From positions 186,001 to 250,000 of the forward strand of contig NZ_CP121274.1 of assembly GCF_029639405.1 (NCBI RefSeq): a stretch of DNA of 64,000 bases, given 5' to 3'. A program made the translations under genes and the position numbers. This DNA is from Microbacterium proteolyticum. Its GTDB lineage: Bacteria > Actinomycetota > Actinomycetes > Actinomycetales > Microbacteriaceae. Shown in pieces: positions 1 through 64,000 of this stretch (positions are counted from its first letter, which is position 1; the number at the start of each line of letters is the position of its first letter). The notes below the pieces were generated by a model. That model searched no databases, had not been told where the DNA came from, and was given only the letters and a program-made list of their open reading frames with translations.

Positions 1-230
1 ATGACCTGGATCTTCTTGTCGCCGGCGGCCTCGAGAACGACGTCGAACGAGTCCTTCTCCTCGACCTCTTCGGCGGGGGCGCCACCGGCGGGGCCGGCAG
101 CGGCCACGGCCACGGGGGCGGCGGCGGTGACGTCGAACGTCTCCTCGAACGCCTTCACGAACTCGGAGAGCTCGATGAGGGTGAGCTCCTTGAACGCGTC
201 GAGCAGCTCTTCGGTGCTGAGCTTAGCCAT
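1..230 (-). CDS. rplL: 50S ribosomal protein L7/L12 (3' end outside window)
   Basis: Partial gene: the start and about 76 codons are visible and the C-terminal domain lies beyond the left edge. The N-terminus [20 protein letters not shown] is the L7/L12 dimerisation domain that anchors the stalk to L10. It is followed by the Ala/Gly/Pro-rich hinge and the start of the factor-binding domain ([14 protein letters not shown]). The protein forms the ribosomal stalk that recruits translational GTPases. It lies 38 bases downstream of rplJ on the same strand, the usual rplJL operon. The ATG at 228-230 is preceded by AAGGAGAAACAC on the coding strand, a strong ribosome binding site. Confidence 0.97.
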
Positions 231-268
231 TGTGTTTCTCCTTGATCGGGATTGTCATCCGGGCCGGG

Positions 269-784
269 TCAGGCCGCGGTGTCCTGCTTCTCGCGCAGCG
301 CGTCGACCGTGCGAACGGCCTTCGACGGAAGCGCCTGGAAGACGTATGCCGCCTTGGTCATCGTCGCCTTCATCGCACCGGCGAGCTTCGCCAGCAGGAC
401 TTCACGGCTTTCGAGATCGGCGAGCTTGTTGACCTCATCCGCGGTGAGAGCGGCGCCATCGAAGTAGCCGCCCTTCACCACGAGCTGAGGGTTAGCCTTG
501 GCGAAGGCACGCAGGCTCTTCGCGACGGCGACAGGGTCGCCGTGCACGAACGCGATGGCAGACGGGCCCTTGAGCTCGTCGTCCAGTCCCGAGACCCCCG
601 CGTTGGCGGCGGCGATCTTGGTCAGCGTGTTCTTCACCACGGCGTACTCCGCGTCCTGACGGATGTCGTTGCGCAGCTGCTTGAGCTGGGCAACCGTCAG
701 ACCGCGGTACTCGGTCAGCAGAACGGCAGTCGAGTTCTCGAAGTGCTTCGTGAGCTCGGCGACCGATGCGTCCTTCTGCGCCAT
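269..784 (-). CDS. rplJ: 50S ribosomal protein L10
   Basis: 171 aa, full length for L10. It opens [18 protein letters not shown] and contains the typical [16 protein letters not shown] segment that binds 23S rRNA. The C-terminal helix carries the L7/L12 dimers. A longer open frame exists upstream, but the ATG at 784 has AAGGAG five bases before it, while an in-frame GTG just upstream overlaps that ribosome binding site, so 784 was chosen. L10 usually represses its own operon by binding the leader; a long leader with a terminator-like hairpin is present here (852-887). It is followed by rplL. Confidence 0.97.
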
Positions 785-851
785 GGCCACTCCTTGTGTG
801 TACGAGGCGCTCCGCGGAAGCGGGGCGCCGGCCAAGACACCGGGCGACGGC

Positions 852-887
852 AAAAAAGAAGAGCTCCGGCGCAGGCGCACGGAGCTC
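852..887 (-). terminator. Attenuator-like intrinsic terminator in the rplJ leader
   Basis: A perfect 8-bp stem (GAGCTCCG 861-868 pairing with CGGAGCTC 880-887) is followed on the minus strand by TTCTTTTTTG. It lies between the predicted promoter (1000-1029) and rplJ (start 784), inside the transcribed leader, so it can act as an attenuator of rplJL. Known biology: L10 leaders fold and respond to L10-L7/L12. That this hairpin is the switch is inference. Confidence 0.75.
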
Positions 888-999
888 GGAATCCCGATCG
901 GGAAGAGTTACGTATACCTGCGCAGGTCCTCTGCCTTTCGGCAGACGCTTCGATCTTCGTGCACGCACGACGATGACCGGCGGTCTTTGGCTTGCCCCC

Positions 1000-1029
1000 A
1001 CTGTACCAAGCCCCGACACTGTGCGCCAA
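1000..1029 (-). promoter_or_regulatory. Predicted sigma-70 promoter of rplJL
   Basis: On the minus strand TTGGCG (1024-1029) and TACAGT (1000-1005) are separated by 18 bases. This would give a leader of about 200 nt before the rplJ start, long enough for an L10 leader structure. It is the only good -35/-10 pair I see between rplJ and the next gene. Confidence 0.55.
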
Positions 1030-1074
1030 ATCCTCGCGGCCCCGTGTCCGCGGCCGCCCGCGCGCGCCGCGCCG

Positions 1075-1093
1075 CCCCGCCCCGCCCCGCCCC
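1075..1093 (-). other. Perfect four-tetrad G-quadruplex motif
   Basis: The minus strand reads GGGGCGGGGCGGGGCGGGG, four G4 runs with single-base loops. This is the most favourable pattern for a stable parallel quadruplex. It sits six bases from a long palindrome and upstream of the rplJ promoter. A similarly C-rich stretch (33891-33938) adjoins another copy of the same palindrome family. Confidence 0.7.
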
Positions 1094-1098
1094 ACCGC

Positions 1099-1176
1099 CG
1101 AGGGCCCACGATCCGGTCGAGTGCCCACGTTCCGGTCGACTCATTCGTGGGCGCTCGACCGGATCGTGGGCCCTCG
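1099..1176. repeat. Palindrome family A, copy 1 (3' side of gene 1201-2184)
   Basis: An inverted repeat with 31-nt arms (1099-1129 and 1146-1176, one mismatch) around a 16-nt loop ending in CATT. The inner part of each arm carries CCCACGATCCGGTCGA or its complement. A homologous copy with the same loop signature lies at 2293-2362 on the other side of the adjacent gene. More distant relatives are at 31311-31499 and 33941-34014. No coding content is apparent between 785 and 1200. Confidence 0.9.
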
Positions 1177-1200
1177 CCGTCCGACACGATGCCCGCAAGC

Positions 1201-2184
1201 TCACGGCGGGAGGCGGACACCGAACGAACGCAGGCGCTCGGCAAGCGTTTCCGGGGTGGCGATGTCGCGGAAGCCGCCGCGACACACGCGCCACTGAGTG
1301 GTTCCGCGAATCCAGTCCTCTCGACGCTTCTCTGCCAAGACGACGTCATCGATCGACCTCCCCGCCCGCAGATCCCGATCGCGATACTTTCCCTCACCAT
1401 CGAACTCCCAGAACGTGCGGACCTGGGGCAACCCGATGTCGGCGAAATACATCGAGCCCGACGGTCCCGCGATCGCCACCTGCACGTCCATATCGCGGAA
1501 TCCGAGCCGGAACAGTTGGAGTCGACTGACGCTTTCCCCCGGCAACTCGGCGCGCGCATCAGCGAACTCGATCAGCCATCGGGCCGCGGTGACACCGCGC
1601 CGGCCGGCCGACCGCGCCGCACGTTCTCGCATCCGGTCCCGCCAGGCCTCTTGCCTCGCCCCGTCCACGCCGTGGCCCTCACCCGCCACGCGTCGGACGG
1701 CGGCATCCGCACACGAGACCGACACTTCGAGCCCGCAGGTCCGCGCGACATCGAAAACCGTCCTCTCGAGCGAGGTGCACCGGATACCGTCGATCTCGAC
1801 GACATCACCCTCGTCGAGCCGGTCACGACGTCGGCGAACGCCCGGGCGACTCGAGCCGCGGGAACCGGGCGCCAGAGTGAGCTCCACGGGCTGAGCCATG
1901 AAGCGGTACTGCGGTAGATCGTGCAGAACCGCAGCGGAGAGGTGCGAGACGACGGCACCCCCATCCCGCATACGCGCGACGACCGCCAGCGTGTCGAGCC
2001 GGTGCCGCGCGGCGGGGCGGAGATCGCTCACTTCACCTCGTCCGGCGTACATCCCACGGTGAACACGCTCCCACGGCCCATCCGACGAGGCGCGGAGCCG
2101 TCTCGCCGCAACGTCTCTTTCGAGAAGCTGCTCCCTCGAGCGCAGGACGGCACGAGCTTCGGCTAGGGAGAGGTCACGCGGCAT
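1201..2184 (-). CDS. AbiEi-like winged-helix / restriction-endonuclease-fold protein (copy 1)
   Basis: 327 aa. The N-terminal half resembles the AbiEi antitoxin-like winged helix (RVHRGMYAG, then SHLSAAVLHDLP, then GIRCTSLERTVFDVA). The C-terminal half has a DUF559/Vsr-like nuclease core: ADIGLPQVRTFWEFDGEGKY followed by EKRREDWIR. The same order of motifs occurs in the proteins at 13537-14490 and 41901-42794, so the three are paralogues. Databases usually call this family 'hypothetical' or 'type IV TA AbiEi family antitoxin'. No cognate AbiEii toxin lies beside it. Both ends are bracketed by palindrome family A. The ATG at 2184 is a tentative start: its GAAGGG is unusually close. DNA binding or nicking is inference. 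Confidence 0.75.
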   Translation of the reverse strand: MPRDLSLAEARAVLRSREQLLERDVAARRLRASSDGPWERVHRGMYAGRGEVSDLRPAARHRLDTLAVVARMRDGGAVVSHLSAAVLHDLPQYRFMAQPVELTLAPGSRGSSRPGVRRRRDRLDEGDVVEIDGIRCTSLERTVFDVARTCGLEVSVSCADAAVRRVAGEGHGVDGARQEAWRDRMRERAARSAGRRGVTAARWLIEFADARAELPGESVSRLQLFRLGFRDMDVQVAIAGPSGSMYFADIGLPQVRTFWEFDGEGKYRDRDLRAGRSIDDVVLAEKRREDWIRGTTQWRVCRGGFRDIATPETLAERLRSFGVRLPP

Positions 2185-2292
2185 CCCTTCAGCGTGCCCG
2201 GCCCCTCGCCCGCCTTTTCGCCCCGTTCCGCGGTTCTGTGGACGGCCCGCCGTATCGATCCCCTGTGCAGGGCACCCGTCGGCGCCACCCAC

Positions 2293-2362
2293 CGCCCACG
2301 ATCGGGTCGAACGCCCACGGCGCGGTCGCCCCATTCGTGGGCGCTCGACTGGATCGTGGGCG
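2293..2362. repeat. Palindrome family A, copy 2 (5' side of gene 1201-2184)
   Basis: 27-nt arms (2293-2319 and 2336-2362, three mismatches) around a 16-nt loop that shares CGGTCG and a terminal CATT with copy 1. Both copies lie in the same orientation, about 1.2 kb apart, with only the AbiEi/REase-like gene between them. Confidence 0.88.
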
Positions 2363-2442
2363 CTCGCGACGCAGCCACCGACCCGCAGGACACACCGCCG
2401 CGCCGAACGACCCGGGCGCCCGACCGGGTTAGTCTCGAACGC

Positions 2443-3117
2443 ATGTCCCCCGAGCTCGTCGCCTCCCGCAGCGCCGACCTCGAGTCGCGGATCGTCGCCG
2501 ATTCCCGCGACCGTGTCGCGTGGATCCGGGCGCGCTCGCGCGGCATCACCGCGACCGACGTCGCAACACTCACCAGCACGAACGCGATCGCCCGGGCGGC
2601 GGATGCCAAGCTCCTGGGCTCGAACTTCTCGGGCAACGCCTACACGGCGCACGGCCGTCGCCGCGAGCCCGAGATCGCGGCCTGGGTGGCCGCGACGCAC
2701 GGCATCCAGCCCTCGTCGGCGCTGTATCACGCGGTCGTGGAGAGGCGGCATCTGGCCACCCCCGACGGCGTGGTCGTCGACGGGGAGGGACGCATCGTCC
2801 TCGCCGAGATCAAGACGACGAACAAGGCGTGGCGCTCGATCCCCCGCACGTACCTGCGCCAGGTGTGGTGGCAGCAGCACGTCCTCGGCGCCGAGCGCAC
2901 GCTGGTCGCGTGGGAACAGCACGACGGTTTCATCCCGGTCGGCGACGAGCCCCGCTGCCAGTGGGTGGATCGCGACGAGAAGGAGATCGCGTCCCTCGTC
3001 CGCCTCGCGACCTCCCTCATCGACGAGCTCTACCGCCGCACGACCGCCGGACGCGCTCCCGCTCCTCGCCCGGAGCCGACGGAGAGGTACCGCGCGCTCG
3101 CGCTCCTCGAGGGATAG
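2443..3117 (+). CDS. YqaJ-family viral-recombinase-like nuclease
   Basis: 224 aa. The N-terminal GITATDVATL and the later LAEIKTTN (E-x-K) fit the YqaJ/lambda-exonuclease PD-(D/E)XK fold, with the metal-binding Asp of TPDGVVVD between them. Phage relatives are 5'-3' exonucleases working with a RecT-like annealing protein. None is present here and no other phage gene is nearby, so this is the stand-alone chromosomal form seen in actinobacteria. The ATG at 2443 lies seven bases after TAGTCT (2430-2435), which suggests a leaderless transcript. The stop codon is part of the first operator of the following transporter. Substrate and role are unknown. Confidence 0.8.
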   Translation: MSPELVASRSADLESRIVADSRDRVAWIRARSRGITATDVATLTSTNAIARAADAKLLGSNFSGNAYTAHGRRREPEIAAWVAATHGIQPSSALYHAVVERRHLATPDGVVVDGEGRIVLAEIKTTNKAWRSIPRTYLRQVWWQQHVLGAERTLVAWEQHDGFIPVGDEPRCQWVDRDEKEIASLVRLATSLIDELYRRTTAGRAPAPRPEPTERYRALALLEG

Positions 3118-3163
3118 TTGACCCGAATCAAACACTTCGCGTATAGTTGATCCTCGTCAACTA
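3115..3163 (+). promoter_or_regulatory. Promoter with tandem MarR-type operators
   Basis: A promoter TTGACC (3118-3123), 18-base spacer, TATAGT (3142-3147). It is overlapped by two 20-bp dyads of the same form: TAGTTGA-N6-TCAAACA at 3115-3134 (one mismatch) and TAGTTGA-N6-TCAACTA at 3144-3163 (perfect). One dyad covers the -35 and the other the -10, so a bound dimer would block RNA polymerase. The MarR gene at 4910 ends the operon, so negative autoregulation is the natural reading (inference). Confidence 0.85.
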
Positions 3164-3213
3164 ACGCGCCGACGTCGTCGCGGCATCCTTCTTCCTCCCC
3201 TGGAGAGCTCCGC

Positions 3214-4908
3214 ATGACCGCCTCCCTCCCCGAGACCGCCGCGCCGCGGCGCGTTCTCCCCGCCCTCATCGGACTGCTGCTCGGCATGTTCGTGTCGATG
3301 CTGGCATCCACCGTCGTCTCGACCTCGCTGCCGGTCATCGTCCACGACCTGTCCGGCGACCAGAACGCCTACACGTGGGTGATCACCGCGACGCTGCTGA
3401 CGACCGCCATCTCCACACCGATCTGGGGCAAGCTCGCCGACCTGTTCAACCGCAAGGTGCTGATCCAGGTCGCGATCGCCATCTTCGTGCTGGCGACGGC
3501 CGCCGCCGGGTTCTCGCAGAACACCGACATGCTGATCGCCTTCCGCGCCGTGCAGGGCCTCGGCGCCGGTGGCCTGGCCGCCCTCAGCCAGGTGATCATG
3601 GCCGACATCATCAGCCCGCGCGAGCGCGGTCGCTACATGGGCCTGTTCGGCGCGGTGATGGCCGTCGCCACCGTTGGCGGCCCGCTCCTCGGCGGAGTGA
3701 TCACGGATGCCTTCGGCTGGCGGTTCAACTTCTTCGTCGCCCTTCCCTTCGCGGTGGCGGCGCTCCTCATCCAGCAGCGCACCCTGCACCTCCCGAAGCG
3801 CGCGAAGCGCAAGGTCAAGATCGACTACCTCGGCATCGTGCTGCTGTCGACCGCCGTGTCGCTCCTGCTGATCTGGGTGACCAACGCCGGCCGCTCGTTC
3901 GACTGGGCCAGCACCGAGACGGTCCTCATGGTCGGCGGAGCCGTCCTCGCGGCGATCCTCTTCATCGTGGTGGAGCTGCGCTCGTCCGAGCCGCTCGTGC
4001 CGCTCACGCTCTTCCGGGATGCCACCTTCACCCTCGCCACGATCGCCTCGATCGCGACGGGTCTGGCCATGTTCGGCACCTCGGTGTTCCTCAGCCAGTA
4101 CATGCAGATGGCCCGGGGCGCCACGCCCACCGAGGCCGGCGTCATGACCATCCCCATGATCGCGGGCCTCCTGCTGGCATCCGTCATCGTCGGTGCGCTC
4201 ATCACGCGCTTCGGACACTGGAAGCCGTTCCTCATCGTCGGCGGCGTGCTGCTCATCGCGGGCACCTACCTGCTGTCCACGATCCACTACGACACCAACT
4301 TCGCCCTCGTGTCGGTGTACATGTTCCTGCTCGGCGCGGGCGTCGGCATGACCATGCAGAACCTCGTCCTGATCGTGCAGAACACCGCCGACCCCGCGCG
4401 TATGGGCGCGGCCAGCTCCGGCGTGACGTTCTTCCGCAGCCTCGGCGGCACCATCGGCGTCTCGGTCATGGGCGCGGTGCTCGCGAGCACGGCGACAGGG
4501 CTGTTCACCGACCGCGCGGCCGACCTGCAGGCCGCGATCCTGGGACTCGGCTCGGCCGGGGCCCCGGTCGCCGAGGCCCTGCAGTCGGGCACGATCCCCC
4601 AGGTGTCGAGCCTGCCCGAGACGGTCCGCGTGATCGTCGAGGACGTCTACGCCCAGTCCATCGCCCACGCGTTCCTCATCGCGGTGCCGGTGGCGGTCGT
4701 CAGCCTGCTGGCGATCCTCTTCCTACCCAACCGCCCGCTCACGCGCATGACGACGTCCGAGCGCGTCTCGGCGAGCGAAGCCGACCTCGCCACCGTGTCC
4801 GTCCCGGGGGCCATGGCGACGCTGTCGACCACGGGGACGGTGGAGACGGTGGATGCCACACACCGTCACCGCACCCGTTCGGGCGCCCCGATGGGGGAGG
4901 ATGGGTGA
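3214..4908 (+). CDS. MFS multidrug exporter, DHA2 (EmrB/QacA) type
   Basis: 564 aa, the length of 14-helix DHA2 transporters. Visible signatures are motif A in the loop after helix 2 (GKLADLFNRK, about residue 72) and the antiporter motif in helix 5 (GGPLLGGVITDAFGW, about residue 152). Long hydrophobic helices run through residue 510, followed by a polar tail. It should export hydrophobic or cationic drugs by proton antiport at the membrane. GGAGAG lies upstream of the ATG. It overlaps or abuts marR downstream and is preceded by two operator dyads, so it is probably induced by its own substrates. Confidence 0.9.
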   Translation: MTASLPETAAPRRVLPALIGLLLGMFVSMLASTVVSTSLPVIVHDLSGDQNAYTWVITATLLTTAISTPIWGKLADLFNRKVLIQVAIAIFVLATAAAGFSQNTDMLIAFRAVQGLGAGGLAALSQVIMADIISPRERGRYMGLFGAVMAVATVGGPLLGGVITDAFGWRFNFFVALPFAVAALLIQQRTLHLPKRAKRKVKIDYLGIVLLSTAVSLLLIWVTNAGRSFDWASTETVLMVGGAVLAAILFIVVELRSSEPLVPLTLFRDATFTLATIASIATGLAMFGTSVFLSQYMQMARGATPTEAGVMTIPMIAGLLLASVIVGALITRFGHWKPFLIVGGVLLIAGTYLLSTIHYDTNFALVSVYMFLLGAGVGMTMQNLVLIVQNTADPARMGAASSGVTFFRSLGGTIGVSVMGAVLASTATGLFTDRAADLQAAILGLGSAGAPVAEALQSGTIPQVSSLPETVRVIVEDVYAQSIAHAFLIAVPVAVVSLLAILFLPNRPLTRMTTSERVSASEADLATVSVPGAMATLSTTGTVETVDATHRHRTRSGAPMGEDG

Positions 4909-4909
4909 C

Positions 4910-5374
4910 GTGACCCACGAAGACGACGCCGAGAGGCACGCCGCCGTGCAGGCGCTCGAATCGTCGTTCTCGGAGCTGATGACCACGTTCCGCCGCTACG
5001 TGGCCGAGGCGGCGGAACGGGTCAGCCCGGGAATGCTTCCGGCGACGTTCAAGACGCTGTCGGTGGTGAGCCGGTTCGGGCCGATGACGCTGTCGGCTCT
5101 GGCCGAGCGACTCGCCGCGGACAAGGGCTTCCTGAGCCGGTCGATCAGCGAGCTCGAAGAGATGGGGCTCGTCACCCGGACGCCCGACCCCAACGACCGG
5201 CGGTCGCGTCTCATCGCCGTCACCGAGCTCGGTCACGACCGTCTGCGCGATGCCCGCGCCCCGCACGAGAGCCGCCTGTACGAGGCGCTCGCGGACTGGT
5301 CGGTCGACGAGATCGGGAACCTGTCGACGATGTTGCACGCCCTCGCCGTGGGCGGGGTCCCCGAGCGCAACTGA
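4910..5374 (+). CDS. MarR-family transcriptional repressor
   Basis: About 154 aa. The winged helix runs LSALAERLAADKGFLSRSIS into LEEMGLVTRTPDPNDRRSR, the classic recognition helix and wing with the conserved D-x-RS-R. The GTG at 4910 has GGAGG (4896-4900) nine bases before it. An ATG at 4901 would have no spacing, so 4910 was chosen; the protein could be three residues longer. Its start is one base after the stop of the MFS gene, giving translational coupling. It probably represses the MFS operon by binding the dyads at 3115-3163. Confidence 0.87.
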   Translation: MTHEDDAERHAAVQALESSFSELMTTFRRYVAEAAERVSPGMLPATFKTLSVVSRFGPMTLSALAERLAADKGFLSRSISELEEMGLVTRTPDPNDRRSRLIAVTELGHDRLRDARAPHESRLYEALADWSVDEIGNLSTMLHALAVGGVPERN

Positions 5375-5508
5375 TCCTCCGGCCGGCGGCGCCGACGAGG
5401 CGACGCGACACGGTGACCGAGGTGTAACACCGCCGAGACAATGTCGCGCTTGACTGAGGGAGTCGAGACGGAGTCGCCGTCGACGTGACCCCCGAGGAGG
5501 AGCGCCCG

Positions 5509-6531
5509 ATGAGATTCCGATCGTCGCGTCCCGAGGCCAGCGTCGAGGCGCCCGGTCCCACACTTCCCGAGACCATGCGCGCCGCGGTCCTGGACGCCCC
5601 CGGCGAGCCCGACGCCCTGCATGCCGCGACGGTCCCCGTCCCCACCCCGATCCTCAGCGAGGTGCTCGTCCGCATCGTCGCGGCCGGCATCAACCCGATC
5701 GACGCCAAGACCCGCGCCGGTCGCGGCGCGTGCGGCGCGATCACGTCGTGGCCGGCGACACTGGGCTACGACTTCAGCGGCGTCGTGGTCCAGGCTCCGT
5801 ACGAGGGGCATCCGTTCCCGCCGGGAACCGAGGTGTTCGGGATGACGCCGACACCGCGGACCCCCGGGACGTACGCCGAGTACGCGGTCGTCCCCTCCCT
5901 CTCGCTCGCCCGAAAGCCCACGTCGCTCTCGCACGTCGAAGCCGCCGGCGTGCCGCTCGCGGCCCTCACGGCGTGGGGCCTCGTCGTCGAGACGGCGCTG
6001 GCGCACGCGAACCAGCGCATCCTCATCCACGCCGGGAGCGGCGGGGTGGGGCACTTCGCGGTGCAGTTCGCCGCCTACTTCGGTGCGCACGTCATCGCCA
6101 CCGGGTCGCCCCGCAACCTCGACTGGCTCCGCGAGCTGGGTGCGGCGGAGGTCGTGGACCATACCGCGGTGCGGTTCGAGGATGCCATCGCCGCCGTCGA
6201 CGTCGTCGTCGACCTCGTGGGCAACGTTCACGACGACACCGGCACGCGGTCCCTCGAGGTGCTGCGTCCGGGGGGATTGCTCATCGAGGTCCCGACGGGC
6301 GCGTGGACCGGCTTCCGCGAAGCGGCCTCGGCGCGCGGCATCCGCTCGACCGGGTACAAGGTGATCCCCGACGGGAGCGCACTGGCGACGATCGCGCGCC
6401 TCCTGGATTCGGGAGCCGTGCGCGTCTTCGTCGACCGCGTCTTCGATCTCGAGGATGCCGCCGACGCCCACCGCGAGCTCGAGAAGGGGCACACGCGCGG
6501 CAAGATCGTGCTGCGCGTCAGCGACGACTGA
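5509..6531 (+). CDS. NADP-dependent quinone-oxidoreductase-like protein (zinc-less MDR)
   Basis: 340 aa medium-chain dehydrogenase/reductase. The N-terminal GroES-like domain (AGINPIDAKTRAG, LGYDFSGVV) is followed by a Rossmann domain with GSGGVGHFAVQFA at about residue 170. The catalytic zinc cysteines of alcohol dehydrogenases are absent, so it belongs to the quinone/enone reductase branch. GAGGAGG lies eight bases before the ATG at 5509; an in-frame GTG further upstream was rejected. Its last 14 bases overlap the end of the convergent lysG-like gene. The physiological substrate cannot be deduced. Confidence 0.85.
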   Translation: MRFRSSRPEASVEAPGPTLPETMRAAVLDAPGEPDALHAATVPVPTPILSEVLVRIVAAGINPIDAKTRAGRGACGAITSWPATLGYDFSGVVVQAPYEGHPFPPGTEVFGMTPTPRTPGTYAEYAVVPSLSLARKPTSLSHVEAAGVPLAALTAWGLVVETALAHANQRILIHAGSGGVGHFAVQFAAYFGAHVIATGSPRNLDWLRELGAAEVVDHTAVRFEDAIAAVDVVVDLVGNVHDDTGTRSLEVLRPGGLLIEVPTGAWTGFREAASARGIRSTGYKVIPDGSALATIARLLDSGAVRVFVDRVFDLEDAADAHRELEKGHTRGKIVLRVSDD

Positions 6532-7420
6532 TCCCGTCGGCCGCGAGCACCTGTCGCCCCTCGGCCACGACCTCGTCGGCGACCTCGTCGAGGAGCGGCG
6601 AGGTGAGGTTCCACTGCTGCCAGAACAGCGGCACGTCGACCGGGTCGCCGCCGAGGCGCACGAGCGTCCCCTTCGCGAGTCCGTCGGCCGATTGAAATCC
6701 GGGCAGCAGCCCCCACCCGAGACCGAGCGACACCGCTGTCGCGAAGTCCTGCGAGGCGGGCACCCGGTGCCGCGGCGGCTCCGCCACGGGCACACCCCGC
6801 GCCGCGAGCCACTGCGTCTGCAGGTCGTCCCGCCGGTCGAAGTCGACGACCGGTGCCGCGGCGAGGCCTGCGACGTCGACGCCCTCGGGGAACCAGCGCG
6901 CGGCGAATCCGGCCGACGCGACGGCTTCGTAGCGCAGGACGCCCAGGCTTCGCACGCGACACCCGGTCACGGGCGTCTCGCGCGACGTGACCGCCGCCAT
7001 GACCGCCCCCGACTCGAGGAGCCCGGCCGTGAAGTCCTGGTCGTCGCGGTGCAGGTCGAACACGACGGAGCGTCGTTCCGCGACGCGCTGGAGCGGCGGC
7101 AGGAACCATGTCGCGAGCGAATCGGCGTTCACCGCCAGAGGCAGGGATGCCACGGACCCGCCGTCCGCCCCGATCGCCGTCAGCGCATCGTGCTCGAGGA
7201 GGGCGAGCTGGCGCGCCAGTCGGATCACCGCGTCCCCCGCCGCCGTCGCGCGCACCGGCTTCGAGCGGACCAGGACGACTCGACCCAGCTGATCCTCGAG
7301 TGCTCTGAGACGCTGGCTGACGGCCGACGGGGTCAGGTGAAGGCGGCGGGCGGCGGCATCCAGGGTTCCCTCGTCCACGACGGTCGCGAGCGTGCGGGCG
7401 AGGTCGAGCGGGATCGGCAT
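6518..7420 (-). CDS. lysG: LysR-type activator of amino-acid export (LysG/ArgP)
   Basis: 300 aa. An N-terminal LysR helix-turn-helix (LDAAARRLHLTPSAVSQRLR) is followed by the effector-binding domain with ArgP/LysG features (PLAVNADSLATWFLPPL). In Corynebacterium, LysG senses lysine, arginine or histidine and activates lysE. Here it is divergent from a LysE homologue with only 69 bases between the two starts, matching the lysG-lysE pairing exactly. The effector is inferred from this pairing. The 3' end overlaps the convergent oxidoreductase. Confidence 0.9.
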   Translation of the reverse strand: MPIPLDLARTLATVVDEGTLDAAARRLHLTPSAVSQRLRALEDQLGRVVLVRSKPVRATAAGDAVIRLARQLALLEHDALTAIGADGGSVASLPLAVNADSLATWFLPPLQRVAERRSVVFDLHRDDQDFTAGLLESGAVMAAVTSRETPVTGCRVRSLGVLRYEAVASAGFAARWFPEGVDVAGLAAAPVVDFDRRDDLQTQWLAARGVPVAEPPRHRVPASQDFATAVSLGLGWGLLPGFQSADGLAKGTLVRLGGDPVDVPLFWQQWNLTSPLLDEVADEVVAEGRQVLAADGISRR

Positions 7421-7489
7421 GAAGCGATGCTAATGCTTCGTCAGAATCATGAACTGTACTTGACCTTCGCGCGGCCCTACGGTCGGATC

Positions 7490-8140
7490 GTGCTCTCCTC
7501 CCTCGCCGCCGGTTTCGGGCTCGGCCTGTCGCTCATCGTCGCCATCGGCGCGCAGAACCTCTTCGTGCTGCGCCAGGGCGTGCGCCGCGAGCACGTCCTC
7601 GCCGTGGTGGCGGTGTGCGCGGTGTCCGACGCCGTGCTGATCGCGCTGGGCGTCTCGGGCGTCGGCGCGGTCGTCACCGCCGTGCCGTGGCTCCTGGGCG
7701 TCGTGCGCTGGGCGGGAGCGCTGTTCCTCGTCGGCTACGGCATCGTCGCCGCGCACAGGGCGCTGCGCCCCTCCGGCGCGGTGCTTCACGTCGAACCGGA
7801 GTCGTCGACCTCGGCCGCGGTCCGCACGCGCACGACCACCACGACCCGGACCGCCGCCGTGCTCACCTGCCTCGCGCTGACCTGGCTGAACCCGCACGTC
7901 TACCTCGACACGGTGTTCCTCCTCGGATCCGTCGCCGCCACGCACGGCGCGGAGCGCGGCGTCTTCGGCGTGGGGGCCGCAGCCGCGAGCGTGGTGTGGT
8001 TCACCGCGCTCGGCTTCGGCGCGCGCTTCCTCGGACGCTGGCTGGACTCCCCCACGGCATGGCGGGTGCTCGACGGAGTCATCGCGCTCGTGATGTGGGC
8101 GCTGGCGTTCTCGCTCGTCCTCCCCGTGTTCACCGGCTGA
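7490..8140 (+). CDS. lysE: LysE-type basic amino-acid exporter
   Basis: 216 aa. It starts directly with the family N-terminus LSSLAAGFGLGLSLIVAIGAQNLFVLRQG, of which GLSLIVAIGAQN is the strongest signature. ALTWLNPHVYLDT marks the second half. Six hydrophobic segments fit the LysE fold. It expels lysine/arginine when intracellular levels rise, for example during peptide uptake. The start is a GTG at 7490; an in-frame ATG at 7426 would add about 21 residues that the family lacks. The intergenic region with lysG is short and should hold the shared operator. Confidence 0.88.
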   Translation: MLSSLAAGFGLGLSLIVAIGAQNLFVLRQGVRREHVLAVVAVCAVSDAVLIALGVSGVGAVVTAVPWLLGVVRWAGALFLVGYGIVAAHRALRPSGAVLHVEPESSTSAAVRTRTTTTTRTAAVLTCLALTWLNPHVYLDTVFLLGSVAATHGAERGVFGVGAAAASVVWFTALGFGARFLGRWLDSPTAWRVLDGVIALVMWALAFSLVLPVFTG

Positions 8141-8155
8141 GGACACAATGGAGGC

Positions 8156-8434
8156 ATGACAGCCGTCGAGATCACCGTCCGCGGTCACGTACAGGGCGTC
8201 GGGTTCCGCTGGGCACTGCGCGCCGAGGCCGAGCGCGTCGGGGCGACCGGCTGGGTGCGCAATCGCCGGGACGGCGCTGTCGAGGCGCACGTCGCCGGAA
8301 CAGCGACCGCCGTGGAGTCGCTCGTCGCGTGGGCTCAGCACGGTCCACCGCTGGCGCGCGTCGAGCGGGTCGAGGTGACCGACGTCCCGAACGCCGCCGA
8401 CGGCGACGGCTTCGAGATCCGCGACTCCGTCTAG
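8156..8434 (+). CDS. acyP: Acylphosphatase
   Basis: 92 aa, the standard acylphosphatase size. The substrate-binding loop GHVQGVGFRW holds the catalytic Arg, and the catalytic Asn falls in TGWVRNRRDGAVEA. It hydrolyses carboxyl-phosphate bonds such as those in acyl phosphates. CACAAT lies six bases before the ATG, so it may also be made from a leaderless transcript. The stop overlaps the stop of the convergent nitronate monooxygenase-like gene within CTAG (8431-8434). Confidence 0.93.
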   Translation: MTAVEITVRGHVQGVGFRWALRAEAERVGATGWVRNRRDGAVEAHVAGTATAVESLVAWAQHGPPLARVERVEVTDVPNAADGDGFEIRDSV

Positions 8435-9483
8435 CCGAGGGCGTCGGGCAGTCCCGCGCGCAGTTCGGACAGGACGTCGGCGGCGTCGTCGAGCCGTGCG
8501 AGACCCGCCGCCTGGCCCGCCCACAGCGACAGCAGTTCGCCCTCCCCCGCCGCCGCGGCCGCGGCACGGAAGACACCCGTGAGCCAGTTCTGGGCGGGGA
8601 ACGGCGCGATGGCGTCGGCCGCCTCGATCTCGCGGACGGCTCGGTTCGGGATGCCGCGCGCCAGCCGCCCGCTCATGGCCCGCGTCAGCACGGTGTCGGT
8701 GTCCCGGGCGGCCGCGATCGACGCGCGATGGGCCGCCGTCGCCGCGGACTGCCGGCTGCGCAGGAACGCGGTGCCGACCTGCACGCCCTCCGCGCCCAGG
8801 GCGAGGGCGGCCGCCACCCCCCGGCGGTCGGCGACACCGCCGGCGGCGATCACGGGCACGGACACGGCGTCGACGACCTGCGGCACGAGCGCGAACGTCC
8901 CCACGAGGGACTCCGCGGGATCGCGCAGGAACGACACGCGGTGGCCCGCCGCCTCCATCCCGGTGGCGACCACGGCGTCCACACCCGCGTCCTCGAGCGC
9001 GACCGCCTCGGCGACCGAGGTGGCGGTGCCGACCAGACGGATGCCGTGCTCCCGGGCGCGCGCGACGGTCGCGGCATCCGGGACTCCGAACACCACGCTC
9101 ACAACGTCGGGCCGGGCGGCGAACACGGCGTCCAGCTGGTCGGCGAGGGCCGGGAGGAACGCGGCGGGGAGTTCCGGGCGCGCGGCCCCGGCGGCCTCGA
9201 ACAGCGGGGCCGTGGCATCCAGGACCGGGTCGAGATCGACGTCGGAGGGTCCCACCTCGTCACCGCGCGGCCACCACAGGTTGACGGCGATCGGCCGGTC
9301 CGTGGCCGCGCGCAGGCGGCCGATCGTGTCGTGGATGCGCTCGGGCGCGTACCCGTAGAGACCGAACGATCCGAGACCGCCGCCGTCGCTCACCGCGGCG
9401 GTCAGCTCGACGGACGACAGACCCCCGAAGGGCCCGAGGACGATCGGGACGTCGATCCCGAACAGCTCCGTCAGCCGTGACAC
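8431..9483 (-). CDS. Nitronate monooxygenase / 2-nitropropane dioxygenase-like flavoenzyme
   Basis: 350 aa TIM-barrel FMN protein. Visible signatures are IVLGPFGGLSS near the N-terminus, the FMN phosphate region VIAAGGVADRRGVAAALALG and GAEGVQVGTAFL, and a His in GMEAAGH. The GTG at 9483 begins two bases after the stop of the ABC ATPase, so it is the last gene of the amino-acid ABC operon. The link to amino-acid transport is not obvious; these enzymes detoxify nitronates and related compounds. Related dehydratase or enoyl reductase folds cannot be excluded. Confidence 0.82.
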   Translation of the reverse strand: MSRLTELFGIDVPIVLGPFGGLSSVELTAAVSDGGGLGSFGLYGYAPERIHDTIGRLRAATDRPIAVNLWWPRGDEVGPSDVDLDPVLDATAPLFEAAGAARPELPAAFLPALADQLDAVFAARPDVVSVVFGVPDAATVARAREHGIRLVGTATSVAEAVALEDAGVDAVVATGMEAAGHRVSFLRDPAESLVGTFALVPQVVDAVSVPVIAAGGVADRRGVAAALALGAEGVQVGTAFLRSRQSAATAAHRASIAAARDTDTVLTRAMSGRLARGIPNRAVREIEAADAIAPFPAQNWLTGVFRAAAAAAGEGELLSLWAGQAAGLARLDDAADVLSELRAGLPDALG

Positions 9484-9485
9484 GG

Positions 9486-10265
9486 TCAGTCCAGGGGGCG
9501 CAGGAGGCGATCGAGGAACCGGCGGGTCCGCTCCTTCTTCGGCGCCGTGAACAGCACCTCGGGGGCGCCGCGTTCCACGATCACCCCTTCGTCGAAGAAG
9601 AGCACCTCGTCGGCGACCTCGCGCGCGAAACCGAGTTCGTGGGTCACGATGACCATCGTCCACCCCTCGTCGGCGAGGCCGCGCAGCACCTTCAGCACCT
9701 CGCCCACCAGTTCGGGGTCGAGGGCGCTGGTCGGTTCGTCGAAGAGCAGCAGATCGGGCTGCAGCGCGAGCGCGCGCACGATCCCCACGCGCTGCTGCTG
9801 CCCGCCGGAGAGCTCCGAGGGGTAGGCGTCGCGCTTCTCGGTGAGCCCCACGCGGTCCAGCAGCGCCTCGGCACGCGCGGCGGCCTCGGCCTTGGGCACC
9901 CCGTGCGCCTGCACCGGGCCCTCGATGACGTTCTGCAGCACCGTCAGGTGCGGGAACAGGTTGTGATGCTGGAACACCATCGCGGAGCGGTCGCGCATCG
10001 CCGCGCGGTCGGACTTCCCCACCTTCCCGGCGAAGTCGATGGTCGGCCCGCCGTCGAAGTCCACGACACCCGCCTCCGGTGTCTCGAGGGCGTTGAGGCA
10101 CCGCAGGACCGTGGTCTTGCCCGAACCCGACGGTCCGATCAGAACGAGCACCTCGCCGCGGCGGACCTCCAGGTCGACCCCGTCGAGCACGCGGTTCGTG
10201 CCGAAGTTCTTCACGAGACCCCGGACCTGCAGCAGCGGGGTCAGAGCGTCGTCACCGTGCGACAT
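9486..10265 (-). CDS. Polar amino-acid ABC transporter ATPase (GlnQ/HisP family)
   Basis: 259 aa. Walker A is GPSGSGKTT (about residue 44), the signature motif LSGGQQQR, Walker [13 protein letters not shown] and the switch histidine in VTHELGF. The [16 protein letters not shown] segment is typical of the polar amino-acid uptake class. The gene overlaps the end of the permease by 14 bases, and its stop lies two bases before the next gene, so the four genes 11798-8431 form one operon. Confidence 0.93.
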
Positions 10266-10917
10266 GGCGGTCGAGCCTCCTCTCGAGCACTCCCTGCCCG
10301 GCGGAGAGCACGAGGCAGAACAACCAGTAGATCAGGGCGGCTTCCAGGTAGATCGCCATGAACTCGTAGGAGAACGCGGCGATGTTCTGAGCCTGCCGGA
10401 ACAACTCCGTGACCAGGATGAGGGATGCCAGCGAGCTGTCCTTCACGAGCGAGATGAACGTGTTCGACAGCGGCGGCACCGACACCCGGGCGGCCTGCGG
10501 CAGGATGATGCGCGTCAGGGTCTTGCTTGGCGAGAGACCGACCACGTGCGCCGCCTCCCACTGGCCGCGCGGGACCGACAGGATCGCGGCGCGGATGACC
10601 TCGGCGGCGTACCCGCCGACATTGAGCGAGAACGCGATGACCGCGGCCGGGAACGGGTCGATGACGATCCCCACCGCCGGCAGCCCGTAGAAGATCACGA
10701 ACAGCTGCACCAGCAGCGGGGTTCCGCGGATGACCGAGATGTAGAACCGCGCGATACCGCGCAGCACGACGTTGCGGGACAGCCGCAGCAACGCCATCGC
10801 CAGGGCGATGACGAGTCCGATGGCGAACGACGCCAGCGACAGCGGGATCGTCCCGCGCAATCCCACCAGCACCATCGGCCAGAACGAATCGAGCAGCAGG
10901 GTCCAGATGTCGTTCAC
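10252..10917 (-). CDS. Polar amino-acid ABC transporter permease
   Basis: 221 aa. It has the HisM/GlnP-type permease layout: an early hydrophobic helix, the family segment [19 protein letters not shown], and the EAA loop [23 protein letters not shown] that docks on the ATPase. The GTG start at 10917 is supported by AGGAGG seven bases upstream. An earlier in-frame start lacks hydrophobic or family character. It forms the membrane channel with the ATPase and binding protein encoded on either side. Confidence 0.92.
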
Positions 10918-10994
10918 GCGGCCTCCTTCCTGTCGCGAACACGGCACGCCCGCCCTCCCACGCTAGGCGGGAGGCGCGGGCGTGCGCCGGGGCT

Positions 10995-11798
10995 TTACTT
11001 GGTGACGTCGGCGCCGAAGTACTTCTGGCTGATCTCGGCCAGGGTGCCGTCGGCGCGGAGCTCCTCGAGCGCCGTGTCGATGGCATCCGTCAGGGCCTGC
11101 TTGTCCTTCGTCGTCGCGAACGCGCTCTCCGAGGTGTCCTCGGTCTCCGCGGCGATCTTCAGACCCGTGGGGCTGTTCGTCTTCTCGTAGTCGAGGTAGG
11201 TCAGCTGGTCGTTGATCGTGGCGTCGACGCGACCCTGCTGCAGCAGGGCGACGGCCTGCGCCCACCCCTCGACGGCCTCGACCTGCGCGCCGCTCTCGGT
11301 CGCCAGCTCGTACCAGTTGCTCGTCAGCGACTGCGCGGTGGTCTTGCCGGCCAGGTCGGCGAAGCTCGAGATCGAGGAGTCGTCCTCCGTGGTGACCACG
11401 ACCCCGCGCGACACGGTGTAGGGCGAGCTGAACAGGTACTTCTGCTCGCGCTCGGCGTTGATCGAGACCTGGTTGGCGATGACGTCGAAGCGACCCGCGT
11501 CCAGGCCCGCGAAGATGGCATCCCACTGGGTCTCCTGGAAGCGGACCTTCAGCCCCAGCTTGTCGGCGACCGCCTGCGCGATCTCGACGTCGAAGCCGGT
11601 CAGCGTGCCGGACTCGTCGTGGTACGAGAACGGACGGTAGGTGCCCTCGGTGGCGACGGTGAGGGTGCCGCCGGAGACGAGACCGAAGTCATCGCCCTGC
11701 TCGGCCGAACCGGACGTGGAGCCGCCGCTGCACGCGGTCAGCGCAAGCGCGAGGGCGCCGAGGGCGGCGGCGAGGACGGGAAGACGACGACGGGGCAT
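10995..11798 (-). CDS. Polar amino-acid ABC substrate-binding lipoprotein
   Basis: 267 aa. The N-terminus has a basic start, hydrophobic core and lipobox LTAC at about residues 20-23, so it is lipid-anchored outside the membrane. The mature part is a SBP_bac_3 fold: GTYRPFSYHDESGTLTGFDV, then WDAIFAGLDAGRFDVIANQ. Substrate is a polar amino acid, possibly cystine-like or glutamine-like; the residues visible do not decide it. AAGGAA precedes the ATG. The upstream region 11799-11949 holds a hairpin (11885-11936, CAACACGG/CCGTGTTG arms) of unknown role. Confidence 0.9.
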   Translation of the reverse strand: MPRRRLPVLAAALGALALALTACSGGSTSGSAEQGDDFGLVSGGTLTVATEGTYRPFSYHDESGTLTGFDVEIAQAVADKLGLKVRFQETQWDAIFAGLDAGRFDVIANQVSINAEREQKYLFSSPYTVSRGVVVTTEDDSSISSFADLAGKTTAQSLTSNWYELATESGAQVEAVEGWAQAVALLQQGRVDATINDQLTYLDYEKTNSPTGLKIAAETEDTSESAFATTKDKQALTDAIDTALEELRADGTLAEISQKYFGADVTK

Positions 11799-11949
11799 AG
11801 CTGTTCCTTGCTGTGGTGCGGGTGAGTTCCGGGGGAGGTGTGCGGGGGCACCCCGCGGGGACGTGCCCGGGGGCACCCCCAGCCCAACACGGATCGACGC
11901 GGCATCCTTCCCGGATGACGCCGTGTTGCACGTTCGTGCAGCGCGCACG

Positions 11950-11987
11950 CGAAAGCCCCGCCGGCACGAGGCGCGACGGGGCTTTCG
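11950..11987 (-). terminator. Terminator after rplKA
   Basis: An 11-bp perfect stem (CGAAAGCCCCG 11950-11960, CGGGGCTTTCG 11977-11987) begins ten bases after the rplA stop. It separates rplKA from the ABC operon on the same strand. Confidence 0.8.
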
Positions 11988-11997
11988 GCGTGGTGCG

Positions 11998-12690
11998 TCA
12001 GACGATGGCGTTGACGTCCAGCGGGATGCCGGGACCGAAGGTGGTCGACACGGCGCCCTTCTGGATGTAGCGGCCCTTGGAGCTGGACGGCTTGAGGCGG
12101 ACGATCTCCTCGAGCGCGGCCTTCAGGTTCTCGTCGAGCTGCTCGGCCGAGAACGACGCCTTGCCCACGACGAAGTGGATGTTGGCGTGCTTGTCGACGC
12201 GGAACTCGATCTTTCCGCCCTTGATCTCCTCGACGGCCTTGGCCGGGTTGGGGGTCACGGTGCCGGTCTTGGGGTTCGGCATGAGGCCGCGGGGTCCGAG
12301 GACCTTACCGAGGCGACCGACCTGGCCCATGAGCTCGGGCGTGGCGACGGCCGCGTCGAACGCGGTGTAGCCGCCGGCGACCTTCTCGATGAGCTCGGCG
12401 CCGCCGACCTCGTCGGCACCGGCGGCGAGGGCCGCCTCGGCCGCGGGACCGTTGGCGAAGACGATGACGCGAGCGGTCTTACCCGTGCCGTGGGGCAGGA
12501 TGACCGTGCCGCGGACCATCTGGTCGGCCTTGCGGGGGTCGACCGAGAGCTTCAGCGCGACCTCGACGGTCGAGTCGAACTTCTTCGAGCCGGTCTCCTT
12601 CGCGAGGGCAACAGCCTCGGTCGGGGTGTAGAACGTGTCGGGCGCGACCTTCTCGGCGGCGGCCCGGTATGCCTTGGACTTGGTAGCCAT
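11998..12690 (-). CDS. rplA: 50S ribosomal protein L1
   Basis: 230 aa, full length. Signatures include the conserved [21 protein letters not shown] in the second domain and the N-terminal [20 protein letters not shown]1 binds 23S rRNA near the E-site and in many bacteria represses its own rplK-rplA mRNA. It starts 11 bases after rplK with GGGAGATA upstream. In many actinobacteria rplJ follows closely; here about 11 kb of other genes intervene. Confidence 0.98.
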
Positions 12691-12701
12691 GATTATCTCC
12701 C

Positions 12702-13133
12702 TCAGTCCTCGACCGTGATGCCCATGGAGCGGGCGGTGCCGGCGATGATCTTGGCCGCAGCCTCGATGTCGTTCGCGTTCAGGTCGGGCTGCTTGGTCGT
12801 AGCGATCTCGCGAACCTGGTCCTTGGTGAGCTTGCCCACCTTGACCGTGTGGGGCGTCGACGAGCCCTTGGCGAGACCGGCGGCCTTCTTGATGAGCTCC
12901 GCGGCGGGGGGCGTCTTCAGGATGAACGTGAAGCTGCGGTCCTCGTAGACGGTGATCTCGACGGGGATGACGTTGCCGCGCTGGGCCTCGGTCGCCGCGT
13001 TGTACGCCTTGCAGAACTCCATGATGTTGACGCCGTGCTGACCGAGCGCCGGACCGATCGGCGGCGCGGGGTTGGCCGCGCCTGCCTTGATCTGGAGCTT
13101 GATCAGGCCGGTCACCTTTTTCTTGGGTGCCAT
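12702..13133 (-). CDS. rplK: 50S ribosomal protein L11
   Basis: 143 aa, the usual length. N-terminal [20 protein letters not shown], the [19 protein letters not shown] segment and the C-terminal rRNA-binding domain ending [15 protein letters not shown] are all present. L11 forms the GTPase-associated centre and activates RelA. GGAAAAGGAT precedes the ATG. It heads the rplKA operon. Confidence 0.98.
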
Positions 13134-13238
13134 ATCCTTTTCCTCTCTCGAGCGGATGCCTCGCGGCATCCTCTCTCCCGCACGTCCGGCCGTTCCGGAC
13201 AGCGGTCGCGCCCGCGCAGACGCACGAGCAACCTCCCC

Positions 13239-13244
13239 ATCATA
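13239..13244 (-). promoter_or_regulatory. Possible -10 element for rplKA
   Basis: TATGAT on the minus strand about 105 bases before rplK is a good -10 hexamer. No convincing -35 lies 16-19 bases upstream of it, so the call is tentative. Confidence 0.35.
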
Positions 13245-13383
13245 CGCGATGTCCCGGCATCCCCGCTCCCCCGCCAGCCGCGCTCGCGTCCGGTACCCGG
13301 CTTCACCCCGCGCTCGCGCCCGGCGTCGCGGTCCGCGTCGCACGCCCCGTGCTCCAGCGCTACGTACCGGCCCCCTCCCCTCC

Positions 13384-13450
13384 GCGATTAACGGCATCCA
13401 CGACGAGACACGGCACGCCGAACCATTTCTCGCCGCGGACCGCGTTTTTC
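13384..13450. repeat. Palindrome family B, diverged copy (5' side of gene 13537-14490)
   Basis: The 67-nt stretch begins GCGATTAACGGCATCC and ends CCGCGTTTTTC. It aligns over its length with the downstream copies (GCGATAAACGGCATCC ... ATCGCGTTTATC) but has lost much of their symmetry. The rest of 13134-13536 holds the rplK leader and no other recognisable feature. Confidence 0.65.
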
Positions 13451-13536
13451 GACCGGAGCAGGCGCGGATGTCACGGGGCATCGGAGTTATCAACAGGCTC
13501 CGGAAGCGACCCCTCCGCATCTGGAATCCTCGGCGG

Positions 13537-14490
13537 ATGTACCCTCTCGCCCTCCGAGGCCGCCCCGTGCCGCTCATCCGGACCGCGGATGCCGAGCGCG
13601 CGGGCCGTTACCCTCACAAGGCCAGCGACCTTCACCGCGTACGCCCCGGGGTGTACGCCCCCCGACCGGACTGGGATGCTCTCGCTCCCTGGGACCGATA
13701 CCTGGCGCGCGTGCACGCGTACTGGCTGATCCGTCCGGACGCGATCTTCTCGCACGAGTCGGCCGCCGCACTCCTGGGCCTGCCCACCTTCGGGCATCCC
13801 GTTCGCATCCACATCTTCGACTCGAGACGTTCCCGGTCACTCGTCTACGGCGACGTCGTCGCCCACACCAGTGCCGACGATCGCCGTTGCGCGACCGTTG
13901 AAGGGCAGCGGGTCACCCGCCCCGTCGACACGGTGACCGATCTCGTCCGCGCGTTGCCTCCCGCGTTCGGCCTGGCCGTTGCCGACGCTGCGGCGCGTCA
14001 GTTCGAGGTCACGCCGGACTGGGTCCGGGAGACGGTGTCTGCGCAGCGCTCGATTCGAGGGCGGCGCCGCGTCGAGTGGGTGTGCGACCACATGACCGGC
14101 GACGCGGAGTCCGTGGCGGAATCCGTGAGCAGGGCGGTCATGCACTGGCAGGGATTCCCGGAGCCGCTGCTCCAAGCCGAACATCGCGTGGCCGGCCGCG
14201 TGTACCGATCGGACTTCTGCTGGCCGGAGTTCCGGGTGCTCGGCGAGGTCGACGGATGGATCAAATACAGCCGAGACGATCCCTCCGAGGCGGCGTCGGC
14301 CCTGCGCGACGAGAAACGTCGCGAAGATGCCCTTCGGCGCGCGGGGTGGCGCATCGCGCGATGGGATTACGTCGGCGCCCTCCGTGGCGACGGGCCCTAT
14401 GACGCGCTGCGCGCCGCGGGCCTCCCCGTCACGCGCCCGACCGACGCCGCACAGCTGCTGGACGTCGGTCGGAACCCGCGCTCACGATGA
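13537..14490 (+). CDS. AbiEi-like winged-helix / restriction-endonuclease-fold protein (copy 2)
   Basis: 317 aa from the ATG at 13537; an in-frame ATG at 13468 would add 23 residues and neither has a clear ribosome binding site. The N-terminal half has the AbiEi-like pattern ([35 protein letters not shown]). The C-terminal nuclease-like core reads [19 protein letters not shown], then KY, then [18 protein letters not shown]. It is paralogous to the genes at 1201 and 41901. It lies on the plus strand between rplK and nusG, both minus, splitting genes that are adjacent in most bacteria. Palindrome family B flanks both sides. Confidence 0.75.
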
Positions 14491-14504
14491 ACACCGGCAC
14501 GGAC

Positions 14505-14596
14505 GATGCCGCGCGCGCAGCCGAATATCGCGATAAACGGCATCCCCGGCGAAACACGCCACGGCAAGCCGTGTCTCATCGCCGATCGCGTTTATC
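14505..14596. repeat. Palindrome family B, copy 1 of a 92-bp direct repeat
   Basis: It starts 14 bases after the AbiEi/REase-like gene. It contains nested symmetry: an outer GATAAACG/CGTTTATC pair and an inner CACGGC-AA-GCCGTG. It matches 14684-14775 at all but three of 92 positions. Confidence 0.9.
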
Positions 14597-14683
14597 ACCA
14601 CCGGGCAGCGACCGGATGCAACGCCCACAGCCCGCAGTGACCGCGCGATCGACAACCGCGCCCACCCTCGCCCGCGCGCCATC

Positions 14684-14775
14684 GATGCCGCGCGCGCAGC
14701 CGAACATCGCGATAAACGGCATCCCCCACGAAACACGCCACGGCAAGCCGTGTCTCATCGCCGATCGCGTTTATC
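14684..14775. repeat. Palindrome family B, copy 2 of a 92-bp direct repeat
   Basis: Same orientation as copy 1 and displaced by 179 bases; three mismatches. The pair fills most of the 412-base gap between the AbiEi/REase-like gene and nusG. The remainder is unannotated sequence plus the nusG terminator. Confidence 0.9.
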
Positions 14776-14850
14776 GGCACACATCAGCAGACCGCAGCAG
14801 AACGCAGTGGGCAGCAGTGGGCAGCAGAACGAGCGGCAGCGCGAAACGCG

Positions 14851-14886
14851 GAACGCCCCGCGCGGCACAGGCCGGGCGGGGCGTTC
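14851..14886 (-). terminator. Terminator after secE-nusG
   Basis: A 10-bp perfect stem (GAACGCCCCG 14851-14860, CGGGGCGTTC 14877-14886) lies 16 bases past the nusG stop. It is followed on the minus strand by CGCGTTTCGC, only weakly U-rich. Confidence 0.7.
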
Positions 14887-14902
14887 GCGAACGCGCGGGG
14901 CG

Positions 14903-16036
14903 TCAGAGCATCTTGGTGACCTGGTCGAACGACAGCTCGACCGGGGTCTCGCGCTCGAAGAGCGACACCAGCACCGTGAGCTTGCCGCTCTCGGGCTTGA
15001 TCTCGCTGATCGTGCCGGGCAGACCCGCGAACGAGCCTTCCTTGATCGTGATGGTCTCGCCGGTCTCGAAGTCGACCTCGGCCGGGATGACGCGCTGCGC
15101 CACGGGAGCACCCTTGGCGGCGCCGCCCTTGGCCGGAGCGGACTCCTTCACCTCGACGAGGCTCTTCAGCATGTTGAACGCCTCGTCGAAACGCAGCGGC
15201 GTCGGGTTGTGGGCGTTGCCCACGAAGCCGGTGACGCCGGGGGTGTGGCGGACGACCGACCAGGTGTCTTCGTTGAGATCCATGCGCACGAGCACGTAGC
15301 CCGGGATGCGCACGCGCGTGACCATCTTGCGCTGGCCGTTCTTGATCTCGACGACGTCCTCCATCGGGACCTCTACCTGGTAGATGTCGTCCTCGACCTC
15401 GAGCGTCGACTTGCGCTGCTCGATGTTGGCCTTCACCTTGCGCTCGAAGCCCGCGTACGAGTGGATGACGTACCACTTGCCCGGCAGCGAACGCAGCTCG
15501 GCGCGGAACACCTCGTAGGGGTCGAGGTCCTCGTCGTCGTCGGCGGCGTCCTCGTCGACCGGGGCCTCGGCGGCGTCGGCGGGAGACACGGACGCCTCGA
15601 CCTCGTCGACGACGCTCGCGGCGCCGGCGACCTCGTCGACGAAGTCCTCGTCGAGCACGGGCGCGTCGGGCTCGCCGTTGATGTCGGGACCGTCGTAGGG
15701 GGTGACCTCGTCGGCGGCCTCGGCGGCCTCTTCGGCGGCTTCTTCTTCGAGCGAGTCGTTGAGCACCTCGGCGGCGGCCTCGGCCTCGCTGGCCTCGTCG
15801 ATCTCGAGAGCGTCGTTCACGATGGCGTCGGCCTCCGGGTCGGTGATGTCGATGTCGTCGAGCTCGTCGTCGTCATCGTCGTTCTCGTCGTCGACGATGT
15901 GGATGGCGCTGTGCTCGGCCGCGTCGGAGGCGTGCTCCTGGGATGCCAGGATGTCGCCCTCCTGCGCCTCGTCGTCCTCGCTGGACTGCTCGGCCGTGGG
16001 CGCCCAATCGGCGTCGTCGACATATCTTTCAGACAC
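14903..16036 (-). CDS. nusG: Transcription termination/antitermination factor NusG with long acidic N-terminus
   Basis: 377 aa, about twice the usual 180. The canonical protein is the last ~207 residues: the NGN domain ([42 protein letters not shown]) and the KOW domain ([20 protein letters not shown]), joined by an Ala/Gly/Lys linker. The first ~170 residues are low complexity and strongly acidic ([18 protein letters not shown] and Glu/Ala-rich runs). Actinobacterial NusG proteins often have acidic extensions; this one is long. The GTG at 16036 was chosen because the frame upstream of it is not NusG-like. It follows secE by 61 bases. Confidence 0.95.
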
Positions 16037-16097
16037 TGGTGATCTCTTCCGTTCTGGGGCGGCCGCTCGTGGGGCCGCGCGTCCGCCGAAGCGCCGG

Positions 16098-16373
16098 TCA
16101 GGCGCCGGCGGCGCCGGGGATGCCGAATACGGCACTGGTCAGCCACACGAACAGCACGTCGAGGCCGTACACGAGAGCCATCATGACGACGACGAACCCG
16201 AGGACGACGGCCGTGAACTTGACGAGTTCCTGCCGCGTCGGCGTGACGACCTTGCGCAGTTCCGCAATGACCTGACGGATGAAAAGAGCGATCCGCGCGA
16301 AGAAGTTGAGCTTCTTCTCACGGGGCGCGCCGCGGTCTGCGACGATCTCGCCCTTCGCCTCGTCCTGCGTCAT
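16098..16373 (-). CDS. secE: Preprotein translocase subunit SecE
   Basis: 91 aa with a single C-terminal membrane helix ([28 protein letters not shown]) preceded by the SecE amphipathic motif [16 protein letters not shown]. It clamps SecY in the translocon. It sits between tRNA-Trp and nusG on the same strand, the conserved tRNA-Trp/secE/nusG order of actinobacteria. Confidence 0.96.
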
Positions 16374-16416
16374 CGAACCACCTAGGTCGCTTCTCGTTGC
16401 CAGCGTGTGCTGTGCG

Positions 16417-16489
<73 letters not shown>

Positions 16490-16621
16490 AAGACCCCTCG
16501 CGGGGCCCGGGATGCGAAACCGACATGCTTTCGCCAGGAATCTCTCGGGGAGGGATGCCGCCTGTGCGCTAGGCACGGCGAAAGAATGCAGATTTCTCCT
16601 GCACGTCCCAGTCTATGCCAT

Positions 16622-16653
16622 GTCCCCCGGCGTGGCGAACCGCGCCGGGGGAC
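16622..16653 (-). terminator. Terminator of the putrescine/GABA operon
   Basis: An 11-bp perfect stem (GTCCCCCGGCG 16622-16632, CGCCGGGGGAC 16643-16653) starts nine bases after the stop of the aldehyde dehydrogenase gene. It has no U-tract. Confidence 0.65.
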
Positions 16654-16662
16654 GGACACGAC

Positions 16663-18024
16663 TCAGGCCGTGCGGATGAGCTTCTTGTTGACGAACTCGT
16701 CCGCTGCGAGGAGGCCCATCTCGCGCGCGGTGCCGCTGCGCTTCACGCCGCCGAACGGCAGCTCGGGCGAGTCGGCGAGCACGAGGTTCACGTAGACCAT
16801 TCCGGCCTCGATCCGCTCGGCGATGCGCTCGGCCTGAGCGGCATCCGTGGTGAAGACGTACGAGCCGAGACCGAATCCGGTGTCGTTGGCGACGGCGACG
16901 GCCTCGTCCTCGCCGGAGACGCGGTAGACGGTCGCCACGGGGCCGAAGAACTCCTCGCCGTAGGCGTCCATGTCGCTCGTGACGCCCGTGAGCACCGTGC
17001 CCGGGTAGAACGCGCCGTCGCGCGTGCCGCCGACCTCCAGCGTCGCGCCCTGGGACACGGCGCGCTGCACCTGCTCGTCGAGGCGCTCGGCGGCGGCCAG
17101 CGACGACAGGGGTCCGAGCACGGTGTCCTCGGCGAACGGGTCGCCGACCTTCGCCTCCCCGAGGGCCGCGCTGAACTTCGACAGGAACGCGTCGTACAGG
17201 TCGTCGACCACGATGAAGCGCTTCGCCCCGTTGCAGGACTGGCCGTTGTTGTCCAGGCGCGCGTCGACGGCGGCCTGGACGGCGGCGTCGAGGTCGTCGG
17301 TGGAGAGCAGGATGAAGGGGTCGGATCCACCCAGTTCGAGGGCGACCTTCTTGAGGTTGCGGCCGGCGATCTCGGCGACCGCGGCTCCGGCGCGCTCGGA
17401 ACCGGTCACCGACACGCCCTGCACCCGCGGGTCGGCGATGATCGTGGCGGCCTGGTCGTTCGTGACGCGGATGTTCACGTAGGCGCCCTCCGGCAGCCCC
17501 GCGTCGCGGTAGATGAGCTGCAGCGCCTCGGCGGACTCGGGGCACTGGGGCGCGTGCTTGAGCAGGATGCTGTTGCCCACCGCGAGGTTCGGCGCGGCGA
17601 ACCGGGCGACCTGGTAGTAGGGGAAGTTCCAGGGCATGATGCCCAGCAGCGGGCCGAGCGCCGAGCGGCGGATGACCGCGGTGCCCTCGCCGAGGATGTC
17701 GATCGGGCTGTCGCCGGTGATCTTGTCGATGTTGTCGGCGTAGTACTCGGTGATGTCGGCGGCGAAGTCGACCTCGCCGAGCGCGGCCTCCAGGGGCTTG
17801 CCCATCTCGCGCACGATGATCGCGGCGAGGTCGTCGCGCCGCTCCCGGTGGAGCTCGGCGACGCGGCGGAGCGCCTCGGCGCGCTGGGCCGGCGCCGTCC
17901 GCGACCACGCGCGGTAGCCGTCGTGAGCGGCGGCGAGGGCGGCCTCGACGCCCGCGTCGGACAGGCTGTCGTATTCGGCGAGGGTCTCCCCCGTGGCGGG
18001 GTTGACGACGGCGTAGTCACTCAT
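16663..18024 (-). CDS. gabD: NAD(P)-dependent aldehyde dehydrogenase, probably succinate-semialdehyde dehydrogenase
   Basis: 453 aa. Aldehyde dehydrogenase fold with the catalytic Glu in [10 protein letters not shown], the catalytic Cys in [12 protein letters not shown], the oxyanion Asn in MPWNFPYYQ and the C-terminal [10 protein letters not shown]. In this operon it should oxidise succinic semialdehyde from GabT to succinate. It could also oxidise 4-aminobutanal, since no second aldehyde dehydrogenase is present. The ATG at 18024 has GGGAG six bases upstream. Another ATG at 18066 overlaps the permease stop (ATGA) and would add a Thr-rich 14-residue leader; it cannot be excluded. Confidence 0.87.
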
Positions 18025-18062
18025 GTGGGCTCCCGTATTCGTGGTCGTGGTGGTGGTCGAGG

Positions 18063-19613
18063 TCATCGGGCGAGGCGGCGGCCCCGACGGGCGCTGGCGG
18101 GGGCGTCGATCGAGAGCGTCTCACCGCGGAAGAACGCCGGCCGGCGGAAGTACTGCACCACCATGATGACCGCGCCGAGCACGATGATGGTCACGCCGAG
18201 GACGAACACCAGGCCGACGCCGCCGACCTCCGAGCCGCTGCCGTACTCGGGGTTCATGCTGTCGATCAGCGTCGTGACGAAGATCACGGCGAGGATGACG
18301 CCGCCCACGAGCGGGAACAGCAGGGTGAAGAAGACGTTGCGCACCGAGTCGAACCACTGCTTGCGGAAGTACCAGACGCACGCGAAGGCCGTCAGCCCGT
18401 AGTAGAAGCAGATCATGATGCCGAGGGTCAGGATCGTGTCCGACAGGACGTTGACGCTCACCACCCGCATCACGGCGTAGAAACCGGCGGCGACGATCGC
18501 CGACACGATCGTGGCGTAGCCCGGGGTGAAGAAGCGCGGGCTGACCGCGGCGAACTTCGGCGGCAGCGCGCCGTAGTGCCCCATGGCGAGCAGGGTGCGG
18601 GCAGGGCCGACGAACGTGGACTGCAGCGAGGATGCCGAGCTGGTGAGCACCGCGAGCGAGACGAACGCGGCGAAGGGTCCCAGGATGGGTCCGGCGAGCG
18701 CGAAGAAGGCGTTGTCCTGGATGTCGGCGTTGCCGAGGCCGAACTCGCCGTCGCCGATACCGGCGAACATGATCATCGACACCGCCAGCAGCAGGTAGAG
18801 GGAGACGATCGTGACGACCGTGATGGTCGCGGCGCGCCCCGGCGTCTTCTCGGGGTCCTTGGTCTCCTCGTTCATCGTGAGGGTGACGTCCCACCCCCAG
18901 AAGATGAAGATCGACAGCGAGACGCCCGCGGCGAACGCGCTGAACGACGACACCGCGAACGGGTTGAACCACGACCAGTCGAACGGCGTCGGGTCGTAGG
19001 CATCCCCTCCGAGGACGTGCGCGACGGCGACCGCGGCGAAGGCGACGAGCACGATCACCTGGAACCCGACGAGCACGTACTGCAGCTTCTGCGTCGTCTG
19101 CATGTCGCGGTACGACACCACGGTGGCCCCGAGCACGAACAGCAGGCAGACGACGATGTTGACCGGCAGATTGGATGCCAGGTCGGCGATGCCCGGTTGA
19201 CCCGTGAGCTGCGAGATGAGCAGGAACAGGAAGTCGACGGCGATGCCGGCGAGGTTGGAGAGGACGATGACGGTCGCGGCGATGAGTCCCCAGCCGGCCA
19301 TCCAGCCGATCCAGGGCCCGAACGCGCGGGCGGCCCACGTGAACGAGGTGCCCGAGTCGGGCATGCGGTTGTTGAGCTCGCGGTAGCCGAAGGCGACCAG
19401 CAGCATCGGGATGAATCCGACGAGGATGATCGCCGGGACCTGGACGCCCACGGCCCCGACGGTGGGACCGATCGCGGCGGTGAAGGTGTAGGCGGGGGCG
19501 ATGCAGGAGATGCCGATGACGACGGCGCCGAGCAGGCCGATCGTGCCGGCGCTCAGACCCTTCTTCGACAGTCCGCCGGCGTCGCTGCCGGTGGCGGGTG
19601 CGGGAGCGGTCAT
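18063..19613 (-). CDS. APC-superfamily amino acid/polyamine permease
   Basis: 516 aa with about 12 hydrophobic helices. The first carries the APC signature GTIGLLGAVVIGISCIAPAYTFTAAIG, and a later segment has MNEETKDPEKTPGRA, typical of this branch. It should import GABA, putrescine or a related amine. Start and stop overlap their neighbours as ATGA junctions (19613/19610 and 18066/18063), so translation is coupled within the operon. Substrate is inferred from the neighbouring catabolic genes. Confidence 0.88.
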   Translation of the reverse strand: MTAPAPATGSDAGGLSKKGLSAGTIGLLGAVVIGISCIAPAYTFTAAIGPTVGAVGVQVPAIILVGFIPMLLVAFGYRELNNRMPDSGTSFTWAARAFGPWIGWMAGWGLIAATVIVLSNLAGIAVDFLFLLISQLTGQPGIADLASNLPVNIVVCLLFVLGATVVSYRDMQTTQKLQYVLVGFQVIVLVAFAAVAVAHVLGGDAYDPTPFDWSWFNPFAVSSFSAFAAGVSLSIFIFWGWDVTLTMNEETKDPEKTPGRAATITVVTIVSLYLLLAVSMIMFAGIGDGEFGLGNADIQDNAFFALAGPILGPFAAFVSLAVLTSSASSLQSTFVGPARTLLAMGHYGALPPKFAAVSPRFFTPGYATIVSAIVAAGFYAVMRVVSVNVLSDTILTLGIMICFYYGLTAFACVWYFRKQWFDSVRNVFFTLLFPLVGGVILAVIFVTTLIDSMNPEYGSGSEVGGVGLVFVLGVTIIVLGAVIMVVQYFRRPAFFRGETLSIDAPASARRGRRLAR

Positions 19614-20509
19614 GGCCGCGGTCCTTCCGAAGCGGAGACGTCGGCACGACTGCGTGGCACGACGACGAGGGGGACGGGGAGTTCGTGCAGCATCTTCGCC
19701 GCGGTCGAACCGAGGAACAGGCGGCGGGGCTGCGCGAGGCGGCTGCTGCCGACCATGACGAGCTCGGCGGGATCCCAGGGGAGGTCGCGCACGGCCTCCT
19801 CGATGCTGTCGCCGTCGGCGACCACCACCTCGGCGGCGACGTCGGTGGGCAGCTCGACCCGGGCCTGCGACAGCACCTCTTCGGCGTGCCGGGCACCGGC
19901 GATGCGGATCGCTCCGGTCTCGAGACCGGGCGGCAGGTCGACGGTCACGAGCGACAGCAGGCGCAGGGGCACGGATGCCGCGGCCGACAGCGCGATGCTC
20001 TCCTCGCGCAGCACGTCGGCGCCGGGGCGGCTGCCGATCGCGGCCGTGACCCGGCTGATGCCGATCGCGGGGTCGACGCGCCGCGAGCCCTCGGGCGCCA
20101 GCACCACGGGCACGTCGGACGAGTGCAGCAGCTCGGACGCGACCGTCCCGAGCCGGTGCCGCCCGCGGAGGCCCCCGTTGGCCGCGCCGACCACGATGTA
20201 GCCGGCTCCGATCTCGTCGGCGAAGCCCACCAGGCCTTCGGCGAAGGAATCGGCGTGCCGGACGTGCTCGCGGTGGGGCACGGCATCCCGGATCGTTGCG
20301 GCCGCCTCGCCGAGCCAGCGCTCGGCCTGCTCGGCCACGAGCCGCGCGTACGCGGCATCCGGGGGCGTGATCACGCTGCGCGCGTCGTCGGGGAGGACGA
20401 GGGCGACCTCGAGCGACGCCCCGATCGCCCGGGCCAACCGGATGCCGAGCGCGAGCGCGTCGGCGCCGGTGTCGGTCGCGGTGTACCCCACGACCACCGG
20501 GGCGGTCAT
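19610..20509 (-). CDS. Tandem universal stress protein
   Basis: 299 aa with two UspA domains. Domain 1 (residues 1-140) has the ATP-binding glycine pattern VVGAANGGLRGRHRLGTVASELL. Domain 2 ends with MVGSSRLAQPRRLFLGSTAAKML and LPVPLVVV. The protein is cytosolic and binds nucleotide; its action here is unknown. It lies between the amine oxidase and the permease with ATGA overlaps on both sides, so it is an integral member of the operon. USP proteins next to APC permeases are recurrent in actinobacteria, and a regulatory role on the transporter is possible (inference). Confidence 0.88.
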   Translation of the reverse strand: MTAPVVVGYTATDTGADALALGIRLARAIGASLEVALVLPDDARSVITPPDAAYARLVAEQAERWLGEAAATIRDAVPHREHVRHADSFAEGLVGFADEIGAGYIVVGAANGGLRGRHRLGTVASELLHSSDVPVVLAPEGSRRVDPAIGISRVTAAIGSRPGADVLREESIALSAAASVPLRLLSLVTVDLPPGLETGAIRIAGARHAEEVLSQARVELPTDVAAEVVVADGDSIEEAVRDLPWDPAELVMVGSSRLAQPRRLFLGSTAAKMLHELPVPLVVVPRSRADVSASEGPRP

Positions 20510-21963
20510 CCGCGGGCCCGTTCGAGGATCTCGTCGGCGGCCCGGTGACCCTGGCGGATCGCGCCGTCGACGTGCTGGTAGCCGGCACCCGCCATGTCGC
20601 TGCACGCGAGGTGGAGGGGGCCGACGGGCTCGCGCAGGTCGGCGCCGTAGCGCTGCAGACCGCCGAGGTCGAAGCTCGCGGCGTAGGCGCCGCGCGTCCA
20701 CTCCTCGCTGCCCCAGTCGCTCTCGTAGTAGACGACGGGGTTCTTCGCCTCGGGCCCGTAGTAGTGCGAGAGCGATTCGAGGATGCGCTCCTTGCGCTCC
20801 TCGGCGCTCACGCGGAAGAGGTCGTCGGCGTTCTGGTCCGAGACGAACCCGACCAGCGTGCCCCGCTCGTCGCCGTGGTTGGTGTTGTCGTACGCCTCGT
20901 GCGAGAGCTCGTACGGGCTGAACGCGGTGCCCGACAGGCCCTGCTCGCGCCAGAACGGGCGGTCGTAGACGGCGTGCACCTTGATGACGAAGCCCATCGA
21001 GATGTGCTGGTGCATCTGGTGCTGGAGGCGCGGCAGCGGCGGGTCGAACGAGATGCGGGGGTACAGCACGGGGGCGAGCGCGAGGATCGCGAAGCGGGCG
21101 CGCACGGTCACGTCGTCGGTGGTCACGGTGACCCCCGTCGAGGACTTCGCGGCCTCGACGCGGGCGGTCAGCGCGCGCAGGTCGTCGACGCGGCGTCCGG
21201 TCACCGCATCCGCGGGGCGGTCCGCGGCGGCGGATTCCGGACCCCAGACGATGCGGCGCACCGGCTGGTTCAGGAGCACGTCGTCGCCCAGACGCTCGGC
21301 GAGGAGCTCCGGAACCTGCTGCAGGCCGCCGACCACGCGCTTGTCGAGGATGAAGTCGGCGTCGACGAGGTGCGAGTAGGAGCCGGCGGAGGCCGCCATG
21401 AGCAGCGACTGCAGCAGCGAGAACGTGTGCGTCGGCTTGGTGAGCATCGCGGAGCCCGTGGCGAAGGCGAGGTTTCGCACCGCCTCGTCGTCATCGGTCT
21501 GCGCGCGCAGCCACGCGTCCCACGAGATCGTGTCCCACTCCGCGGCGTTCGGGTGCTCCCACGGCTTGTCGGGGTCGATCTCGGCGACCATGGCATCCAG
21601 TCGCGCCGTGATCTCGTCGATGGCCCGCTCGGTCTCCGGCGCGACCGGGAACATCTCCCCCGTGAAGCGCTTCGCCTCGCCGTCGGGACCGACGTAGACG
21701 CTGTCGCCCTCGCGGTAGCGGCTGTAGGTCGACAGGCCGAGGTCGGCGACGGTGTCGATGAGCGCCTGCTGGTCGGGCGAGACCCACTGGCCGCCGAGCT
21801 CGAGCATGGCTCCCTCGACGACGTCGGTCCACAGTCGTCCGCCGACGCGGTCGCGCGCTTCGAGCACGACGACCGACAGGCCGGCTTTGCGCAGGTCGTT
21901 CGCGGCGGTCAGGCCTGCGGCCCCCGCTCCGATGACGACGACGTCACGCGTGATCTCGTCCAT
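20506..21963 (-). CDS. puo: Flavin monoamine oxidase, probably putrescine oxidase
   Basis: 485 aa. FAD-binding GAGAAGL at residues 11-17, the following EARDRVGGRLWT, the amine-oxidase GGQWVSPDQ and the C-terminal FAD motif SDMAGAGYQHVDGAIRQG. Together with an aminotransferase, GABA-type permease and aldehyde dehydrogenase this matches actinobacterial putrescine oxidases, which convert putrescine with O2 to 4-aminobutanal, ammonia and peroxide. Exact amine specificity cannot be read from sequence. The ATG at 21963 is followed by the usual beta-alpha-beta fold; the stop overlaps the USP start. Confidence 0.85.
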   Translation of the reverse strand: MDEITRDVVVIGAGAAGLTAANDLRKAGLSVVVLEARDRVGGRLWTDVVEGAMLELGGQWVSPDQQALIDTVADLGLSTYSRYREGDSVYVGPDGEAKRFTGEMFPVAPETERAIDEITARLDAMVAEIDPDKPWEHPNAAEWDTISWDAWLRAQTDDDEAVRNLAFATGSAMLTKPTHTFSLLQSLLMAASAGSYSHLVDADFILDKRVVGGLQQVPELLAERLGDDVLLNQPVRRIVWGPESAAADRPADAVTGRRVDDLRALTARVEAAKSSTGVTVTTDDVTVRARFAILALAPVLYPRISFDPPLPRLQHQMHQHISMGFVIKVHAVYDRPFWREQGLSGTAFSPYELSHEAYDNTNHGDERGTLVGFVSDQNADDLFRVSAEERKERILESLSHYYGPEAKNPVVYYESDWGSEEWTRGAYAASFDLGGLQRYGADLREPVGPLHLACSDMAGAGYQHVDGAIRQGHRAADEILERARG

Positions 21964-22054
21964 GAAATCTTCTCTCTCTGCCTGATGACCCGGGATGGTG
22001 CGAACGAGGGGGTGGCTCGTTCGGGTCGTATGCCACCCCCTCGGGTCGGTGTGC

Positions 22055-23413
22055 TCAGTGGCGCGCGAGCGCTCCGGCCACGACGTCGAGACCCTCGTTG
22101 AGCAGGTCGTCGCCGATGGACAGGGGCGGGAGGAACCGGATGACGTTGCCGTAGGTGCCGCACGTGAGCACGATCACGCCCTCGGCGATCGCGGCCTTCG
22201 CCACGGCCGAGGTGAGGGCGGCGTCCGGGGCGCCGGTGGCGGGGTCGACGAACTCGGCCGCGATCATCGCGCCGTGTCCGCGGACGTCGCCGATGCGCGG
22301 GTCGCTCTGCTGCAGCGCCGTGAGGCGCGAGATCAGGACCTCGCCGATCTCGCGGGCCCGCTCGACGAGGCCGTCGTTCTCGAACGCGTCGATCGCGGCG
22401 AGCGCCGCGGCGCACGCGATGGGGTTGCCGCCGTAGGTGCCGCCGAGTCCACCGGTGTGCGTGGCATCCATCATCTCGGCGCGACCGGTCACGGCGGCCA
22501 GCGGAAGACCGCCGGCGATGCCCTTCGCGGTGGTCACCAGGTCGGGGACGATCCCGAAGAGGTCGGAGGCGAACATCGCACCCGTACGCGCGAAGCCGGA
22601 CTGCACCTCGTCGGCGATAAAGACCACGCCGTTCGCGCGGCACCAGTCCACGAGAGCGGGGAGGAAGCCTTCGGCGGGGACGATGAAGCCGCCCTCGCCC
22701 TGGATCGGCTCGATGATGACGGCGGCGAGGTTCTCGGCGCCGACCTGCTTCTCGATGAGCGAGATGGCCTTCGCGGCCGCCTCGGCACCCGACAGACCGT
22801 CACGGTAGGGGTACGACAGCGGGGCGCGGTACACCTCGGCGGCGAACGGGCCGAAGCCGCTCTTGTACGGCATGTTCTTCGCCGTCAGCGCCATCGTGAG
22901 GTTGGTGCGGCCGTGGTAGGCGTGGTCGAAGGCGACGACGGCCTGACGCCCGGTGTGCTTGCGGGCGATCTTGATCGCGTTCTCGACCGCTTCCGCGCCG
23001 GAATTGAACAGCGCGCTCTTCTTCGCGTGGTCGCCGGGGGTGAGGCGGTTCAGTGCCTCGGCCACCGAGACATACGAGTCGTAGGGCGACACCATGAAGC
23101 ACGTGTGGGTGAAGGCGGCGACCTGCTCCTGCACGGCGGCGACGATCGCCGGGTGGGAGTTGCCGACGCTGGTCACGGCGATCCCGGAGCCGAGGTCGAT
23201 GAGCGAGTTGCCGTCGGCGTCGACGATGACTCCCCCACCGGCCGCGACGGCGTGAATGGGGGCCGTGTGACCGACACCGGCGGAGACGGCGGCGGCCTTG
23301 CGGTCGAGGAGCTCCTGCGAGCGGGGGCCCGGGATGCTGGTGACCAGGCGGCGCTCCTGCGGGAGGGAGGGGCCGCCGACGGGGGGTGCGGTGACGGTGT
23401 GCGGTGCGGTCAT
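22055..23413 (-). CDS. gabT: 4-aminobutyrate--2-oxoglutarate transaminase
   Basis: 452 aa class-III aminotransferase. PLP-binding Lys falls in TTAKGIAGGLPLAAV. IADEVQSGFARTG holds the conserved Asp/Gln, and EPIQGEGGF and FNSGAEAVENAIKIARKHT are diagnostic of GabT. It converts GABA to succinic semialdehyde. It is the first gene of the operon, divergent from pucR with 101 bases between. The ATG at 23413 shows no clear ribosome binding site; an upstream in-frame start would enter the operator region. Confidence 0.92.
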   Translation of the reverse strand: MTAPHTVTAPPVGGPSLPQERRLVTSIPGPRSQELLDRKAAAVSAGVGHTAPIHAVAAGGGVIVDADGNSLIDLGSGIAVTSVGNSHPAIVAAVQEQVAAFTHTCFMVSPYDSYVSVAEALNRLTPGDHAKKSALFNSGAEAVENAIKIARKHTGRQAVVAFDHAYHGRTNLTMALTAKNMPYKSGFGPFAAEVYRAPLSYPYRDGLSGAEAAAKAISLIEKQVGAENLAAVIIEPIQGEGGFIVPAEGFLPALVDWCRANGVVFIADEVQSGFARTGAMFASDLFGIVPDLVTTAKGIAGGLPLAAVTGRAEMMDATHTGGLGGTYGGNPIACAAALAAIDAFENDGLVERAREIGEVLISRLTALQQSDPRIGDVRGHGAMIAAEFVDPATGAPDAALTSAVAKAAIAEGVIVLTCGTYGNVIRFLPPLSIGDDLLNEGLDVVAGALARH

Positions 23414-23456
23414 GTCGCGAGCGTAGGGAAGGCGACCACGACCCGACACCCACCGT

Positions 23457-23496
23457 GCTGTACATTCTGGTTACCCCGCTGTACAACTCGTACAGC
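23457..23496 (+). promoter_or_regulatory. Candidate PucR operator array between gabT and pucR
   Basis: The half-site GCTGTAC occurs at 23457-23463 and 23478-23484, exactly 21 bases (two helical turns) apart. The second forms a perfect dyad with GTACAGC at 23490-23496 (5-base spacer). The array fills the short divergent promoter region, so a regulator bound here could control both transcripts. Confidence 0.7.
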
Positions 23497-23514
23497 GGAT
23501 CCCGCGAGAGCCCC

Positions 23515-25029
23515 ATGGACGCCACCGACACCTCCACCCTCGGCGCACTGCTGCGCCGCCCCGACCTGCACCTCCGCCTGGAGAACGGCGAGCCCGCGGC
23601 GCTCGAGCGTCCCGTGCGGTGGGTGCACAGCAGCGACCTCGCCGACCCGACGCCGTTCCTCTCCGACGGACAGGTCCTGTTGACCACGGGGACCCAGTTC
23701 CAGGGCCCGGATGCCACCTCCGCCGCCGACTACGTGCAACGCCTGACGGTGAGAGGGGTCGCGGGCCTGGGGTTCGGCACGGAGGTCGTGCGCGACGGCA
23801 TCCCTCCCGAGCTCGCCGCCGCGTGCCGCGAGGCCGGGCTGCCGCTGTTCGAGGTGCCGTACCGCACGCCGTTCATCGCGGTCGCGCGCGCCAACGCCGA
23901 GGCCATCGCCGCGGAAGCGTTCGCGAGACGGACGTGGGCGCTCTCCGCGCAACGGTCGATCGCGCTGGCGGCGCTGCGTCCCGACGGACTGGGCGCGACC
24001 CTCGCCGAACTGGCGCGGCAGCTCGGCACGTGGGTCGGTCTGTACGATGCTGCCGGCGAGCTCATGCGCGAGCATCCCGGCGGAGACCTGGATGCCGACA
24101 CGTCGGCCGCTCTGAACGGCGAGGTCGCCGCGGTGCTCCGGCGCGGCGCCCGCGCGGCATCCTCCCTGCGCATCCAGGGGCGCCCGTTCACGCTGCAGAC
24201 CCTCGGGCGCGGGGGGCACCTGCGCGGTCTCATCGCGATCGCGGCCGGGGAGCTCGACCAGGAGGGCCGCGGTGTCGTCACCGCCGTCATCGCGATGGCC
24301 GGGCTCGCCTTCGAGCAGCACCAGGGCCTCGGCCGCGCCCGCGGCGCTCTCCGCGCGGGCCTCGTGCAGTCGCTGCTCACCGACGATCCGACCTTGGCCC
24401 GTCGCATCGCGCGCGACGCGTGGGGACCACTGCCGGCCGCCCCCATCGTCGTCGGGCTCACCGACGCGACCGCCGCCCGCAACAGCGGGCTGGCCGAACT
24501 CCTGGAGCTGCGCGCAGATGAGCGTCGCGGCGCGGTGTTCTTCGGCCGCGCGGACGACGGCGTCGTGATCGTCGTCCCCGCCGACGAGCGGCACGCGATC
24601 GACGAGGCGGCCGACCGGTTCGGGGCGCGGATCGGCGTGTCCGACCCCACCGGCTACGACCGCTTCGCCGCGGCCGTCGAACAGGCACGGGTCGCACGCG
24701 ATCGCGGGCGCGACGCCGTCACCACGTTCCGCGAGGTGGCGGCATCCGGGGTGTTGTCCGCTCTCGGCCCCGATGCGCCGAGCCTGGCCGCCGCCGAGCT
24801 GGCGCCGCTGACCGCGCACGACGCCGCCGAGGGGTCGCGACTCGTCGAGACCTTGCGCGCCTGGCTCGACCACGACTGCTCGCACGAGATCACGGCGCAG
24901 GCCCTCGGCGTCCACCGGCACACCGTCCGCACGCGCCTGGCCCTGGCCGAGCGACTGCTCGACCGGGACCTCTCGTCGTTCGCGACGCGTGCCGAGCTGT
25001 GGGCGGCCCTGCGGGTGCAGCCCGCCTGA
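23515..25029 (+). CDS. PucR-family transcriptional regulator
   Basis: 504 aa. The N-terminal PucR sensor domain (LGALLRRPDLHLRL to PFLSDGQVLLTTG), a central GGDEF-like/CdaR domain, and a C-terminal helix-turn-helix (HEITAQALGVHRHTVRTRLA) are recognised. Members such as GabR-type PucR regulators activate GABA or purine catabolism. Divergence from gabT and the shared operator array make this the likely activator of the putrescine/GABA operon. The ATG at 23515 follows the dyad by 18 bases. Confidence 0.88.
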   Translation: MDATDTSTLGALLRRPDLHLRLENGEPAALERPVRWVHSSDLADPTPFLSDGQVLLTTGTQFQGPDATSAADYVQRLTVRGVAGLGFGTEVVRDGIPPELAAACREAGLPLFEVPYRTPFIAVARANAEAIAAEAFARRTWALSAQRSIALAALRPDGLGATLAELARQLGTWVGLYDAAGELMREHPGGDLDADTSAALNGEVAAVLRRGARAASSLRIQGRPFTLQTLGRGGHLRGLIAIAAGELDQEGRGVVTAVIAMAGLAFEQHQGLGRARGALRAGLVQSLLTDDPTLARRIARDAWGPLPAAPIVVGLTDATAARNSGLAELLELRADERRGAVFFGRADDGVVIVVPADERHAIDEAADRFGARIGVSDPTGYDRFAAAVEQARVARDRGRDAVTTFREVAASGVLSALGPDAPSLAAAELAPLTAHDAAEGSRLVETLRAWLDHDCSHEITAQALGVHRHTVRTRLALAERLLDRDLSSFATRAELWAALRVQPA

Positions 25030-25049
25030 GGACGAGGCGCGCCTCCGAC

Positions 25050-26183
25050 TCAGCCGGGACAGCCGCAGCTGCGGCGCACCACGAGCCGAGGCTCGAACAC
25101 CACGTCGAAGGGGCGGTCGGCGGGGCCGGCGACCCCGGCGAGGATGCGCGCAGCCGCGCGGCCCATCGCCTCCATCGGCTGCCGGACGGTGGTCAACGGC
25201 GGGGAGCTGAGGCGTGCCGCCAGCGTGCCGTCGAAGCCGGTCACCACGACGTCCTCGGGAACCCGGAGTCCCTCGGCGGCGAGCGTGTCCAACACGGCGA
25301 ACGCGTGCTGGTCGGTCGCGCACACGAGGGCCTGCGGCATCCGCCCGCCGGCGATGAGCGCGCGCAGCTGCGGAACGAGGTCGTCCTCACCGCGGACGGT
25401 GGCATCCACCACCTGCGGGCGCAGCAGGAGGCCGAGGTCGGCGAGGCCGTCCTGCAGCCCGATCAGTCGCTCGGCCGTGTCGGAGGCCTCGGGGCGTCCG
25501 ACGAAGGCGATGTCGCGGATGCCGTGCTCCCGGACGAGATGATCGGCGAGGGCACGCATCCCCCCGGCGTTGTCGACGCGCACGCGGTGGTGGTGATCGT
25601 CCCCCGGGGCGGCGCTGAACAGCACGATCGGGATCGTCGGGGCGTACCGGGCCAGGGCCGGGGCGGTCTGCGGCGACGGGAAGATCGCCAACCCGTCGAC
25701 GCGGCCCGCGGTGTCGGCGACGGAGACGTCGGTCCCGGCGCCGCTGCTGAGCATCACGGGGCGCCCGAGCGCCCAGCACTCCAGCTCGAATCCGCGCTGC
25801 ACCTCGTCGACGTAGAGCGGGAACGCGCGCGGATCCGACAGGACGTCGTCGTCGGTCTGCGCCCACGGGATGACGCCGTCGGCATCGAGCCGGGGCATCG
25901 CGAGGTCCGTGAACGAGGGGGTCTGCGTGAGCGGATCCGCCCGCTCCAGCAGCAGGTCGAACGCGTGCAGGCCGAGCGTGCCCGTGCGGCCGTGCGCGAG
26001 GCCGCGGGCTGCGGCGCTGGGCGCGTAGCCCAGTCGCCGTGCAGCCTCGAGCACGCGCTCGCGCGTCGCGTCGCTGAGCTTGTCGGGGCGGCGGAACGCG
26101 AACGACACCGACGCGATCGACACCCGGGCCTCCTGGGCCACGTCGTAGACGGTCGGTCGACGTGCCGCGTCCGCTTCGCTCAT
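25050..26183 (-). CDS. LacI-family transcriptional regulator
   Basis: 377 aa. The N-terminal helix-turn-helix TVYDVAQEARVSIASVSFAF is followed by a periplasmic-binding-like sugar sensor (VCATDQHAFAVLDTLAAEGL, VVTGFDGTLAARLSSPPLTTV). The C-terminus ends with an uncommon CGCPG. It overlaps the GH3 gene by four bases and is the last gene of the sugar operon, so it probably represses that operon through the dyad at 31257-31277. The inducer would be the imported sugar (inference). Confidence 0.9.
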   Translation of the reverse strand: MSEADAARRPTVYDVAQEARVSIASVSFAFRRPDKLSDATRERVLEAARRLGYAPSAAARGLAHGRTGTLGLHAFDLLLERADPLTQTPSFTDLAMPRLDADGVIPWAQTDDDVLSDPRAFPLYVDEVQRGFELECWALGRPVMLSSGAGTDVSVADTAGRVDGLAIFPSPQTAPALARYAPTIPIVLFSAAPGDDHHHRVRVDNAGGMRALADHLVREHGIRDIAFVGRPEASDTAERLIGLQDGLADLGLLLRPQVVDATVRGEDDLVPQLRALIAGGRMPQALVCATDQHAFAVLDTLAAEGLRVPEDVVVTGFDGTLAARLSSPPLTTVRQPMEAMGRAAARILAGVAGPADRPFDVVFEPRLVVRRSCGCPG

Positions 26184-28060
26184 CGGTGCGCGTACCCCCT
26201 CATCGGCTCCGCCGAGTCCTCCACCCCCGCGAGCTCCAGCCCGAAGTGCACGGGGAAGACGGGGTCACCGGTGTCCGACGGTACATCCTCGCGCGACGCG
26301 CGGACGGCATCCATCGACCGGGGGATCTCGATCGGCAGGCGCCCCTGCGGCGCGACGCGCCCGGTCAGGGCGTCGAGGACCGCGCGCGCCGAACTGCCGT
26401 AGTCCGCCACGATCGCCGCCGCGTGTCCGACGAACGGGGTGAGGATCGCCGGGCGGTCGAGGTTCACCACGAGCACGAGCGGGCAGGATGCCGCGATCTG
26501 CTGCAGCCGGTACACGAGGCCCGGCGCGAACTCGAGGGAGCCCTGGTGGAACCACGCCTCGAGGAACAGGTCGTCGCGCGGATCGAAGGGCGCGCCGATG
26601 CGGACGAGCGCGAGATCGGCCTCGGCGGGGTCGGACACCACGCGCCCGAGTTCCGCGACGTCGTCGGCGCGGAAGCCCTCGACGTACACGGCGCCGGTGG
26701 GACGCAGCGGCAGCACGTCGCCCTCGTTCACCAGCACCGTGAGCGAGCGCGCCTGGGCCCGCTCCCCCAGCTCACGGAACTCGGCGTTGCCGACGATCCG
26801 CTCGGCCGCGTCGACGTCGACGTACGGGTCGTCGAACAGGCCCAGGGCGAACTTCACCCGCAGGAGACGCCGCGCGGACCGGTCGATGCGCTCCTCGGAC
26901 ACGCGGCCTGCCCGGACGAGGTCCACGAGCATCTCGACGCATTCCTCGCCGCCGAACTGGTCGGCGCCGGCATCCAGGATCTTCTCCATGCGCTCGCTCG
27001 CCGTGAGCTCCTCCACGCCCCACGCGCGGGCGGGGAGCACCTGATCGCCGACGTGGTTGTCGTTGACCAGCTCCCAGTCGGTCACGACGACCCCGTCGTA
27101 GCCGAGCTCCTCGCGCAGCAGACCCGTGATGATCTGGCGGTTGTAGCCGAAGCCGACCTCTTCGATCGGCTGACCGTCGACCTCGAGACCGACCGGCATG
27201 CCGTAGTACGGCATCATCCCCGCGGTGCCGCGCCGGATCGCCTCCCGGAAGGGCTCGAGGTGGTAGTCGAACATCCCGCCGGGGTAGACCTGCTCGCGAC
27301 CGTACGGGAAGTGCGCGTCCTCGCCGCCCTGCTGCGGCCCGCCGCCCGGGAAGTGCTTCGTCGTGCACGCGACGCTGTCGGGCCCGAGCTCCTCGCCCTG
27401 GAACCCGCGGAGGTACGCGGCGGTGAACTCCGCGACGCGCGCGGCATCCTGTCCGAGGGTCTGCGCCTGACGGCCCCACCGCGGCTCGGTGGCGAGGTCG
27501 ATCTGCGGGTGCAGGGCGGCGCGGATGCCGACGGCGACGTACTCGCGCCGCGCGACGTCGGCGAACTCGCGCACGGTCTCGACGTCGTCGAGGGCCGCGA
27601 GCCCGAGACCCTCGGGCCACTGCGAGAACGGGCCCGCCGCGAACCCCACGCCGGTGTTCTCCACGAACGCGTGGCGCGGATCGGTGCTGATCGTGACGGG
27701 GATGCCGTGCGGCGTCGTCTCGGCCAGCGCCTGGAGCGCGTTGTTCCAGGTCGCCGCCTGCCGGGCCGTGCGGATCGCGTGCACGTTGTAGTGCGTCATG
27801 TTCTTGCCGACGACGACGGCGGTCGTCGGCGACTTCGAGATCCGGCCGGGGGCCTCGAGCAGCTCGCCGTCCTGGCCCACCTCGATGACCGTCTGGAACA
27901 TCAGGCCGCACTTCTCCTCGAGGCTGAGCCGCCCGAGCAGATCCTCGGTGCGCTCCTCGGTGCTGCGGCGCGGGTCTTCGTACGGGTCCATCACGCCGTT
28001 GCCGTTGAGGTCGCGGAAACGGGTGCCGTCGGGCGCGGTGAGGAATCGGGGGGAGGTCAT
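26180..28060 (-). CDS. Glycoside hydrolase family 3 beta-glucosidase-like enzyme
   Basis: 626 aa, no signal peptide, so cytosolic. It begins with a short DLNGNGVMDPYEDP segment resembling a calcium-binding loop. The GH3 catalytic domain follows with the KHFPGGG motif and the nucleophile Asp in GVVVTDWELV. A second alpha/beta domain supplies the acid/base. It should hydrolyse oligosaccharides delivered by the ABC importer encoded upstream. The ATG at 28060 has AAAGGA before it; the longer open frame upstream belongs to the permease. Linkage specificity is unknown. Confidence 0.88.
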   Translation of the reverse strand: MTSPRFLTAPDGTRFRDLNGNGVMDPYEDPRRSTEERTEDLLGRLSLEEKCGLMFQTVIEVGQDGELLEAPGRISKSPTTAVVVGKNMTHYNVHAIRTARQAATWNNALQALAETTPHGIPVTISTDPRHAFVENTGVGFAAGPFSQWPEGLGLAALDDVETVREFADVARREYVAVGIRAALHPQIDLATEPRWGRQAQTLGQDAARVAEFTAAYLRGFQGEELGPDSVACTTKHFPGGGPQQGGEDAHFPYGREQVYPGGMFDYHLEPFREAIRRGTAGMMPYYGMPVGLEVDGQPIEEVGFGYNRQIITGLLREELGYDGVVVTDWELVNDNHVGDQVLPARAWGVEELTASERMEKILDAGADQFGGEECVEMLVDLVRAGRVSEERIDRSARRLLRVKFALGLFDDPYVDVDAAERIVGNAEFRELGERAQARSLTVLVNEGDVLPLRPTGAVYVEGFRADDVAELGRVVSDPAEADLALVRIGAPFDPRDDLFLEAWFHQGSLEFAPGLVYRLQQIAASCPLVLVVNLDRPAILTPFVGHAAAIVADYGSSARAVLDALTGRVAPQGRLPIEIPRSMDAVRASREDVPSDTGDPVFPVHFGLELAGVEDSAEPMRGYAHR

Positions 28061-28083
28061 GGGAGTCCTTTCGAGGGCTCGGG

Positions 28084-28983
28084 TCACTTCAAGCCGGTCG
28101 AGGCGATGCCCTGGATGAAGTAGCGCTGCAGGAAGACGAACAGCAGGATGATCGGCGCGATCACCAGCACCGAACCCGCGAGCAGCAGACCGTAATCGGT
28201 GGCGTTCTGTCCGGTGGAGTACAGCGACAGCGCGACGGGGAGGGTGTACTTCCCCTCGGTCTGCGCCGCCACCAGCGGCCACAGGAAGTTGTTCCACGAC
28301 GCCAGGAACGTCAGGATGCCGAGGGTCGCCAGCGGCGGCCCGCACAGGGGCATCACGATGCGGGCGAAGATCCGCAGCTCCCCCGCCCCGTCGATGCGCG
28401 CGGCCTCGAGCAGCGGATCGGGGATGCCGAGCATGAACTGCCGCATGAGGAACACGCCCAGCGGCGTCGTGACGAACGGCAGGATCAGCGCCGCGTAGGT
28501 GTCGACGAGACCGAGCGAGGACACCATCACGAACAGGGGCACGAAAGTGACCACACCGGGGACCATGAGCGTCACCATCACCACGACGAACAGGGCCTTC
28601 TTGCCGGGGAAGTCCATCTTCGCCAGCGCGTACCCCACCATCGAGCAGAACACGAGGTTGCCGACCACGGTGACCAGGGCCACGAACAGGCTGTTGCCGA
28701 AGAACTGGCCGAAGTTCAGCTGCCCGAACCACGCGGCGAAGTTCTCCCACGTGAACTGCTCGGGCCACCACGTCGGCGGCCGCTGCAGGATCTCGCGCTG
28801 GGTCTTCACCGAGCCCAGCAGCATCCAGGCGAAGGGCAGCATCCACACCAGCAGCCCGACGACGAGCACGGTGAGGGTGAGGGCGCGGCCCGGGGTCATC
28901 CGGTTCTCGACACGACGGCGCCGGCGCGGAGCGGGCGGCGTCTCGGCGGCGGCTACGGGGGCCGCGGGGGCGGTGATCGTCAT
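28084..28983 (-). CDS. Carbohydrate ABC transporter permease (MalG type)
   Basis: 299 aa. Six membrane helices and the MalG-type EAA loop EAARIDGAGELRIFARIVMPL. The C-terminal IQGIASTGLK is typical of the CUT1 family. It pairs with the permease at 28995-29942. No ATPase gene is present in the operon, which is usual in actinobacteria where a shared MsiK-type ATPase serves several CUT1 importers. Confidence 0.93.
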   Translation of the reverse strand: MTITAPAAPVAAAETPPAPRRRRRVENRMTPGRALTLTVLVVGLLVWMLPFAWMLLGSVKTQREILQRPPTWWPEQFTWENFAAWFGQLNFGQFFGNSLFVALVTVVGNLVFCSMVGYALAKMDFPGKKALFVVVMVTLMVPGVVTFVPLFVMVSSLGLVDTYAALILPFVTTPLGVFLMRQFMLGIPDPLLEAARIDGAGELRIFARIVMPLCGPPLATLGILTFLASWNNFLWPLVAAQTEGKYTLPVALSLYSTGQNATDYGLLLAGSVLVIAPIILLFVFLQRYFIQGIASTGLK

Positions 28984-28994
28984 GGCATCCTCCC

Positions 28995-29942
28995 TCAATC
29001 CTTCGAGCGCAGCAGACGGAACTGCAGCAGGCTGAGCAGCGCGATCGCCAGGAACAGCAGGTAGCTGGCGGCGGATGCCGTGCCGTACTGCCCGAAGCCG
29101 AACTGCTTGAACGTGTAATAGGCCACCGAGAGGGTGGAATTGAGCGGGCCGCCCTGAGTCATGACGAAGGCCTCCTCGAAGAACTGCAGGAACCCGACCG
29201 AGATGAGCACGGCCCCCAGCAGCAGCGTCGGACGCAGCAGCGGGAGGGTGACCGAGGTCAGACGCCGCCACGACGACGCGCCGTCCATGAGGGCGGCCTC
29301 CTTGACGTCGGTGGGGATCGCCTGGAGCCCCGCGAGGAAGATCACCATGAGCGTTCCGACGTTGCGCCACACCGCCATCGCGATGAGCGACGGAAGCGCG
29401 GTGCGGGTGTCATTGAGCCAATCGGGACCCTGGATGCCGATGATCGCGAGCGCCGAGTTCAACAGCCCCTCGGGCTGCAGGATGTAGCGCCACACGACCG
29501 CCACCGCGACGATGCTCGTCACGACGGGGGCGTAGAAGCCCACGCGCAGGACCGACACGATGCGTCCGCCGCTGGAGTTCAGCGCCAGCGCGAGCGCGAG
29601 GGCGACGGCCATGGTCACCGGGATGCCGACGATCACGAACGTCGCGGTCACGCCCAGCGAGGTGAGGAACACCGGATCGCCCAGCACCGCGAGGTACTGG
29701 TCGAGCCCGACGAAGTTCACCGCGAACGGGGAGCGGATGTCGCGCGACCGGAAGTCGGTGAACGACATCGCGAAGGAGCCCACGATCGGCACGACCATGA
29801 ACACCGCGAAGACCGCGACGAACGGCAGGGCGAAACCCCAGGCGACCCATCCCTGGCGCCGACGGCGGCTCGATGCCCCGCCGGCGCGGGCGCGACCGGG
29901 GGCCGGAACCCGTCCGGTCGCGCCCACGACTGCGTGCGTCAT
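28995..29942 (-). CDS. Carbohydrate ABC transporter permease (MalF type)
   Basis: 315 aa. A polar Arg-rich N-terminus is followed by six helices and the EAA loop EAALMDGASSWRRLTSVTLPLL. Short spacing to both neighbours (4 and 11 bases) shows a common transcript. It starts at an ATG just past the stop of the binding-protein gene. Together with the MalG-type subunit it forms the channel for the sugar carried by the binding protein. Confidence 0.93.
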   Translation of the reverse strand: MTHAVVGATGRVPAPGRARAGGASSRRRRQGWVAWGFALPFVAVFAVFMVVPIVGSFAMSFTDFRSRDIRSPFAVNFVGLDQYLAVLGDPVFLTSLGVTATFVIVGIPVTMAVALALALALNSSGGRIVSVLRVGFYAPVVTSIVAVAVVWRYILQPEGLLNSALAIIGIQGPDWLNDTRTALPSLIAMAVWRNVGTLMVIFLAGLQAIPTDVKEAALMDGASSWRRLTSVTLPLLRPTLLLGAVLISVGFLQFFEEAFVMTQGGPLNSTLSVAYYTFKQFGFGQYGTASAASYLLFLAIALLSLLQFRLLRSKD

Positions 29943-29946
29943 GATC

Positions 29947-31209
29947 TCAGCCCAGGCCCAGCTGGTCGGCGGTGGCCTGGAGTTCCTTGAGACCGTCGGC
30001 CGGGCTCTGCTGCCCGAGGCGGATCTTCTCCAGCATCGCGTCACCGGCGGCGGCGACCTGCACCCACGTGGTCGTGGCCGGAACCGACTTGGCGGTCTCC
30101 AGCTGCGTGCCGAAGGCCGCGAGGGTCTTCGACGAGGCCAGGGCGTCGGACTTCCAGGCATCCTGCACCGAGGGCAGGTCGCCGGTCGCCTCGTACCAGG
30201 CGGCCTGGGTGTCGGGCTGGGTCAGCCACTGCACGAGCTTCCACGCGCTGGCGGCGTTGTCGGAGGTGTCGAACACCGCGAGGTTCGCCCCGCCGCTGAA
30301 CGACGTGGACGACTCCTTCGTCGGCAGCACCGCGGTGGCGAATTTGTCGCTGAAGCCCGCGCCGCCGAGCTCCTCGAGCTGTCCGATGAGGAACGGGCCG
30401 TCGATCAGCATGGGCGTCGCGCCCGAGACGAAGTCCGCCTCCTGCGCTCCGGCCGAGCGATCGGCGGCGGGGTTGGCGATGCCGTCGGTGTAGAAGCTCT
30501 GGTAGTACTCGAGCGCCTCGACGGTCTCGGGGGTGTCGAGGGTCCACTCCGAGCCGTTCTCGAGCTCCGCACCGTTGGACCACGGCATCCACAGGTTGCC
30601 CTGGAAGGAGTCGTTGCCCGCCGGCAGGCGCATGCCGTACTGGGCGCCGCCCTTGGCCTGCATGTCGGCGGCCATCTGCTTCAGCTCGTCCCACGTGGTG
30701 GGCGCCTGGTTCCAGCCCGCCTGCGCGGCGATGTCGGTGCGGTAGTAGAGCACGCGAGTGTCGACGTACCACGGCACGCCGGTCGCGCGGTCGCCGATCA
30801 TCGTCGAGTCGAGGGCGCCGGGGAAGATGCCGTCGGTGGAGAGGTCGGTGGGAACCGTCTGCAGCGCGTCGCCGAAGTCGGCCATCCAGGTGGAGCCGAC
30901 CATCGCGAGGTCGGGGGTGTTGCCGCCGGCGATCGCGGTCTGGAACTTGCTGTACGCCGCATCCCACGGCACGGGGGTGACCTCGACGGTGACGCCCGGG
31001 TTGGCCTCTTCGAACTGCTTCACGAAGGCCGGCAGCGCCTCGCCCTCGGCACCCATCGCCCACATCGTGAGCGTGCCCTCGGCCTTGGCGTCGCCGATCG
31101 TCGAGGCCTCGGCGACACCGGGGCCGGAATCGGAGGTGCGTCCGCACCCGGTCAGCGCGATCGCGGCCGCCGCGACAACGGCGACGGCGCCCCATCGGGT
31201 CATTCTCAT
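29947..31209 (-). CDS. Extracellular sugar-binding lipoprotein (CUT1)
   Basis: 420 aa. Signal sequence with lipobox LTGC at about residues 19-22. The mature protein has the SBP_bac_1 fold, with TLTMWAMGAEGEALPAFVKQ at its start and GVPWYVDTRVLYYRTD in the middle. GAGGAGG lies six bases before the ATG at 31209. It is the first gene of the sugar operon. In-frame sequence upstream would interrupt the promoter and was rejected. The ligand is probably an oligosaccharide; the two glycosidases in the locus favour a glucan fragment. Confidence 0.9.
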   Translation of the reverse strand: MRMTRWGAVAVVAAAAIALTGCGRTSDSGPGVAEASTIGDAKAEGTLTMWAMGAEGEALPAFVKQFEEANPGVTVEVTPVPWDAAYSKFQTAIAGGNTPDLAMVGSTWMADFGDALQTVPTDLSTDGIFPGALDSTMIGDRATGVPWYVDTRVLYYRTDIAAQAGWNQAPTTWDELKQMAADMQAKGGAQYGMRLPAGNDSFQGNLWMPWSNGAELENGSEWTLDTPETVEALEYYQSFYTDGIANPAADRSAGAQEADFVSGATPMLIDGPFLIGQLEELGGAGFSDKFATAVLPTKESSTSFSGGANLAVFDTSDNAASAWKLVQWLTQPDTQAAWYEATGDLPSVQDAWKSDALASSKTLAAFGTQLETAKSVPATTTWVQVAAAGDAMLEKIRLGQQSPADGLKELQATADQLGLG

Positions 31210-31256
31210 CGTGTTCCTCCTCGAACGGGCGCCCGTCGTCGGACGCGGTGTCGCGG

Positions 31257-31288
31257 CTAGTTTAAGCGCATAACTAGCGCCGGGGCAA
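31257..31288 (-). promoter_or_regulatory. Sugar-operon promoter with LacI-type operator
   Basis: On the minus strand TTGCCC (31283-31288) and TAAACT (31259-31264) are 18 bases apart. An inverted repeat CTAGTT-N9-AACTAG (31257-31277), with GCGC inside the spacer, covers the -10 and most of the spacer. This is where a LacI repressor would act. It starts 48 bases upstream of the binding-protein start. Confidence 0.75.
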
Positions 31289-31310
31289 CCCACCCTTCTC
31301 CTGCCCAGAC

Positions 31311-31499
31311 CACACGATCCGGTCGAACGCACCCGCTACGGTCGCCCGATTCGTGTGCGCTCGGCCGGATCGTGTGCGCTCGGCTCGATCGTGTGCGCTC
31401 GGTCCGATCGTGTGCGCTCGGCCAGATCACACGATCCGGTCGAACGCACCCGCTGTGGACGCCCGGACCGTGTGCGCTCGGCCGGATCGTGTGCGCTCG
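31311..31499. repeat. Palindrome family A (CACACG subtype), expanded cluster
   Basis: Two copies of CACACGATCCGGTCGAACGC begin at 31311 and 31428. Six copies of GTGTGCGCTCG lie at 31353, 31372, 31391, 31410, 31470 and 31489, mostly in a strict 19-base period. The first palindrome pairs 31311-31332 with 31353-31376. Compared with the copies around gene 1201-2184, CCCACG has become CACACG. No gene is present between the sugar operon and TetR. Confidence 0.88.
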
Positions 31500-31531
31500 G
31501 CGACGAGCACGGGACGCCGGGATGCCGGGAC

Positions 31532-32137
31532 TCAGGCAGGCGGCCGGAGATACCCCCGTACGAACTCGGCGAAGTGCGCGGGCATGTCGACCGAGTCGTC
31601 GAGGAGCCACTGCTGCTGCAGCCCGTCCATGACGGCGCTGAGGAGACGGGCGGCGCGGTCGGGGTCGATGTCGGGCCGCACCTCCCCCGCAGCCTGCCCC
31701 GCGCGCAGCAGTTCGGCGGCGCGTCGGGCACTGTCGCGGTAGCGGGAGGCGAACGCGGCGTGCGAGGGATGATCGGGATCGCTCGCCTCGGCGACGACCA
31801 CGGTGTAGAGCGCGGTGAGGCCGCGGGCGGTGGCGTTGTGGGCGACCACCTTGCCCATCTGCTCGACGAGGGTGTGCTCCGCGGGGTCGCCGGCCGCGGC
31901 CCGGACGCGCTCGTCGCGCTGGCGCAGCACCTCGGCGAACAGTTCCTCCTTCGTCGCGAAGTGGTGCAGGAGCCCGGCGGGGGTCAGCCCGACGCGCTTG
32001 GCGACCTCGCGCAGCGATCCGCTCGTCACCCCTGACCGCGCGAAGACGACCATGGCCTCGTCGACGATCCGCTGGCGGCGCTGGAGCCCCTTCGGGTAGC
32101 TCCCCCGCGGGGCGCGCGGCATCCCCTCGTCCGTCAT
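31532..32137 (-). CDS. TetR-family transcriptional regulator
   Basis: 201 aa. The N-terminal helix-turn-helix is SGSLREVAKRVGLTPAGLLHHFATKEELF, followed by an all-helical ligand domain with a TetR_C_6-like HAAFASRYRDSARRA. GGGAGGAG precedes the ATG at 32137. It is 66 bases downstream of the secreted glycosidase gene on the same strand and may regulate it or the sugar importer. Its ligand is unknown. Confidence 0.88.
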   Translation of the reverse strand: MTDEGMPRAPRGSYPKGLQRRQRIVDEAMVVFARSGVTSGSLREVAKRVGLTPAGLLHHFATKEELFAEVLRQRDERVRAAAGDPAEHTLVEQMGKVVAHNATARGLTALYTVVVAEASDPDHPSHAAFASRYRDSARRAAELLRAGQAAGEVRPDIDPDRAARLLSAVMDGLQQQWLLDDSVDMPAHFAEFVRGYLRPPA

Positions 32138-32203
32138 CCGTCTCCTCCCGCACGCACCGATGCCCGGTCCCGTGAGGGTACCGGGCATCGGTCGGGCGGT
32201 CGG

Positions 32204-33802
32204 TCAGTGGCGGCGCGTGCCCCAGGACGAGCCGAACACCTGCTGCTCCATGGCGGGACGCAACCGCTGCTCGAGCTCGTCGTCGACGAAGTAGTCCTTG
32301 AGGGTGTCGCCGGTGAGGGCGTTGCCGATCGCGGCCATGATCATCGACTGATCCAGCGACAGGTACCGCTTCGCGATCGTGTCGCTCTCGACCGCGACGG
32401 CGTCGTAGAAGCCGCCGGGGCCGTACGCGCCGAGCTTCTTCTCGATACCGCGGAGGTTCTTGAGCACGCCCGGACGGTCGTACGGGAGGGCCAGGAAGGC
32501 CGCGTGCGGCGTCACCACGCCGTCGCCGAAGGTCGGGTCGGGGTTGGTTCCGGTGGTGCAGCCGGGGCGGTCGATGTCGACGTCGGTCTTCTCGGCATCC
32601 GAGGTGTACCCGTCCGAGCGGATGCCGGCGATGTCGACGCCGTACTCGCTGTAGCCGCCGAACGGGTTGCTGGCGGGCGAGAAGCCCCAGTAGCCGTAGC
32701 CGGCCTCATCGAGGCCGTGCCGCTTCTGGACCGCGACCGTGATCGGGTGGTTCAGCGCCCACGAGCGCGGCCCCCACTCGGTCTCGGGCACGAGGAGGTC
32801 GGGCATGAGCGACTCGAACATGCTGCCGCCCCAGCTGGGCACGAACGACATGCCGTCGTAGGAATAGACGCCCTCGTACACGTCGACGCCGTCGTAGTTG
32901 CGGGTCTGCCCCGTCGGCAGCTGCTCCTGCCACGCCCAGTCGCACCCGGCCGGCATCGTGCGGTGCGTGCCGTAGAGGGCCGTCGCCGGGATGCCGCCCT
33001 GCGCGATGCCGAGATACGTCGCGATGCGGCTCTCGCTCACCGTGGTGTCGTAGTGGTGGCAGGTGTAGAACGCCTCCGCGCCGCTGCCGTTGTACATCGG
33101 AGCCTCGACCGTGCAGCCGTCGCCTGGGGGCTGCTCCCAGAATCCACCGCGGTTGGTGCCCGCCGGGAGCCCCGGCGCCCCGGCCGGGTCGAAGAACGCC
33201 GAGAAGTCCATCGACTCGTACAGCGCGTCGGCGCGGTCGGCGAGCGTCGGCTCGGCCTCGCGGACGATGCGGAGCGCCGCGGCGAGCCACCCGTTGTCCA
33301 CGGTGCTGAGGAACGGGTGGATGACCTCGCCCGAGGTCGGGAAGATCTCCAGCTTCGCGCCGGTGTCGGGGGCGTACCAGTTGTAGTACATGCCGCTGCC
33401 GTCGTTGCGCTCCATGCGCTCGAGGGTCGAGACGGTGGCGGTGAGACGTTCGCGCGCCTCGTCGGCGCCGATGATGCCGAGGTCTCGCGCGGTCACGGTC
33501 GACCACAGGTAACCGCCGATGTTCGTCGGTGAGGTGTAGCCCGAGGCCGTGGCGGCATCCAGGTCTCCCCCGATGTTGTCGTCGGGGAGTCCGGTGTCGG
33601 CGTGCGCCATGGCGGCCATCGACGTCCAGGTGTCCTGGGCGTAGCGCAGCAGCTCGCGGGCGCCGGGTCCGGTTCCCGCACCGATCGGTGCTCCGGCGTG
33701 CGGGGGCGGCCCCGGCGGGGCGGCGGTCGCGGGGGCGGCGGCGAACAGACCGCCCACGACGAGACTCGCGATCGCGGTGGATGCCAAGCGGGTGTGCTTC
33801 AT
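32204..33802 (-). CDS. Secreted glucoamylase-family (PF10091-like) hydrolase
   Basis: 532 aa. A Sec signal peptide (residues 1-28, ending PATAA) is followed by an (alpha/alpha)6-type domain. The signature SWGGSMFESLMPDLLV near residue 325 and the preceding YDGMSF are diagnostic of the glucoamylase/cyclic beta-1,2-glucanase-like family. Members include endo-beta-1,2-glucanases of family GH144 as well as uncharacterised enzymes, so 'glucoamylase' need not mean starch. Extracellular location, with a lipoprotein-dependent sugar importer and a cytosolic GH3 enzyme close by, suggests one glucan-use pathway. The ATG at 33802 has GAGGAGAG upstream. Confidence 0.82.
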   Translation of the reverse strand: MKHTRLASTAIASLVVGGLFAAAPATAAPPGPPPHAGAPIGAGTGPGARELLRYAQDTWTSMAAMAHADTGLPDDNIGGDLDAATASGYTSPTNIGGYLWSTVTARDLGIIGADEARERLTATVSTLERMERNDGSGMYYNWYAPDTGAKLEIFPTSGEVIHPFLSTVDNGWLAAALRIVREAEPTLADRADALYESMDFSAFFDPAGAPGLPAGTNRGGFWEQPPGDGCTVEAPMYNGSGAEAFYTCHHYDTTVSESRIATYLGIAQGGIPATALYGTHRTMPAGCDWAWQEQLPTGQTRNYDGVDVYEGVYSYDGMSFVPSWGGSMFESLMPDLLVPETEWGPRSWALNHPITVAVQKRHGLDEAGYGYWGFSPASNPFGGYSEYGVDIAGIRSDGYTSDAEKTDVDIDRPGCTTGTNPDPTFGDGVVTPHAAFLALPYDRPGVLKNLRGIEKKLGAYGPGGFYDAVAVESDTIAKRYLSLDQSMIMAAIGNALTGDTLKDYFVDDELEQRLRPAMEQQVFGSSWGTRRH

Positions 33803-33940
33803 GACGGGCTCTCCTCATCGAAAGCGCTCCGGGGGGACGGAGCTCGGTGCCCAAAACCTTACATGTGTGCGGTTTTTTCGCAACCCTCCGCCCCGCGCCG
33901 CCCCGTCCGCCCCGCGCCGCGCCACCCCGCGCCGCCCCGC

Positions 33941-34014
33941 GAGCGCACACGTTCCAGCCGAGCGCACACGAACGGGACGCCCGGAACGTGTGCGCTCGAC
34001 CCGAACGTGTGCTC
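33941..34014. repeat. Palindrome family A (CACACG subtype), solitary copy
   Basis: Arms 33941-33970 and 33987-34014 flank a 16-nt loop; they match with a two-base offset and a few mismatches. The sequence GAGCGCACACG is shared with the 31.3 kb cluster. Just upstream (33891-33938) are five CCCC runs, a composition also seen next to copy 1 at 1099. Confidence 0.85.
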
Positions 34015-34042
34015 TGGGCGCCACGCCGTGGAGACGCGGCCG

Positions 34043-35518
34043 TCACTTCGGGGCGTGAGCCTCCAGGAACTCGTACACCTCGGTCGTGTCGACGCCGGGG
34101 AACGCCCCGGTCGGCAGCGTCGCGAGCAGGGTCCGGGGGGTCCGCACGTTGGGCCAGGCGTTGTCGCGCCACGCGACCTCGAGGTCGGCGGGCGGACGCC
34201 GGCAGCACACCTCGACCGCGTGCCGCGAGACGCCGCGGTTGGGGGTGTCGCGCCCGCGGAACCACTTGGTGTCGTCGAAGCGCACCCCCACGCTCACGGA
34301 GTGCGCCCCCTCGCTCGACTGCTCGACGCGGGCCGTGCACCAGTACGTGCCGTTGCCGGTGTCGGTGTACTGGTAGTAGGGGTTGAAGCGGTCGTCCTCG
34401 TCGAAGACCACGCGGCTCGTCCACCGGCGGCAGCACATCTGCCCCTCGATCGACCCCAGCCGGTCGGTGGGGAAGTTCACGTCGTCGTTCTCGTAGGCCT
34501 TCGTGATCGTCCCCGACTCGTGCACCTTGAGGAAGTGCACCGGGATGCCGAGATGCACCGTGGCGAGGTTGGTGAAGCGGTGCGCGGCCGTCTCGTACGA
34601 CACCGAGTACGTGTCGCGCAGGTCCTCGATGCTGAGCGCGCGGCGGGCCTTGGCCTCCGTCAGCGCCGCCACCGCGTGCGCCTCGGGGATGAGGAGGGCG
34701 CCGGCGAGGTAGTTCGTCTCGACGCGCTGGCGCAGGAACTCGCCGTAGGTCTTGGGCTCGGTGTGCCCGAGCATGCGGCTCGACAGCGCCTGCAGCACCG
34801 ACGCCCGCGGGTCGCCCTTCGCCACCCGCGTCGACAGGTACAACCGCCCGTTCTTCACGTCGGCGATGCTGCGCGTGGTCTGCGGCAGGTCGGGCACGTA
34901 GTGCAGCGAGAAGCCCAGATAAGCCGCGATGTCGCTGGCCGCCCGCTGGGTGAGCGGGCCGCCGGGGTGGTCGACGGCGGCGAGGATCTCGGATGCCGTG
35001 CGCTCGAGTTCCGGGAAGTGGTTGTCCTGCGTGCGCATGAGGCGGCGGAGCGCGACGTTCGCCCGCCGCGCCTCCTCGGGGGTGGCGGAGCGCTCGTCGC
35101 GGAGCCGTTCGATCTCGGCCTGCAGGGCGAGCATCGCGGCGAGCGCCTCGTCCGGCACGGTCTTGCCGACGCGGAACGGCGTGATGCCGAGCGCCTGGAA
35201 CGTCGACCCGCGCATGGCGCGCTCGACCGCGATCTCCAGCGATGCGCGCTCGTCGAGGGGCTCGGCATCCAGGAGGGCGTCGAGACCGGTGCCGAGGGCG
35301 CGGGCGATCGCCTGCAGGAGCGTGAGCTTCGCTTCGCGGCGACCCGTCTCGATCATCGACATCTGACTGGGCGCGCGGCCGACCGCCGCGGCGAGTTCGT
35401 CCAGCGTCATCCCGCGCGCCGTGCGCAGCTGGCGGATGCGTTTGCCGATCGTGAGCGTGTCCACGCCCTCATCGTCGGATGCCGCGGAGGCCGCGGTCAG
35501 GGAGACTCCGGTGTCCAT
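34043..35518 (-). CDS. ramB: RamB/ScfR-type regulator of acetate metabolism
   Basis: 491 aa. An N-terminal XRE helix-turn-helix (IRQLRTARGMTLDELAAAVGRAPSQMSMIE) is followed by a long central region with an IrrE-like segment (FLRQRVETNYLAGALLIPEAHA). The C-terminal DUF2083-type domain is cysteine-rich (QMCCRRW, VEVCCRRP). In Corynebacterium and Mycobacterium, RamB represses the isocitrate lyase and malate synthase genes. Here it is divergent from aceA, with aceB following, fitting that role. The ATG at 35518 was used; a later in-frame GTG is possible. Confidence 0.92.
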   Translation of the reverse strand: MDTGVSLTAASAASDDEGVDTLTIGKRIRQLRTARGMTLDELAAAVGRAPSQMSMIETGRREAKLTLLQAIARALGTGLDALLDAEPLDERASLEIAVERAMRGSTFQALGITPFRVGKTVPDEALAAMLALQAEIERLRDERSATPEEARRANVALRRLMRTQDNHFPELERTASEILAAVDHPGGPLTQRAASDIAAYLGFSLHYVPDLPQTTRSIADVKNGRLYLSTRVAKGDPRASVLQALSSRMLGHTEPKTYGEFLRQRVETNYLAGALLIPEAHAVAALTEAKARRALSIEDLRDTYSVSYETAAHRFTNLATVHLGIPVHFLKVHESGTITKAYENDDVNFPTDRLGSIEGQMCCRRWTSRVVFDEDDRFNPYYQYTDTGNGTYWCTARVEQSSEGAHSVSVGVRFDDTKWFRGRDTPNRGVSRHAVEVCCRRPPADLEVAWRDNAWPNVRTPRTLLATLPTGAFPGVDTTEVYEFLEAHAPK

Positions 35519-35547
35519 GTCGGGATGATCTCACCGAAACAGAAGAA

Positions 35548-35559
35548 CGGCAAAACTTC
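35548..35559 (+). promoter_or_regulatory. Candidate RamB site in the ramB-aceA intergenic region
   Basis: CGGCAAAACTTC lies in the 127-base divergent region. It resembles, in reverse complement (GAAGTTTTGCCG), the AAAGTTTGCAA-like RamB boxes known from Corynebacterium. It is one isolated match, so confidence is modest. Confidence 0.4.
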
Positions 35560-35645
35560 ACCGCGTGATTCTTGGTTCCGGCGGTGATTCTTCGCCGACA
35601 GTGGTCTCCACGGGCACCGATGCCCGGTACCCGAAGGAGGACGAC

Positions 35646-36962
35646 ATGACGATCCAGGCCACCCCCGCCCAGCCGCCCCTGCGCCCCGGCGACCAGACCG
35701 AGACCGCCGATGAGATCCGCGCCGCGTGGGAGAACGACCCGCGGTGGGACGGCATCGAGCGCACGTACTCGGCCGAGGACGTCGTCCGACTCCGCGGCAG
35801 CGTCCGCGAGGAATCCACGCTCGCCCGCCGCGGCGCGGAGAACCTCTGGAACCTCCTCCACACCGAGGAATACATCCGGGCCCTCGGCGCCTACACCGGC
35901 GGCCAGGCCGTGCAGCAGGTGCGCGCGGGCCTGAAGGCGATCTACCTCTCGGGCTGGCAGGTCGCCGCCGACGGCAACCTCGCGGGACAGACCTACCCCG
36001 ACCAGAGCCTGTACCCCGCCAACTCCGTGCCCGCCGTGGTGCGCCGCATCAACAACGCGCTGCTGCGGCAGGACCAGATCGAGCGCGCCGAGGGCGAGAT
36101 CACGCAGGACTGGCTCGCCCCGATCGTCGCCGACGCCGAGGCCGGCTTCGGCGGCCCGCTCAACGCCTACGAACTGGCGCAGTCGCTGATCCAGGCGGGG
36201 GCCGCCGGCATCCACTGGGAAGACCAGCTCGCGAGCGAGAAGAAGTGCGGCCACCTCGGCGGCAAGGTGCTCGTCCCCACCCAGCAGCACATCCGGACCC
36301 TCAACGCCGCCCGTCTCGCGGCCGACGTCGCGGGAGTCCCGACGGTGATCATCGCGCGCACCGACGCCCTGGCGGCCGACCTGCTCACGAGCGACGTCGA
36401 CCCGCGCGACGCGGAGTTCCTCACCGGCGAGCGCACGAGCGAGGGCTTCTACCGGGTGCGCCCGGGCCTGGATGCCGTCATCTCTCGCGGCCTCGCCTTC
36501 GCCCCCTACGCCGACCTCATCTGGGTCGAGACGGGAGAGCCCGACATCGAGCTCGCCCGCGCCTTCGCCGAGGCGATCCACGCCCGCTACCCGGGCAAGC
36601 TCCTCGCCTACAACTGCTCGCCGAGCTTCAACTGGAAGCGCCACCTCGACGACGAGCAGATCGCCACGTTCCAGGCCGACCTGGCCGCCCTCGGCTACGC
36701 CTTCCAGTTCATCACGCTGGCCGGCTTCCACGCCGTGAACCACTCGATGTTCGACCTCGCCCGCGGCTACGCCGAACGCGCCATGAGCGCGTACGTCGAG
36801 CTGCAGGAGGCCGAGTTCGCCGCCGAAGCGAACGGGTACACCGCCACGCGCCACCAGCGCGAAGCCGGCACCGGCTACTTCGACGTCGTCTCGACCGCGC
36901 TCAACCCCGACAGCGCCACGCTCGCCCTCGCCGGCTCCACCGAGACCGCGCAGTTCCACTGA
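35646..36962 (+). CDS. aceA: Isocitrate lyase
   Basis: 438 aa, the length of the prokaryotic enzyme. The active-site motif [13 protein letters not shown] and [20 protein letters not shown] are present, as is NCSPSFNWK. It cleaves isocitrate to glyoxylate and succinate, the first step of the glyoxylate shunt. GAAGGAGG lies six bases before the ATG. It is followed by aceB 120 bases on, with a strong hairpin between. Confidence 0.97.
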
Positions 36963-36977
36963 CCCTCTCTTTCCACA

Positions 36978-37025
36978 GTCCAAGACACGCCGTATCCGCC
37001 GTACCGCATGCGGCGTGTCTTGGAC
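36978..37025 (+). repeat. Long hairpin between aceA and aceB
   Basis: A perfect 15-bp stem (36978-36992 GTCCAAGACACGCCG with 37011-37025) and an 18-nt loop. It starts 16 bases after the aceA stop and has no U-tract. It could terminate or stabilise the aceA end, or be a solitary member of another palindrome family. Confidence 0.85.
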
Positions 37026-37082
37026 ACTCGGCCTCCGGTGGCGCCACGCGCTACGCGCCGACACAGACAGAAAGCCACGATC

Positions 37083-38741
37083 ATGACCCTCATCGAACCC
37101 CCTCCCACCACCGCCCGCCGCGGCCCCGAGCCCACGGCATCCACCCCCGCTCCGCACCTGCGGATCGAGCGTCCGCTCGAGGGCCGCGACCGGGAGATCC
37201 TCACCCCCGCCGCCCTCGCCTTCCTCACCGAGCTGCACGACCGCTTCGGCCGTCGCCGTCACGACCGGCTCGCCGCGCGCGAACGCCGCCGCTTCGAGAT
37301 CGGAAACGGCGACGACCCGCACTTCCGGTCCGAGACGGCGCACATCCGCGAGGACCCGTCGTGGCGCGTGGCCGGTGCGGGTCCCGGCCTCGAGGACCGC
37401 CGCGTCGAGATCACGGGCCCGACCGACCCGAAGATGACGATCAACGCGCTGAACTCCGGTGCGCGGGTGTGGCTGGCCGACCAGGAGGATGCCACCTCCC
37501 CCACGTGGCGCAACGTCATCGGGGGCCAGCTCTCGCTGTTCGACGCCATCCGCGGGCAGCTGAGCTTCACGAGCCCCGAGGGCAAGGAGTACCGCGTCAC
37601 CGCCGAGCGCACGCCCACGATCGTGATGCGCCCGCGCGGCTGGCACCTGCCCGAGAAGCACATCACCGTGATCGACCGCGCGGGCCGCGAGCTGCCGGCA
37701 TCCGGGTCTCTCGTGGACTACGGGCTGTACGTCTTCCACAACGCGCACGCGCTCATCGCGGCGGGTCGCGGACCGTACTTCTACCTGCCGAAGATCGAGT
37801 CCGCCGATGAGGCGCGACTGTGGGACGACGTGTTCTCGTTCACCGAAGAGCGTCTGGGCCTCGCCCATGGCACGATCCGCGCGACGGTCCTCATCGAGAC
37901 GCTCCCCGCGGCGTTCGAGATGGAGGAGATCCTCTTCGCCCTCCGCGACCACTGCGCGGGCCTCAACGCGGGCCGCTGGGACTACATCTTCTCGATCATC
38001 AAGACCTACCGCGGCCGCGGGGCGCGGTTCGTCCTGCCCGACCGCAGCGAGGTGACGATGACAGTGCCGTTCATGCGGGCGTACACCGAGCTGCTCGTGC
38101 GCACCTGCCACAAGCGCGGGGCGTACGCGATCGGCGGCATGAGCGCCTTCATCCCCAACCGCCGGAAGCCCGAGGTGACCGAGGCGGCGTTCGAGAAGGT
38201 CGCCGCCGACAAGCGGCGCGAGGCCGGCGACGGCTTCGACGGCACGTGGGTGGCCCACCCCGACCTGATCCCGGTGGCCCGCGCGGAATTCGACGCCGTG
38301 CTCGGCGAGCACGAGAACCAGCTCGACCGGCTGCGCGAGGACGTCGAGGTGCGGCCCGAGCAGCTCCTCGACCTGCGGATCGGCCTGCCGATCACCGCGG
38401 GCGGGGTGCGCGGCAACGTGGCGGTGGCGATCCGCTACATCGAGGCGTGGCTGCGGGGCCTCGGGGCCGTCGCGATCGACGACCTCATGGAGGACGCCGC
38501 GACCGCCGAGATCTCGCGCTCGCAGATCTGGCAGTGGATCCACCAGGACCGCTCCACCGCCGACGGCACCCGCATCACCCGCGAGTACGTCGAGGGGCTG
38601 CTCGGCGACGTGCTCGCCGACACGACCCGCTTCGAGGGCGACCGTTTCGACGACGCCGCCGAGGTGTTCCACGAGGTGGCGCTGCGCGAGGAGTTCCCGG
38701 CGTTCCTCACCCTGCCGGCGTACGCGAAGTACCTCGACTGA
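37083..38741 (+). CDS. aceB: Malate synthase A
   Basis: 552 aa, typical for the A isoform. Signatures are ADQEDATSPTWRNVIGGQ, the catalytic Arg/Asp region GPYFYLPKIESADEARLW and RWDYIFSIIKTYRG, and the C-terminal GVRGNVAVAIRYIEAWLRG. It condenses glyoxylate with acetyl-CoA to malate. The ATG at 37083 was chosen because the residues before it are unlike the family. Ribosome binding site weak (AGAAAG). It pairs functionally with aceA upstream. Confidence 0.96.
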   Translation: MTLIEPPPTTARRGPEPTASTPAPHLRIERPLEGRDREILTPAALAFLTELHDRFGRRRHDRLAARERRRFEIGNGDDPHFRSETAHIREDPSWRVAGAGPGLEDRRVEITGPTDPKMTINALNSGARVWLADQEDATSPTWRNVIGGQLSLFDAIRGQLSFTSPEGKEYRVTAERTPTIVMRPRGWHLPEKHITVIDRAGRELPASGSLVDYGLYVFHNAHALIAAGRGPYFYLPKIESADEARLWDDVFSFTEERLGLAHGTIRATVLIETLPAAFEMEEILFALRDHCAGLNAGRWDYIFSIIKTYRGRGARFVLPDRSEVTMTVPFMRAYTELLVRTCHKRGAYAIGGMSAFIPNRRKPEVTEAAFEKVAADKRREAGDGFDGTWVAHPDLIPVARAEFDAVLGEHENQLDRLREDVEVRPEQLLDLRIGLPITAGGVRGNVAVAIRYIEAWLRGLGAVAIDDLMEDAATAEISRSQIWQWIHQDRSTADGTRITREYVEGLLGDVLADTTRFEGDRFDDAAEVFHEVALREEFPAFLTLPAYAKYLD

Positions 38742-38747
38742 CGGCAC

Positions 38748-38781
38748 ACGACGGGCCGGGACCTCGGCTCCGGCCCGTCGT
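38748..38781. terminator. Terminator between convergent aceB and clc
   Basis: A 12-bp perfect stem (ACGACGGGCCGG 38748-38759, CCGGCCCGTCGT 38770-38781) starts seven bases after the aceB stop and precedes the end of the convergent channel gene. It can serve both directions; no U-tract. Confidence 0.75.
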
Positions 38782-38819
38782 GGCGTGCGGAATCGCTACG
38801 CGCGCCCGGGGTCCGGGCG

Positions 38820-40115
38820 CTACTCGCGTCCGGGGTCGCGCGGAGCGAAGCGGCGCAGGCTCGCGCGCGAGGTAAGCCGCGCGGCGGCGAGCGACCCGGC
38901 TACGGCGAGGAAGATCGGCAGCAGCAGGTCGAAGCCGGTCGCGGTGAACTCGATCACGAGCACGATCGCGGTGAACGGCGCGCGCATGTTCGACGCGAGG
39001 AACGCCGCCGCGGCCACGATCGCGAGGCCCGTGGCATCCGCACCCGGCCAGACGAGCGCCCACGCCGCGGCGGCCGCAGCGCCGAGGCTCGCGCCGATCG
39101 CGACCGACGGCTGGAGCGTGCCGCCGACGGCTCCGGAGCCGAGCGACACGACCGTCGCGACGTACTTCAGCGCGGCGAGGGCGAGCAGGAGCAGTGCGGG
39201 CTGCGTGAGATCAAAACCCGCCGTCGCGAGCGCGCGACCGTTGCCGAGGATCAGCGGGAAGACCGCGCCGAGCGCCCCGACCGCCGTGAAGGTCACGGGC
39301 AGCGCGACGAGCAGCTTCCACCCCGTCGGCCGCACCTTCGCCAGGAGCGACGTCACGGCCCCGAAGCTCGTGGCGCCCCACCCCATGAGCGGTCCGATGA
39401 GGATCGCCGCCACGATGAGCGACGCGTTCACGTCGATGGATGCCACGTGGTACAGCGAGTCGTCCCCCACCAGCGGGCGTGCCACGAGCGTGGCGATCGC
39501 GCTGACCGAGAGGGCGACGACGGCCGCGCCGACGCTGAACTGCGCGAGCAGGATCTCGATCGCGAAGAGCGCTCCGCCGAGCGGCACGTTGTACACCGCT
39601 GCGAGACCGGCGCCCGCGGCGGCGGCGATGAGGATGCGCCCCCAGCGCGCGTCGAGGCGGAACCAACGCACGATCTTCGAGCCGGCCATCGCGGAGAGTT
39701 CACGCGGGGCGACCTCCTTGCCGATCGAGGCGCCGAGGGCGACCGAGGTGACCTGGATCACGGTGTCGGCGAGCGTCTCCCACCAGGGCATGTGCGCGCC
39801 GGCGACGCCCTGTTCGACGGTGGCGATTTTCCGGCCGAAGCGACGCAGCAGGTACCAGCCGACGGCGGCGACGACACCCGCGCCGCCCACGGTCACGATC
39901 GGCAGCCACCACACCGCCGGGGACGCCAGGCCGTCGAGGAACGGCCCTTCTTCGTGGCCCCAGACGAGGTGCTCGACGGTGTGGACGATCCAGACCAGCA
40001 GGAGCACGGCGAGCCCCGTGGCCACCCCGACGATCGCGGTCGCCAGCCCCAGACGGAGCAGGATGCCGAGCCCCCGACGATGCACGCGCGTGCGTTCCGG
40101 GGCCTCTGCTGTCAC
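38820..40115 (-). CDS. ClC-family chloride channel/antiporter
   Basis: 431 aa with about 10-12 hydrophobic helices. The selectivity-filter motifs appear as GASIGKEVAPREL (counterpart of GREGP), AAVYNVPLGGALFAIEILL, and SGAVGGTLQPSVAIGASLG (counterpart of GxFxP). The gating Glu is retained in GKEVAP. It moves chloride, possibly with protons, across the membrane. It starts with GTG at 40115. It is divergent from the small membrane protein at 40171. A purely transporter versus channel mode cannot be decided. Confidence 0.9.
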   Translation of the reverse strand: MTAEAPERTRVHRRGLGILLRLGLATAIVGVATGLAVLLLVWIVHTVEHLVWGHEEGPFLDGLASPAVWWLPIVTVGGAGVVAAVGWYLLRRFGRKIATVEQGVAGAHMPWWETLADTVIQVTSVALGASIGKEVAPRELSAMAGSKIVRWFRLDARWGRILIAAAAGAGLAAVYNVPLGGALFAIEILLAQFSVGAAVVALSVSAIATLVARPLVGDDSLYHVASIDVNASLIVAAILIGPLMGWGATSFGAVTSLLAKVRPTGWKLLVALPVTFTAVGALGAVFPLILGNGRALATAGFDLTQPALLLLALAALKYVATVVSLGSGAVGGTLQPSVAIGASLGAAAAAAWALVWPGADATGLAIVAAAAFLASNMRAPFTAIVLVIEFTATGFDLLLPIFLAVAGSLAAARLTSRASLRRFAPRDPGRE

Positions 40116-40170
40116 GACGCCACGCTAACGCACCGGCGACAGCCCGCCCGCCACGCGCTAGCGTGACCGC

Positions 40171-40494
40171 ATGGCCTCTGTCTCCCCGGCCGGTCGACGC
40201 GCCAGCGACGGCTTCGGCATCGTCGCGATCATCCTCGCCGCGTTCATGCTGCTGCCGGCGCTGATGATCTTCCTGATCGGGCTCGCCCCCGGCATGAACG
40301 CGATCTGGTGGCTCGGCGTCGTGCTCCTGCCGATCATGGGATTCCTCGGGCTCGTCGCCCTCGTCGTCGGGATCGTCGGGATCGTCCTGCGCGTCCGTCA
40401 GCAACGGAACCCGGTCCTCTCGATCATCGGCACCGCCCTCGGGGCCGTCCTCGTCCTCCCCGTCGTGTGGGTGTTCTTCAGCTCCGCCGTGTAA
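40171..40494 (+). CDS. Small membrane protein of unknown function
   Basis: 107 aa with three hydrophobic helices (residues about 15-38, 44-71 and 83-105) and short Arg-containing loops. I do not recognise a family beyond generic DUF-type membrane proteins. TAGCGT lies six bases before the ATG at 40171, so the mRNA is probably leaderless. It stands alone between clc (divergent) and aspC. Confidence 0.75.
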   Translation: MASVSPAGRRASDGFGIVAIILAAFMLLPALMIFLIGLAPGMNAIWWLGVVLLPIMGFLGLVALVVGIVGIVLRVRQQRNPVLSIIGTALGAVLVLPVVWVFFSSAV

Positions 40495-40557
40495 CCCTTC
40501 GGTGACGCCCGTCGCCGAGCCCGCGGCATCCCGGGCGTGCCGAGTAGGCTCTACGCC

Positions 40558-41757
40558 GTGACCGACCGCGCCCCGCTCTCCCGCAAGCTCTCCGCCATCG
40601 CCGAATCCGCCACCCTCAAGGTCGACGCCAAGGCCAAGGCCCTGAAGGCCGCCGGCCGTCCCGTCATCTCGTACGCGGCCGGAGAGCCCGACTTCGCCAC
40701 CCCGCAGTTCATCGTGGATGCCGCCGCCGAGGCGCTGCACAGCCCGGCGAACTTCCGATACACCCCCGCCGCCGGACTCCCGGTGCTGCGCGAAGCCATC
40801 GTCGCCAAGACGCGGCGCGACTCGGGCCTGGAGGTCGCCCCGTCGCAGGTGATCGTGACCAACGGCGGCAAGCAGGCCGTGTACCAGGCGTTCCAGACCG
40901 TGGTGAACCCCGGCGACGAGGTGCTGCTGCCGGCCCCGTACTGGACGACGTACCCCGAGGCCATCGCCCTCGCCGACGGCGTGCCCGTCGAGGTGTTCGC
41001 CGGCGCCGACCAGGACTACAAGGTCACCGTGGCCCAGCTCGAGGCCGCTCGCACCGACAAGACGACCGTCCTCGTGTTCGTCTCGCCCTCCAACCCCACG
41101 GGCTCGGTCTACACGCCGGAAGAGACCGCCGAGATCGGCCGCTGGGCCCTCGAGCACGGCATCTGGGTCATCACCGACGAGATCTACCAGAACCTCACGT
41201 ACGAGGGCGCTCGCGCGGTGTCGATCGTCGAGGCCGTGCCCGAGCTCGCCGGGCAGACGATCCTCGTCAACGGCGTCGCGAAGACGTACGCGATGACCGG
41301 CTGGCGCGTCGGCTGGATGGTCGGACCGGCGGATGCCATCAAGCTCGCCGGCAACCTGCAGTCGCACCTGTCCAGCAACGTCAACAACATCGCCCAGATC
41401 GCCGCCGCCGCCGCACTGAACGGCCCCCAGGACGAGGCCGAGCAGTTCCGTCTCGCCTTCGACCGCCGCCGCCAGCTGATCGTGGGCGAGCTGTCGAAGA
41501 TCGACGGCGTCGAGGTCCCCAACCCGCTCGGCGCGTTCTACGTCTACCCCGACGTGCGCGGTCTGCTGGGCCGTGAGTGGGACGGCGTCACGCCGACGAC
41601 CTCGCTCGAGCTCGCCGACCTCATCCTCGAGAAGGCCGAGGTCGCGGTGGTCCCCGGCGAGGCCTTCGGCCCGAGCGGGTACCTCCGCCTGTCGTACGCC
41701 CTCGGCGACGAGGAACTGCTGGAGGGCGTCCAGCGCCTGCAGCGCCTGTTCTCCTGA
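40558..41757 (+). CDS. aspC: Class-I PLP aminotransferase (AspC-like)
   Basis: 399 aa. The Schiff-base Lys is in [17 protein letters not shown]. Other family signatures are [22 protein letters not shown] and [13 protein letters not shown]. It resembles aspartate/tyrosine aminotransferases of the I-gamma subgroup. The GTG at 40558 lies seven bases after TAGGCT (40545-40550), a typical leaderless start; the longer frame to 40537 would cross this -10 box. An AspC-like gene near murB-hadBA and secE is common in actinobacteria. Confidence 0.92.
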
Positions 41758-41774
41758 CGGACGTCGTTTCGCGC

Positions 41775-41830
41775 GAGTCGCCAAGATTTGTCGCCTCTGC
41801 CTCCGCGGAGACAACAATTCCTGGCGACTC
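41775..41830. repeat. Palindrome family C, copy 1 (5' side of gene 41901-42794)
   Basis: 23-nt arms (41775-41797 and 41808-41830, four mismatches). The outer arm contains GAGTCGCCAAGATTTGTCGC, which recurs perfectly as its reverse complement at 42829-42848. It starts 17 bases after aspC and may also act as its terminator. Confidence 0.9.
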
Positions 41831-41900
41831 ACGCGTGTGACCCTCCTCCACATGGGGACAACGAGGAACGGTCGGACGGCGGGCGCGACATCATCGGCGG

Positions 41901-42794
41901 ATGCCGCTCTCGCATCGCCCCATCGGACCCACGATCGCGTTCACCGTTGCGGAAGGGCGGGCGTACGGACTCTCGCCTAGCAGCCTCCGCTCGGTGGGGT
42001 GGGACGCGCCGTACTCGGGAACTCGGAGCCGACCGGATGCCACGGAGTTGCAGCGTCTAAGCGCATTGATGCGCGCTCTGCCGGATCATGCGTTCCTGTG
42101 CGGACCCTCCGCGGCCGTCCTTCTGGGGCTCCCTCTCCCCGCATCGCTCGGCCGAGCTGCGAAGGAGTCACCGACCATCGGCGTGCCGAGCGGATGCAAT
42201 CGCATCCGTCGCCCGGGAGTCACCGGCCGCTCACTCACCGTCGAGCCTTCCGACATCGTCGAAGTCGAGGGGTTGCGCTGCAGTTCGCCGTTGCGTACGT
42301 GGGCCGAGCTTGCCGAACTCCTCGACGTCGGCCCTCTGACCGCCATCTCGGACCGCTTGCTGGCGTGCCGCGATCCTCTCGCGACGCGCGCGGACCTCGA
42401 GCGGATGCACCGACGGTTCCTCGGCGGGAGAGGATCGCGCCGGCGTCGGCTCGCCGTCGACTTCGCCGACGACCGGGCGGAGTCGCCGAGGGAGAGCGAG
42501 CTCCGTGTCCTTCTGATCCAAGCCGGTCTCCCCGTGCCCGAGAGCAACGTCGAGATCTTCGACGGTCATCGATTCGTGGCGCGCGTTGACCTGCTCTACC
42601 GCGGCGCACGCCTCGTCATCGAGTACGACGGCGACTACCACCGCGATCCGCGGCAATGGAGCCGCGACCAGTCTCGCCGCGCGGAGTTGGAGTCGCTGGG
42701 CTACCGGGTCAGCGTGGTGACGGCTCGCGACTTCGACGCCCCCGAAGCGCTGCTGATGCGCATCCGCCGCCTGCTGGGGCAAGCCCACGCGTGA
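41901..42794 (+). CDS. AbiEi-like winged-helix / DUF559-type nuclease-fold protein (copy 3)
   Basis: 297 aa. The N-terminal half has the AbiEi-like pattern (CGPSAAVLLGLPLP, VEVEGLRCSSPLRTWAELAE). The C-terminal half is the clearest DUF559 core of the three paralogues: ARVDLLYRGARLVIEYDGDY, then H, then a Q-S-R-R motif and LESLGYRVSVVTARDF. The Asp and Glu-x-Asp-Gly positions fit a Vsr-like metal site. The ATG at 41901 has GGCGG upstream. Palindromes of family C lie 70 bases before the start and across the stop codon. It sits between aspC and murB. Activity and target are unknown. Confidence 0.8.
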   Translation: MPLSHRPIGPTIAFTVAEGRAYGLSPSSLRSVGWDAPYSGTRSRPDATELQRLSALMRALPDHAFLCGPSAAVLLGLPLPASLGRAAKESPTIGVPSGCNRIRRPGVTGRSLTVEPSDIVEVEGLRCSSPLRTWAELAELLDVGPLTAISDRLLACRDPLATRADLERMHRRFLGGRGSRRRRLAVDFADDRAESPRESELRVLLIQAGLPVPESNVEIFDGHRFVARVDLLYRGARLVIEYDGDYHRDPRQWSRDQSRRAELESLGYRVSVVTARDFDAPEALLMRIRRLLGQAHA

Positions 42795-42852
42795 GTTGCC
42801 AAAATGTGTCGCCTCCGGCCCGCCGCAAGCGACAAATCTTGGCGACTCACGC
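42789..42852. repeat. Palindrome family C, copy 2 (overlaps stop of gene 41901-42794)
   Basis: 24-nt arms (42789-42812 and 42829-42852, three mismatches) with a 16-nt loop. The first arm includes the gene's TGA (42792-42794). The outer arm is the inverted partner of the outer arm at 41775. It ends four bases before the murB stop. Confidence 0.9.
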
Positions 42853-42855
42853 TCG

Positions 42856-43992
42856 TTAGAGCTCGACGTTCACCAGCACCGGTTCGGGCTGCAGCAGGAG
42901 GCCGAACTCGGACTGGACCCGGTTCTGCACGAAACGGGCGAGCTCGGCGATCTCGGCCGCCGTCGCGCGGCCGCGATTGGTCAGCGCGAGGGTGTGCTTG
43001 GTGGACAGCCCGGCGCGGGAGCGGGGGAAGCGAAAGCCGCGCGAGAGCCCGGCGTGCTCGATGAGCCAGGCCGCGCTCACCTTCACCTCGCGGAACTCGG
43101 TGACCGGCGGCGGGACGATGCCGTCGAAGGCCGCGAGCGGGATCACCGTCACCGGGTCGACGACGGGCCCGAGAGGCCACTTCGGGCACTCGGCAGGGAG
43201 CGTCCGCGCGAACGCCTCGGAGACAATCGCATTTTGGAAGAACGACCCCGCGCTCCACGTGTCCGGGTCTTCCCCGTCGAGGACCATGCCCTTGCGCGCG
43301 CGGGTGGCGAGCACGTGCTCGCGGATCCATCGCAGCGACACCGCCGCGTCGGCATCCAGGCCCAGGGCTCCGCGCAGCTGACCGCCCGCGATCGGCCGGT
43401 CGCCGTCGCCGACGCGGTCGAGCTCGAGCGTCACCGAGACGATGACGCCGGGGCGCTCCGCGACCGACCCGTAGTGCTGTTTCAGCACCGAGGTGCGGAA
43501 GCCGAGCCCCAGGTCGGATGCCGCGACGGTGGACAGCTCGCCGGTGGATTCGTCGAGCAGCTCGACCTCGACCAGGGTCTGCACGACCTCCTGACCGTAG
43601 GCCCCGATGTTCTGCACCGGCGCGGCGCCCACGGTCCCCGGGATACCGGACATCGCCTCGATGCCGGCGAGCCCGCGGGCCACGGTCTCGGCGACGAGCG
43701 CGTCCCAGTCGTGGCCGGCCTGCACCCGCAGCCGCACGGTGTCGGGGCGGGAACCGGGCAGCTCCTCGATGCCGGCGGTCCGCACCAGCACCACGGTTCC
43801 CTCGAACGGCTCGTCGCCGACGAACAGGTTGGACCCGCCGCCCACGACGAGCCACGGCTCACCGCTCGCCCACAGATCCCGCAGGACGCCGACGAGTTCG
43901 TCGGGAGTGCGCGCCTCGATCGTGCGCTCGGGGAGACCGCCCGTGCGCAGCGTCGTCAGCTCGGAGAGCGGGACGGGGGTGATCTCGGGCAT
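42856..43992 (-). CDS. murB: UDP-N-acetylenolpyruvoylglucosamine reductase
   Basis: 378 aa. FAD-binding LVVGGGSNLFVGDEP, the Arg/Tyr region GIPGTVGAAPVQNIGAYGQE, and the proton-donor Ser in WSAGSFFQNA are present. It reduces UDP-GlcNAc-enolpyruvate to UDP-MurNAc, early in peptidoglycan synthesis. The start shares one base with the hadB stop (TGATG). Grouping with hadA/hadB is conserved in actinobacteria. Confidence 0.95.
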   Translation of the reverse strand: MPEITPVPLSELTTLRTGGLPERTIEARTPDELVGVLRDLWASGEPWLVVGGGSNLFVGDEPFEGTVVLVRTAGIEELPGSRPDTVRLRVQAGHDWDALVAETVARGLAGIEAMSGIPGTVGAAPVQNIGAYGQEVVQTLVEVELLDESTGELSTVAASDLGLGFRTSVLKQHYGSVAERPGVIVSVTLELDRVGDGDRPIAGGQLRGALGLDADAAVSLRWIREHVLATRARKGMVLDGEDPDTWSAGSFFQNAIVSEAFARTLPAECPKWPLGPVVDPVTVIPLAAFDGIVPPPVTEFREVKVSAAWLIEHAGLSRGFRFPRSRAGLSTKHTLALTNRGRATAAEIAELARFVQNRVQSEFGLLLQPEPVLVNVEL

Positions 43993-44396
43993 CAGGACAG
44001 CCGCACGCGCACCTGCGCCTTGCCGAGGACCGTCGTGCCCGAGTGCGTCACGGTGAGGTCGATGCGGGCGGCCTCGTCGTCGACCGCGCCCACCTTGGCG
44101 CTGACGTGAAGATCGGCGCCCTCGACCGGGTCGACGACCACGGGCCGGGTGAAGCGCACGCCGTACTCGAGGATGCGGCCGGTGTCGCCGAGCACCTCGG
44201 CGAGCGTCCCGACGGCGACGCCCATCGTCAGCATGCCGTGGGCGAGGACGCCCGGCAGCCCGACCTCGGCGGCGACGTCGTCGCGGTAGTGGATGGGGTT
44301 GAAGTCGCCCGACGCGCCCGCGTACCGCACGAGCGACTCGCGGGTGAGGTGGACGGAACGTTCGGCGACGACGTCTCCGACGGTGAACGCGCTCAT
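43992..44396 (-). CDS. hadB: MaoC-type (3R)-hydroxyacyl dehydratase subunit HadB
   Basis: 134 aa hot-dog fold. The hydratase-2 motif with catalytic Asp and His is intact: YAGASGDFNPIHYRDDVAAE followed by LAHGML. In mycobacteria HadB is the catalytic partner of HadA in type-II fatty-acid elongation. It overlaps hadA by four bases (ATGA) and murB by one. In an organism without mycolic acids its substrate is probably ordinary or branched fatty acyl chains (inference). Confidence 0.9.
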   Translation of the reverse strand: MSAFTVGDVVAERSVHLTRESLVRYAGASGDFNPIHYRDDVAAEVGLPGVLAHGMLTMGVAVGTLAEVLGDTGRILEYGVRFTRPVVVDPVEGADLHVSAKVGAVDDEAARIDLTVTHSGTTVLGKAQVRVRLS

Positions 44397-44842
44397 GCGC
44401 CGGCCTCCCCCGCCAGCAGCACGCTGGTCGTCGTCACGACGTGGGCGCCGTCGGCATCCACGATCTCCGCCTCGCTCGTGATCATCGCGTTGCCGCCGAG
44501 GGTGCGGATGCCGGTGACCGACAGCGTCGCGGTGAGTTCGTCGCCCGCGACGATGGGCCGGGAGTACCGGAAGCGCTGCTCGGCGTGGACCAGACGCGAG
44601 AGCTCGATGCCCGAGTCGGGGTCGCCGAGCAGCTGCTGCAGCGTCAGGTCCTGGACGACCATCGCGAACGTCGGCGGCGCGACGACGTCGGCGTAGCCGA
44701 GCGCGCGAGCGGCGGCGGAGTCGGAGTGCTGGGGGGCGTCGGCGAAGACGGCGCGGGCGAACTCGCGCACCTTCTCTCGACCGACGAGGTACGGCGCGGT
44801 GGGCGGCAAGGCACGACCGACCAGTTCGGGGTTCACGGGCAC
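44393..44842 (-). CDS. hadA: MaoC-type dehydratase stabilising subunit HadA
   Basis: 149 aa FAS1-type hot-dog protein. It has the YLVGREKVREFARAV segment and DVVAPPTFAMVV but lacks the catalytic Asp/His pair seen in its partner, as expected for HadA. It starts with GTG at 44842; a second GTG two codons later is possible. First gene of hadA-hadB-murB, transcribed leftwards. Confidence 0.88.
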   Translation of the reverse strand: MPVNPELVGRALPPTAPYLVGREKVREFARAVFADAPQHSDSAAARALGYADVVAPPTFAMVVQDLTLQQLLGDPDSGIELSRLVHAEQRFRYSRPIVAGDELTATLSVTGIRTLGGNAMITSEAEIVDADGAHVVTTTSVLLAGEAGA

Positions 44843-44875
44843 CGGCTCAGTCTATCGACCCGCCCCGCGGCCACC

Positions 44876-45673
44876 TCAGCGCTGGTGGCGTCCGCGCACG
44901 GCCTTGACCGCCATCTGCGTGGCGATGAAGACGAGGAAGATCGAGAACAGGACGTTGCCGACGAACGGGTCGACGAGCTTCGCGAGCGAGGCGCCGAGGG
45001 CGGTCGTCGTGCACGCCGCGACACCGACGCAGGCGGCGGCGACGAGGTCGACGTTGGAGCGGCGGAGGTTGCCGACGGTGCCGGAGATCGCGGTCGGGAT
45101 CATCATCAGCAGCGAGGTGCCGCGGGCGATGAGGTCGCTCGTGCCGAAGAGGAGCAGCAACGCGGGCACGACGATGATGCCTCCGCCCACGCCGAGCAGA
45201 CCCGCCAGGATGCCGGTGACCACGCCGAGCACGAGGAGCCCCGGTCCCGTGATCCAGGTCAGTTCGAGCTCGGCATCCCGGGAGGGGATGACGAAGTACA
45301 GACTCACGATCACGGCGACGAGGAACGCCACGAACGACCACCGCAGAGCCGTCTGCGACAGCTTCGGGAGCAACCACGTGCCGATCTGCGCGCCCCCGAC
45401 CGCGCCGGCGGCGAGGATCAGCGCGGGAATCCACGCCACGTGCCCGTCGACGGCGTAGGTGATGACACCGACGGATGCCGTGGGCACGATCGCCGCGAGC
45501 GAGGTGCCGGCGGCGAAGCGCTGGTCGAAGCCCAGGGCGAGGACCAAGAGCGGCACGATCACGGTTCCGCCGCCGACGCCGAAGAGGCCGGACATGAGCC
45601 CGGCGAGGAGGCCCACCGCGATGCACACGATGAAGAAGCGGGCGGAACGGGTCGGGCGGGCGGTGTCGATCAC
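44876..45673 (-). CDS. TauE/SafE-family sulfite/anion exporter
   Basis: 265 aa with about eight hydrophobic helices. The two internal repeats each carry the family glycine motif (GLFGVGGGTVIVP near residue 29 and GLLGVGGGIIVVP near residue 160). Members export sulfite, sulfonates or other organic anions. A structured leader with a terminator hairpin precedes it (45783-45947), so expression is probably attenuated by a metabolite or by translation of a small ORF. GTGATCGAC is also in frame; the track start at 45673 was used. Confidence 0.87.
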   Translation of the reverse strand: MIDTARPTRSARFFIVCIAVGLLAGLMSGLFGVGGGTVIVPLLVLALGFDQRFAAGTSLAAIVPTASVGVITYAVDGHVAWIPALILAAGAVGGAQIGTWLLPKLSQTALRWSFVAFLVAVIVSLYFVIPSRDAELELTWITGPGLLVLGVVTGILAGLLGVGGGIIVVPALLLLFGTSDLIARGTSLLMMIPTAISGTVGNLRRSNVDLVAAACVGVAACTTTALGASLAKLVDPFVGNVLFSIFLVFIATQMAVKAVRGRHQR

Positions 45674-45782
45674 GGGGCGGGGATCCTTGCGAGACGAGGG
45701 GGTGCGGGCCGGCGCCCGCCGACGGACCAGTCTTCCACCTCGGCGAAGACCGCGACGTCACGGCATCCCGGGAAAAGAAAGC

Positions 45783-45819
45783 GGCCCCCGGTGGTCCGAA
45801 GCCGCGTCCACCGGGGGCC
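45783..45819 (-). terminator. Terminator in the leader of the TauE gene
   Basis: A 12-bp perfect stem (45783-45794 GGCCCCCGGTGG with 45808-45819) is followed on the minus strand by CGCTTTCTTTTCCC. It lies 110 bases before the TauE start, in the transcribed leader, and no gene precedes it on that strand. It therefore looks like an attenuator. Confidence 0.75.
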
Positions 45820-45947
45820 GTCGCCCTCACAGGTCAAGCGGAACGGTGACCCGAACACCGGTCTGCGACCACGATCGCGAGGGTGCGACAGGAGAGAAGT
45901 TACCCGGCTCGGACCGAACCCGCTGCCTCTTGACACTGATATCTCAT
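45820..45947 (-). promoter_or_regulatory. Structured leader upstream of TauE, possible riboswitch or leader peptide
   Basis: Reading the minus strand, GTCAAG (45934-45929) can pair with CTTGAC (45838-45833), closing a ~105-nt domain rich in internal G+C complementarity, directly before the terminator at 45819-45783. A 15-codon ORF (MRYQCQEAAGSVRAG, ATG at 45947) also starts here, with a TTAGCA/TAGTTA-like -10 just upstream, so it may be leaderless. I could not match it to a named riboswitch class. Confidence 0.5.
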
Positions 45948-46018
45948 ACTGCTAACTAACTAACTCGATGCGTCTATCGGCGGGAATGCGCTCGCCGTCC
46001 CGTTCGTTCGGGTCCGGT

Positions 46019-46654
46019 ATGACCACCGTAGGAATCATCGGAGCAGGAAACATCGGCCGGGCCCTCGCGCAGGGTTTCGTGGACCACGGGTATGACGTCG
46101 TGATCGCGAATTCCCGCGGTCCTGAGACGCTCGCGGACCTCGTCGGCACGCTCGGCGAGCGGGCGCGCGCAGCGACCGCGCAGGAGGCCGCGGAGGCCGG
46201 CGACATCGTCGTCGTCACCGTCCCCCTGAAGGCGTATCGCGACATCCCCGTGGAGCCGCTGCGCGGCAAGACCGTCCTCGACACCAACAACTACTACTGG
46301 GAGCGCGACGGGCACATCGCCGAGCTCGACGAGAAGCGCACCACCACCGCGCAGATGCTGCAGGAGCACCTGCCCGAGAGCACCGTCGTGAAGGCCTTCA
46401 ACCACATCGGCTCCGCGGAGATCCTGACGACCGGCTCCCCCGCGGGCACGGCGAACCGCCGGGCGTTGGCCACGGCGAGCGACTCCGACGAGGGCATCGC
46501 GCTGATCACCCGCATCTACGACCAGTTCGGTTTCGACACCGTCGTCATCGGTCCGCTCGCCGACAGCTGGCGCATCGAGCGCGACACCCCGGGCTACGGC
46601 ATCCGCCAGAACCGCGAGGAGCTCGAGCAGAACCTGGCCTCCGCCCAGCGCTGA
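46019..46654 (+). CDS. F420-dependent NADP oxidoreductase-like protein
   Basis: 211 aa. The N-terminal Rossmann motif is VGIIGAGNIGRALAQGF with the NADP-phosphate-binding SR in IANSRGP. Later segments TNNYYWERDG and VVKAFNHIGS match the NADPH:F420 reductase / ProC-like dinucleotide-binding family. It could reduce F420 with NADPH, but family members without F420 use exist. The ATG at 46019 begins the Rossmann fold directly; 17 further in-frame residues upstream have no family character. It is divergent from the TauE leader. Confidence 0.83.
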   Translation: MTTVGIIGAGNIGRALAQGFVDHGYDVVIANSRGPETLADLVGTLGERARAATAQEAAEAGDIVVVTVPLKAYRDIPVEPLRGKTVLDTNNYYWERDGHIAELDEKRTTTAQMLQEHLPESTVVKAFNHIGSAEILTTGSPAGTANRRALATASDSDEGIALITRIYDQFGFDTVVIGPLADSWRIERDTPGYGIRQNREELEQNLASAQR

Positions 46655-46715
46655 CCCCGGTCCGGCACCGCGCGGCCCCCGCACCGCGCCGCATCCGCCC
46701 GGCCGACATCCGACG

Positions 46716-46780
46716 CATAAACGCGATTCGCGCGTATAAACGCTCCCTCAGCGTGTTTATACGCGCGGATCGTGTTTATG
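46716..46780. repeat. Solitary palindrome related to family B
   Basis: Imperfect long palindrome: CATAAACGCGAT ... and GATCGTGTTTATG at the outside, TATAAACG/GTTTATA inside. The ATAAACGCGAT/ATCGCGTTTAT word is shared with the family B copies flanking the gene at 13537. It lies 56 bases after the reductase gene. Confidence 0.8.
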
Positions 46781-46786
46781 GATGCC

Positions 46787-46880
46787 AGCACCCGGCGCGG
46801 TGAAGCCCGGCGCGCCGCAGCACCCGGCGCGGTGAAGCCCGGGCACCGCAGCACCCGGCGCGGCAACGCCCGGGGCACCG
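46787..46880. repeat. Three-copy ~31-bp tandem repeat
   Basis: The word AGCACCCGGCGCGG recurs at 46787, 46819 and 46850 (periods 32 and 31), each followed by GTGAAGCCCGG or a close variant. It joins the palindrome at 46716-46780 and fills the gap to metB. No function seen. Confidence 0.8.
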
Positions 46881-46909
46881 GCGCCCGGACACGTCAGCGC
46901 GCGAGCGCG

Positions 46910-48070
46910 TCAGAGCGCGGCGAGCGCCCGGTCCACGTCGGCCACGAGGTCGTCGGCCGACTCGATGCCCACCGACAGGCGGACGATCGTGTCGGGCACC
47001 GCGAGTTCGGTGCCGCGCACCGACGCGTGGGTCATGGCATCCGGGTAGTTCACGAGCGACTCGACGCCGCCGAGCGACTCGGCGAGGGTGAACAGGCGCG
47101 TCGACTCGGCGAAGCGGCGCGCGGTCGCGCCGTCGGCGAGTTCGAGCGACACGATGCCGCCGAAGGCGCTCATCTGCGACGCTGCGAGCGCGTGGCCGGG
47201 GTGGGTCGGGAGGCCCGGGTAGTACACCTTCGCGACGCGGTCGTGACCCGCGAGGTGCTCGGCGACGGCCTGCGCGTTGGCGCTGTGGCGTTCCATCCGG
47301 ATGCCGAGCGTCTTGATGCCGCGGGTGGTCAGGTACGCGTCGAAGGGACCCGAGACGGCCCCGGCCGCGAACTGCAGGAACTGCGTCTTCTCCGCCAGGT
47401 CGGGGTCCGCGAACGCGAGCGCGCCGCCGACGACGTCGGAGTGTCCGCCGAGGTACTTGGTGGCCGAGTGCACGACGACATCGGCCCCGAGCGCGATGGG
47501 GCGCTGCAGCGCCGGGGAGGCGAAGGTGTTGTCCACGACGACGATCGCGCCGGCCGCGTGGCCGAGTCGCGCGAGTCCGGCGATGTCGGTGATGCGCAGC
47601 ATCGGGTTGCTGGGCGTCTCGACCCAGACCATGCGCGGGGCGCGCTCCTCGATGGCGGCGGCCACGGCATCCAGGTCGCTCATGTCGACGACGCGGAGCT
47701 TCACGCCCCAGGGCCCCAGCACCCGCGCGAGCAGGCGGTAGGTGCCGCCGTACACGTCGTTGCCGAGCAGGACCTCGTCGCCCGGGACGAGGGCGGCGCG
47801 CAGCAGCGCGTCCTCGGCGGCGAGTCCGGACGCGAACGACAGCGCGCGGGCGCCGCCCTCGAGAGCGGCGATCTGCGTCTCGAGCGCGGTGCGCGTCGGG
47901 TTGCCGCTCCGGCCGTACTCGTAACCGCCGCGAAGGCCACCGATCCCGTCCTGCGCGTACGTCGTCGACAGGTGCACCGGCGGGATGACCGCGCCGGTCG
48001 TCGGGTCGAAGGCCTGTCCCGCGTGGACGGCGAGGCTGTCGAAGCCGCGCGCGGCGTCGTGGGTGCTCAT
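46910..48070 (-). CDS. metB: Cystathionine gamma-synthase / gamma-lyase
   Basis: 386 aa. The PLP Lys is in HSATKYLGGHSDVVGG, preceded by VVVDNTFASPALQRP and YEYGRSGNPTR. These residues do not separate synthase (MetB) from lyase (MccB/CGL). It overlaps cbs by four bases, and a cystathionine beta-synthase partner makes the lyase, and hence reverse transsulfuration from homocysteine to cysteine, plausible. The ATG at 48070 follows GGAGCACTCCGA. A terminator was not found before the tandem repeat downstream. Confidence 0.9.
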   Translation of the reverse strand: MSTHDAARGFDSLAVHAGQAFDPTTGAVIPPVHLSTTYAQDGIGGLRGGYEYGRSGNPTRTALETQIAALEGGARALSFASGLAAEDALLRAALVPGDEVLLGNDVYGGTYRLLARVLGPWGVKLRVVDMSDLDAVAAAIEERAPRMVWVETPSNPMLRITDIAGLARLGHAAGAIVVVDNTFASPALQRPIALGADVVVHSATKYLGGHSDVVGGALAFADPDLAEKTQFLQFAAGAVSGPFDAYLTTRGIKTLGIRMERHSANAQAVAEHLAGHDRVAKVYYPGLPTHPGHALAASQMSAFGGIVSLELADGATARRFAESTRLFTLAESLGGVESLVNYPDAMTHASVRGTELAVPDTIVRLSVGIESADDLVADVDRALAAL

Positions 48071-49074
48071 TCGGAGTGCTCCTGGGTGCTCTGTGCGGGA
48101 AGGACGGATGCCACGGGCTCGACGTCGTAGCCGCGCGCCGTCATCCATTGGTCGTCGAAGATCTTGCTGAGGTAGCCGCGGCCGTGATCGGGGAGGAGGA
48201 CCACGACGACGGCGTCGGAGGGGAGGTCGCGAGCCACCCGGAGGGCGCCGACGACGGCCATGCCGCTGGAGCCGCCGACGAGCAGCCCCTCCTCGCGGGC
48301 GAGGCGACGGGTCATCGCGAACGACTCGGCATCCGAGACGCGCTCGTACGCGTCGACCACCGTGGGGTCGAACGCCGACGGCCAGAAGTCCTCGCCGACA
48401 CCCTCGACGTCGTAGCCGTGGATGTCGTCGCCCGAGTAGATGGAACCGACCGGGTCGACGCCGACGATGCGCACCGACGATCCCGCGACCTCGCGCAGGT
48501 ACCGGCCGGTGCCGCTGATCGTGCCGCCCGTGCCGACGCCCGTCACGAAGTGGGTGAGCGCACCCTCGGTGTCGCGCCAGATCTCGGGACCCGTGGTCTC
48601 GTAGTGGCTGCGCGGCCCGTTCGGGTTGGCGTACTGGTTCGGCTTGAACGCGCCGGGGATGTCGCGGACCAGGCGGTCCGAGACGCTGTAGTACGAGTTC
48701 GGGTCGTCCGGTTCGACGTTGGTCGGGGTCACCACGACCTCCGCGCCGTACGCGCGGAGCACCGCGCGCTTGTCCTCCGCGACCTTGTCGGGCACGACGA
48801 AGACGCACCGGTAGCCGCGCTGCTGCGCGACGAGGGCGAGGCCCACGCCGGTGTTGCCGCTGGTCGGCTCGACGATCGTGCCGCCCGGGCGGAGCGAGCC
48901 GTCGCGCTCGGCGGCGTCGATGATGTTGGCCGCGATGCGGTCCTTGGCGGAGCCGCCGGGGTTGAAGTACTCGATCTTCGCCAGGACCGTGGCGGCGATG
49001 CCGTCGGTCACGCGGTTCAGACGGACGAGGGGGGTGTTGCCGACGAGGTCGGCGACGCTCTGGGCGTAACGCAC
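48067..49074 (-). CDS. cbs: Cystathionine beta-synthase (catalytic domain only)
   Basis: 335 aa from the GTG at 49074, which has AGGA seven bases upstream and gives the expected N-terminus RYAQSVADLVGNTPLVRL. A TTG at 49155 would add 27 residues. The PLP Lys is in NPGGSAKDRIA and the substrate loop is EPTSGNTG. GTGGTISGTG binds the PLP phosphate. The C-terminal CBS-domain pair of longer homologues is missing. It condenses serine with homocysteine. A TATGCT -10 lies at 49179-49184 on this strand. Confidence 0.9.
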   Translation of the reverse strand: MRYAQSVADLVGNTPLVRLNRVTDGIAATVLAKIEYFNPGGSAKDRIAANIIDAAERDGSLRPGGTIVEPTSGNTGVGLALVAQQRGYRCVFVVPDKVAEDKRAVLRAYGAEVVVTPTNVEPDDPNSYYSVSDRLVRDIPGAFKPNQYANPNGPRSHYETTGPEIWRDTEGALTHFVTGVGTGGTISGTGRYLREVAGSSVRIVGVDPVGSIYSGDDIHGYDVEGVGEDFWPSAFDPTVVDAYERVSDAESFAMTRRLAREEGLLVGGSSGMAVVGALRVARDLPSDAVVVVLLPDHGRGYLSKIFDDQWMTARGYDVEPVASVLPAQSTQEHSE

Positions 49075-49326
49075 GATGGAGTCCTGGGGGTCGATGCGCC
49101 CGAGGGCGCGGCTGACGGGGTCGTCGAAGAAGAACGCGGGGGCGTTCAGCGACAACAGCGACAGGTCAGCACGCCGTCAGCATACCCGACGATTCCGTCG
49201 CCTCGACGCGGAAGCGTGGCATCCGGTCACCTCCGGTCACGCTTCGTCACGCGACTTGGGGATGCCACGGGCGTCTGCGTACGGTGCTCGGACGCCCGAA
49301 CCGGGCGATGCACCAAGGAGACCACC

Positions 49327-50277
49327 ATGAGTGACAGCACCAGCGGCCCGACCGGGCCCACCCTCCCGTCCAAGCCCCGCCGCCGCGGCGGACTGTACGC
49401 CGCGATCGCGATCGTCGCGGTCGCCGTCGTCGTCGCGGGCGCCCTGTTGATCCCGCGCCTGTTCGGCTCGTCCGACACCCCCGCGGCCGACGGCGAACGC
49501 ACCACCGTGCGCCTCGGAACGACGGACGCGGCCCAGGGCCACTGGCCGGTCCTGAAGGAGATCCTGGCGGAGGAGGGCATCGATCTGGAGGTCGTCGCCT
49601 TCGATTCCTACGAGACGCCGAACCCCGCGCTGGCCGACGGATCGATCGACCTGAACGCGTTCCAGCACATCGACTACCTGTCCGACCACAACGTCGCCAC
49701 GGGCGACGGTCTGGCCGTCGTCGGGCCGACCCTCATCGTGCCCCTCCCGATCTACTCGGAGCAGTACTCCGACGTCGCCGACATCCCCGAGGGCGGCCGT
49801 GTCGCCATCCCGCAGGACGCCACCAACCAGGCGCGCGCGCTGAAGGTGCTGCAGTCCGCGGGGCTGCTGACGCTGAACGACGCGACGACCCCGACCCCGG
49901 CCGACATCGTCACCAGCCGTGTGCAGGTCGAGCCGGTCGACGCCTCGCTCACCGCTCCGGCGCTCCAGGACCCGTCCATCGCGGCCGCGATCGTCAACAA
50001 CAACTTCGCCACGGACGCCGGGATCATCGACAAGGCGATCTTCTCGGTCGACCCCTCCGACGCGAACAGCTGGCCGTACATCAACATCATCGCCTCGCGC
50101 GCCGGCGAGGAGGACAACCCCGTCTACCAGAAGGTCTGGGAGGCGTACCACGACCCGCGCGTGACCGACATCGTGGTGTCCGAGTCCAGCGGAACGGCCC
50201 GCATCGTCGAGGAGAAGCCGGCGCAGGTGCGCGAATGGCTCGCTCAGATCGAGAAGCAGAAGGAAGCGGGGGCCTGA
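49327..50277 (+). CDS. metQ: Methionine ABC transporter substrate-binding protein (membrane-anchored)
   Basis: 316 aa NlpA/MetQ-family protein. The mature domain reads TVRLGTTDAAQGHWPVLKEI, with YETPNPALADGSIDLNAFQH and AIPQDATNQARALKVL, hallmarks of MetQ. The N-terminus has a membrane helix (residues ~22-46) but no lipobox cysteine, so it is anchored by an uncleaved or signal-peptidase-I-type segment. AAGGAG precedes the ATG. Operon metQ-metN-metI. The 170-base upstream region holds CGTGGCATCC/GGATGCCACG arms (49215-49224, 49260-49269). Confidence 0.92.
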   Translation: MSDSTSGPTGPTLPSKPRRRGGLYAAIAIVAVAVVVAGALLIPRLFGSSDTPAADGERTTVRLGTTDAAQGHWPVLKEILAEEGIDLEVVAFDSYETPNPALADGSIDLNAFQHIDYLSDHNVATGDGLAVVGPTLIVPLPIYSEQYSDVADIPEGGRVAIPQDATNQARALKVLQSAGLLTLNDATTPTPADIVTSRVQVEPVDASLTAPALQDPSIAAAIVNNNFATDAGIIDKAIFSVDPSDANSWPYINIIASRAGEEDNPVYQKVWEAYHDPRVTDIVVSESSGTARIVEEKPAQVREWLAQIEKQKEAGA

Positions 50278-50283
50278 TCCCGC

Positions 50284-51306
50284 ATGCCGCCGCTCATCCG
50301 CCTCTCGGGCGTCACCAAGTCGTATGACGTCGACGGCAGCACCGTCACCGCGCTCGACGGCGTCGACCTGGAGATCGACGCGGGAGAGATCTTCGCCGTC
50401 ATCGGCCAGTCCGGTGCGGGCAAGAGCACTCTGGTGCGCCTGATCAACGGGCTCGAACGGGTGACCTCGGGCACGGTCGTGGTCGACGGCGTCGACATCT
50501 CGACCCTGCCCGAGCGGCAGGTGCGCCCCATCCGCCGCCGGACGGGGATGATCTTCCAGCAGTTCAACCTGTTCGCCTCCCGCACGGTCGCCGGCAACGT
50601 CATCTACCCGTTGAAGGTCGCGGGATGGTCGAAAGCCGACCGCGAGAAGCGTGCGGCCGAGCTGCTGGACTTCGTGGGGCTGCTCGACCGGGCGCACGCC
50701 TACCCCGACCAGCTCTCGGGGGGTCAGAAGCAGCGCGTCGGCATCGCTCGCGCTCTCGCGACCTCTCCCCCGATCCTGCTGGCGGACGAATCCACGAGCG
50801 CCCTCGACCCGGCGACCACGGCGGACGTGCTCGATCTGCTCCGCCGGGTCAATCGCGAACTGGGTGTCACCGTGGTGGTCATCACGCACGAGATGGACGT
50901 CGTCCGGTCGATCGCCGACCGTGTGGCCGTCCTCAGCGCCGGACGGATCGTGGAGACGGGGACCGCGTTCGACGTGTTCGCCGAACCGACCTCCGAGACC
51001 GGTCGGGCTTTCGTCTCGACGGCGCTGCACGACCGCCCGGGCACCGAGGACCTCGCGCGTCTGCGCGAGGCCCACCCGGGTCGGATCGTGATCGCGGACG
51101 TCGTCGACGGCGCCGGGATCGGCGGCATCCTGTCGCGCGCCGCGAGCGCCGGTGTGACCTTCGAGCTGCTGTACGGGGGGATCAGCTCCCTGCAGCAACG
51201 GTCCTTCGGCTCGCTCACGGTGGAGCTGACGGGGCCGGACGAATCGGTGGATGCCGTGATCGCGCAGTTGCGCGCGGTCACCCGTGTCGAGGAGGTGGCG
51301 CGATGA
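50284..51306 (+). CDS. metN: Methionine ABC transporter ATPase
   Basis: 340 aa. Walker A GQSGAGKST, signature LSGGQKQR, Walker B ILLADESTSALDP, and the MetN-specific C-terminal NIL domain (about residues 265-340), which in homologues binds methionine and causes trans-inhibition. It starts six bases after metQ. FQQFNLFASRTVAGNV is a typical MetN stretch. Confidence 0.95.
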   Translation: MPPLIRLSGVTKSYDVDGSTVTALDGVDLEIDAGEIFAVIGQSGAGKSTLVRLINGLERVTSGTVVVDGVDISTLPERQVRPIRRRTGMIFQQFNLFASRTVAGNVIYPLKVAGWSKADREKRAAELLDFVGLLDRAHAYPDQLSGGQKQRVGIARALATSPPILLADESTSALDPATTADVLDLLRRVNRELGVTVVVITHEMDVVRSIADRVAVLSAGRIVETGTAFDVFAEPTSETGRAFVSTALHDRPGTEDLARLREAHPGRIVIADVVDGAGIGGILSRAASAGVTFELLYGGISSLQQRSFGSLTVELTGPDESVDAVIAQLRAVTRVEEVAR

Positions 51307-52001
51307 CGACGCTCAGCGCTCTGATCGTTCCCGCCGCGACGCAGTGGAGTTGGGACCGGTACGGACCGATCCTGCTCGAGTCGATCGGCCAGACCCTCAC
51401 GATGGTGCTGCTGACCATGGTGTTCGGCGGGATCGGCGGCCTCCTCCTCGGACTCGCGCTCTACGTCACGCGCACGGGCGGGGTGCTCCCGAACCGCGCG
51501 GTCAACGTCGTGCTGAACCTCCTGGTGAACGTGTTCCGGCCGATCCCGTTCATCGTGCTGATCCTGGCGCTGTCCCCGGTGACGGCGGCGGTGGTGGGGA
51601 CGGCGATCGGCACCACCGCCGCGGTCGTGCCCCTCTCGATCGCGGTGACGTTCGGGTTCTCGCGGATCGTCGAGCAGAACCTCGTCACGATCAGCCCCGG
51701 CGTGATCGAGGCGGCACGCGCCGCGGGCGCCGGCCCGTGGCGCATCATCGCGACGCTCCTCGTCCCCGAGGCGCTCGGGCCGCTCATCCTCGGCTACACG
51801 TTCGTCGTCGTCGCCATCGTCGACATGACGGCCGTCGCGGGCGCGGTCGGCGCGGGCGGACTGGGCTCGTTCGCGCTCACCTACGGCTTCCGCAGGTGGG
51901 ACTTCCTCACGATGTGGATCGCCATCGGCATCATCATCGTGCTCGTCCAGCTGGCGCAGTTCCTCGGGAACAGGATCGCGCGGCGGATCCTCCGCCGCTG
52001 A
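51303..52001 (+). CDS. metI: Methionine ABC transporter permease
   Basis: 232 aa with five to six hydrophobic helices. Signatures are NVFRPIPFIVLILAL and the EAA loop EAARAAGAGPWRIIATLLVPEAL, followed by GAVGAGGLGSFALTYGF, typical of MetI. The start overlaps the metN stop (ATGA, 51303-51306). Confidence 0.95.
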   Translation: MTTLSALIVPAATQWSWDRYGPILLESIGQTLTMVLLTMVFGGIGGLLLGLALYVTRTGGVLPNRAVNVVLNLLVNVFRPIPFIVLILALSPVTAAVVGTAIGTTAAVVPLSIAVTFGFSRIVEQNLVTISPGVIEAARAAGAGPWRIIATLLVPEALGPLILGYTFVVVAIVDMTAVAGAVGAGGLGSFALTYGFRRWDFLTMWIAIGIIIVLVQLAQFLGNRIARRILRR

Positions 52002-52006
52002 CCCGG

Positions 52007-52041
52007 ACGGTCGCGTCGCCGCGGGTCGGCGACGCGACCGT
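52007..52041. terminator. Terminator between convergent metI and the NmrA-like gene
   Basis: A perfect 14-bp stem (ACGGTCGCGTCGCC 52007-52020, 52028-52041) with a 7-nt loop. It fills exactly the gap between the two stop codons. Confidence 0.85.
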
Positions 52042-52890
52042 TCAGGCCACCGCGCCGAGGAACTCCTCGAAAGTCTGCGCGGGACGTCCGGTCACGGCCT
52101 CGACGTCGCCGGAGACGCGAGCCTGATCCCCGCTCGCGATCGCGGTGTACGTGGTCACCCACGCCTCCACCTGCCAGGGCGGGGCGCCGTAGACCGCACG
52201 CGAGGCGTAGGCCTCGTCGAGCGTCTCGTCGACGTAGCGCACGGGGTGGCCGCGGACGGCGGAGATCTTCTGCGCGACCTCTTCGAGCGTCAGCGCTTCG
52301 GGCCCGGTGAGGTCGTACGTCCGGTCGGCGTGGGCGGCGGGGTCCAGGAGCACCGCGACGGCCGTGGCGGCCACGTCCGACCGCGACACGAGCGAGCAGC
52401 GCCCTTCGCCCGCGGGACCGCGGATGACACCGTCGTCGCCCGCGAAGAGTTCCATCATGTCCATGTAGAAGTTGTCGCGCAGGAACGTCCACGACATCCC
52501 CGACGCCCTGATGAGTTCCTCGGTGGCCGCGTGGTCCCGTCCCAGGGTGAACACCGCGTCGGGGGCCGCGGCGAAGAACGACGTGTAGACGATCGACCGG
52601 ACACCCGCGCGCGCGGCGGCCTCGACGAACGTCCGGTGGTGCTCGACCCGGTCGGCCGTCTCGGACGCGGAGACCATGAACAACGTCTCGACGCCGACGA
52701 GCGCGTCGGCGGCGGCATCCGCGTCGGAGTAGCGGGCGACGTGGACCTCGGCGCCCTCGAGTACGGGAGCCCGCGACGCGTCGCGGACGAGCAGGCGCTG
52801 CCGGATGCCGCGGGCCGCGAGGTCGCGGGCCACGCGCCCTCCGACGGCTCCGGTCGATCCGGTGACGGCGATGACGGGCTGGTCGGGCAT
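52042..52890 (-). CDS. NmrA/QOR2-like NAD(P)-binding protein
   Basis: 282 aa atypical short-chain dehydrogenase. The N-terminal VIAVTGSTGAVGGRVARDLAARG is the dinucleotide-binding motif, and SIVYTSFFAAAPDAVF and ASGMSWTFLRDNFYMDMM match the NmrA/QorB class. These proteins either reduce quinones or sense NADP; catalytic Tyr-x3-Lys is not evident. It is transcribed alone. Confidence 0.85.
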   Translation of the reverse strand: MPDQPVIAVTGSTGAVGGRVARDLAARGIRQRLLVRDASRAPVLEGAEVHVARYSDADAAADALVGVETLFMVSASETADRVEHHRTFVEAAARAGVRSIVYTSFFAAAPDAVFTLGRDHAATEELIRASGMSWTFLRDNFYMDMMELFAGDDGVIRGPAGEGRCSLVSRSDVAATAVAVLLDPAAHADRTYDLTGPEALTLEEVAQKISAVRGHPVRYVDETLDEAYASRAVYGAPPWQVEAWVTTYTAIASGDQARVSGDVEAVTGRPAQTFEEFLGAVA

Positions 52891-52961
52891 GCGTCCTCCG
52901 TGGGGGAAGAGAGAGTCCTCTCAGCGTATTCCGCGGCGCGGGGAGGTGGCCGCGCGAGCGC

Positions 52962-53282
52962 TCAGGATCGCGGGGCCACCAGGCGCGCGACCCGGACGCG
53001 CACGGTGTCGGTCGGGGCGTTCGCTCCGGCCTGGCGCACGGCCTCGGCGACCGCCGACGCGACGGCCGCGCTGTCGTCATCAGTGGACACGCCGATGCAA
53101 ACGGTCACCGCGCGGGCACCCGCGGTCTCGTCGACCGCCGCGAGCGAACCCTCGACCTCGGCCATCCGCTCGTACGCACGCGCCACGACGGGTCGCGCCG
53201 AGTACGACTCGCGGACGCCGGCGACGGCGGTCACGGCCAGGTCGATGCGCGGTGCGAGGTCGGCAGCGGTTTCCGTCATCAT
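52962..53282 (-). CDS. Small protein of the Asp23-like sigma operon
   Basis: 106 aa, no membrane helix. Its composition (VTVCIGVSTDDDSAAVASAVAEAVRQA, then DTVRVRVARL) resembles one alpha/beta unit of an Asp23-like domain, but I cannot assign it with certainty. Its ATG overlaps the stop of the preceding Asp23-like gene (ATGA), so it is the third gene of the sigma-factor operon. Confidence 0.7.
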   Translation of the reverse strand: MMTETAADLAPRIDLAVTAVAGVRESYSARPVVARAYERMAEVEGSLAAVDETAGARAVTVCIGVSTDDDSAAVASAVAEAVRQAGANAPTDTVRVRVARLVAPRS

Positions 53283-53848
53283 TCGTCCTCCACATCGACG
53301 TGCACGTCACCGACGGTGACGTCCACGCGCCCCACCCGAAGTTCGCCGTGGCGCTCGATCGCCGCACGGATGCCGTCGCGCATGAGCTCCACCGTGCCCT
53401 GCATCGGGTACCCGAACAGGACGCTCACGGTCACCCGCACGTCCAGCGGTCCCGTGGGCTCCGGCTGGTCGATGCGGACACGGCCGACCAGCACGCCCGG
53501 AACATCGTCCCCGACCGTGCGGATCAGTTCGTAGAGGGCACCCTCGGTCACCACGAGCTGCGTGCCGTCCGCGGTGCGCGCGAGGGGGATGTCGCGCCCG
53601 GCGCGGAACTCGCGCATCACTTCGCGCATGATCTCGTCGTACCAGGACTCCGCCAATGGTTCAGCGGCCTGCTCGTCGATGATCTCGCGCGAGAGGTGGC
53701 CCATCCGCTCCATGGATGCCAGGAGGGCCTGACACTCGGCATTGCGCTCGATCGCGGGGATCCGGGGGGTACGCCCTCGATCGAGATACGCGGAGAGATC
53801 CTCGAGCGAGAATCCCGAACCGCCCACGTCGTCCACGTCGTCACTCAT
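53279..53848 (-). CDS. Asp23/Gls24-related protein
   Basis: 189 aa. The C-terminal half (DVRVTVSVLFGYPMQGTVEL, then RVDVTVGDVHVDVEDE) resembles the alternating beta/alpha Asp23/Gls24 envelope-stress domain. The N-terminal half is acidic and helical (ERNAECQALLASMERMGHLS). A partner role to the Asp23 protein at 54516 is likely. It follows the sigma-factor gene after four bases. Confidence 0.75.
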   Translation of the reverse strand: MSDDVDDVGGSGFSLEDLSAYLDRGRTPRIPAIERNAECQALLASMERMGHLSREIIDEQAAEPLAESWYDEIMREVMREFRAGRDIPLARTADGTQLVVTEGALYELIRTVGDDVPGVLVGRVRIDQPEPTGPLDVRVTVSVLFGYPMQGTVELMRDGIRAAIERHGELRVGRVDVTVGDVHVDVEDE

Positions 53849-53852
53849 TCGA

Positions 53853-54395
53853 TCACCTCCACTCCTGCATGCGTTCCAACACGGTCTTACGCGCCCGGGC
53901 GAGCCGCCCGCGTACGGTGGCGGCGGTCTCGCCGACCTCGGTCGCGATCTCGTCGTAGCTGTGGCCGCCGATCTCGCGCAGCACCCACACGACGCGCAGT
54001 TCTTCGGGGAGATCGGCCAGGACCTTCTTCAACGCGTCCATCTGCGACGATGCCACAACCGAGCGCTCCGGGTCATCTCCGACCGACACCATCTCCTCGT
54101 CGATCTGCTCCGAGATCTTCCGCGAACGCATCCGATCGGTCACCTTGCGGGACACGATGGTCGTCAGCCAGCTGCGCACCTTCTCGGGATCGGCGAGGTC
54201 GGGCAGTCGCCGCCACGCGGTGATGAGCGCCTCCTGCACGCAGTCATCGGCGTCGGCGCGGGAGCCGGTCAGCTTCGTGGCGAAGGCGACCAGGAACGGG
54301 GCGTGACGACGCACGAGCACCCCGAAGGCGATCTGATCACCGTCAGCCGCGCGCGACGCGAGGAACGCGTCGGTCGCGGTGGACAAAGAGGTCAT
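53853..54395 (-). CDS. ECF sigma factor (Asp23-linked)
   Basis: 180 aa. Sigma region 2 contains ADADDCVQEALITAWRRLPD and region 4 contains LPEELRVVWVLREIGGHSYD and an HTH ending TVRGRLARARKTV. No anti-sigma gene is apparent; the Asp23-like proteins encoded next may fill that or a downstream role (inference). It is divergent from asp23 with a 120-base region that should hold its target promoters. AGGAACAGGC precedes the ATG at 54395. Confidence 0.88.
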   Translation of the reverse strand: MTSLSTATDAFLASRAADGDQIAFGVLVRRHAPFLVAFATKLTGSRADADDCVQEALITAWRRLPDLADPEKVRSWLTTIVSRKVTDRMRSRKISEQIDEEMVSVGDDPERSVVASSQMDALKKVLADLPEELRVVWVLREIGGHSYDEIATEVGETAATVRGRLARARKTVLERMQEWR

Positions 54396-54515
54396 GCCTG
54401 TTCCTGTCAGCAGATTTCCAGGTCGGGTTTCGTGACGAATCGCGAATCCGGCTCGTCCCCATAGCGAAACACCCCGCGCCCGAAGCGCGCGGACGGTTGA
54501 CGAAAGGACGAACTC

Positions 54516-54923
54516 ATGGCATCCACCACTCCCACCACCCCCGAGGTCGGCAAGACCGTCATCGTCGACCCCGTGGTCGCCAAGGTCGCCGGCATCGCCG
54601 CCGCCTCGGTCCCCGGCGTGCACGCGCTCGGCGGCGGAGCCGCCCGCGTCATCGGCAACATCCGTCAGGCCGTCGGCGCGAAGGACCACGCGCAGGGCGT
54701 GAGCGTCGAGGTCGGCGAGACCGAGGTCGCCGCCGACATCGACATCCAGGTCGACTACCCCGAGCAGCTGCAGCGCGTGGCCTCGAACGTCCGCGCCGCC
54801 GTGCACCAGGCGATCACCGAGCTGGTCGGCATGAAGGTCGCCGAGATCAACGTCACGGTCGTGGACGTCTACATCCCGGGCGACGACGACGACGACGAGC
54901 AGCCCGAGGCCCGCGTCAACTGA
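54516..54923 (+). CDS. Asp23/Gls24 family envelope stress protein
   Basis: 135 aa. The Asp23 domain reads VVAKVAGIAAASVPGVHALGG, VEVGETEVAADIDIQVDYP and VAEINVTVVDVYIP, ending in a poly-Asp tail (GDDDDDEQPEARVN). In firmicutes Asp23 is a membrane-tethered alkaline-shock protein; no AmaP-type anchor gene lies here. GAAAGGA precedes the ATG. Divergent from the ECF sigma operon, which probably controls it. Confidence 0.9.
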   Translation: MASTTPTTPEVGKTVIVDPVVAKVAGIAAASVPGVHALGGGAARVIGNIRQAVGAKDHAQGVSVEVGETEVAADIDIQVDYPEQLQRVASNVRAAVHQAITELVGMKVAEINVTVVDVYIPGDDDDDEQPEARVN

Positions 54924-54936
54924 CGCCGCTTCCCCG

Positions 54937-54970
54937 AGGCCCGCGCCGCGACACGCGACGGCGCGGGCCT
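54937..54970 (+). terminator. Terminator after the Asp23 gene
   Basis: An 11-bp perfect stem (AGGCCCGCGCC 54937-54947, GGCGCGGGCCT 54960-54970) begins 13 bases after the stop and is followed by TTCG. Confidence 0.75.
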
Positions 54971-55044
54971 TTCGCCGTCGAGGCGGCCGCGCGGCGCCGG
55001 GCTGCCGGTAACGTCGTGATCACGCCCCCGATCGAAGGACGCCC

Positions 55045-55887
55045 ATGCGCATCGCTCTCACCGGCTCGTCCGGCAAACTCGGTACCGTCGTCGCGCGGGA
55101 GCTGCGCGCCGCGGGTCACGAGGTCATCGGCCTCGACGTCCGCGGCGAGCGCGGGCCCGGCTTCGTGCAGGTCGACCTCACCGATTACGGCCAGGTCATC
55201 GATGCCCTGGCGGGGGTCAACGATCAGCACGACGGCATCGACGCGCTCGTGCACCTCGGCGCCATCCCGGCTCCCGGCATCCGGTCCGACATCGCGACCT
55301 TCCACAACAACATGACGAGCACGTTCAACGTGTTCTGGGCCGCGGTGCGGCTCGGCATCCACCGCGTCGTGTACGCCTCGAGCGAGACCGTGCTGGGTCT
55401 CCCCTTCGACATCGACCCGCCCTACATCCCCGTGGACGAGGACTACGCCCCCCGCCCCGAGTCGGTGTACTCGCTCGTGAAGGTGCTCGAGGAACGGCTC
55501 GCGACCGAGCTCGTGCGCTGGCACCCCGAGCTGTCGATCACGGCGCTCCGCTTCTCGAACGTCATGGTGCCGGAGGACTACGCCGAGTTCCCGTTCGACG
55601 CCGACGCGCGGACGCGGAAGTGGAACCTGTGGGGCTACATCGACGCGCGCGACGGCGCCCAGGCCGTGCAGCGTGCGCTCGAGAACGCCCCCGCGGGCTT
55701 CGACACGTTCATCATCGCCGCCGCCGACACCGTGATGACGCGCCCCAATGCCGAGCTCGTGGCCGAGGTCTTCCCGGGTGTCGAGACGCGCACCGGCCTG
55801 GATGACACCCGCACCCTACTGTCGATCGACAAGGCCCGCCGCCTGCTGGGATACGAGCCGCAGCACTCCTGGCGCGACGGCCGCTGA
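55045..55887 (+). CDS. NAD-dependent epimerase/dehydratase (uronate-dehydrogenase-like)
   Basis: 280 aa extended SDR. The Rossmann motif is ALTGSSGKLGTVVARELRAAG and the catalytic Tyr-x3-Lys is YSLVK at about residue 142, with the Ser in VYASSETVLG. GLPFDIDPPYIPVDEDY resembles sugar/uronate dehydrogenases. GAAGGAC precedes the ATG. It stands alone; substrate unproven. Confidence 0.85.
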   Translation: MRIALTGSSGKLGTVVARELRAAGHEVIGLDVRGERGPGFVQVDLTDYGQVIDALAGVNDQHDGIDALVHLGAIPAPGIRSDIATFHNNMTSTFNVFWAAVRLGIHRVVYASSETVLGLPFDIDPPYIPVDEDYAPRPESVYSLVKVLEERLATELVRWHPELSITALRFSNVMVPEDYAEFPFDADARTRKWNLWGYIDARDGAQAVQRALENAPAGFDTFIIAAADTVMTRPNAELVAEVFPGVETRTGLDDTRTLLSIDKARRLLGYEPQHSWRDGR

Positions 55888-55950
55888 GGGGCGCACGACC
55901 CATCCGCGCCCGCGCGGGGGGCTCTGGCATCCTGGAACACGTGGAGATTC

Positions 55951-55986
55951 GAGGGATTGCGTCACCCCCACGCGACGCAACCCCTC
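55951..55986. repeat. Solitary 13-bp-arm palindrome
   Basis: Arms GAGGGATTGCGTC (55951-55963) and GACGCAACCCCTC (55974-55986) match at 12 of 13 positions. It lies in the ~290-base gap before the ECF gene and may be a terminator of the dehydratase or one more solitary palindrome family. Confidence 0.7.
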
Positions 55987-56092
55987 ACCCGCCGGCCTCA
56001 GATCCGAACATCCGCCTGGCGCGGGCAGTCGGGCGTCCTTGGGGCGCCCGCCCCCGTCTGTGTGGTGTCTGCCGATCGGGATTCCTTACAGC

Positions 56093-56130
56093 CTCTCCGG
56101 AAAAAGTTCGGCGACGCCGGCGTGTAAGGA
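56093..56130 (+). promoter_or_regulatory. Inverted repeat upstream of the ECF sigma gene
   Basis: Perfect 8-bp arms TCCTTACA (56093-56100) and TGTAAGGA (56123-56130) flank GGAAAAAGTTCGG, 50 bases before the start codon. A GGAAAA -35 with GTGTAA -10-like spacing is possible. It is probably the autoregulated promoter. Confidence 0.6.
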
Positions 56131-56179
56131 TCCGGGTGCGGCCGACACAGCACTGTCGAGCGCACGGGAACGCGCGCCC

Positions 56180-56695
56180 ATGAAGGACGAGAGCGAGTTC
56201 GTCGGGCTGTTCCGCGAGCACTACACCGCCGTCCGACGGTTCATCGAACGCCGGGTATCCGACAGCGAAGCGGCCGCCGACCTCACGATGGACTGCTTCG
56301 AGATCGCGTGGCGCAAGCACGTGCCGTCCGAGCCGTTCGGGTTGCCGTGGCTGTACCGCACGGCGCGCAACCTCATCGCCAACGAATACCGACGCCGCGA
56401 CCGGGAGGAGGCGCTGTGGATCCACATCGAGCACCACGTGCGCACCCTCGCGGCCGGATCCGACTCGGAGATGACCCGACGACTGGTGGAGGCCGTCCGC
56501 GCTCTGCCGGATCACGAACGGGAGATCCTCTGGCTGACGTACTGGGAAGACCTGTCCGCCGCGGAGGTGGCCGTGGTCATGGGAATCAGTCCCGGAAGCG
56601 TCTGGACCCGCCTGAACAGGGTGCGGACGCGGCTGCGTCCCGCGCTGCAGGACGCTCGCACTCCGTGGGAGGAGGTGCCCGGTGAGCGACGATGA
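56180..56695 (+). CDS. ECF sigma factor
   Basis: 171 aa. Sigma region 2 has ESEFVGLFREHYTAVRRFIE and SDSEAAADLTMDCFEIAWRK; region 4 has LPDHEREILWLTYWEDLSAA and GISPGSVWTRLNRVRTRLR. Region 4 overlaps the start of the next gene by 14 bases. It is the pattern of ECF sigma followed by a membrane-anchored partner of the CU044_5270-like type. Confidence 0.9.
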   Translation: MKDESEFVGLFREHYTAVRRFIERRVSDSEAAADLTMDCFEIAWRKHVPSEPFGLPWLYRTARNLIANEYRRRDREEALWIHIEHHVRTLAAGSDSEMTRRLVEAVRALPDHEREILWLTYWEDLSAAEVAVVMGISPGSVWTRLNRVRTRLRPALQDARTPWEEVPGERR

Positions 56696-57695
56696 CCTCG
56701 CACGCGCGCTGCGTGCTCTCGACCCCGCGCGGACGCCGGCGGACGCGCCGGTGCCCCTCGCCGCCGAGCGGCGCCTCCGGGAGATCCTCGAGCGACCCCC
56801 GCGGTCGATCGCCGCCCGCCGCCGGCGTGTGCTGCCGGGCCTCGCCGCCGCCGCCGTCGCCGTGGTGGCGCTCGTGGTGGGCACCATCGTCTGGTGGCCC
56901 GCGCCGACGGCGACCGCGCTGACGCCCGAGCCGCTGAAGTACGCGGCGGTGGACGACGACGTGCCCACCCTCCTCACCGCCGCGCAGGATCGTCTCGCGC
57001 ACAACCCCGGGCGCGACGACGCGGTGCGCCGATCGCTCACGCTCGGATGGTTCTTCAGCGCCACCGTCGGAGAGCCCGACGCGACGGTGTTCCGCCGCGA
57101 GTGGGTCGACGTGTCGTGGAACACCGACCTGTCGGGCTCGGTGGTCACGACGGTGGCAGAATCGACCGACGCGGCCGGCGACACCGTCCCCGCCGACGAC
57201 CCCGCGCCGGGCACGGTGGTGGGCGACGCGTCCTTCATCCGCGGACAGTTCCATCCGCTCTCGATCGATCCGCCGCCGGCGACGATCGACGCGATGCGGG
57301 AACTGGTGGCGACGGCGATCGGTCCGCAGACGCCGCTCACCTCCGGCGACGCCATCATCGGAGTGCAGACCCTGTTGGGCGAGTGGACCTTCAGCGACGC
57401 ACAGGAGTCCGCGCTCCTGGATGTCGTCCGGGAGGCCGCCGATGTCCGGGTCCTGGGCCGCACGACCGATCGGGTGGGGCGCGCGGCGATCGGACTGGGC
57501 GGCATTCCGACCGGTACGCCGAACACGGATGCCACCCTTCTCGTCTCCCTGGACTCGGGGCGGATCCTCGGGGTCGAGACGAGCCTGCGGGCCGCCGACG
57601 ACACCCTGGGGCTCCCGGCCGGTTCCGTGACCTCCTACACGCTGTGGGACGTCGAGGACCGCCCGGACGCGCCCCCCGCTCCCGCCGCGCCGTAG
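56682..57695 (+). CDS. CU044_5270-like membrane-anchored partner of the ECF sigma
   Basis: 337 aa. A cytoplasmic N-terminus (LARALRALDPARTPADAP, ERRLREILE) precedes one membrane helix at about residues 49-70 (PGLAAAAVAVVALVVGTIVWW). A large extracytoplasmic domain follows. This topology suits an anti-sigma factor or sensor. No zinc-binding ZAS motif is visible. The GTG start at 56682 has GGGAGGAGG upstream. Confidence 0.8.
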   Translation: MSDDDLARALRALDPARTPADAPVPLAAERRLREILERPPRSIAARRRRVLPGLAAAAVAVVALVVGTIVWWPAPTATALTPEPLKYAAVDDDVPTLLTAAQDRLAHNPGRDDAVRRSLTLGWFFSATVGEPDATVFRREWVDVSWNTDLSGSVVTTVAESTDAAGDTVPADDPAPGTVVGDASFIRGQFHPLSIDPPPATIDAMRELVATAIGPQTPLTSGDAIIGVQTLLGEWTFSDAQESALLDVVREAADVRVLGRTTDRVGRAAIGLGGIPTGTPNTDATLLVSLDSGRILGVETSLRAADDTLGLPAGSVTSYTLWDVEDRPDAPPAPAAP

Positions 57696-57705
57696 CGGCC
57701 GCGCC

Positions 57706-58632
57706 TCACCGCCAAGGTCGCTCGGATCTCCGACGCCAGTACCGCTCCGGATCGTCCGCGAGCCGTCGGAGCGCGGCATCCGCGACCGGCACCGCGGGGG
57801 CCTCCACACCGCGACGCAGCTGGTCGCGAGTGGACGCCCCGCTCAGGACGATGTCGACGCCGGCCTGCGCACGCGCGGCGCCCAGGGCGAAGACGTCGCC
57901 CGCCTCGCCCGCGGCTTCGGCCGGCGGATCGGCCACGAGCTCCCCGTTCGCGAGCGCCTCTTTCACGACGACGGTCCACCCCTCGTCGTGGGCGCGCGCG
58001 AGCGCCGGCCCGACCGAGCTCTCGCGGAGATTCCACGTGGCCTGCACCACCGAGAACGGCGAGGCGTCGAGGGTCCGCGCCGCGTCGAGCACCGCGCCCT
58101 GATGCGGACCACTGGTCGACAGCCCCACGCGGACCCCCGCCTCGGCGAGCTGTCGGAGGTCGGCGAGAAGCTCGGCGTCGCCGAGCGCCGGGCTGTCGGG
58201 CGTGACGGAGTGGATCAGGTAGATGTCGGGCGCGCGTCCCAGCGCCGCGAGCGTCTCGGGCCACTGCCGTCGGAGCATCGCGACCGAGTGCTCTTTTCGC
58301 TCGTGCACCGCGGCATCCATTCGCCATCCCCCGACGTAGGCGTATCCCCACTTCGACCCGACCGTGATCTGCGACGAACGGTCGGGGTGTCGGTGCAACC
58401 AGGCGCCCAGGAACTCTTCGGCGTACCCGTACGACCGGGCGACGTCGATGTAGCGGATGCCGAGATCCCACGCCGCATCGAGCAGGTCGTGGCTGCGTGC
58501 GCGCATCGCCGGGACCGTGCGGTCGGCGGCGTCGCCGAGGTCGGCGGCGCGACCGGTGGTGATGTAGGCGGGGCGTCCCACCGCTGCGAGGCCGAGCCCG
58601 AGGGCCGCGACCGGGACGGGCTCATCGCTCAT
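57706..58632 (-). CDS. Aldo/keto reductase
   Basis: 308 aa (alpha/beta)8 NADPH enzyme. Active-site Asp and Tyr are in GIRYIDVARSYGYAEEF, the Lys in VGSKWGY and the His in YLIHSVTPDSP. It resembles L-fucose/D-threo-aldose or galactose dehydrogenases of this superfamily. It is convergent with the sigma operon, 10 bases apart, with no terminator seen. Confidence 0.87.
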   Translation of the reverse strand: MSDEPVPVAALGLGLAAVGRPAYITTGRAADLGDAADRTVPAMRARSHDLLDAAWDLGIRYIDVARSYGYAEEFLGAWLHRHPDRSSQITVGSKWGYAYVGGWRMDAAVHERKEHSVAMLRRQWPETLAALGRAPDIYLIHSVTPDSPALGDAELLADLRQLAEAGVRVGLSTSGPHQGAVLDAARTLDASPFSVVQATWNLRESSVGPALARAHDEGWTVVVKEALANGELVADPPAEAAGEAGDVFALGAARAQAGVDIVLSGASTRDQLRRGVEAPAVPVADAALRRLADDPERYWRRRSERPWR

Positions 58633-58767
58633 GGCACGACGCTAGTGCGTGCCGCCGACATGCACCGGGTCGCCCGCGCCGTCCGGGTTCCTCGTCGCGA
58701 GCGGTGGCCCGTGTCGGCGGTCGGGGGTACCGTGATCCTCCTCGGCCGGAGAAAGGTTCCGGCACCC

Positions 58768-59058
58768 GTGACGCAGTGGCATCCGATCCTCGCCGCAGTC
58801 GAGGGTCCCACCGGCACGTGGCGGATGATCGACCCGCACGGCCACGAGTACGGGCGGGTCGAGATCCGCCGCGTTTCGCCCGGCGACCGGGTGATGTACA
58901 AGGCGGTGCACGACGACGAGGTCATCGGCTGGGCCGGCTCTCTTCGAGTGGCGTGTTTCCAGGTGCACATGGCATTCCTGTCATCTCTCCGGCCCGGCGG
59001 CGGCCCGGCCGCCGATTGGGGAGAACTCACCGGAAACGGCCGCCGCCCGCGAATATAG
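58768..59058 (+). CDS. Small conserved-looking protein, unknown function
   Basis: 96 aa from the GTG at 58768 (GAAAGG is 12 bases away, so the start is uncertain). No membrane segment or recognised domain; the middle reads WRMIDPHGHEYGRVEIRRVS. Codon usage is similar to its neighbours, so it may be expressed. It follows the AKR gene divergently. Confidence 0.55.
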   Translation: MTQWHPILAAVEGPTGTWRMIDPHGHEYGRVEIRRVSPGDRVMYKAVHDDEVIGWAGSLRVACFQVHMAFLSSLRPGGGPAADWGELTGNGRRPRI

Positions 59059-59147
59059 GCCCTTCAGAGATCCCGTTCATGTTTACGTAACCAGTGAATT
59101 TCGCAAATGGATCCACTTGCTGCCACGATGAGCGCGGGAGGAAGTCA

Positions 59148-59336
59148 ATGGCACGCGTACGCACCGTCACGCACGGATACCGGCTCGCCACCGGGTGGGA
59201 GAAGATCGATCGTCGTCCCCTGACGCCGGAGGTCGCTCACGAATTACGGTCCCAGGGTTACACCATGGTCGTGGCGAAACGAGGGCTCTTCGATTCACGC
59301 GAGATCTCGCTGAATCAGGCTCTGCCTGTCCGGTGA
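59148..59336 (+). CDS. Short protein, unknown function
   Basis: 62 aa. GGGAGGAAG lies seven bases before the ATG at 59148, a strong ribosome binding site, supporting a real gene. The sequence contains RLATGWEKIDRRPLTPEVAH and no recognisable domain. It lies in a less G+C-rich stretch (59060-59400) than the rest of the window, which may indicate acquisition or a regulatory region. Confidence 0.6.
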   Translation: MARVRTVTHGYRLATGWEKIDRRPLTPEVAHELRSQGYTMVVAKRGLFDSREISLNQALPVR

Positions 59337-59418
59337 GCAAAGAAAGCCCACCGGAATAAAAATTCAACCGATTTAACTAAATAAATTAACTCGAGCCGGA
59401 CCCGAACGGCAGAGAAAG

Positions 59419-59460
59419 AAAAAGCCCGAGGGGACGTCGTCGTCCACCCTCGGGCTTTTT
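59419..59460. terminator. Strong bidirectional intrinsic terminator
   Basis: 14-base arms AAAAAGCCCGAGGG (59419-59432) and CCCTCGGGCTTTTT (59447-59460), with U-tract on both strands. It ends the transcript of the small gene at 59148 and isolates the response-regulator operon, whose -10 begins 16 bases later. Confidence 0.93.
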
Positions 59461-59487
59461 CGCGACTTGCCGCGGTAGCATTCGAGC

Positions 59488-60141
59488 GTGCCGCCCGGGG
59501 GAAGAAAAATCATCCGCATCGGGATCGTCGACGATCATCCCGCGGTGGTGATCGGCGCGACCGCTTTTCTCAACGCCCAACCCGACCTCCGGGTATTGAC
59601 GACGGGCTCGACCGTCAACCAGCTCCTCCGTGATTCTCCATCGCTCGATGTCGTGCTACTCGACCTGGTCCTGGCGGATCGCTCCAGTCCGGCGGAGAAC
59701 ATCGCCGCTCTCTCCGGAACGCACGCGCGGATCATCGCGTACACGTCCGGCGACCGTCCGCAATTGATACGGGATGCCGCGCGGGCGGGGGCTGACGGAA
59801 TGATCCGGAAGAGCGAATCCCCCCGCGTCGTCATCGACGCCGTGCGAGCGGTGCACAACGGAGAGGTGTCGGCGACGACGGACTGGGCGGCCGCGCTGGA
59901 TCAGGACACTCATTTCGTCGATGCCGCCCTGTCGACGCGGGAGGCGGAGGTCCTCGGACTCTACGCGTCGGGCGAGACGGCGGAACACGTGGCACTTCTG
60001 CTGCACATCTCGCGCGAAACCGTTCTGGACCACATCCGTCGAGTGCGCGCCAAGTACGCCGCGGTCGAGCGGACGGCCACCACCAAGGTCGATCTGCTCA
60101 GGCGGGCCGTCGAGGACGGCATCGTCGAGTTCGGACGATGA
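59488..60141 (+). CDS. NarL/LuxR-family response regulator
   Basis: 217 aa. The receiver domain has the acidic pair in IVDDHP and the phosphoacceptor Asp in VVLLDLVLAD. The C-terminal LuxR helix-turn-helix reads LSTREAEVLGLYASGETAEH to ISRETVLDHIRRVRAKY. The GTG at 59488 follows TAGCAT (59476-59481) by six bases, indicating a leaderless transcript. Its stop overlaps the start of the kinase gene (ATGA). Confidence 0.92.
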   Translation: MPPGGRKIIRIGIVDDHPAVVIGATAFLNAQPDLRVLTTGSTVNQLLRDSPSLDVVLLDLVLADRSSPAENIAALSGTHARIIAYTSGDRPQLIRDAARAGADGMIRKSESPRVVIDAVRAVHNGEVSATTDWAAALDQDTHFVDAALSTREAEVLGLYASGETAEHVALLLHISRETVLDHIRRVRAKYAAVERTATTKVDLLRRAVEDGIVEFGR

Positions 60142-61298
60142 GAATCCGGCATCCCCTCAGCCCCGGCGATCGAAGCCCCTCGGTCGACCGATCGCTCGGC
60201 ATGCTCATGTCGCTCTCGGCCGTCGTGCTGGTCGTGGCGGAGTTCACGCGGGCCACGAGCCAGGTCGGCTCCTTCAGCCTCTGGTGGAACGGGCTGGGGG
60301 CGGCGATGGTCGTCGTCGTCCTGACGAGTGCGGTCGTGGGTGGGCGCGCGCCGGAGGCGGTCCTGCAGACCATGTGGGGCGCGGTCGTGGTTCTGGTGAT
60401 CGTGCTGGAGACGACCGTGTTCCTCGCGTACCGCGGCCCCGACCCGGACGCGCTGTTCCCCTGGGTCTGGCGGTTCGAATCCGTGGCCGTCTGCTATCTC
60501 GTCCTGCTCACCGCGCCTCCCCTGGCGGTGATCTTCCCGCTCGTGGCCGCCTTCCTCCCCGCACTGTCGGGGATCGTCTTCCTGGGGCGGGTACCCGATC
60601 TCATCGCCGCCCAGACGCCGCTGCACCTGGGCAACGTCGTCTTCGCCGTGCTGTTCCTCGCCATGCGGTCGCGTCTGCTCGCCCTCTCGCGGGCCGAGAA
60701 CGCCGCCCGCGCGGAGGAGGCGCGTCGCGCCTTGCTGGATGCGCGGGCGCGCCGCGAGGAGCAGCTCGCGCGCGTCGTGCACGACGAGCTGCTCTCGGTG
60801 TTCTCCGTCGCCCTCCATCTCACCGGCCCGACGCCCGACGTGGTGCGGACCGAAGCCGGGCGCACTCTCCGCCGTCTGCGAGGCACACTCGTCGCACCCG
60901 ACGACGGGACGATGATCACCGGCCTGGACGCGCAGAGCCGGATCGCGGCGACGCTGCGGGAGATCCTGCCGGAGGCGACGCTCACGGGCGACGGTGATGC
61001 CTCGCTGGTGCCGAGGCGGGCCACCGAAACGGTGTGCGCGGCGGTGGCCGAGGCCGCACGCAATGTCGCACGTCACGCCCCGGGCTGCGCGGTGGAGGCG
61101 AGCGTGCGCGCCGTCCACGGAGCCCTCTCGGTATCGCTGACGGACACCGGACCGGGTTTCGTCCTCGAACGGATTCCGCTCGAACGTCTGGGGGTGCGCT
61201 CCAGCGTGATCGGCCGGATGCGGGACCTGCCTGGCGGCGACGCCCGCATCGACAGCACGCCGGCGGGCACGACGGTGGTCGTGGAGTGGCATCCATGA
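60138..61298 (+). CDS. Sensor histidine kinase (HWE/HisKA_3-like)
   Basis: 386 aa. Five to six membrane helices in the first ~185 residues, then a helical dimerisation segment with the phosphoacceptor His in RVVHDELLSVFSVAL. The ATPase domain has an N-box EAARNVARHAPG and G-box DTGPGF. It should phosphorylate the response regulator encoded before it. The stop overlaps the next gene as ATGA. Confidence 0.9.
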   Translation: MRIRHPLSPGDRSPSVDRSLGMLMSLSAVVLVVAEFTRATSQVGSFSLWWNGLGAAMVVVVLTSAVVGGRAPEAVLQTMWGAVVVLVIVLETTVFLAYRGPDPDALFPWVWRFESVAVCYLVLLTAPPLAVIFPLVAAFLPALSGIVFLGRVPDLIAAQTPLHLGNVVFAVLFLAMRSRLLALSRAENAARAEEARRALLDARARREEQLARVVHDELLSVFSVALHLTGPTPDVVRTEAGRTLRRLRGTLVAPDDGTMITGLDAQSRIAATLREILPEATLTGDGDASLVPRRATETVCAAVAEAARNVARHAPGCAVEASVRAVHGALSVSLTDTGPGFVLERIPLERLGVRSSVIGRMRDLPGGDARIDSTPAGTTVVVEWHP

Positions 61299-62308
61299 TT
61301 CCGCCCTCCGCCGGATCAGGCCTCGACGGACTCCCCGCGCGGGTCGCCCTCCTGTTCGTGTGGATGACGGGGATCGCGCACGGTCTGGAGGTGCATGCCT
61401 TCGACGTCGACACGGCCCCGGTGGTCCTCGCCTACGCGTTGGCGGCCGTCGCGGCCGTCGCGGTGACCCTGCCGCCCCGGGGGCGACTCCCGGCGGCACC
61501 GACCGCGGCCGTGGTGACTCTCGGGGCGACGATCACCGTGATCGTGCTGACCTCCCCGGACGTGTCGCACATCGTGTGGTTGTTCGATTTCGCGTCGTAC
61601 CCGATCGCGCTCCTCATCCCCCGCGGCCGACCGCTCGTCGGCGGCGTCTGCCTCGCCCTGCTCATCGCGGCCGGCACCACCTGGGCACTCGTGAGCGACC
61701 AGACCGACCCGTCCTGGGGACGGATCGTGTCCGGGCCCCTCGTCGCCGGTGCCATCGGCTTCATCTGGCTCAGCACCCTCCGCCGCATCGTCGGACGCGA
61801 GACGTCCGCGCGGTCCGACCGCGAGCGCGCCGAGATGCTCTCCGAGGCGGCCGTGGCGGCGACGCGCGCGTACCAGGACGAACTCGCCCGCGTCACCGAC
61901 GAGAGCGAACCCGTCCTCCTCGACATCGCCGGCACCGAATACCTCGACGAGCCCACCCAGCGCCGGATCGGCATCGTCGAGGGCCGGATCCGAGATCGGC
62001 TCCGCGCCGGAGACCTGTTCCACCCGCGCGTGACCGCCGCCATCGACGCGGCCCGCGACGGGGGTGTCCGCGTCCTCCTCATCGGCGGCGGGACCATCGA
62101 CGACGAGGGGATCTCGGACGACCTCGCCGACCGGATCGTGGGAATCCTCGAGCTGCCCGGGCTCGAGCACGTGACCGTGCGCAGGCTCCCCCCGGGGCGG
62201 AGGGCCGCGGTGTCCGCCGTCGCCGGTACGACCGGTGGCACGGTGCGGGCGGCCTTCGACCACGCCGGCCGAGACGTCGGGATGCGGCCGGACACCTCGG
62301 CATCCTGA
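61295..62308 (+). CDS. Degenerate kinase-like membrane protein
   Basis: 337 aa. It has five to six N-terminal membrane helices like the preceding kinase. The cytoplasmic part runs RDRERAEMLSEAAVAATRAYQDELARVTDESEPVLLDIAG, where the kinase has RVVHDELLSVF. The His is replaced (VTDES), and the later N- and G-boxes are not recognisable. It is probably a paralogue that lost catalytic function and could modulate the kinase. Third gene of the operon, coupled by ATGA. Confidence 0.75.
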   Translation: MIPPSAGSGLDGLPARVALLFVWMTGIAHGLEVHAFDVDTAPVVLAYALAAVAAVAVTLPPRGRLPAAPTAAVVTLGATITVIVLTSPDVSHIVWLFDFASYPIALLIPRGRPLVGGVCLALLIAAGTTWALVSDQTDPSWGRIVSGPLVAGAIGFIWLSTLRRIVGRETSARSDRERAEMLSEAAVAATRAYQDELARVTDESEPVLLDIAGTEYLDEPTQRRIGIVEGRIRDRLRAGDLFHPRVTAAIDAARDGGVRVLLIGGGTIDDEGISDDLADRIVGILELPGLEHVTVRRLPPGRRAAVSAVAGTTGGTVRAAFDHAGRDVGMRPDTSAS

Positions 62309-62322
62309 CACCCTCCCGAAGG

Positions 62323-62778
62323 TCAGAGAGCGGTGTCCCGGTGCGGCCCGGGCGAGGAATCCAGGACGGACCTCACCAGTCCCCGAGCGAGGGTCAGCAC
62401 CGCGACCAGGAGGGTCACCGCCCAGAATCCGCCGAGCCTCACGGCATCGCCGAAGAGGAGGGCGACGAGCTCCAGGACGACGAACTTGCTTCCGGGAAGC
62501 AGGAGGACGAGCGTGGCGATGTTGACCGCGCGCGTCGCTCCCGTGCGCGCACCGCGCAGTCTCGCGACCGTCGCCTTCTTCACCGTCAGCACGACCTCCA
62601 GCACGATCTTGAGCACGACGGCGGTGAGGAGGGCGAGGAGGAACGACTCCGCGATGACACCGGGGAGGAGCTGGATGAAGGCTCCCAGCACCACGAGGTA
62701 GACGAAGACGTCGACGAGATCCGTCGCCCGCAGTCGCAGCCTTCTCGGCCACGAGACGCGGCGTGAGGCGGCGCTCAT
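62323..62778 (-). CDS. Membrane protein linked to an SLC13 transporter
   Basis: 151 aa with four hydrophobic helices (about residues 20-45, 48-67, 87-110 and 115-135). I do not recognise the family. Its start overlaps the stop of the SLC13 permease (ATGA), so they are co-transcribed. Convergent with the kinase-like gene, with 14 bases between the stop codons. Confidence 0.7.
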   Translation of the reverse strand: MSAASRRVSWPRRLRLRATDLVDVFVYLVVLGAFIQLLPGVIAESFLLALLTAVVLKIVLEVVLTVKKATVARLRGARTGATRAVNIATLVLLLPGSKFVVLELVALLFGDAVRLGGFWAVTLLVAVLTLARGLVRSVLDSSPGPHRDTAL

Positions 62779-64000
62779 GAGAGCGGCCAGATCAGGGGGA
62801 CGTAGAACACGGCCATGACGACGAAGAACACGGCCAGGAGGATACCGAGCTTCCAGTAGTCGCCGAACCGGTATCCGCCCGGCTCGAGCACCATCAGGTT
62901 CGCCGGGGTCGCGATCGGCGTGAGGAAGGATGCCGCTCCCGCCACCGTGAGCGCCATCATGAACGGTTGCACGGAGGCACCGAGGGTCGTCGCCACGGCC
63001 ACCGCGATCGGCGCGACGATCAGCACCGTCGCCGTGTTGCTGATGAGCTGGCCCAGCACGACGGTGAGGACGACCAGGGCCAGCAGCGCGATCTGGGGAC
63101 CGGCGTCGCCCACGACGGCGAGCAGCCACCCGGCGACGAGATCGGCCGTGCCGGTCTCGGTGAAGGCCGTGGAGAGCGGGATCATCCCGGCGATCAGCAC
63201 GACCGTCGTCCAGGAGATCGAGTGATACGCCTGCGACGGTGACACCGTCCGGGTCACGACCAGCGCGCACGCGGCGAGGAGAGCCGCGACCGCGGGAGGA
63301 ACGAGCCCCGTGGCCAACAGCACGACCATGAGTCCGACGATCGTCATCGCGCGTTTGGCGCCGACGCCCAGCGGAACCGAACGCCGCAGCTGCGCGGGGG
63401 TGTCCACGACCAGGACCTCGGGTCCCTCGGTGCGGGCGACCAGATCGTCCCACGCCCCCTGGAGCAGGAGCACGTCGCCGAGCCGCGCACGGAACTCGCC
63501 CTCGCGGAGGACCTCCTCGCCGCGGCGCGCGGCCAACAGCACCAGATCGCCGCTGGGCGTGACCATTCCCGGAGTCAGCCGCACCCCGATCAGCGGAGAC
63601 CGCGGAGGCACGATGACCTCGGTCACGCCCCGAGCCGGTCCCAGGATCAGCCCGGTGTCGCCCTCGAGCGAATACTGCCGACGGAGGAGCCGCGCGTGGT
63701 CGGACAGGTCGACGGACATCACTCCGCCGTTGCGCTCGGGCAGGAGGCGGCGGCCGAAGATCGCCAGGATCGCCACGGTGCCGATCAGCAGGGGCGCGCC
63801 CACGGCGGCGAACTCGAAGAAGCCGAACGCGCGGCCGCCGTTCTCGACCGCCACCTCCGACACGATGATGTTCACGGGCGTCCCCGTGAGCAGCAGCATC
63901 GACCCCGCGTGCGCGGAGAAGGCCAGCGGCATGAGCAGCTGAGAGGTGTGGATGCCCGCGCGCGCCGCGACGACGACGACCAGCGGGAGGAGCGCCGCGA
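62775..64000 (-). CDS. SLC13/DASS-type permease with TrkA-C domain (5' end outside window)
   Basis: Partial: the reading frame continues past 64000. Visible: LLMPLAFSAHAGSMLLLTGTPVNIIV, the conserved first-half motif; two successive TrkA_C-like regulatory domains (roughly GLILGPARGVTEVIVPPRSP and VLLLQGAWDDLVARTEG); and the second half with ISNTATVLIVAPIAVAVA. Members transport dicarboxylates or sulfate with cations. A start within the window (63932) is internal to the conserved helix and was rejected. Confidence 0.87.
   Translation of the reverse strand, partial: AALLPLVVVVAARAGIHTSQLLMPLAFSAHAGSMLLLTGTPVNIIVSEVAVENGGRAFGFFEFAAVGAPLLIGTVAILAIFGRRLLPERNGGVMSVDLSDHARLLRRQYSLEGDTGLILGPARGVTEVIVPPRSPLIGVRLTPGMVTPSGDLVLLAARRGEEVLREGEFRARLGDVLLLQGAWDDLVARTEGPEVLVVDTPAQLRRSVPLGVGAKRAMTIVGLMVVLLATGLVPPAVAALLAACALVVTRTVSPSQAYHSISWTTVVLIAGMIPLSTAFTETGTADLVAGWLLAVVGDAGPQIALLALVVLTVVLGQLISNTATVLIVAPIAVAVATTLGASVQPFMMALTVAGAASFLTPIATPANLMVLEPGGYRFGDYWKLGILLAVFFVVMAVFYVPLIWPLS

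What the first reader, a model, noticed from the sequence alone, without database searches (positions are those of the whole stretch)
1099..42852. Three AbiEi/REase-fold genes are each bracketed by a private family of long palindromes
Seen directly: the paralogues at 1201-2184, 13537-14490 and 41901-42794 share an N-terminal AbiEi-like half and a C-terminal D...E-x-DG nuclease-like core. Each is flanked on both sides by large imperfect palindromes: family A (1099-1176, 2293-2362), family B (13384-13450, 14505-14596, 14684-14775) and family C (41775-41830, 42789-42852). The families have unrelated sequences, yet every gene has its own on both sides. Solitary relatives of A lie at 31311-31499 and 33941-34014, and of B at 46716-46780. 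Known parallel: REP palindromes flanking RAYT (Y1 tyrosine) transposases, with solitary REPs elsewhere. Here the gene is a nuclease-fold protein with a DNA-binding-like N-terminus. Inference: each protein recognises, spreads or maintains its own palindrome, a REP/RAYT-like system with a different enzyme.
Basis: partly seen in the sequence, partly recalled or inferred. Interest (0 to 1): 0.88.

Follow-up and report, generated by a model that had tools for sequence, protein, structure and literature searches.

The report
Nucleases bracketed by private DNA palindromes
Actinobacteria of the genus Microbacterium carry several related nuclease-like genes, each sandwiched between copies of its own long DNA palindrome that is also scattered through the same genome, which looks like an undescribed counterpart of the REP/RAYT repeat-spreading system built on a different enzyme.

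Summary
The own genome has seven members of this AbiEi-N/nuclease-C family; all seven are bracketed by matching palindromes, a different family each. In 22 congeners 75 of 90 family genes have matching left and right flanks, against 2 of 677 control genes. It recurs in 16 of 21 best-scoring loci from other genera and 54 of 72 loci of public genomes. Copies are dispersed (112 F words in the own genome), mostly extragenic, more alike within than between genomes and variable within a species. Four exact patterns are nearly absent from genomes lacking the cognate protein type. No Y1 (RAYT) gene was found in the 22. ExDGxxK-type proteins own palindromes whose arms repeat a word at exactly 19 nt (15 of 16 palindrome families); ExDG..H-type proteins do not (1 of 28). 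Best reading: an independently evolved REPIN/RAYT-like system in which a homing-endonuclease-like nuclease recognises and maintains or spreads its own palindrome. Binding, cutting and spreading are inferred. Nine literature searches found no description.

The parts
1096..1179 (.). palindrome A, 3' side of gene A (34-nt arms 94% complementary; word GCCCACGWTCCGGTCGA repeated at 19 nt)
1201..2184 (-). gene A, AbiEi-like N-half, ExDGxxKY nuclease-like C-half (K type)
   Evidence: PADLOC AbiEi E 8.4e-15
2293..2362 (.). palindrome A, 5' side of gene A
13384..13450 (.). palindrome B, 5' side of gene B (imperfect, gapped)
13537..14490 (+). gene B, K type
   Evidence: PADLOC AbiEi E 5.5e-10
14505..14596 (.). 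palindrome B, 3' side, first of two tandem copies
14684..14775 (.). palindrome B, 3' side, second tandem copy
41770..41835 (.). palindrome C, 5' side of gene C
41901..42794 (+). gene C, H type; DUF559 above Pfam cut-off; the profile of its relatives matches mobile-intron protein 3r3p
42789..42852 (.). palindrome C, 3' side, overlapping the stop of gene C
31303..31493 (.). two solitary A-like palindromes (31303-31384, 31428-31493)
33942..34015 (.). solitary A-like palindrome
36978..37025 (.). solitary palindrome of family F, whose gene lies at G000:C2:324354-325244 outside the window
46716..46780 (.). solitary B-like palindrome

Best explanation
Each gene encodes a DNA-binding nuclease (AbiEi-type N-half; Vsr/DUF559-like C-half, in C-type members related to a mobile-intron endonuclease) whose private target is the roughly 60-85-nt palindrome that brackets it and is scattered through the same genome. 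The pair works like RAYT and REPIN: one stable, mostly vertically inherited enzyme gene per palindrome family, keeping a population of small non-autonomous palindromes going in trans. Shown: bracketing, privacy, dispersal, tracking of protein type and palindrome, an architecture rule that depends on protein type, greater likeness of copies within a genome, within-species presence/absence differences, no Y1 transposase found. Inferred: that the protein binds the words, cuts or nicks the palindrome, and that repair from another copy (conversion, duplication) makes copies spread and homogenise.
For: Own genome 7 of 7 bracketed, seven different families. 75 of 90 family genes in 22 genomes vs 2 of 677 control genes. 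21 of 28 best-scoring class loci, 16 of 21 outside the genus; 54 of 72 loci with public record titles. Exact-pattern census in 22 genomes, reversed-pattern control zero throughout: F in 2 of 2 genomes with an F-type protein and 1 of 20 others (two lone words); D in 8 of 9 with a D-type gene (one a frameshifted gene) and 0 of 13 others; G in 4 of 5 and 1 of 17; E in 4 of 4 and 0 of 18 (types from tip order and flanking words). Architecture: 19-nt word period in 15 of 16 palindrome clusters of K-type proteins, 1 of 28 of H-type; 14 of 16 clusters and 43 of 50 loci in the second set. E195, D226, E237 and G240 invariant in 30 divergent members. 27 of 33 solitary palindromes extragenic. G copies: nearest neighbour in the same genome 33 of 34. 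Same-species differences. Y1_Tnp 0 of 22, control rings in 5 of 14.
Against: Palindrome similarity hardly follows protein similarity at non-homologous positions. 15 of 90 genes fail the flank test, 18 of 72 in the second set, 7 of 28 in the class set. Orphan palindromes without a recognised gene (three G in G049, two F words in G010); a D-type gene without the D pattern (G031); the own genome's G-type gene without the G pattern. In genomes that have the gene the patterns match partly by construction, since they were written from gene-flanking copies; the independent parts are the solitary copies and the zeros elsewhere. The period was read only where a hairpin was detected (25 of 43 K, 30 of 47 H loci). 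Insertion cannot be told from deletion.
Confidence: 0.72

Rival explanations
1. Regulatory reading: the AbiEi-like half makes each protein a DNA-binding autoregulator, the palindromes are its operators, and dispersed copies form a regulon; the nuclease half does something else (defence).
For: AbiEi-type matches for all three proteins; where a 5' hairpin is detected (46 of 90) it ends a median 85 nt before the start codon. That AbiEi represses its own operon through inverted repeats is recalled; on it I saw only search listings.
Against: A copy also lies behind the gene: where a 3' hairpin is detected (39 of 90) it starts a median 21 nt after the stop codon. Copies occur in tandem clusters and differ within a species; copies are more alike within genomes; gene C's element is absent as a whole in relatives.
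Confidence: 0.15
2. Homing-element reading: palindrome-gene-palindrome is a homing endonuclease element; solitary palindromes are its targets and the gene moves by cutting them and copying itself in, the two flanking palindromes serving as homology arms.
For: The profile of C-type relatives matches the mobile-intron protein 3r3p (E 9.7e-5); a review says the EDxHD enzyme I-Bth0305I dimerises on a target of nearly 60 bp (PMC3943268, passages); gene C's element has contiguous empty sites in relatives (36 listed rows cross the junction).
Against: In the six relatives aligned for gene C the gap between the two neighbouring genes is short and holds no palindrome, so these sites are not vacant targets. 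Close proteins are mostly at conserved positions while palindromes are many.
Confidence: 0.15
3. Passenger reading: the palindromes are moved by an unrelated enzyme and the nuclease genes merely happen to sit between copies.
For: Activity of the nuclease on the palindrome is not shown; transposase families other than Y1_Tnp were not surveyed.
Against: A private family per gene, tracking in four patterns, and an architecture that changes with protein type; no Y1_Tnp gene in 22 genomes.
Confidence: 0.05

Closest known systems
REPIN/RAYT (REP-associated tyrosine transposase)
   Same: single-copy enzyme genes, several per genome possible, each beside its own palindrome family; dispersed extragenic palindromes, tandem clusters, largely vertical inheritance (as given in passages of PMC3116915).
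   Different: the enzyme is an AbiEi/DUF559-Vsr-like protein, not a Y1 HUH transposase; no Y1_Tnp gene in 22 genomes; palindromes mostly 58-84 nt, with words at a fixed 19-nt period in the K type.
TIRtrons/TIRYT
   Same: gene flanked by long terminal inverted repeats, some forming moderately abundant families (PMC3733652, passages).
   Different: tyrosine transposase there; each flank here is itself a palindrome.
EDxHD homing endonucleases (I-Bth0305I)
   Same: related nuclease domain in C-type members (3r3p; that 3r3p is I-Bth0305I is recalled); very long, dimer-bound target (PMC3943268, passages).
   Different: free-standing genes outside introns and inteins as far as read; target-like palindromes are many and lie on both sides of the gene.
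AbiE type IV toxin-antitoxin
   Same: AbiEi-like N-terminal half.
   Different: no partner gene between the palindromes of A, B and C; a nuclease half is added.
CGTC REPs
   Same: REP-type palindromes without a known dedicated transposase (PMC3733652, passages).
   Different: short and CGTC-tagged; not associated with a gene in that paper's passages.

Membership tests
RAYT/REPIN | Y1 HUH tyrosine transposase | tested here: not met
   PF01797 0 of 22 genomes, control rings in 5 of 14; members match AbiEi/DUF559-type families instead
RAYT/REPIN | enzyme gene flanked by its own palindrome family | tested here: met
   75 of 90 vs 2 of 677
RAYT/REPIN | dispersed extragenic copies tracking the enzyme | tested here: met
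   27 of 33 solitary palindromes extragenic
RAYT/REPIN | GTAG tag at the foot of the hairpin | not tested
   no systematic count made
RAYT/REPIN | enzyme mobilises the palindrome | not testable with these tools
   needs experiment
DUF559 / REase_MTES_1575 (Pfam) | score over the curated cut-off | tested here: inconclusive
   gene C: DUF559 24.5 over cut-off 20.6, MTES_1575 25.9 under 38.2; genes A and B no Pfam match up to E 0.1; over alignment A3, MTES_1575 9 of 30 and DUF559 6 of 30 at E 0.01
AbiE type IV toxin-antitoxin | AbiEi-type domain | tested here: met
   PADLOC AbiEi models, best E 8.4e-15, 5.5e-10 and 7.1e-4 for A, B and C
AbiE type IV toxin-antitoxin | partner AbiEii toxin gene | tested here: inconclusive
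   only one gene lies between the bracketing palindromes of A, B and C; neighbours further out were not searched for AbiEii
EDxHD homing endonuclease | homologous nuclease domain | tested here: inconclusive
   C-type profile vs 3r3p E 9.7e-5; the B-type profile has no PDB match up to E 1
EDxHD homing endonuclease | gene inserted in its own cleavage site and homing into it | tested here: inconclusive
   empty sites of gene C's element exist, but homing was not tested

The most novel reading that the evidence does not exclude
An independently evolved counterpart of REPIN/RAYT spread through the class Actinomycetes: a very diverse family of AbiEi-headed, homing-endonuclease-like nucleases, each reading its own DNA word. 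Protein type fixes the geometry of the target (four words at a 19-nt period for ExDGxxK enzymes, no such repeat for ExDG..H enzymes), and cut-and-copy repair spreads, shuffles and homogenises the palindromes. It would amount to a natural catalogue of dozens of protein-DNA-word pairs.
Probability: 0.55. Interest if true: 0.96.

Novelty: categorically new. Interest (0 to 1): 0.92.

Why it matters
It would be a second, unrelated enzyme class that owns extragenic palindromes, showing that the REPIN/RAYT arrangement evolved more than once, and would suggest a function for DUF559/AbiEi-like proteins that source databases name antitoxin-domain, endonuclease-domain or hypothetical proteins. The family is present in 92 of 114 actinomycete genera sampled. 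Because each gene carries its presumed target beside it, the recognition code can be read from sequence and tested directly. It also offers an explanation for REP-like repeats in genomes without RAYTs.

Tried and rejected
Chance or composition: rejected. RAYT elsewhere in the genome: no Y1_Tnp gene in 22 genomes. Test of palindrome against protein similarity at non-homologous positions: weak or no support, told as such. Transcription terminators: 125 of 677 control genes have a hairpin of score >=14 in a flank, but matching left/right pairs are rare (2 of 677; the strongest, L133:1602-4418, is a pair of GGATGCC...GGCATCC hairpins of terminator look). The distant relatives count 5 of 14 with matching flanks; I drop L129 (runs of N) and L120 (a remnant of a core gene), leaving 4 of 12, of which by reading only L125 and L126 are clear palindrome pairs. 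Three further fetched distant loci (L123, L133, L135) gave no family hit in my script and were not scored. Pairwise junction alignments for target-site duplications were uninformative: intergenic DNA has diverged too far, and the long alignments across gene C's element were forced. Solved structures for the B type: none up to E 1. Rfam at gathering score on the window: one tRNA only.

Papers: nine answered searches; none of the listed papers, by title, start of abstract or terms, joins DUF559/AbiEi-type nucleases with dispersed palindromes. The lists were cut (for example 20 of 256, 20 of 39), most subscription papers are missing and bioRxiv is not held, so absence is weak evidence. Passages only were read of PMC3116915, PMC3733652, PMC12306157 and PMC3943268; all others were seen as search listings.
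Full report
WHAT IS THERE. The window lies in a 3.97-Mb genome (contig C2:186001-250000); its nearest proteins and congeners are Microbacterium. The three genes are real, the second and third 33% and 30% identical to the first, and each is flanked on both sides by its own palindrome family. The B palindromes contain gaps and show best in left/right alignment. A search of the own genome finds seven members of the family. The other four (loci L006-L009) are bracketed too, by families D (GGTTTGGGGCG...), E (GCGAGACTGCA...), F (GTTCAGTGTCCAAGACACGCGGA...) and G (GTGTCCCA..., degraded).

IS IT MORE THAN CHANCE. From the cut listing (59 of 59 genus genomes have the family) I took every listed hit in genomes of one contig: 38 loci of 20 kb from 14 genomes. 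Hairpins of score >=15 occur at 2.46 per kb per side within 150 nt of the gene, 1.05 at 150-300 nt, and 0.08-0.12 at 2-9.5 kb. For a complete set I took 22 genomes of at most five contigs and all 90 family genes there with hits of 128 bits or more (loci). I scored the similarity of the 400 nt before and after each gene. 75 of 90 reach 20, against 2 of 677 genes called by a simple codon-position script more than 1.5 kb from any family gene in the same stretches (Fisher P 5.9e-86). Without the seven own genes it is 68 of 83. None of the 90 has N in its flanks. More distant relatives, a sister DUF559 family, give 4 of 12 after the drops told below; two (L125, L126) are clear palindrome pairs. In a sample of the class Actinomycetes 209 of 296 genomes (92 of 114 genera) carry the family at E <= 1e-20, with seven candidates scored per genome at most. 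Of the 29 best-scoring new loci one is too short; 21 of 28 pass, 16 of 21 outside the genus. Two of the seven same-genus loci repeat genes of the 90, several loci of one other family share a palindrome family, and 25 of 756 foreign pairings reach 20. In a second set, 80 loci with public record titles (mainly Microbacterium, some MAGs), 54 of 72 testable loci pass against 24 of 576 foreign pairings. It overlaps the first set at least once: L322 has the contig length of G036.

PALINDROMES TRACK THE PROTEIN. I searched four exact patterns taken from gene-flanking copies in the same 22 genomes; the pattern read backwards was the control and gave zero everywhere. Protein types are from tip order in an unsupported tree and from flanking words, so they are approximate. 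F: 112 words in the own genome, 42 in G007, two lone words in G010, none in the other 19; only the own genome and G007 have the F-type protein. D: present in eight genomes, absent from 14; nine genomes carry a D-type gene, including a frameshifted one in G004, and the exception, G031, has a tandem array of diverged words. G: present in G008, G032, G035 and G054, which have the G-type gene, and as three orphan palindromes in G049; absent in the own genome, whose G words have decayed. E: present in G000, G015, G035 and G054, whose E-like proteins are neighbouring tips; 18 genomes have none. In genomes that carry the gene the flanking copies can match by construction; the independent evidence is the solitary copies (26 of the 28 forward matches in G035, 1 of 3 in G032) and the zeros elsewhere. 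Y1_Tnp, the RAYT domain, is found in 0 of 22 genomes while the control rings in 5 of 14.

A RULE THAT TIES PROTEIN TO DNA. The family falls into two types by active-site motif: ExDGxxK[YF] (K type; A, B, D, E) and the rest, mostly ExDG..H (H type; C, F, G). In K-type loci each arm of the palindrome holds one word twice, at a distance of exactly 19 nt. By locus 19 is the best of 23 periods tried in 20 of 23. Grouped by palindrome sequence it is 15 of 16 clusters (25 of 43 K loci had a detected hairpin), against 1 of 28 H-type clusters (30 of 47). In the second set, all 72 K type, it is 43 of 50 loci with a hairpin and 14 of 16 clusters; some clusters may be the same families as in the first set. 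Sequence-unrelated palindromes obey the same geometry, which points to one kind of protein reading them. Exceptions: the own genome's E copy (L007) and clusters L316 and L355 of the second set; L057 and L069 deviate within conforming clusters.

HOW THE COPIES BEHAVE. Solitary palindromes of any family (50-100 nt, score >=17) are extragenic in 27 of 33 cases where 24% of the DNA is non-coding by my caller. G copies resemble other copies in the same genome (inner identity 0.665 within, 0.458 between genomes; nearest neighbour in the same genome 33 of 34), and gene-flanking copies resemble same-genome solitary copies (0.656) more than gene-flanking copies of other genomes (0.418). All 28 E copies of G035 are 67 nt long; the 8-nt spacers between outer and inner word recur in new pairings (66 copy pairs share exactly one spacer, two share both), and the two spacers of one copy are less alike than random pairs (0.491 against 0.562). 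I read this as reassortment of arms between copies plus two arm classes; shared descent with mutation was not modelled. Own and same-species genome G486 differ: in stretches chosen because the word lists suggested differences, 3 of 24 aligned F copies of the own genome have no counterpart in G486, and 6 of 30 of G486 none in the own genome; one E copy is only in G486; the D and A-like copies aligned (2 and 3) are shared. The gene C element as a whole is missing in relatives: 36 listed rows align across the joined flanks, and in the six aligned further the gap between the neighbouring genes is short and without palindrome. The F copy at window 36978 is not a clean presence/absence case: two relatives with F copies there have diverged versions and one a remnant.

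THE PROTEIN. The N-terminal half matches AbiEi models and, in 6 of 30 members, Pfam AbiEi_4. The C-terminal half of gene C and relatives matches DUF559/MTES_1575 and, as a profile, the mobile-intron protein 3r3p. Across 30 divergent members E195, D226, E237, G240, R262 and L291 (numbering of gene B) are invariant, which fits a conserved catalytic core of the PD-(D/E)XK/EDxHD kind; that assignment is by motif and recall.

MECHANISM. Most likely the protein binds the words through its AbiEi-like half, as a dimer or higher assembly matching the inverted words, and cuts or nicks in or near the palindrome; repair from another copy then converts, duplicates or relocates palindromes. This would give homogenisation, arm reassortment, tandem clusters and turnover. 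A review gives a target of nearly 60 bp for the EDxHD enzyme I-Bth0305I, bound as a dimer (PMC3943268, passages), close to the lengths here. Every step after the association is inference.

AGAINST AND OPEN. Palindrome similarity hardly follows protein similarity at non-homologous positions (Spearman -0.11; close pairs 15.3 against a shuffled mean of 17.7); most close proteins are positional orthologues. A sixth to a quarter of genes lack a matching pair. Insertion and deletion cannot be told apart and no target-site signature was resolved.

COMPARISON. It works like REPIN/RAYT (PMC3116915, passages) but is not a member: the defining Y1 transposase was sought and not found, and an unrelated protein stands in its place. 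None of the nine answered paper searches lists a description. I rate it categorically new in its parts, analogous in its logic to REPIN/RAYT.

Noticed in passing
L125:9651-10496, L126:9640-10494: A sister DUF559 family (motif DADSGLESL) has its own bracketing palindromes, so the arrangement reaches beyond the family studied.
   Followed up: partly
L049 (G031:C1:629700-649600), flanks of 9442-10425: A D-type gene flanked by a tandem array of about 41-nt units with one GGGGCGCG-type word each.
   Followed up: no
G049:C1:182366, 275275, 3550690: Three orphan G-type palindromes in a genome without a recognised G-type protein, as expected of relics after gene loss.
   Followed up: no
G035:C1, 28 E-type copies: Arms appear reassorted between copies: 66 copy pairs share exactly one arm spacer and only two share both.
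   Followed up: partly
G000:C2 and G486:C4: Copy number in a cluster of F palindromes differs within the species (G486 four, own genome two, near G000:C2:1135478).
   Followed up: partly
L117 (G004:C1:1920507-1921392): A frameshifted D-type gene in a genome that still holds dispersed D palindromes.
   Followed up: no
window 31303-34015: A-like solitary palindromes carry GCACACG while the copies beside gene A carry GCCCACG; a near relative of gene A in G053 (L013) has GCACACG flanks, so the word beside the own gene may have changed recently.
   Followed up: no
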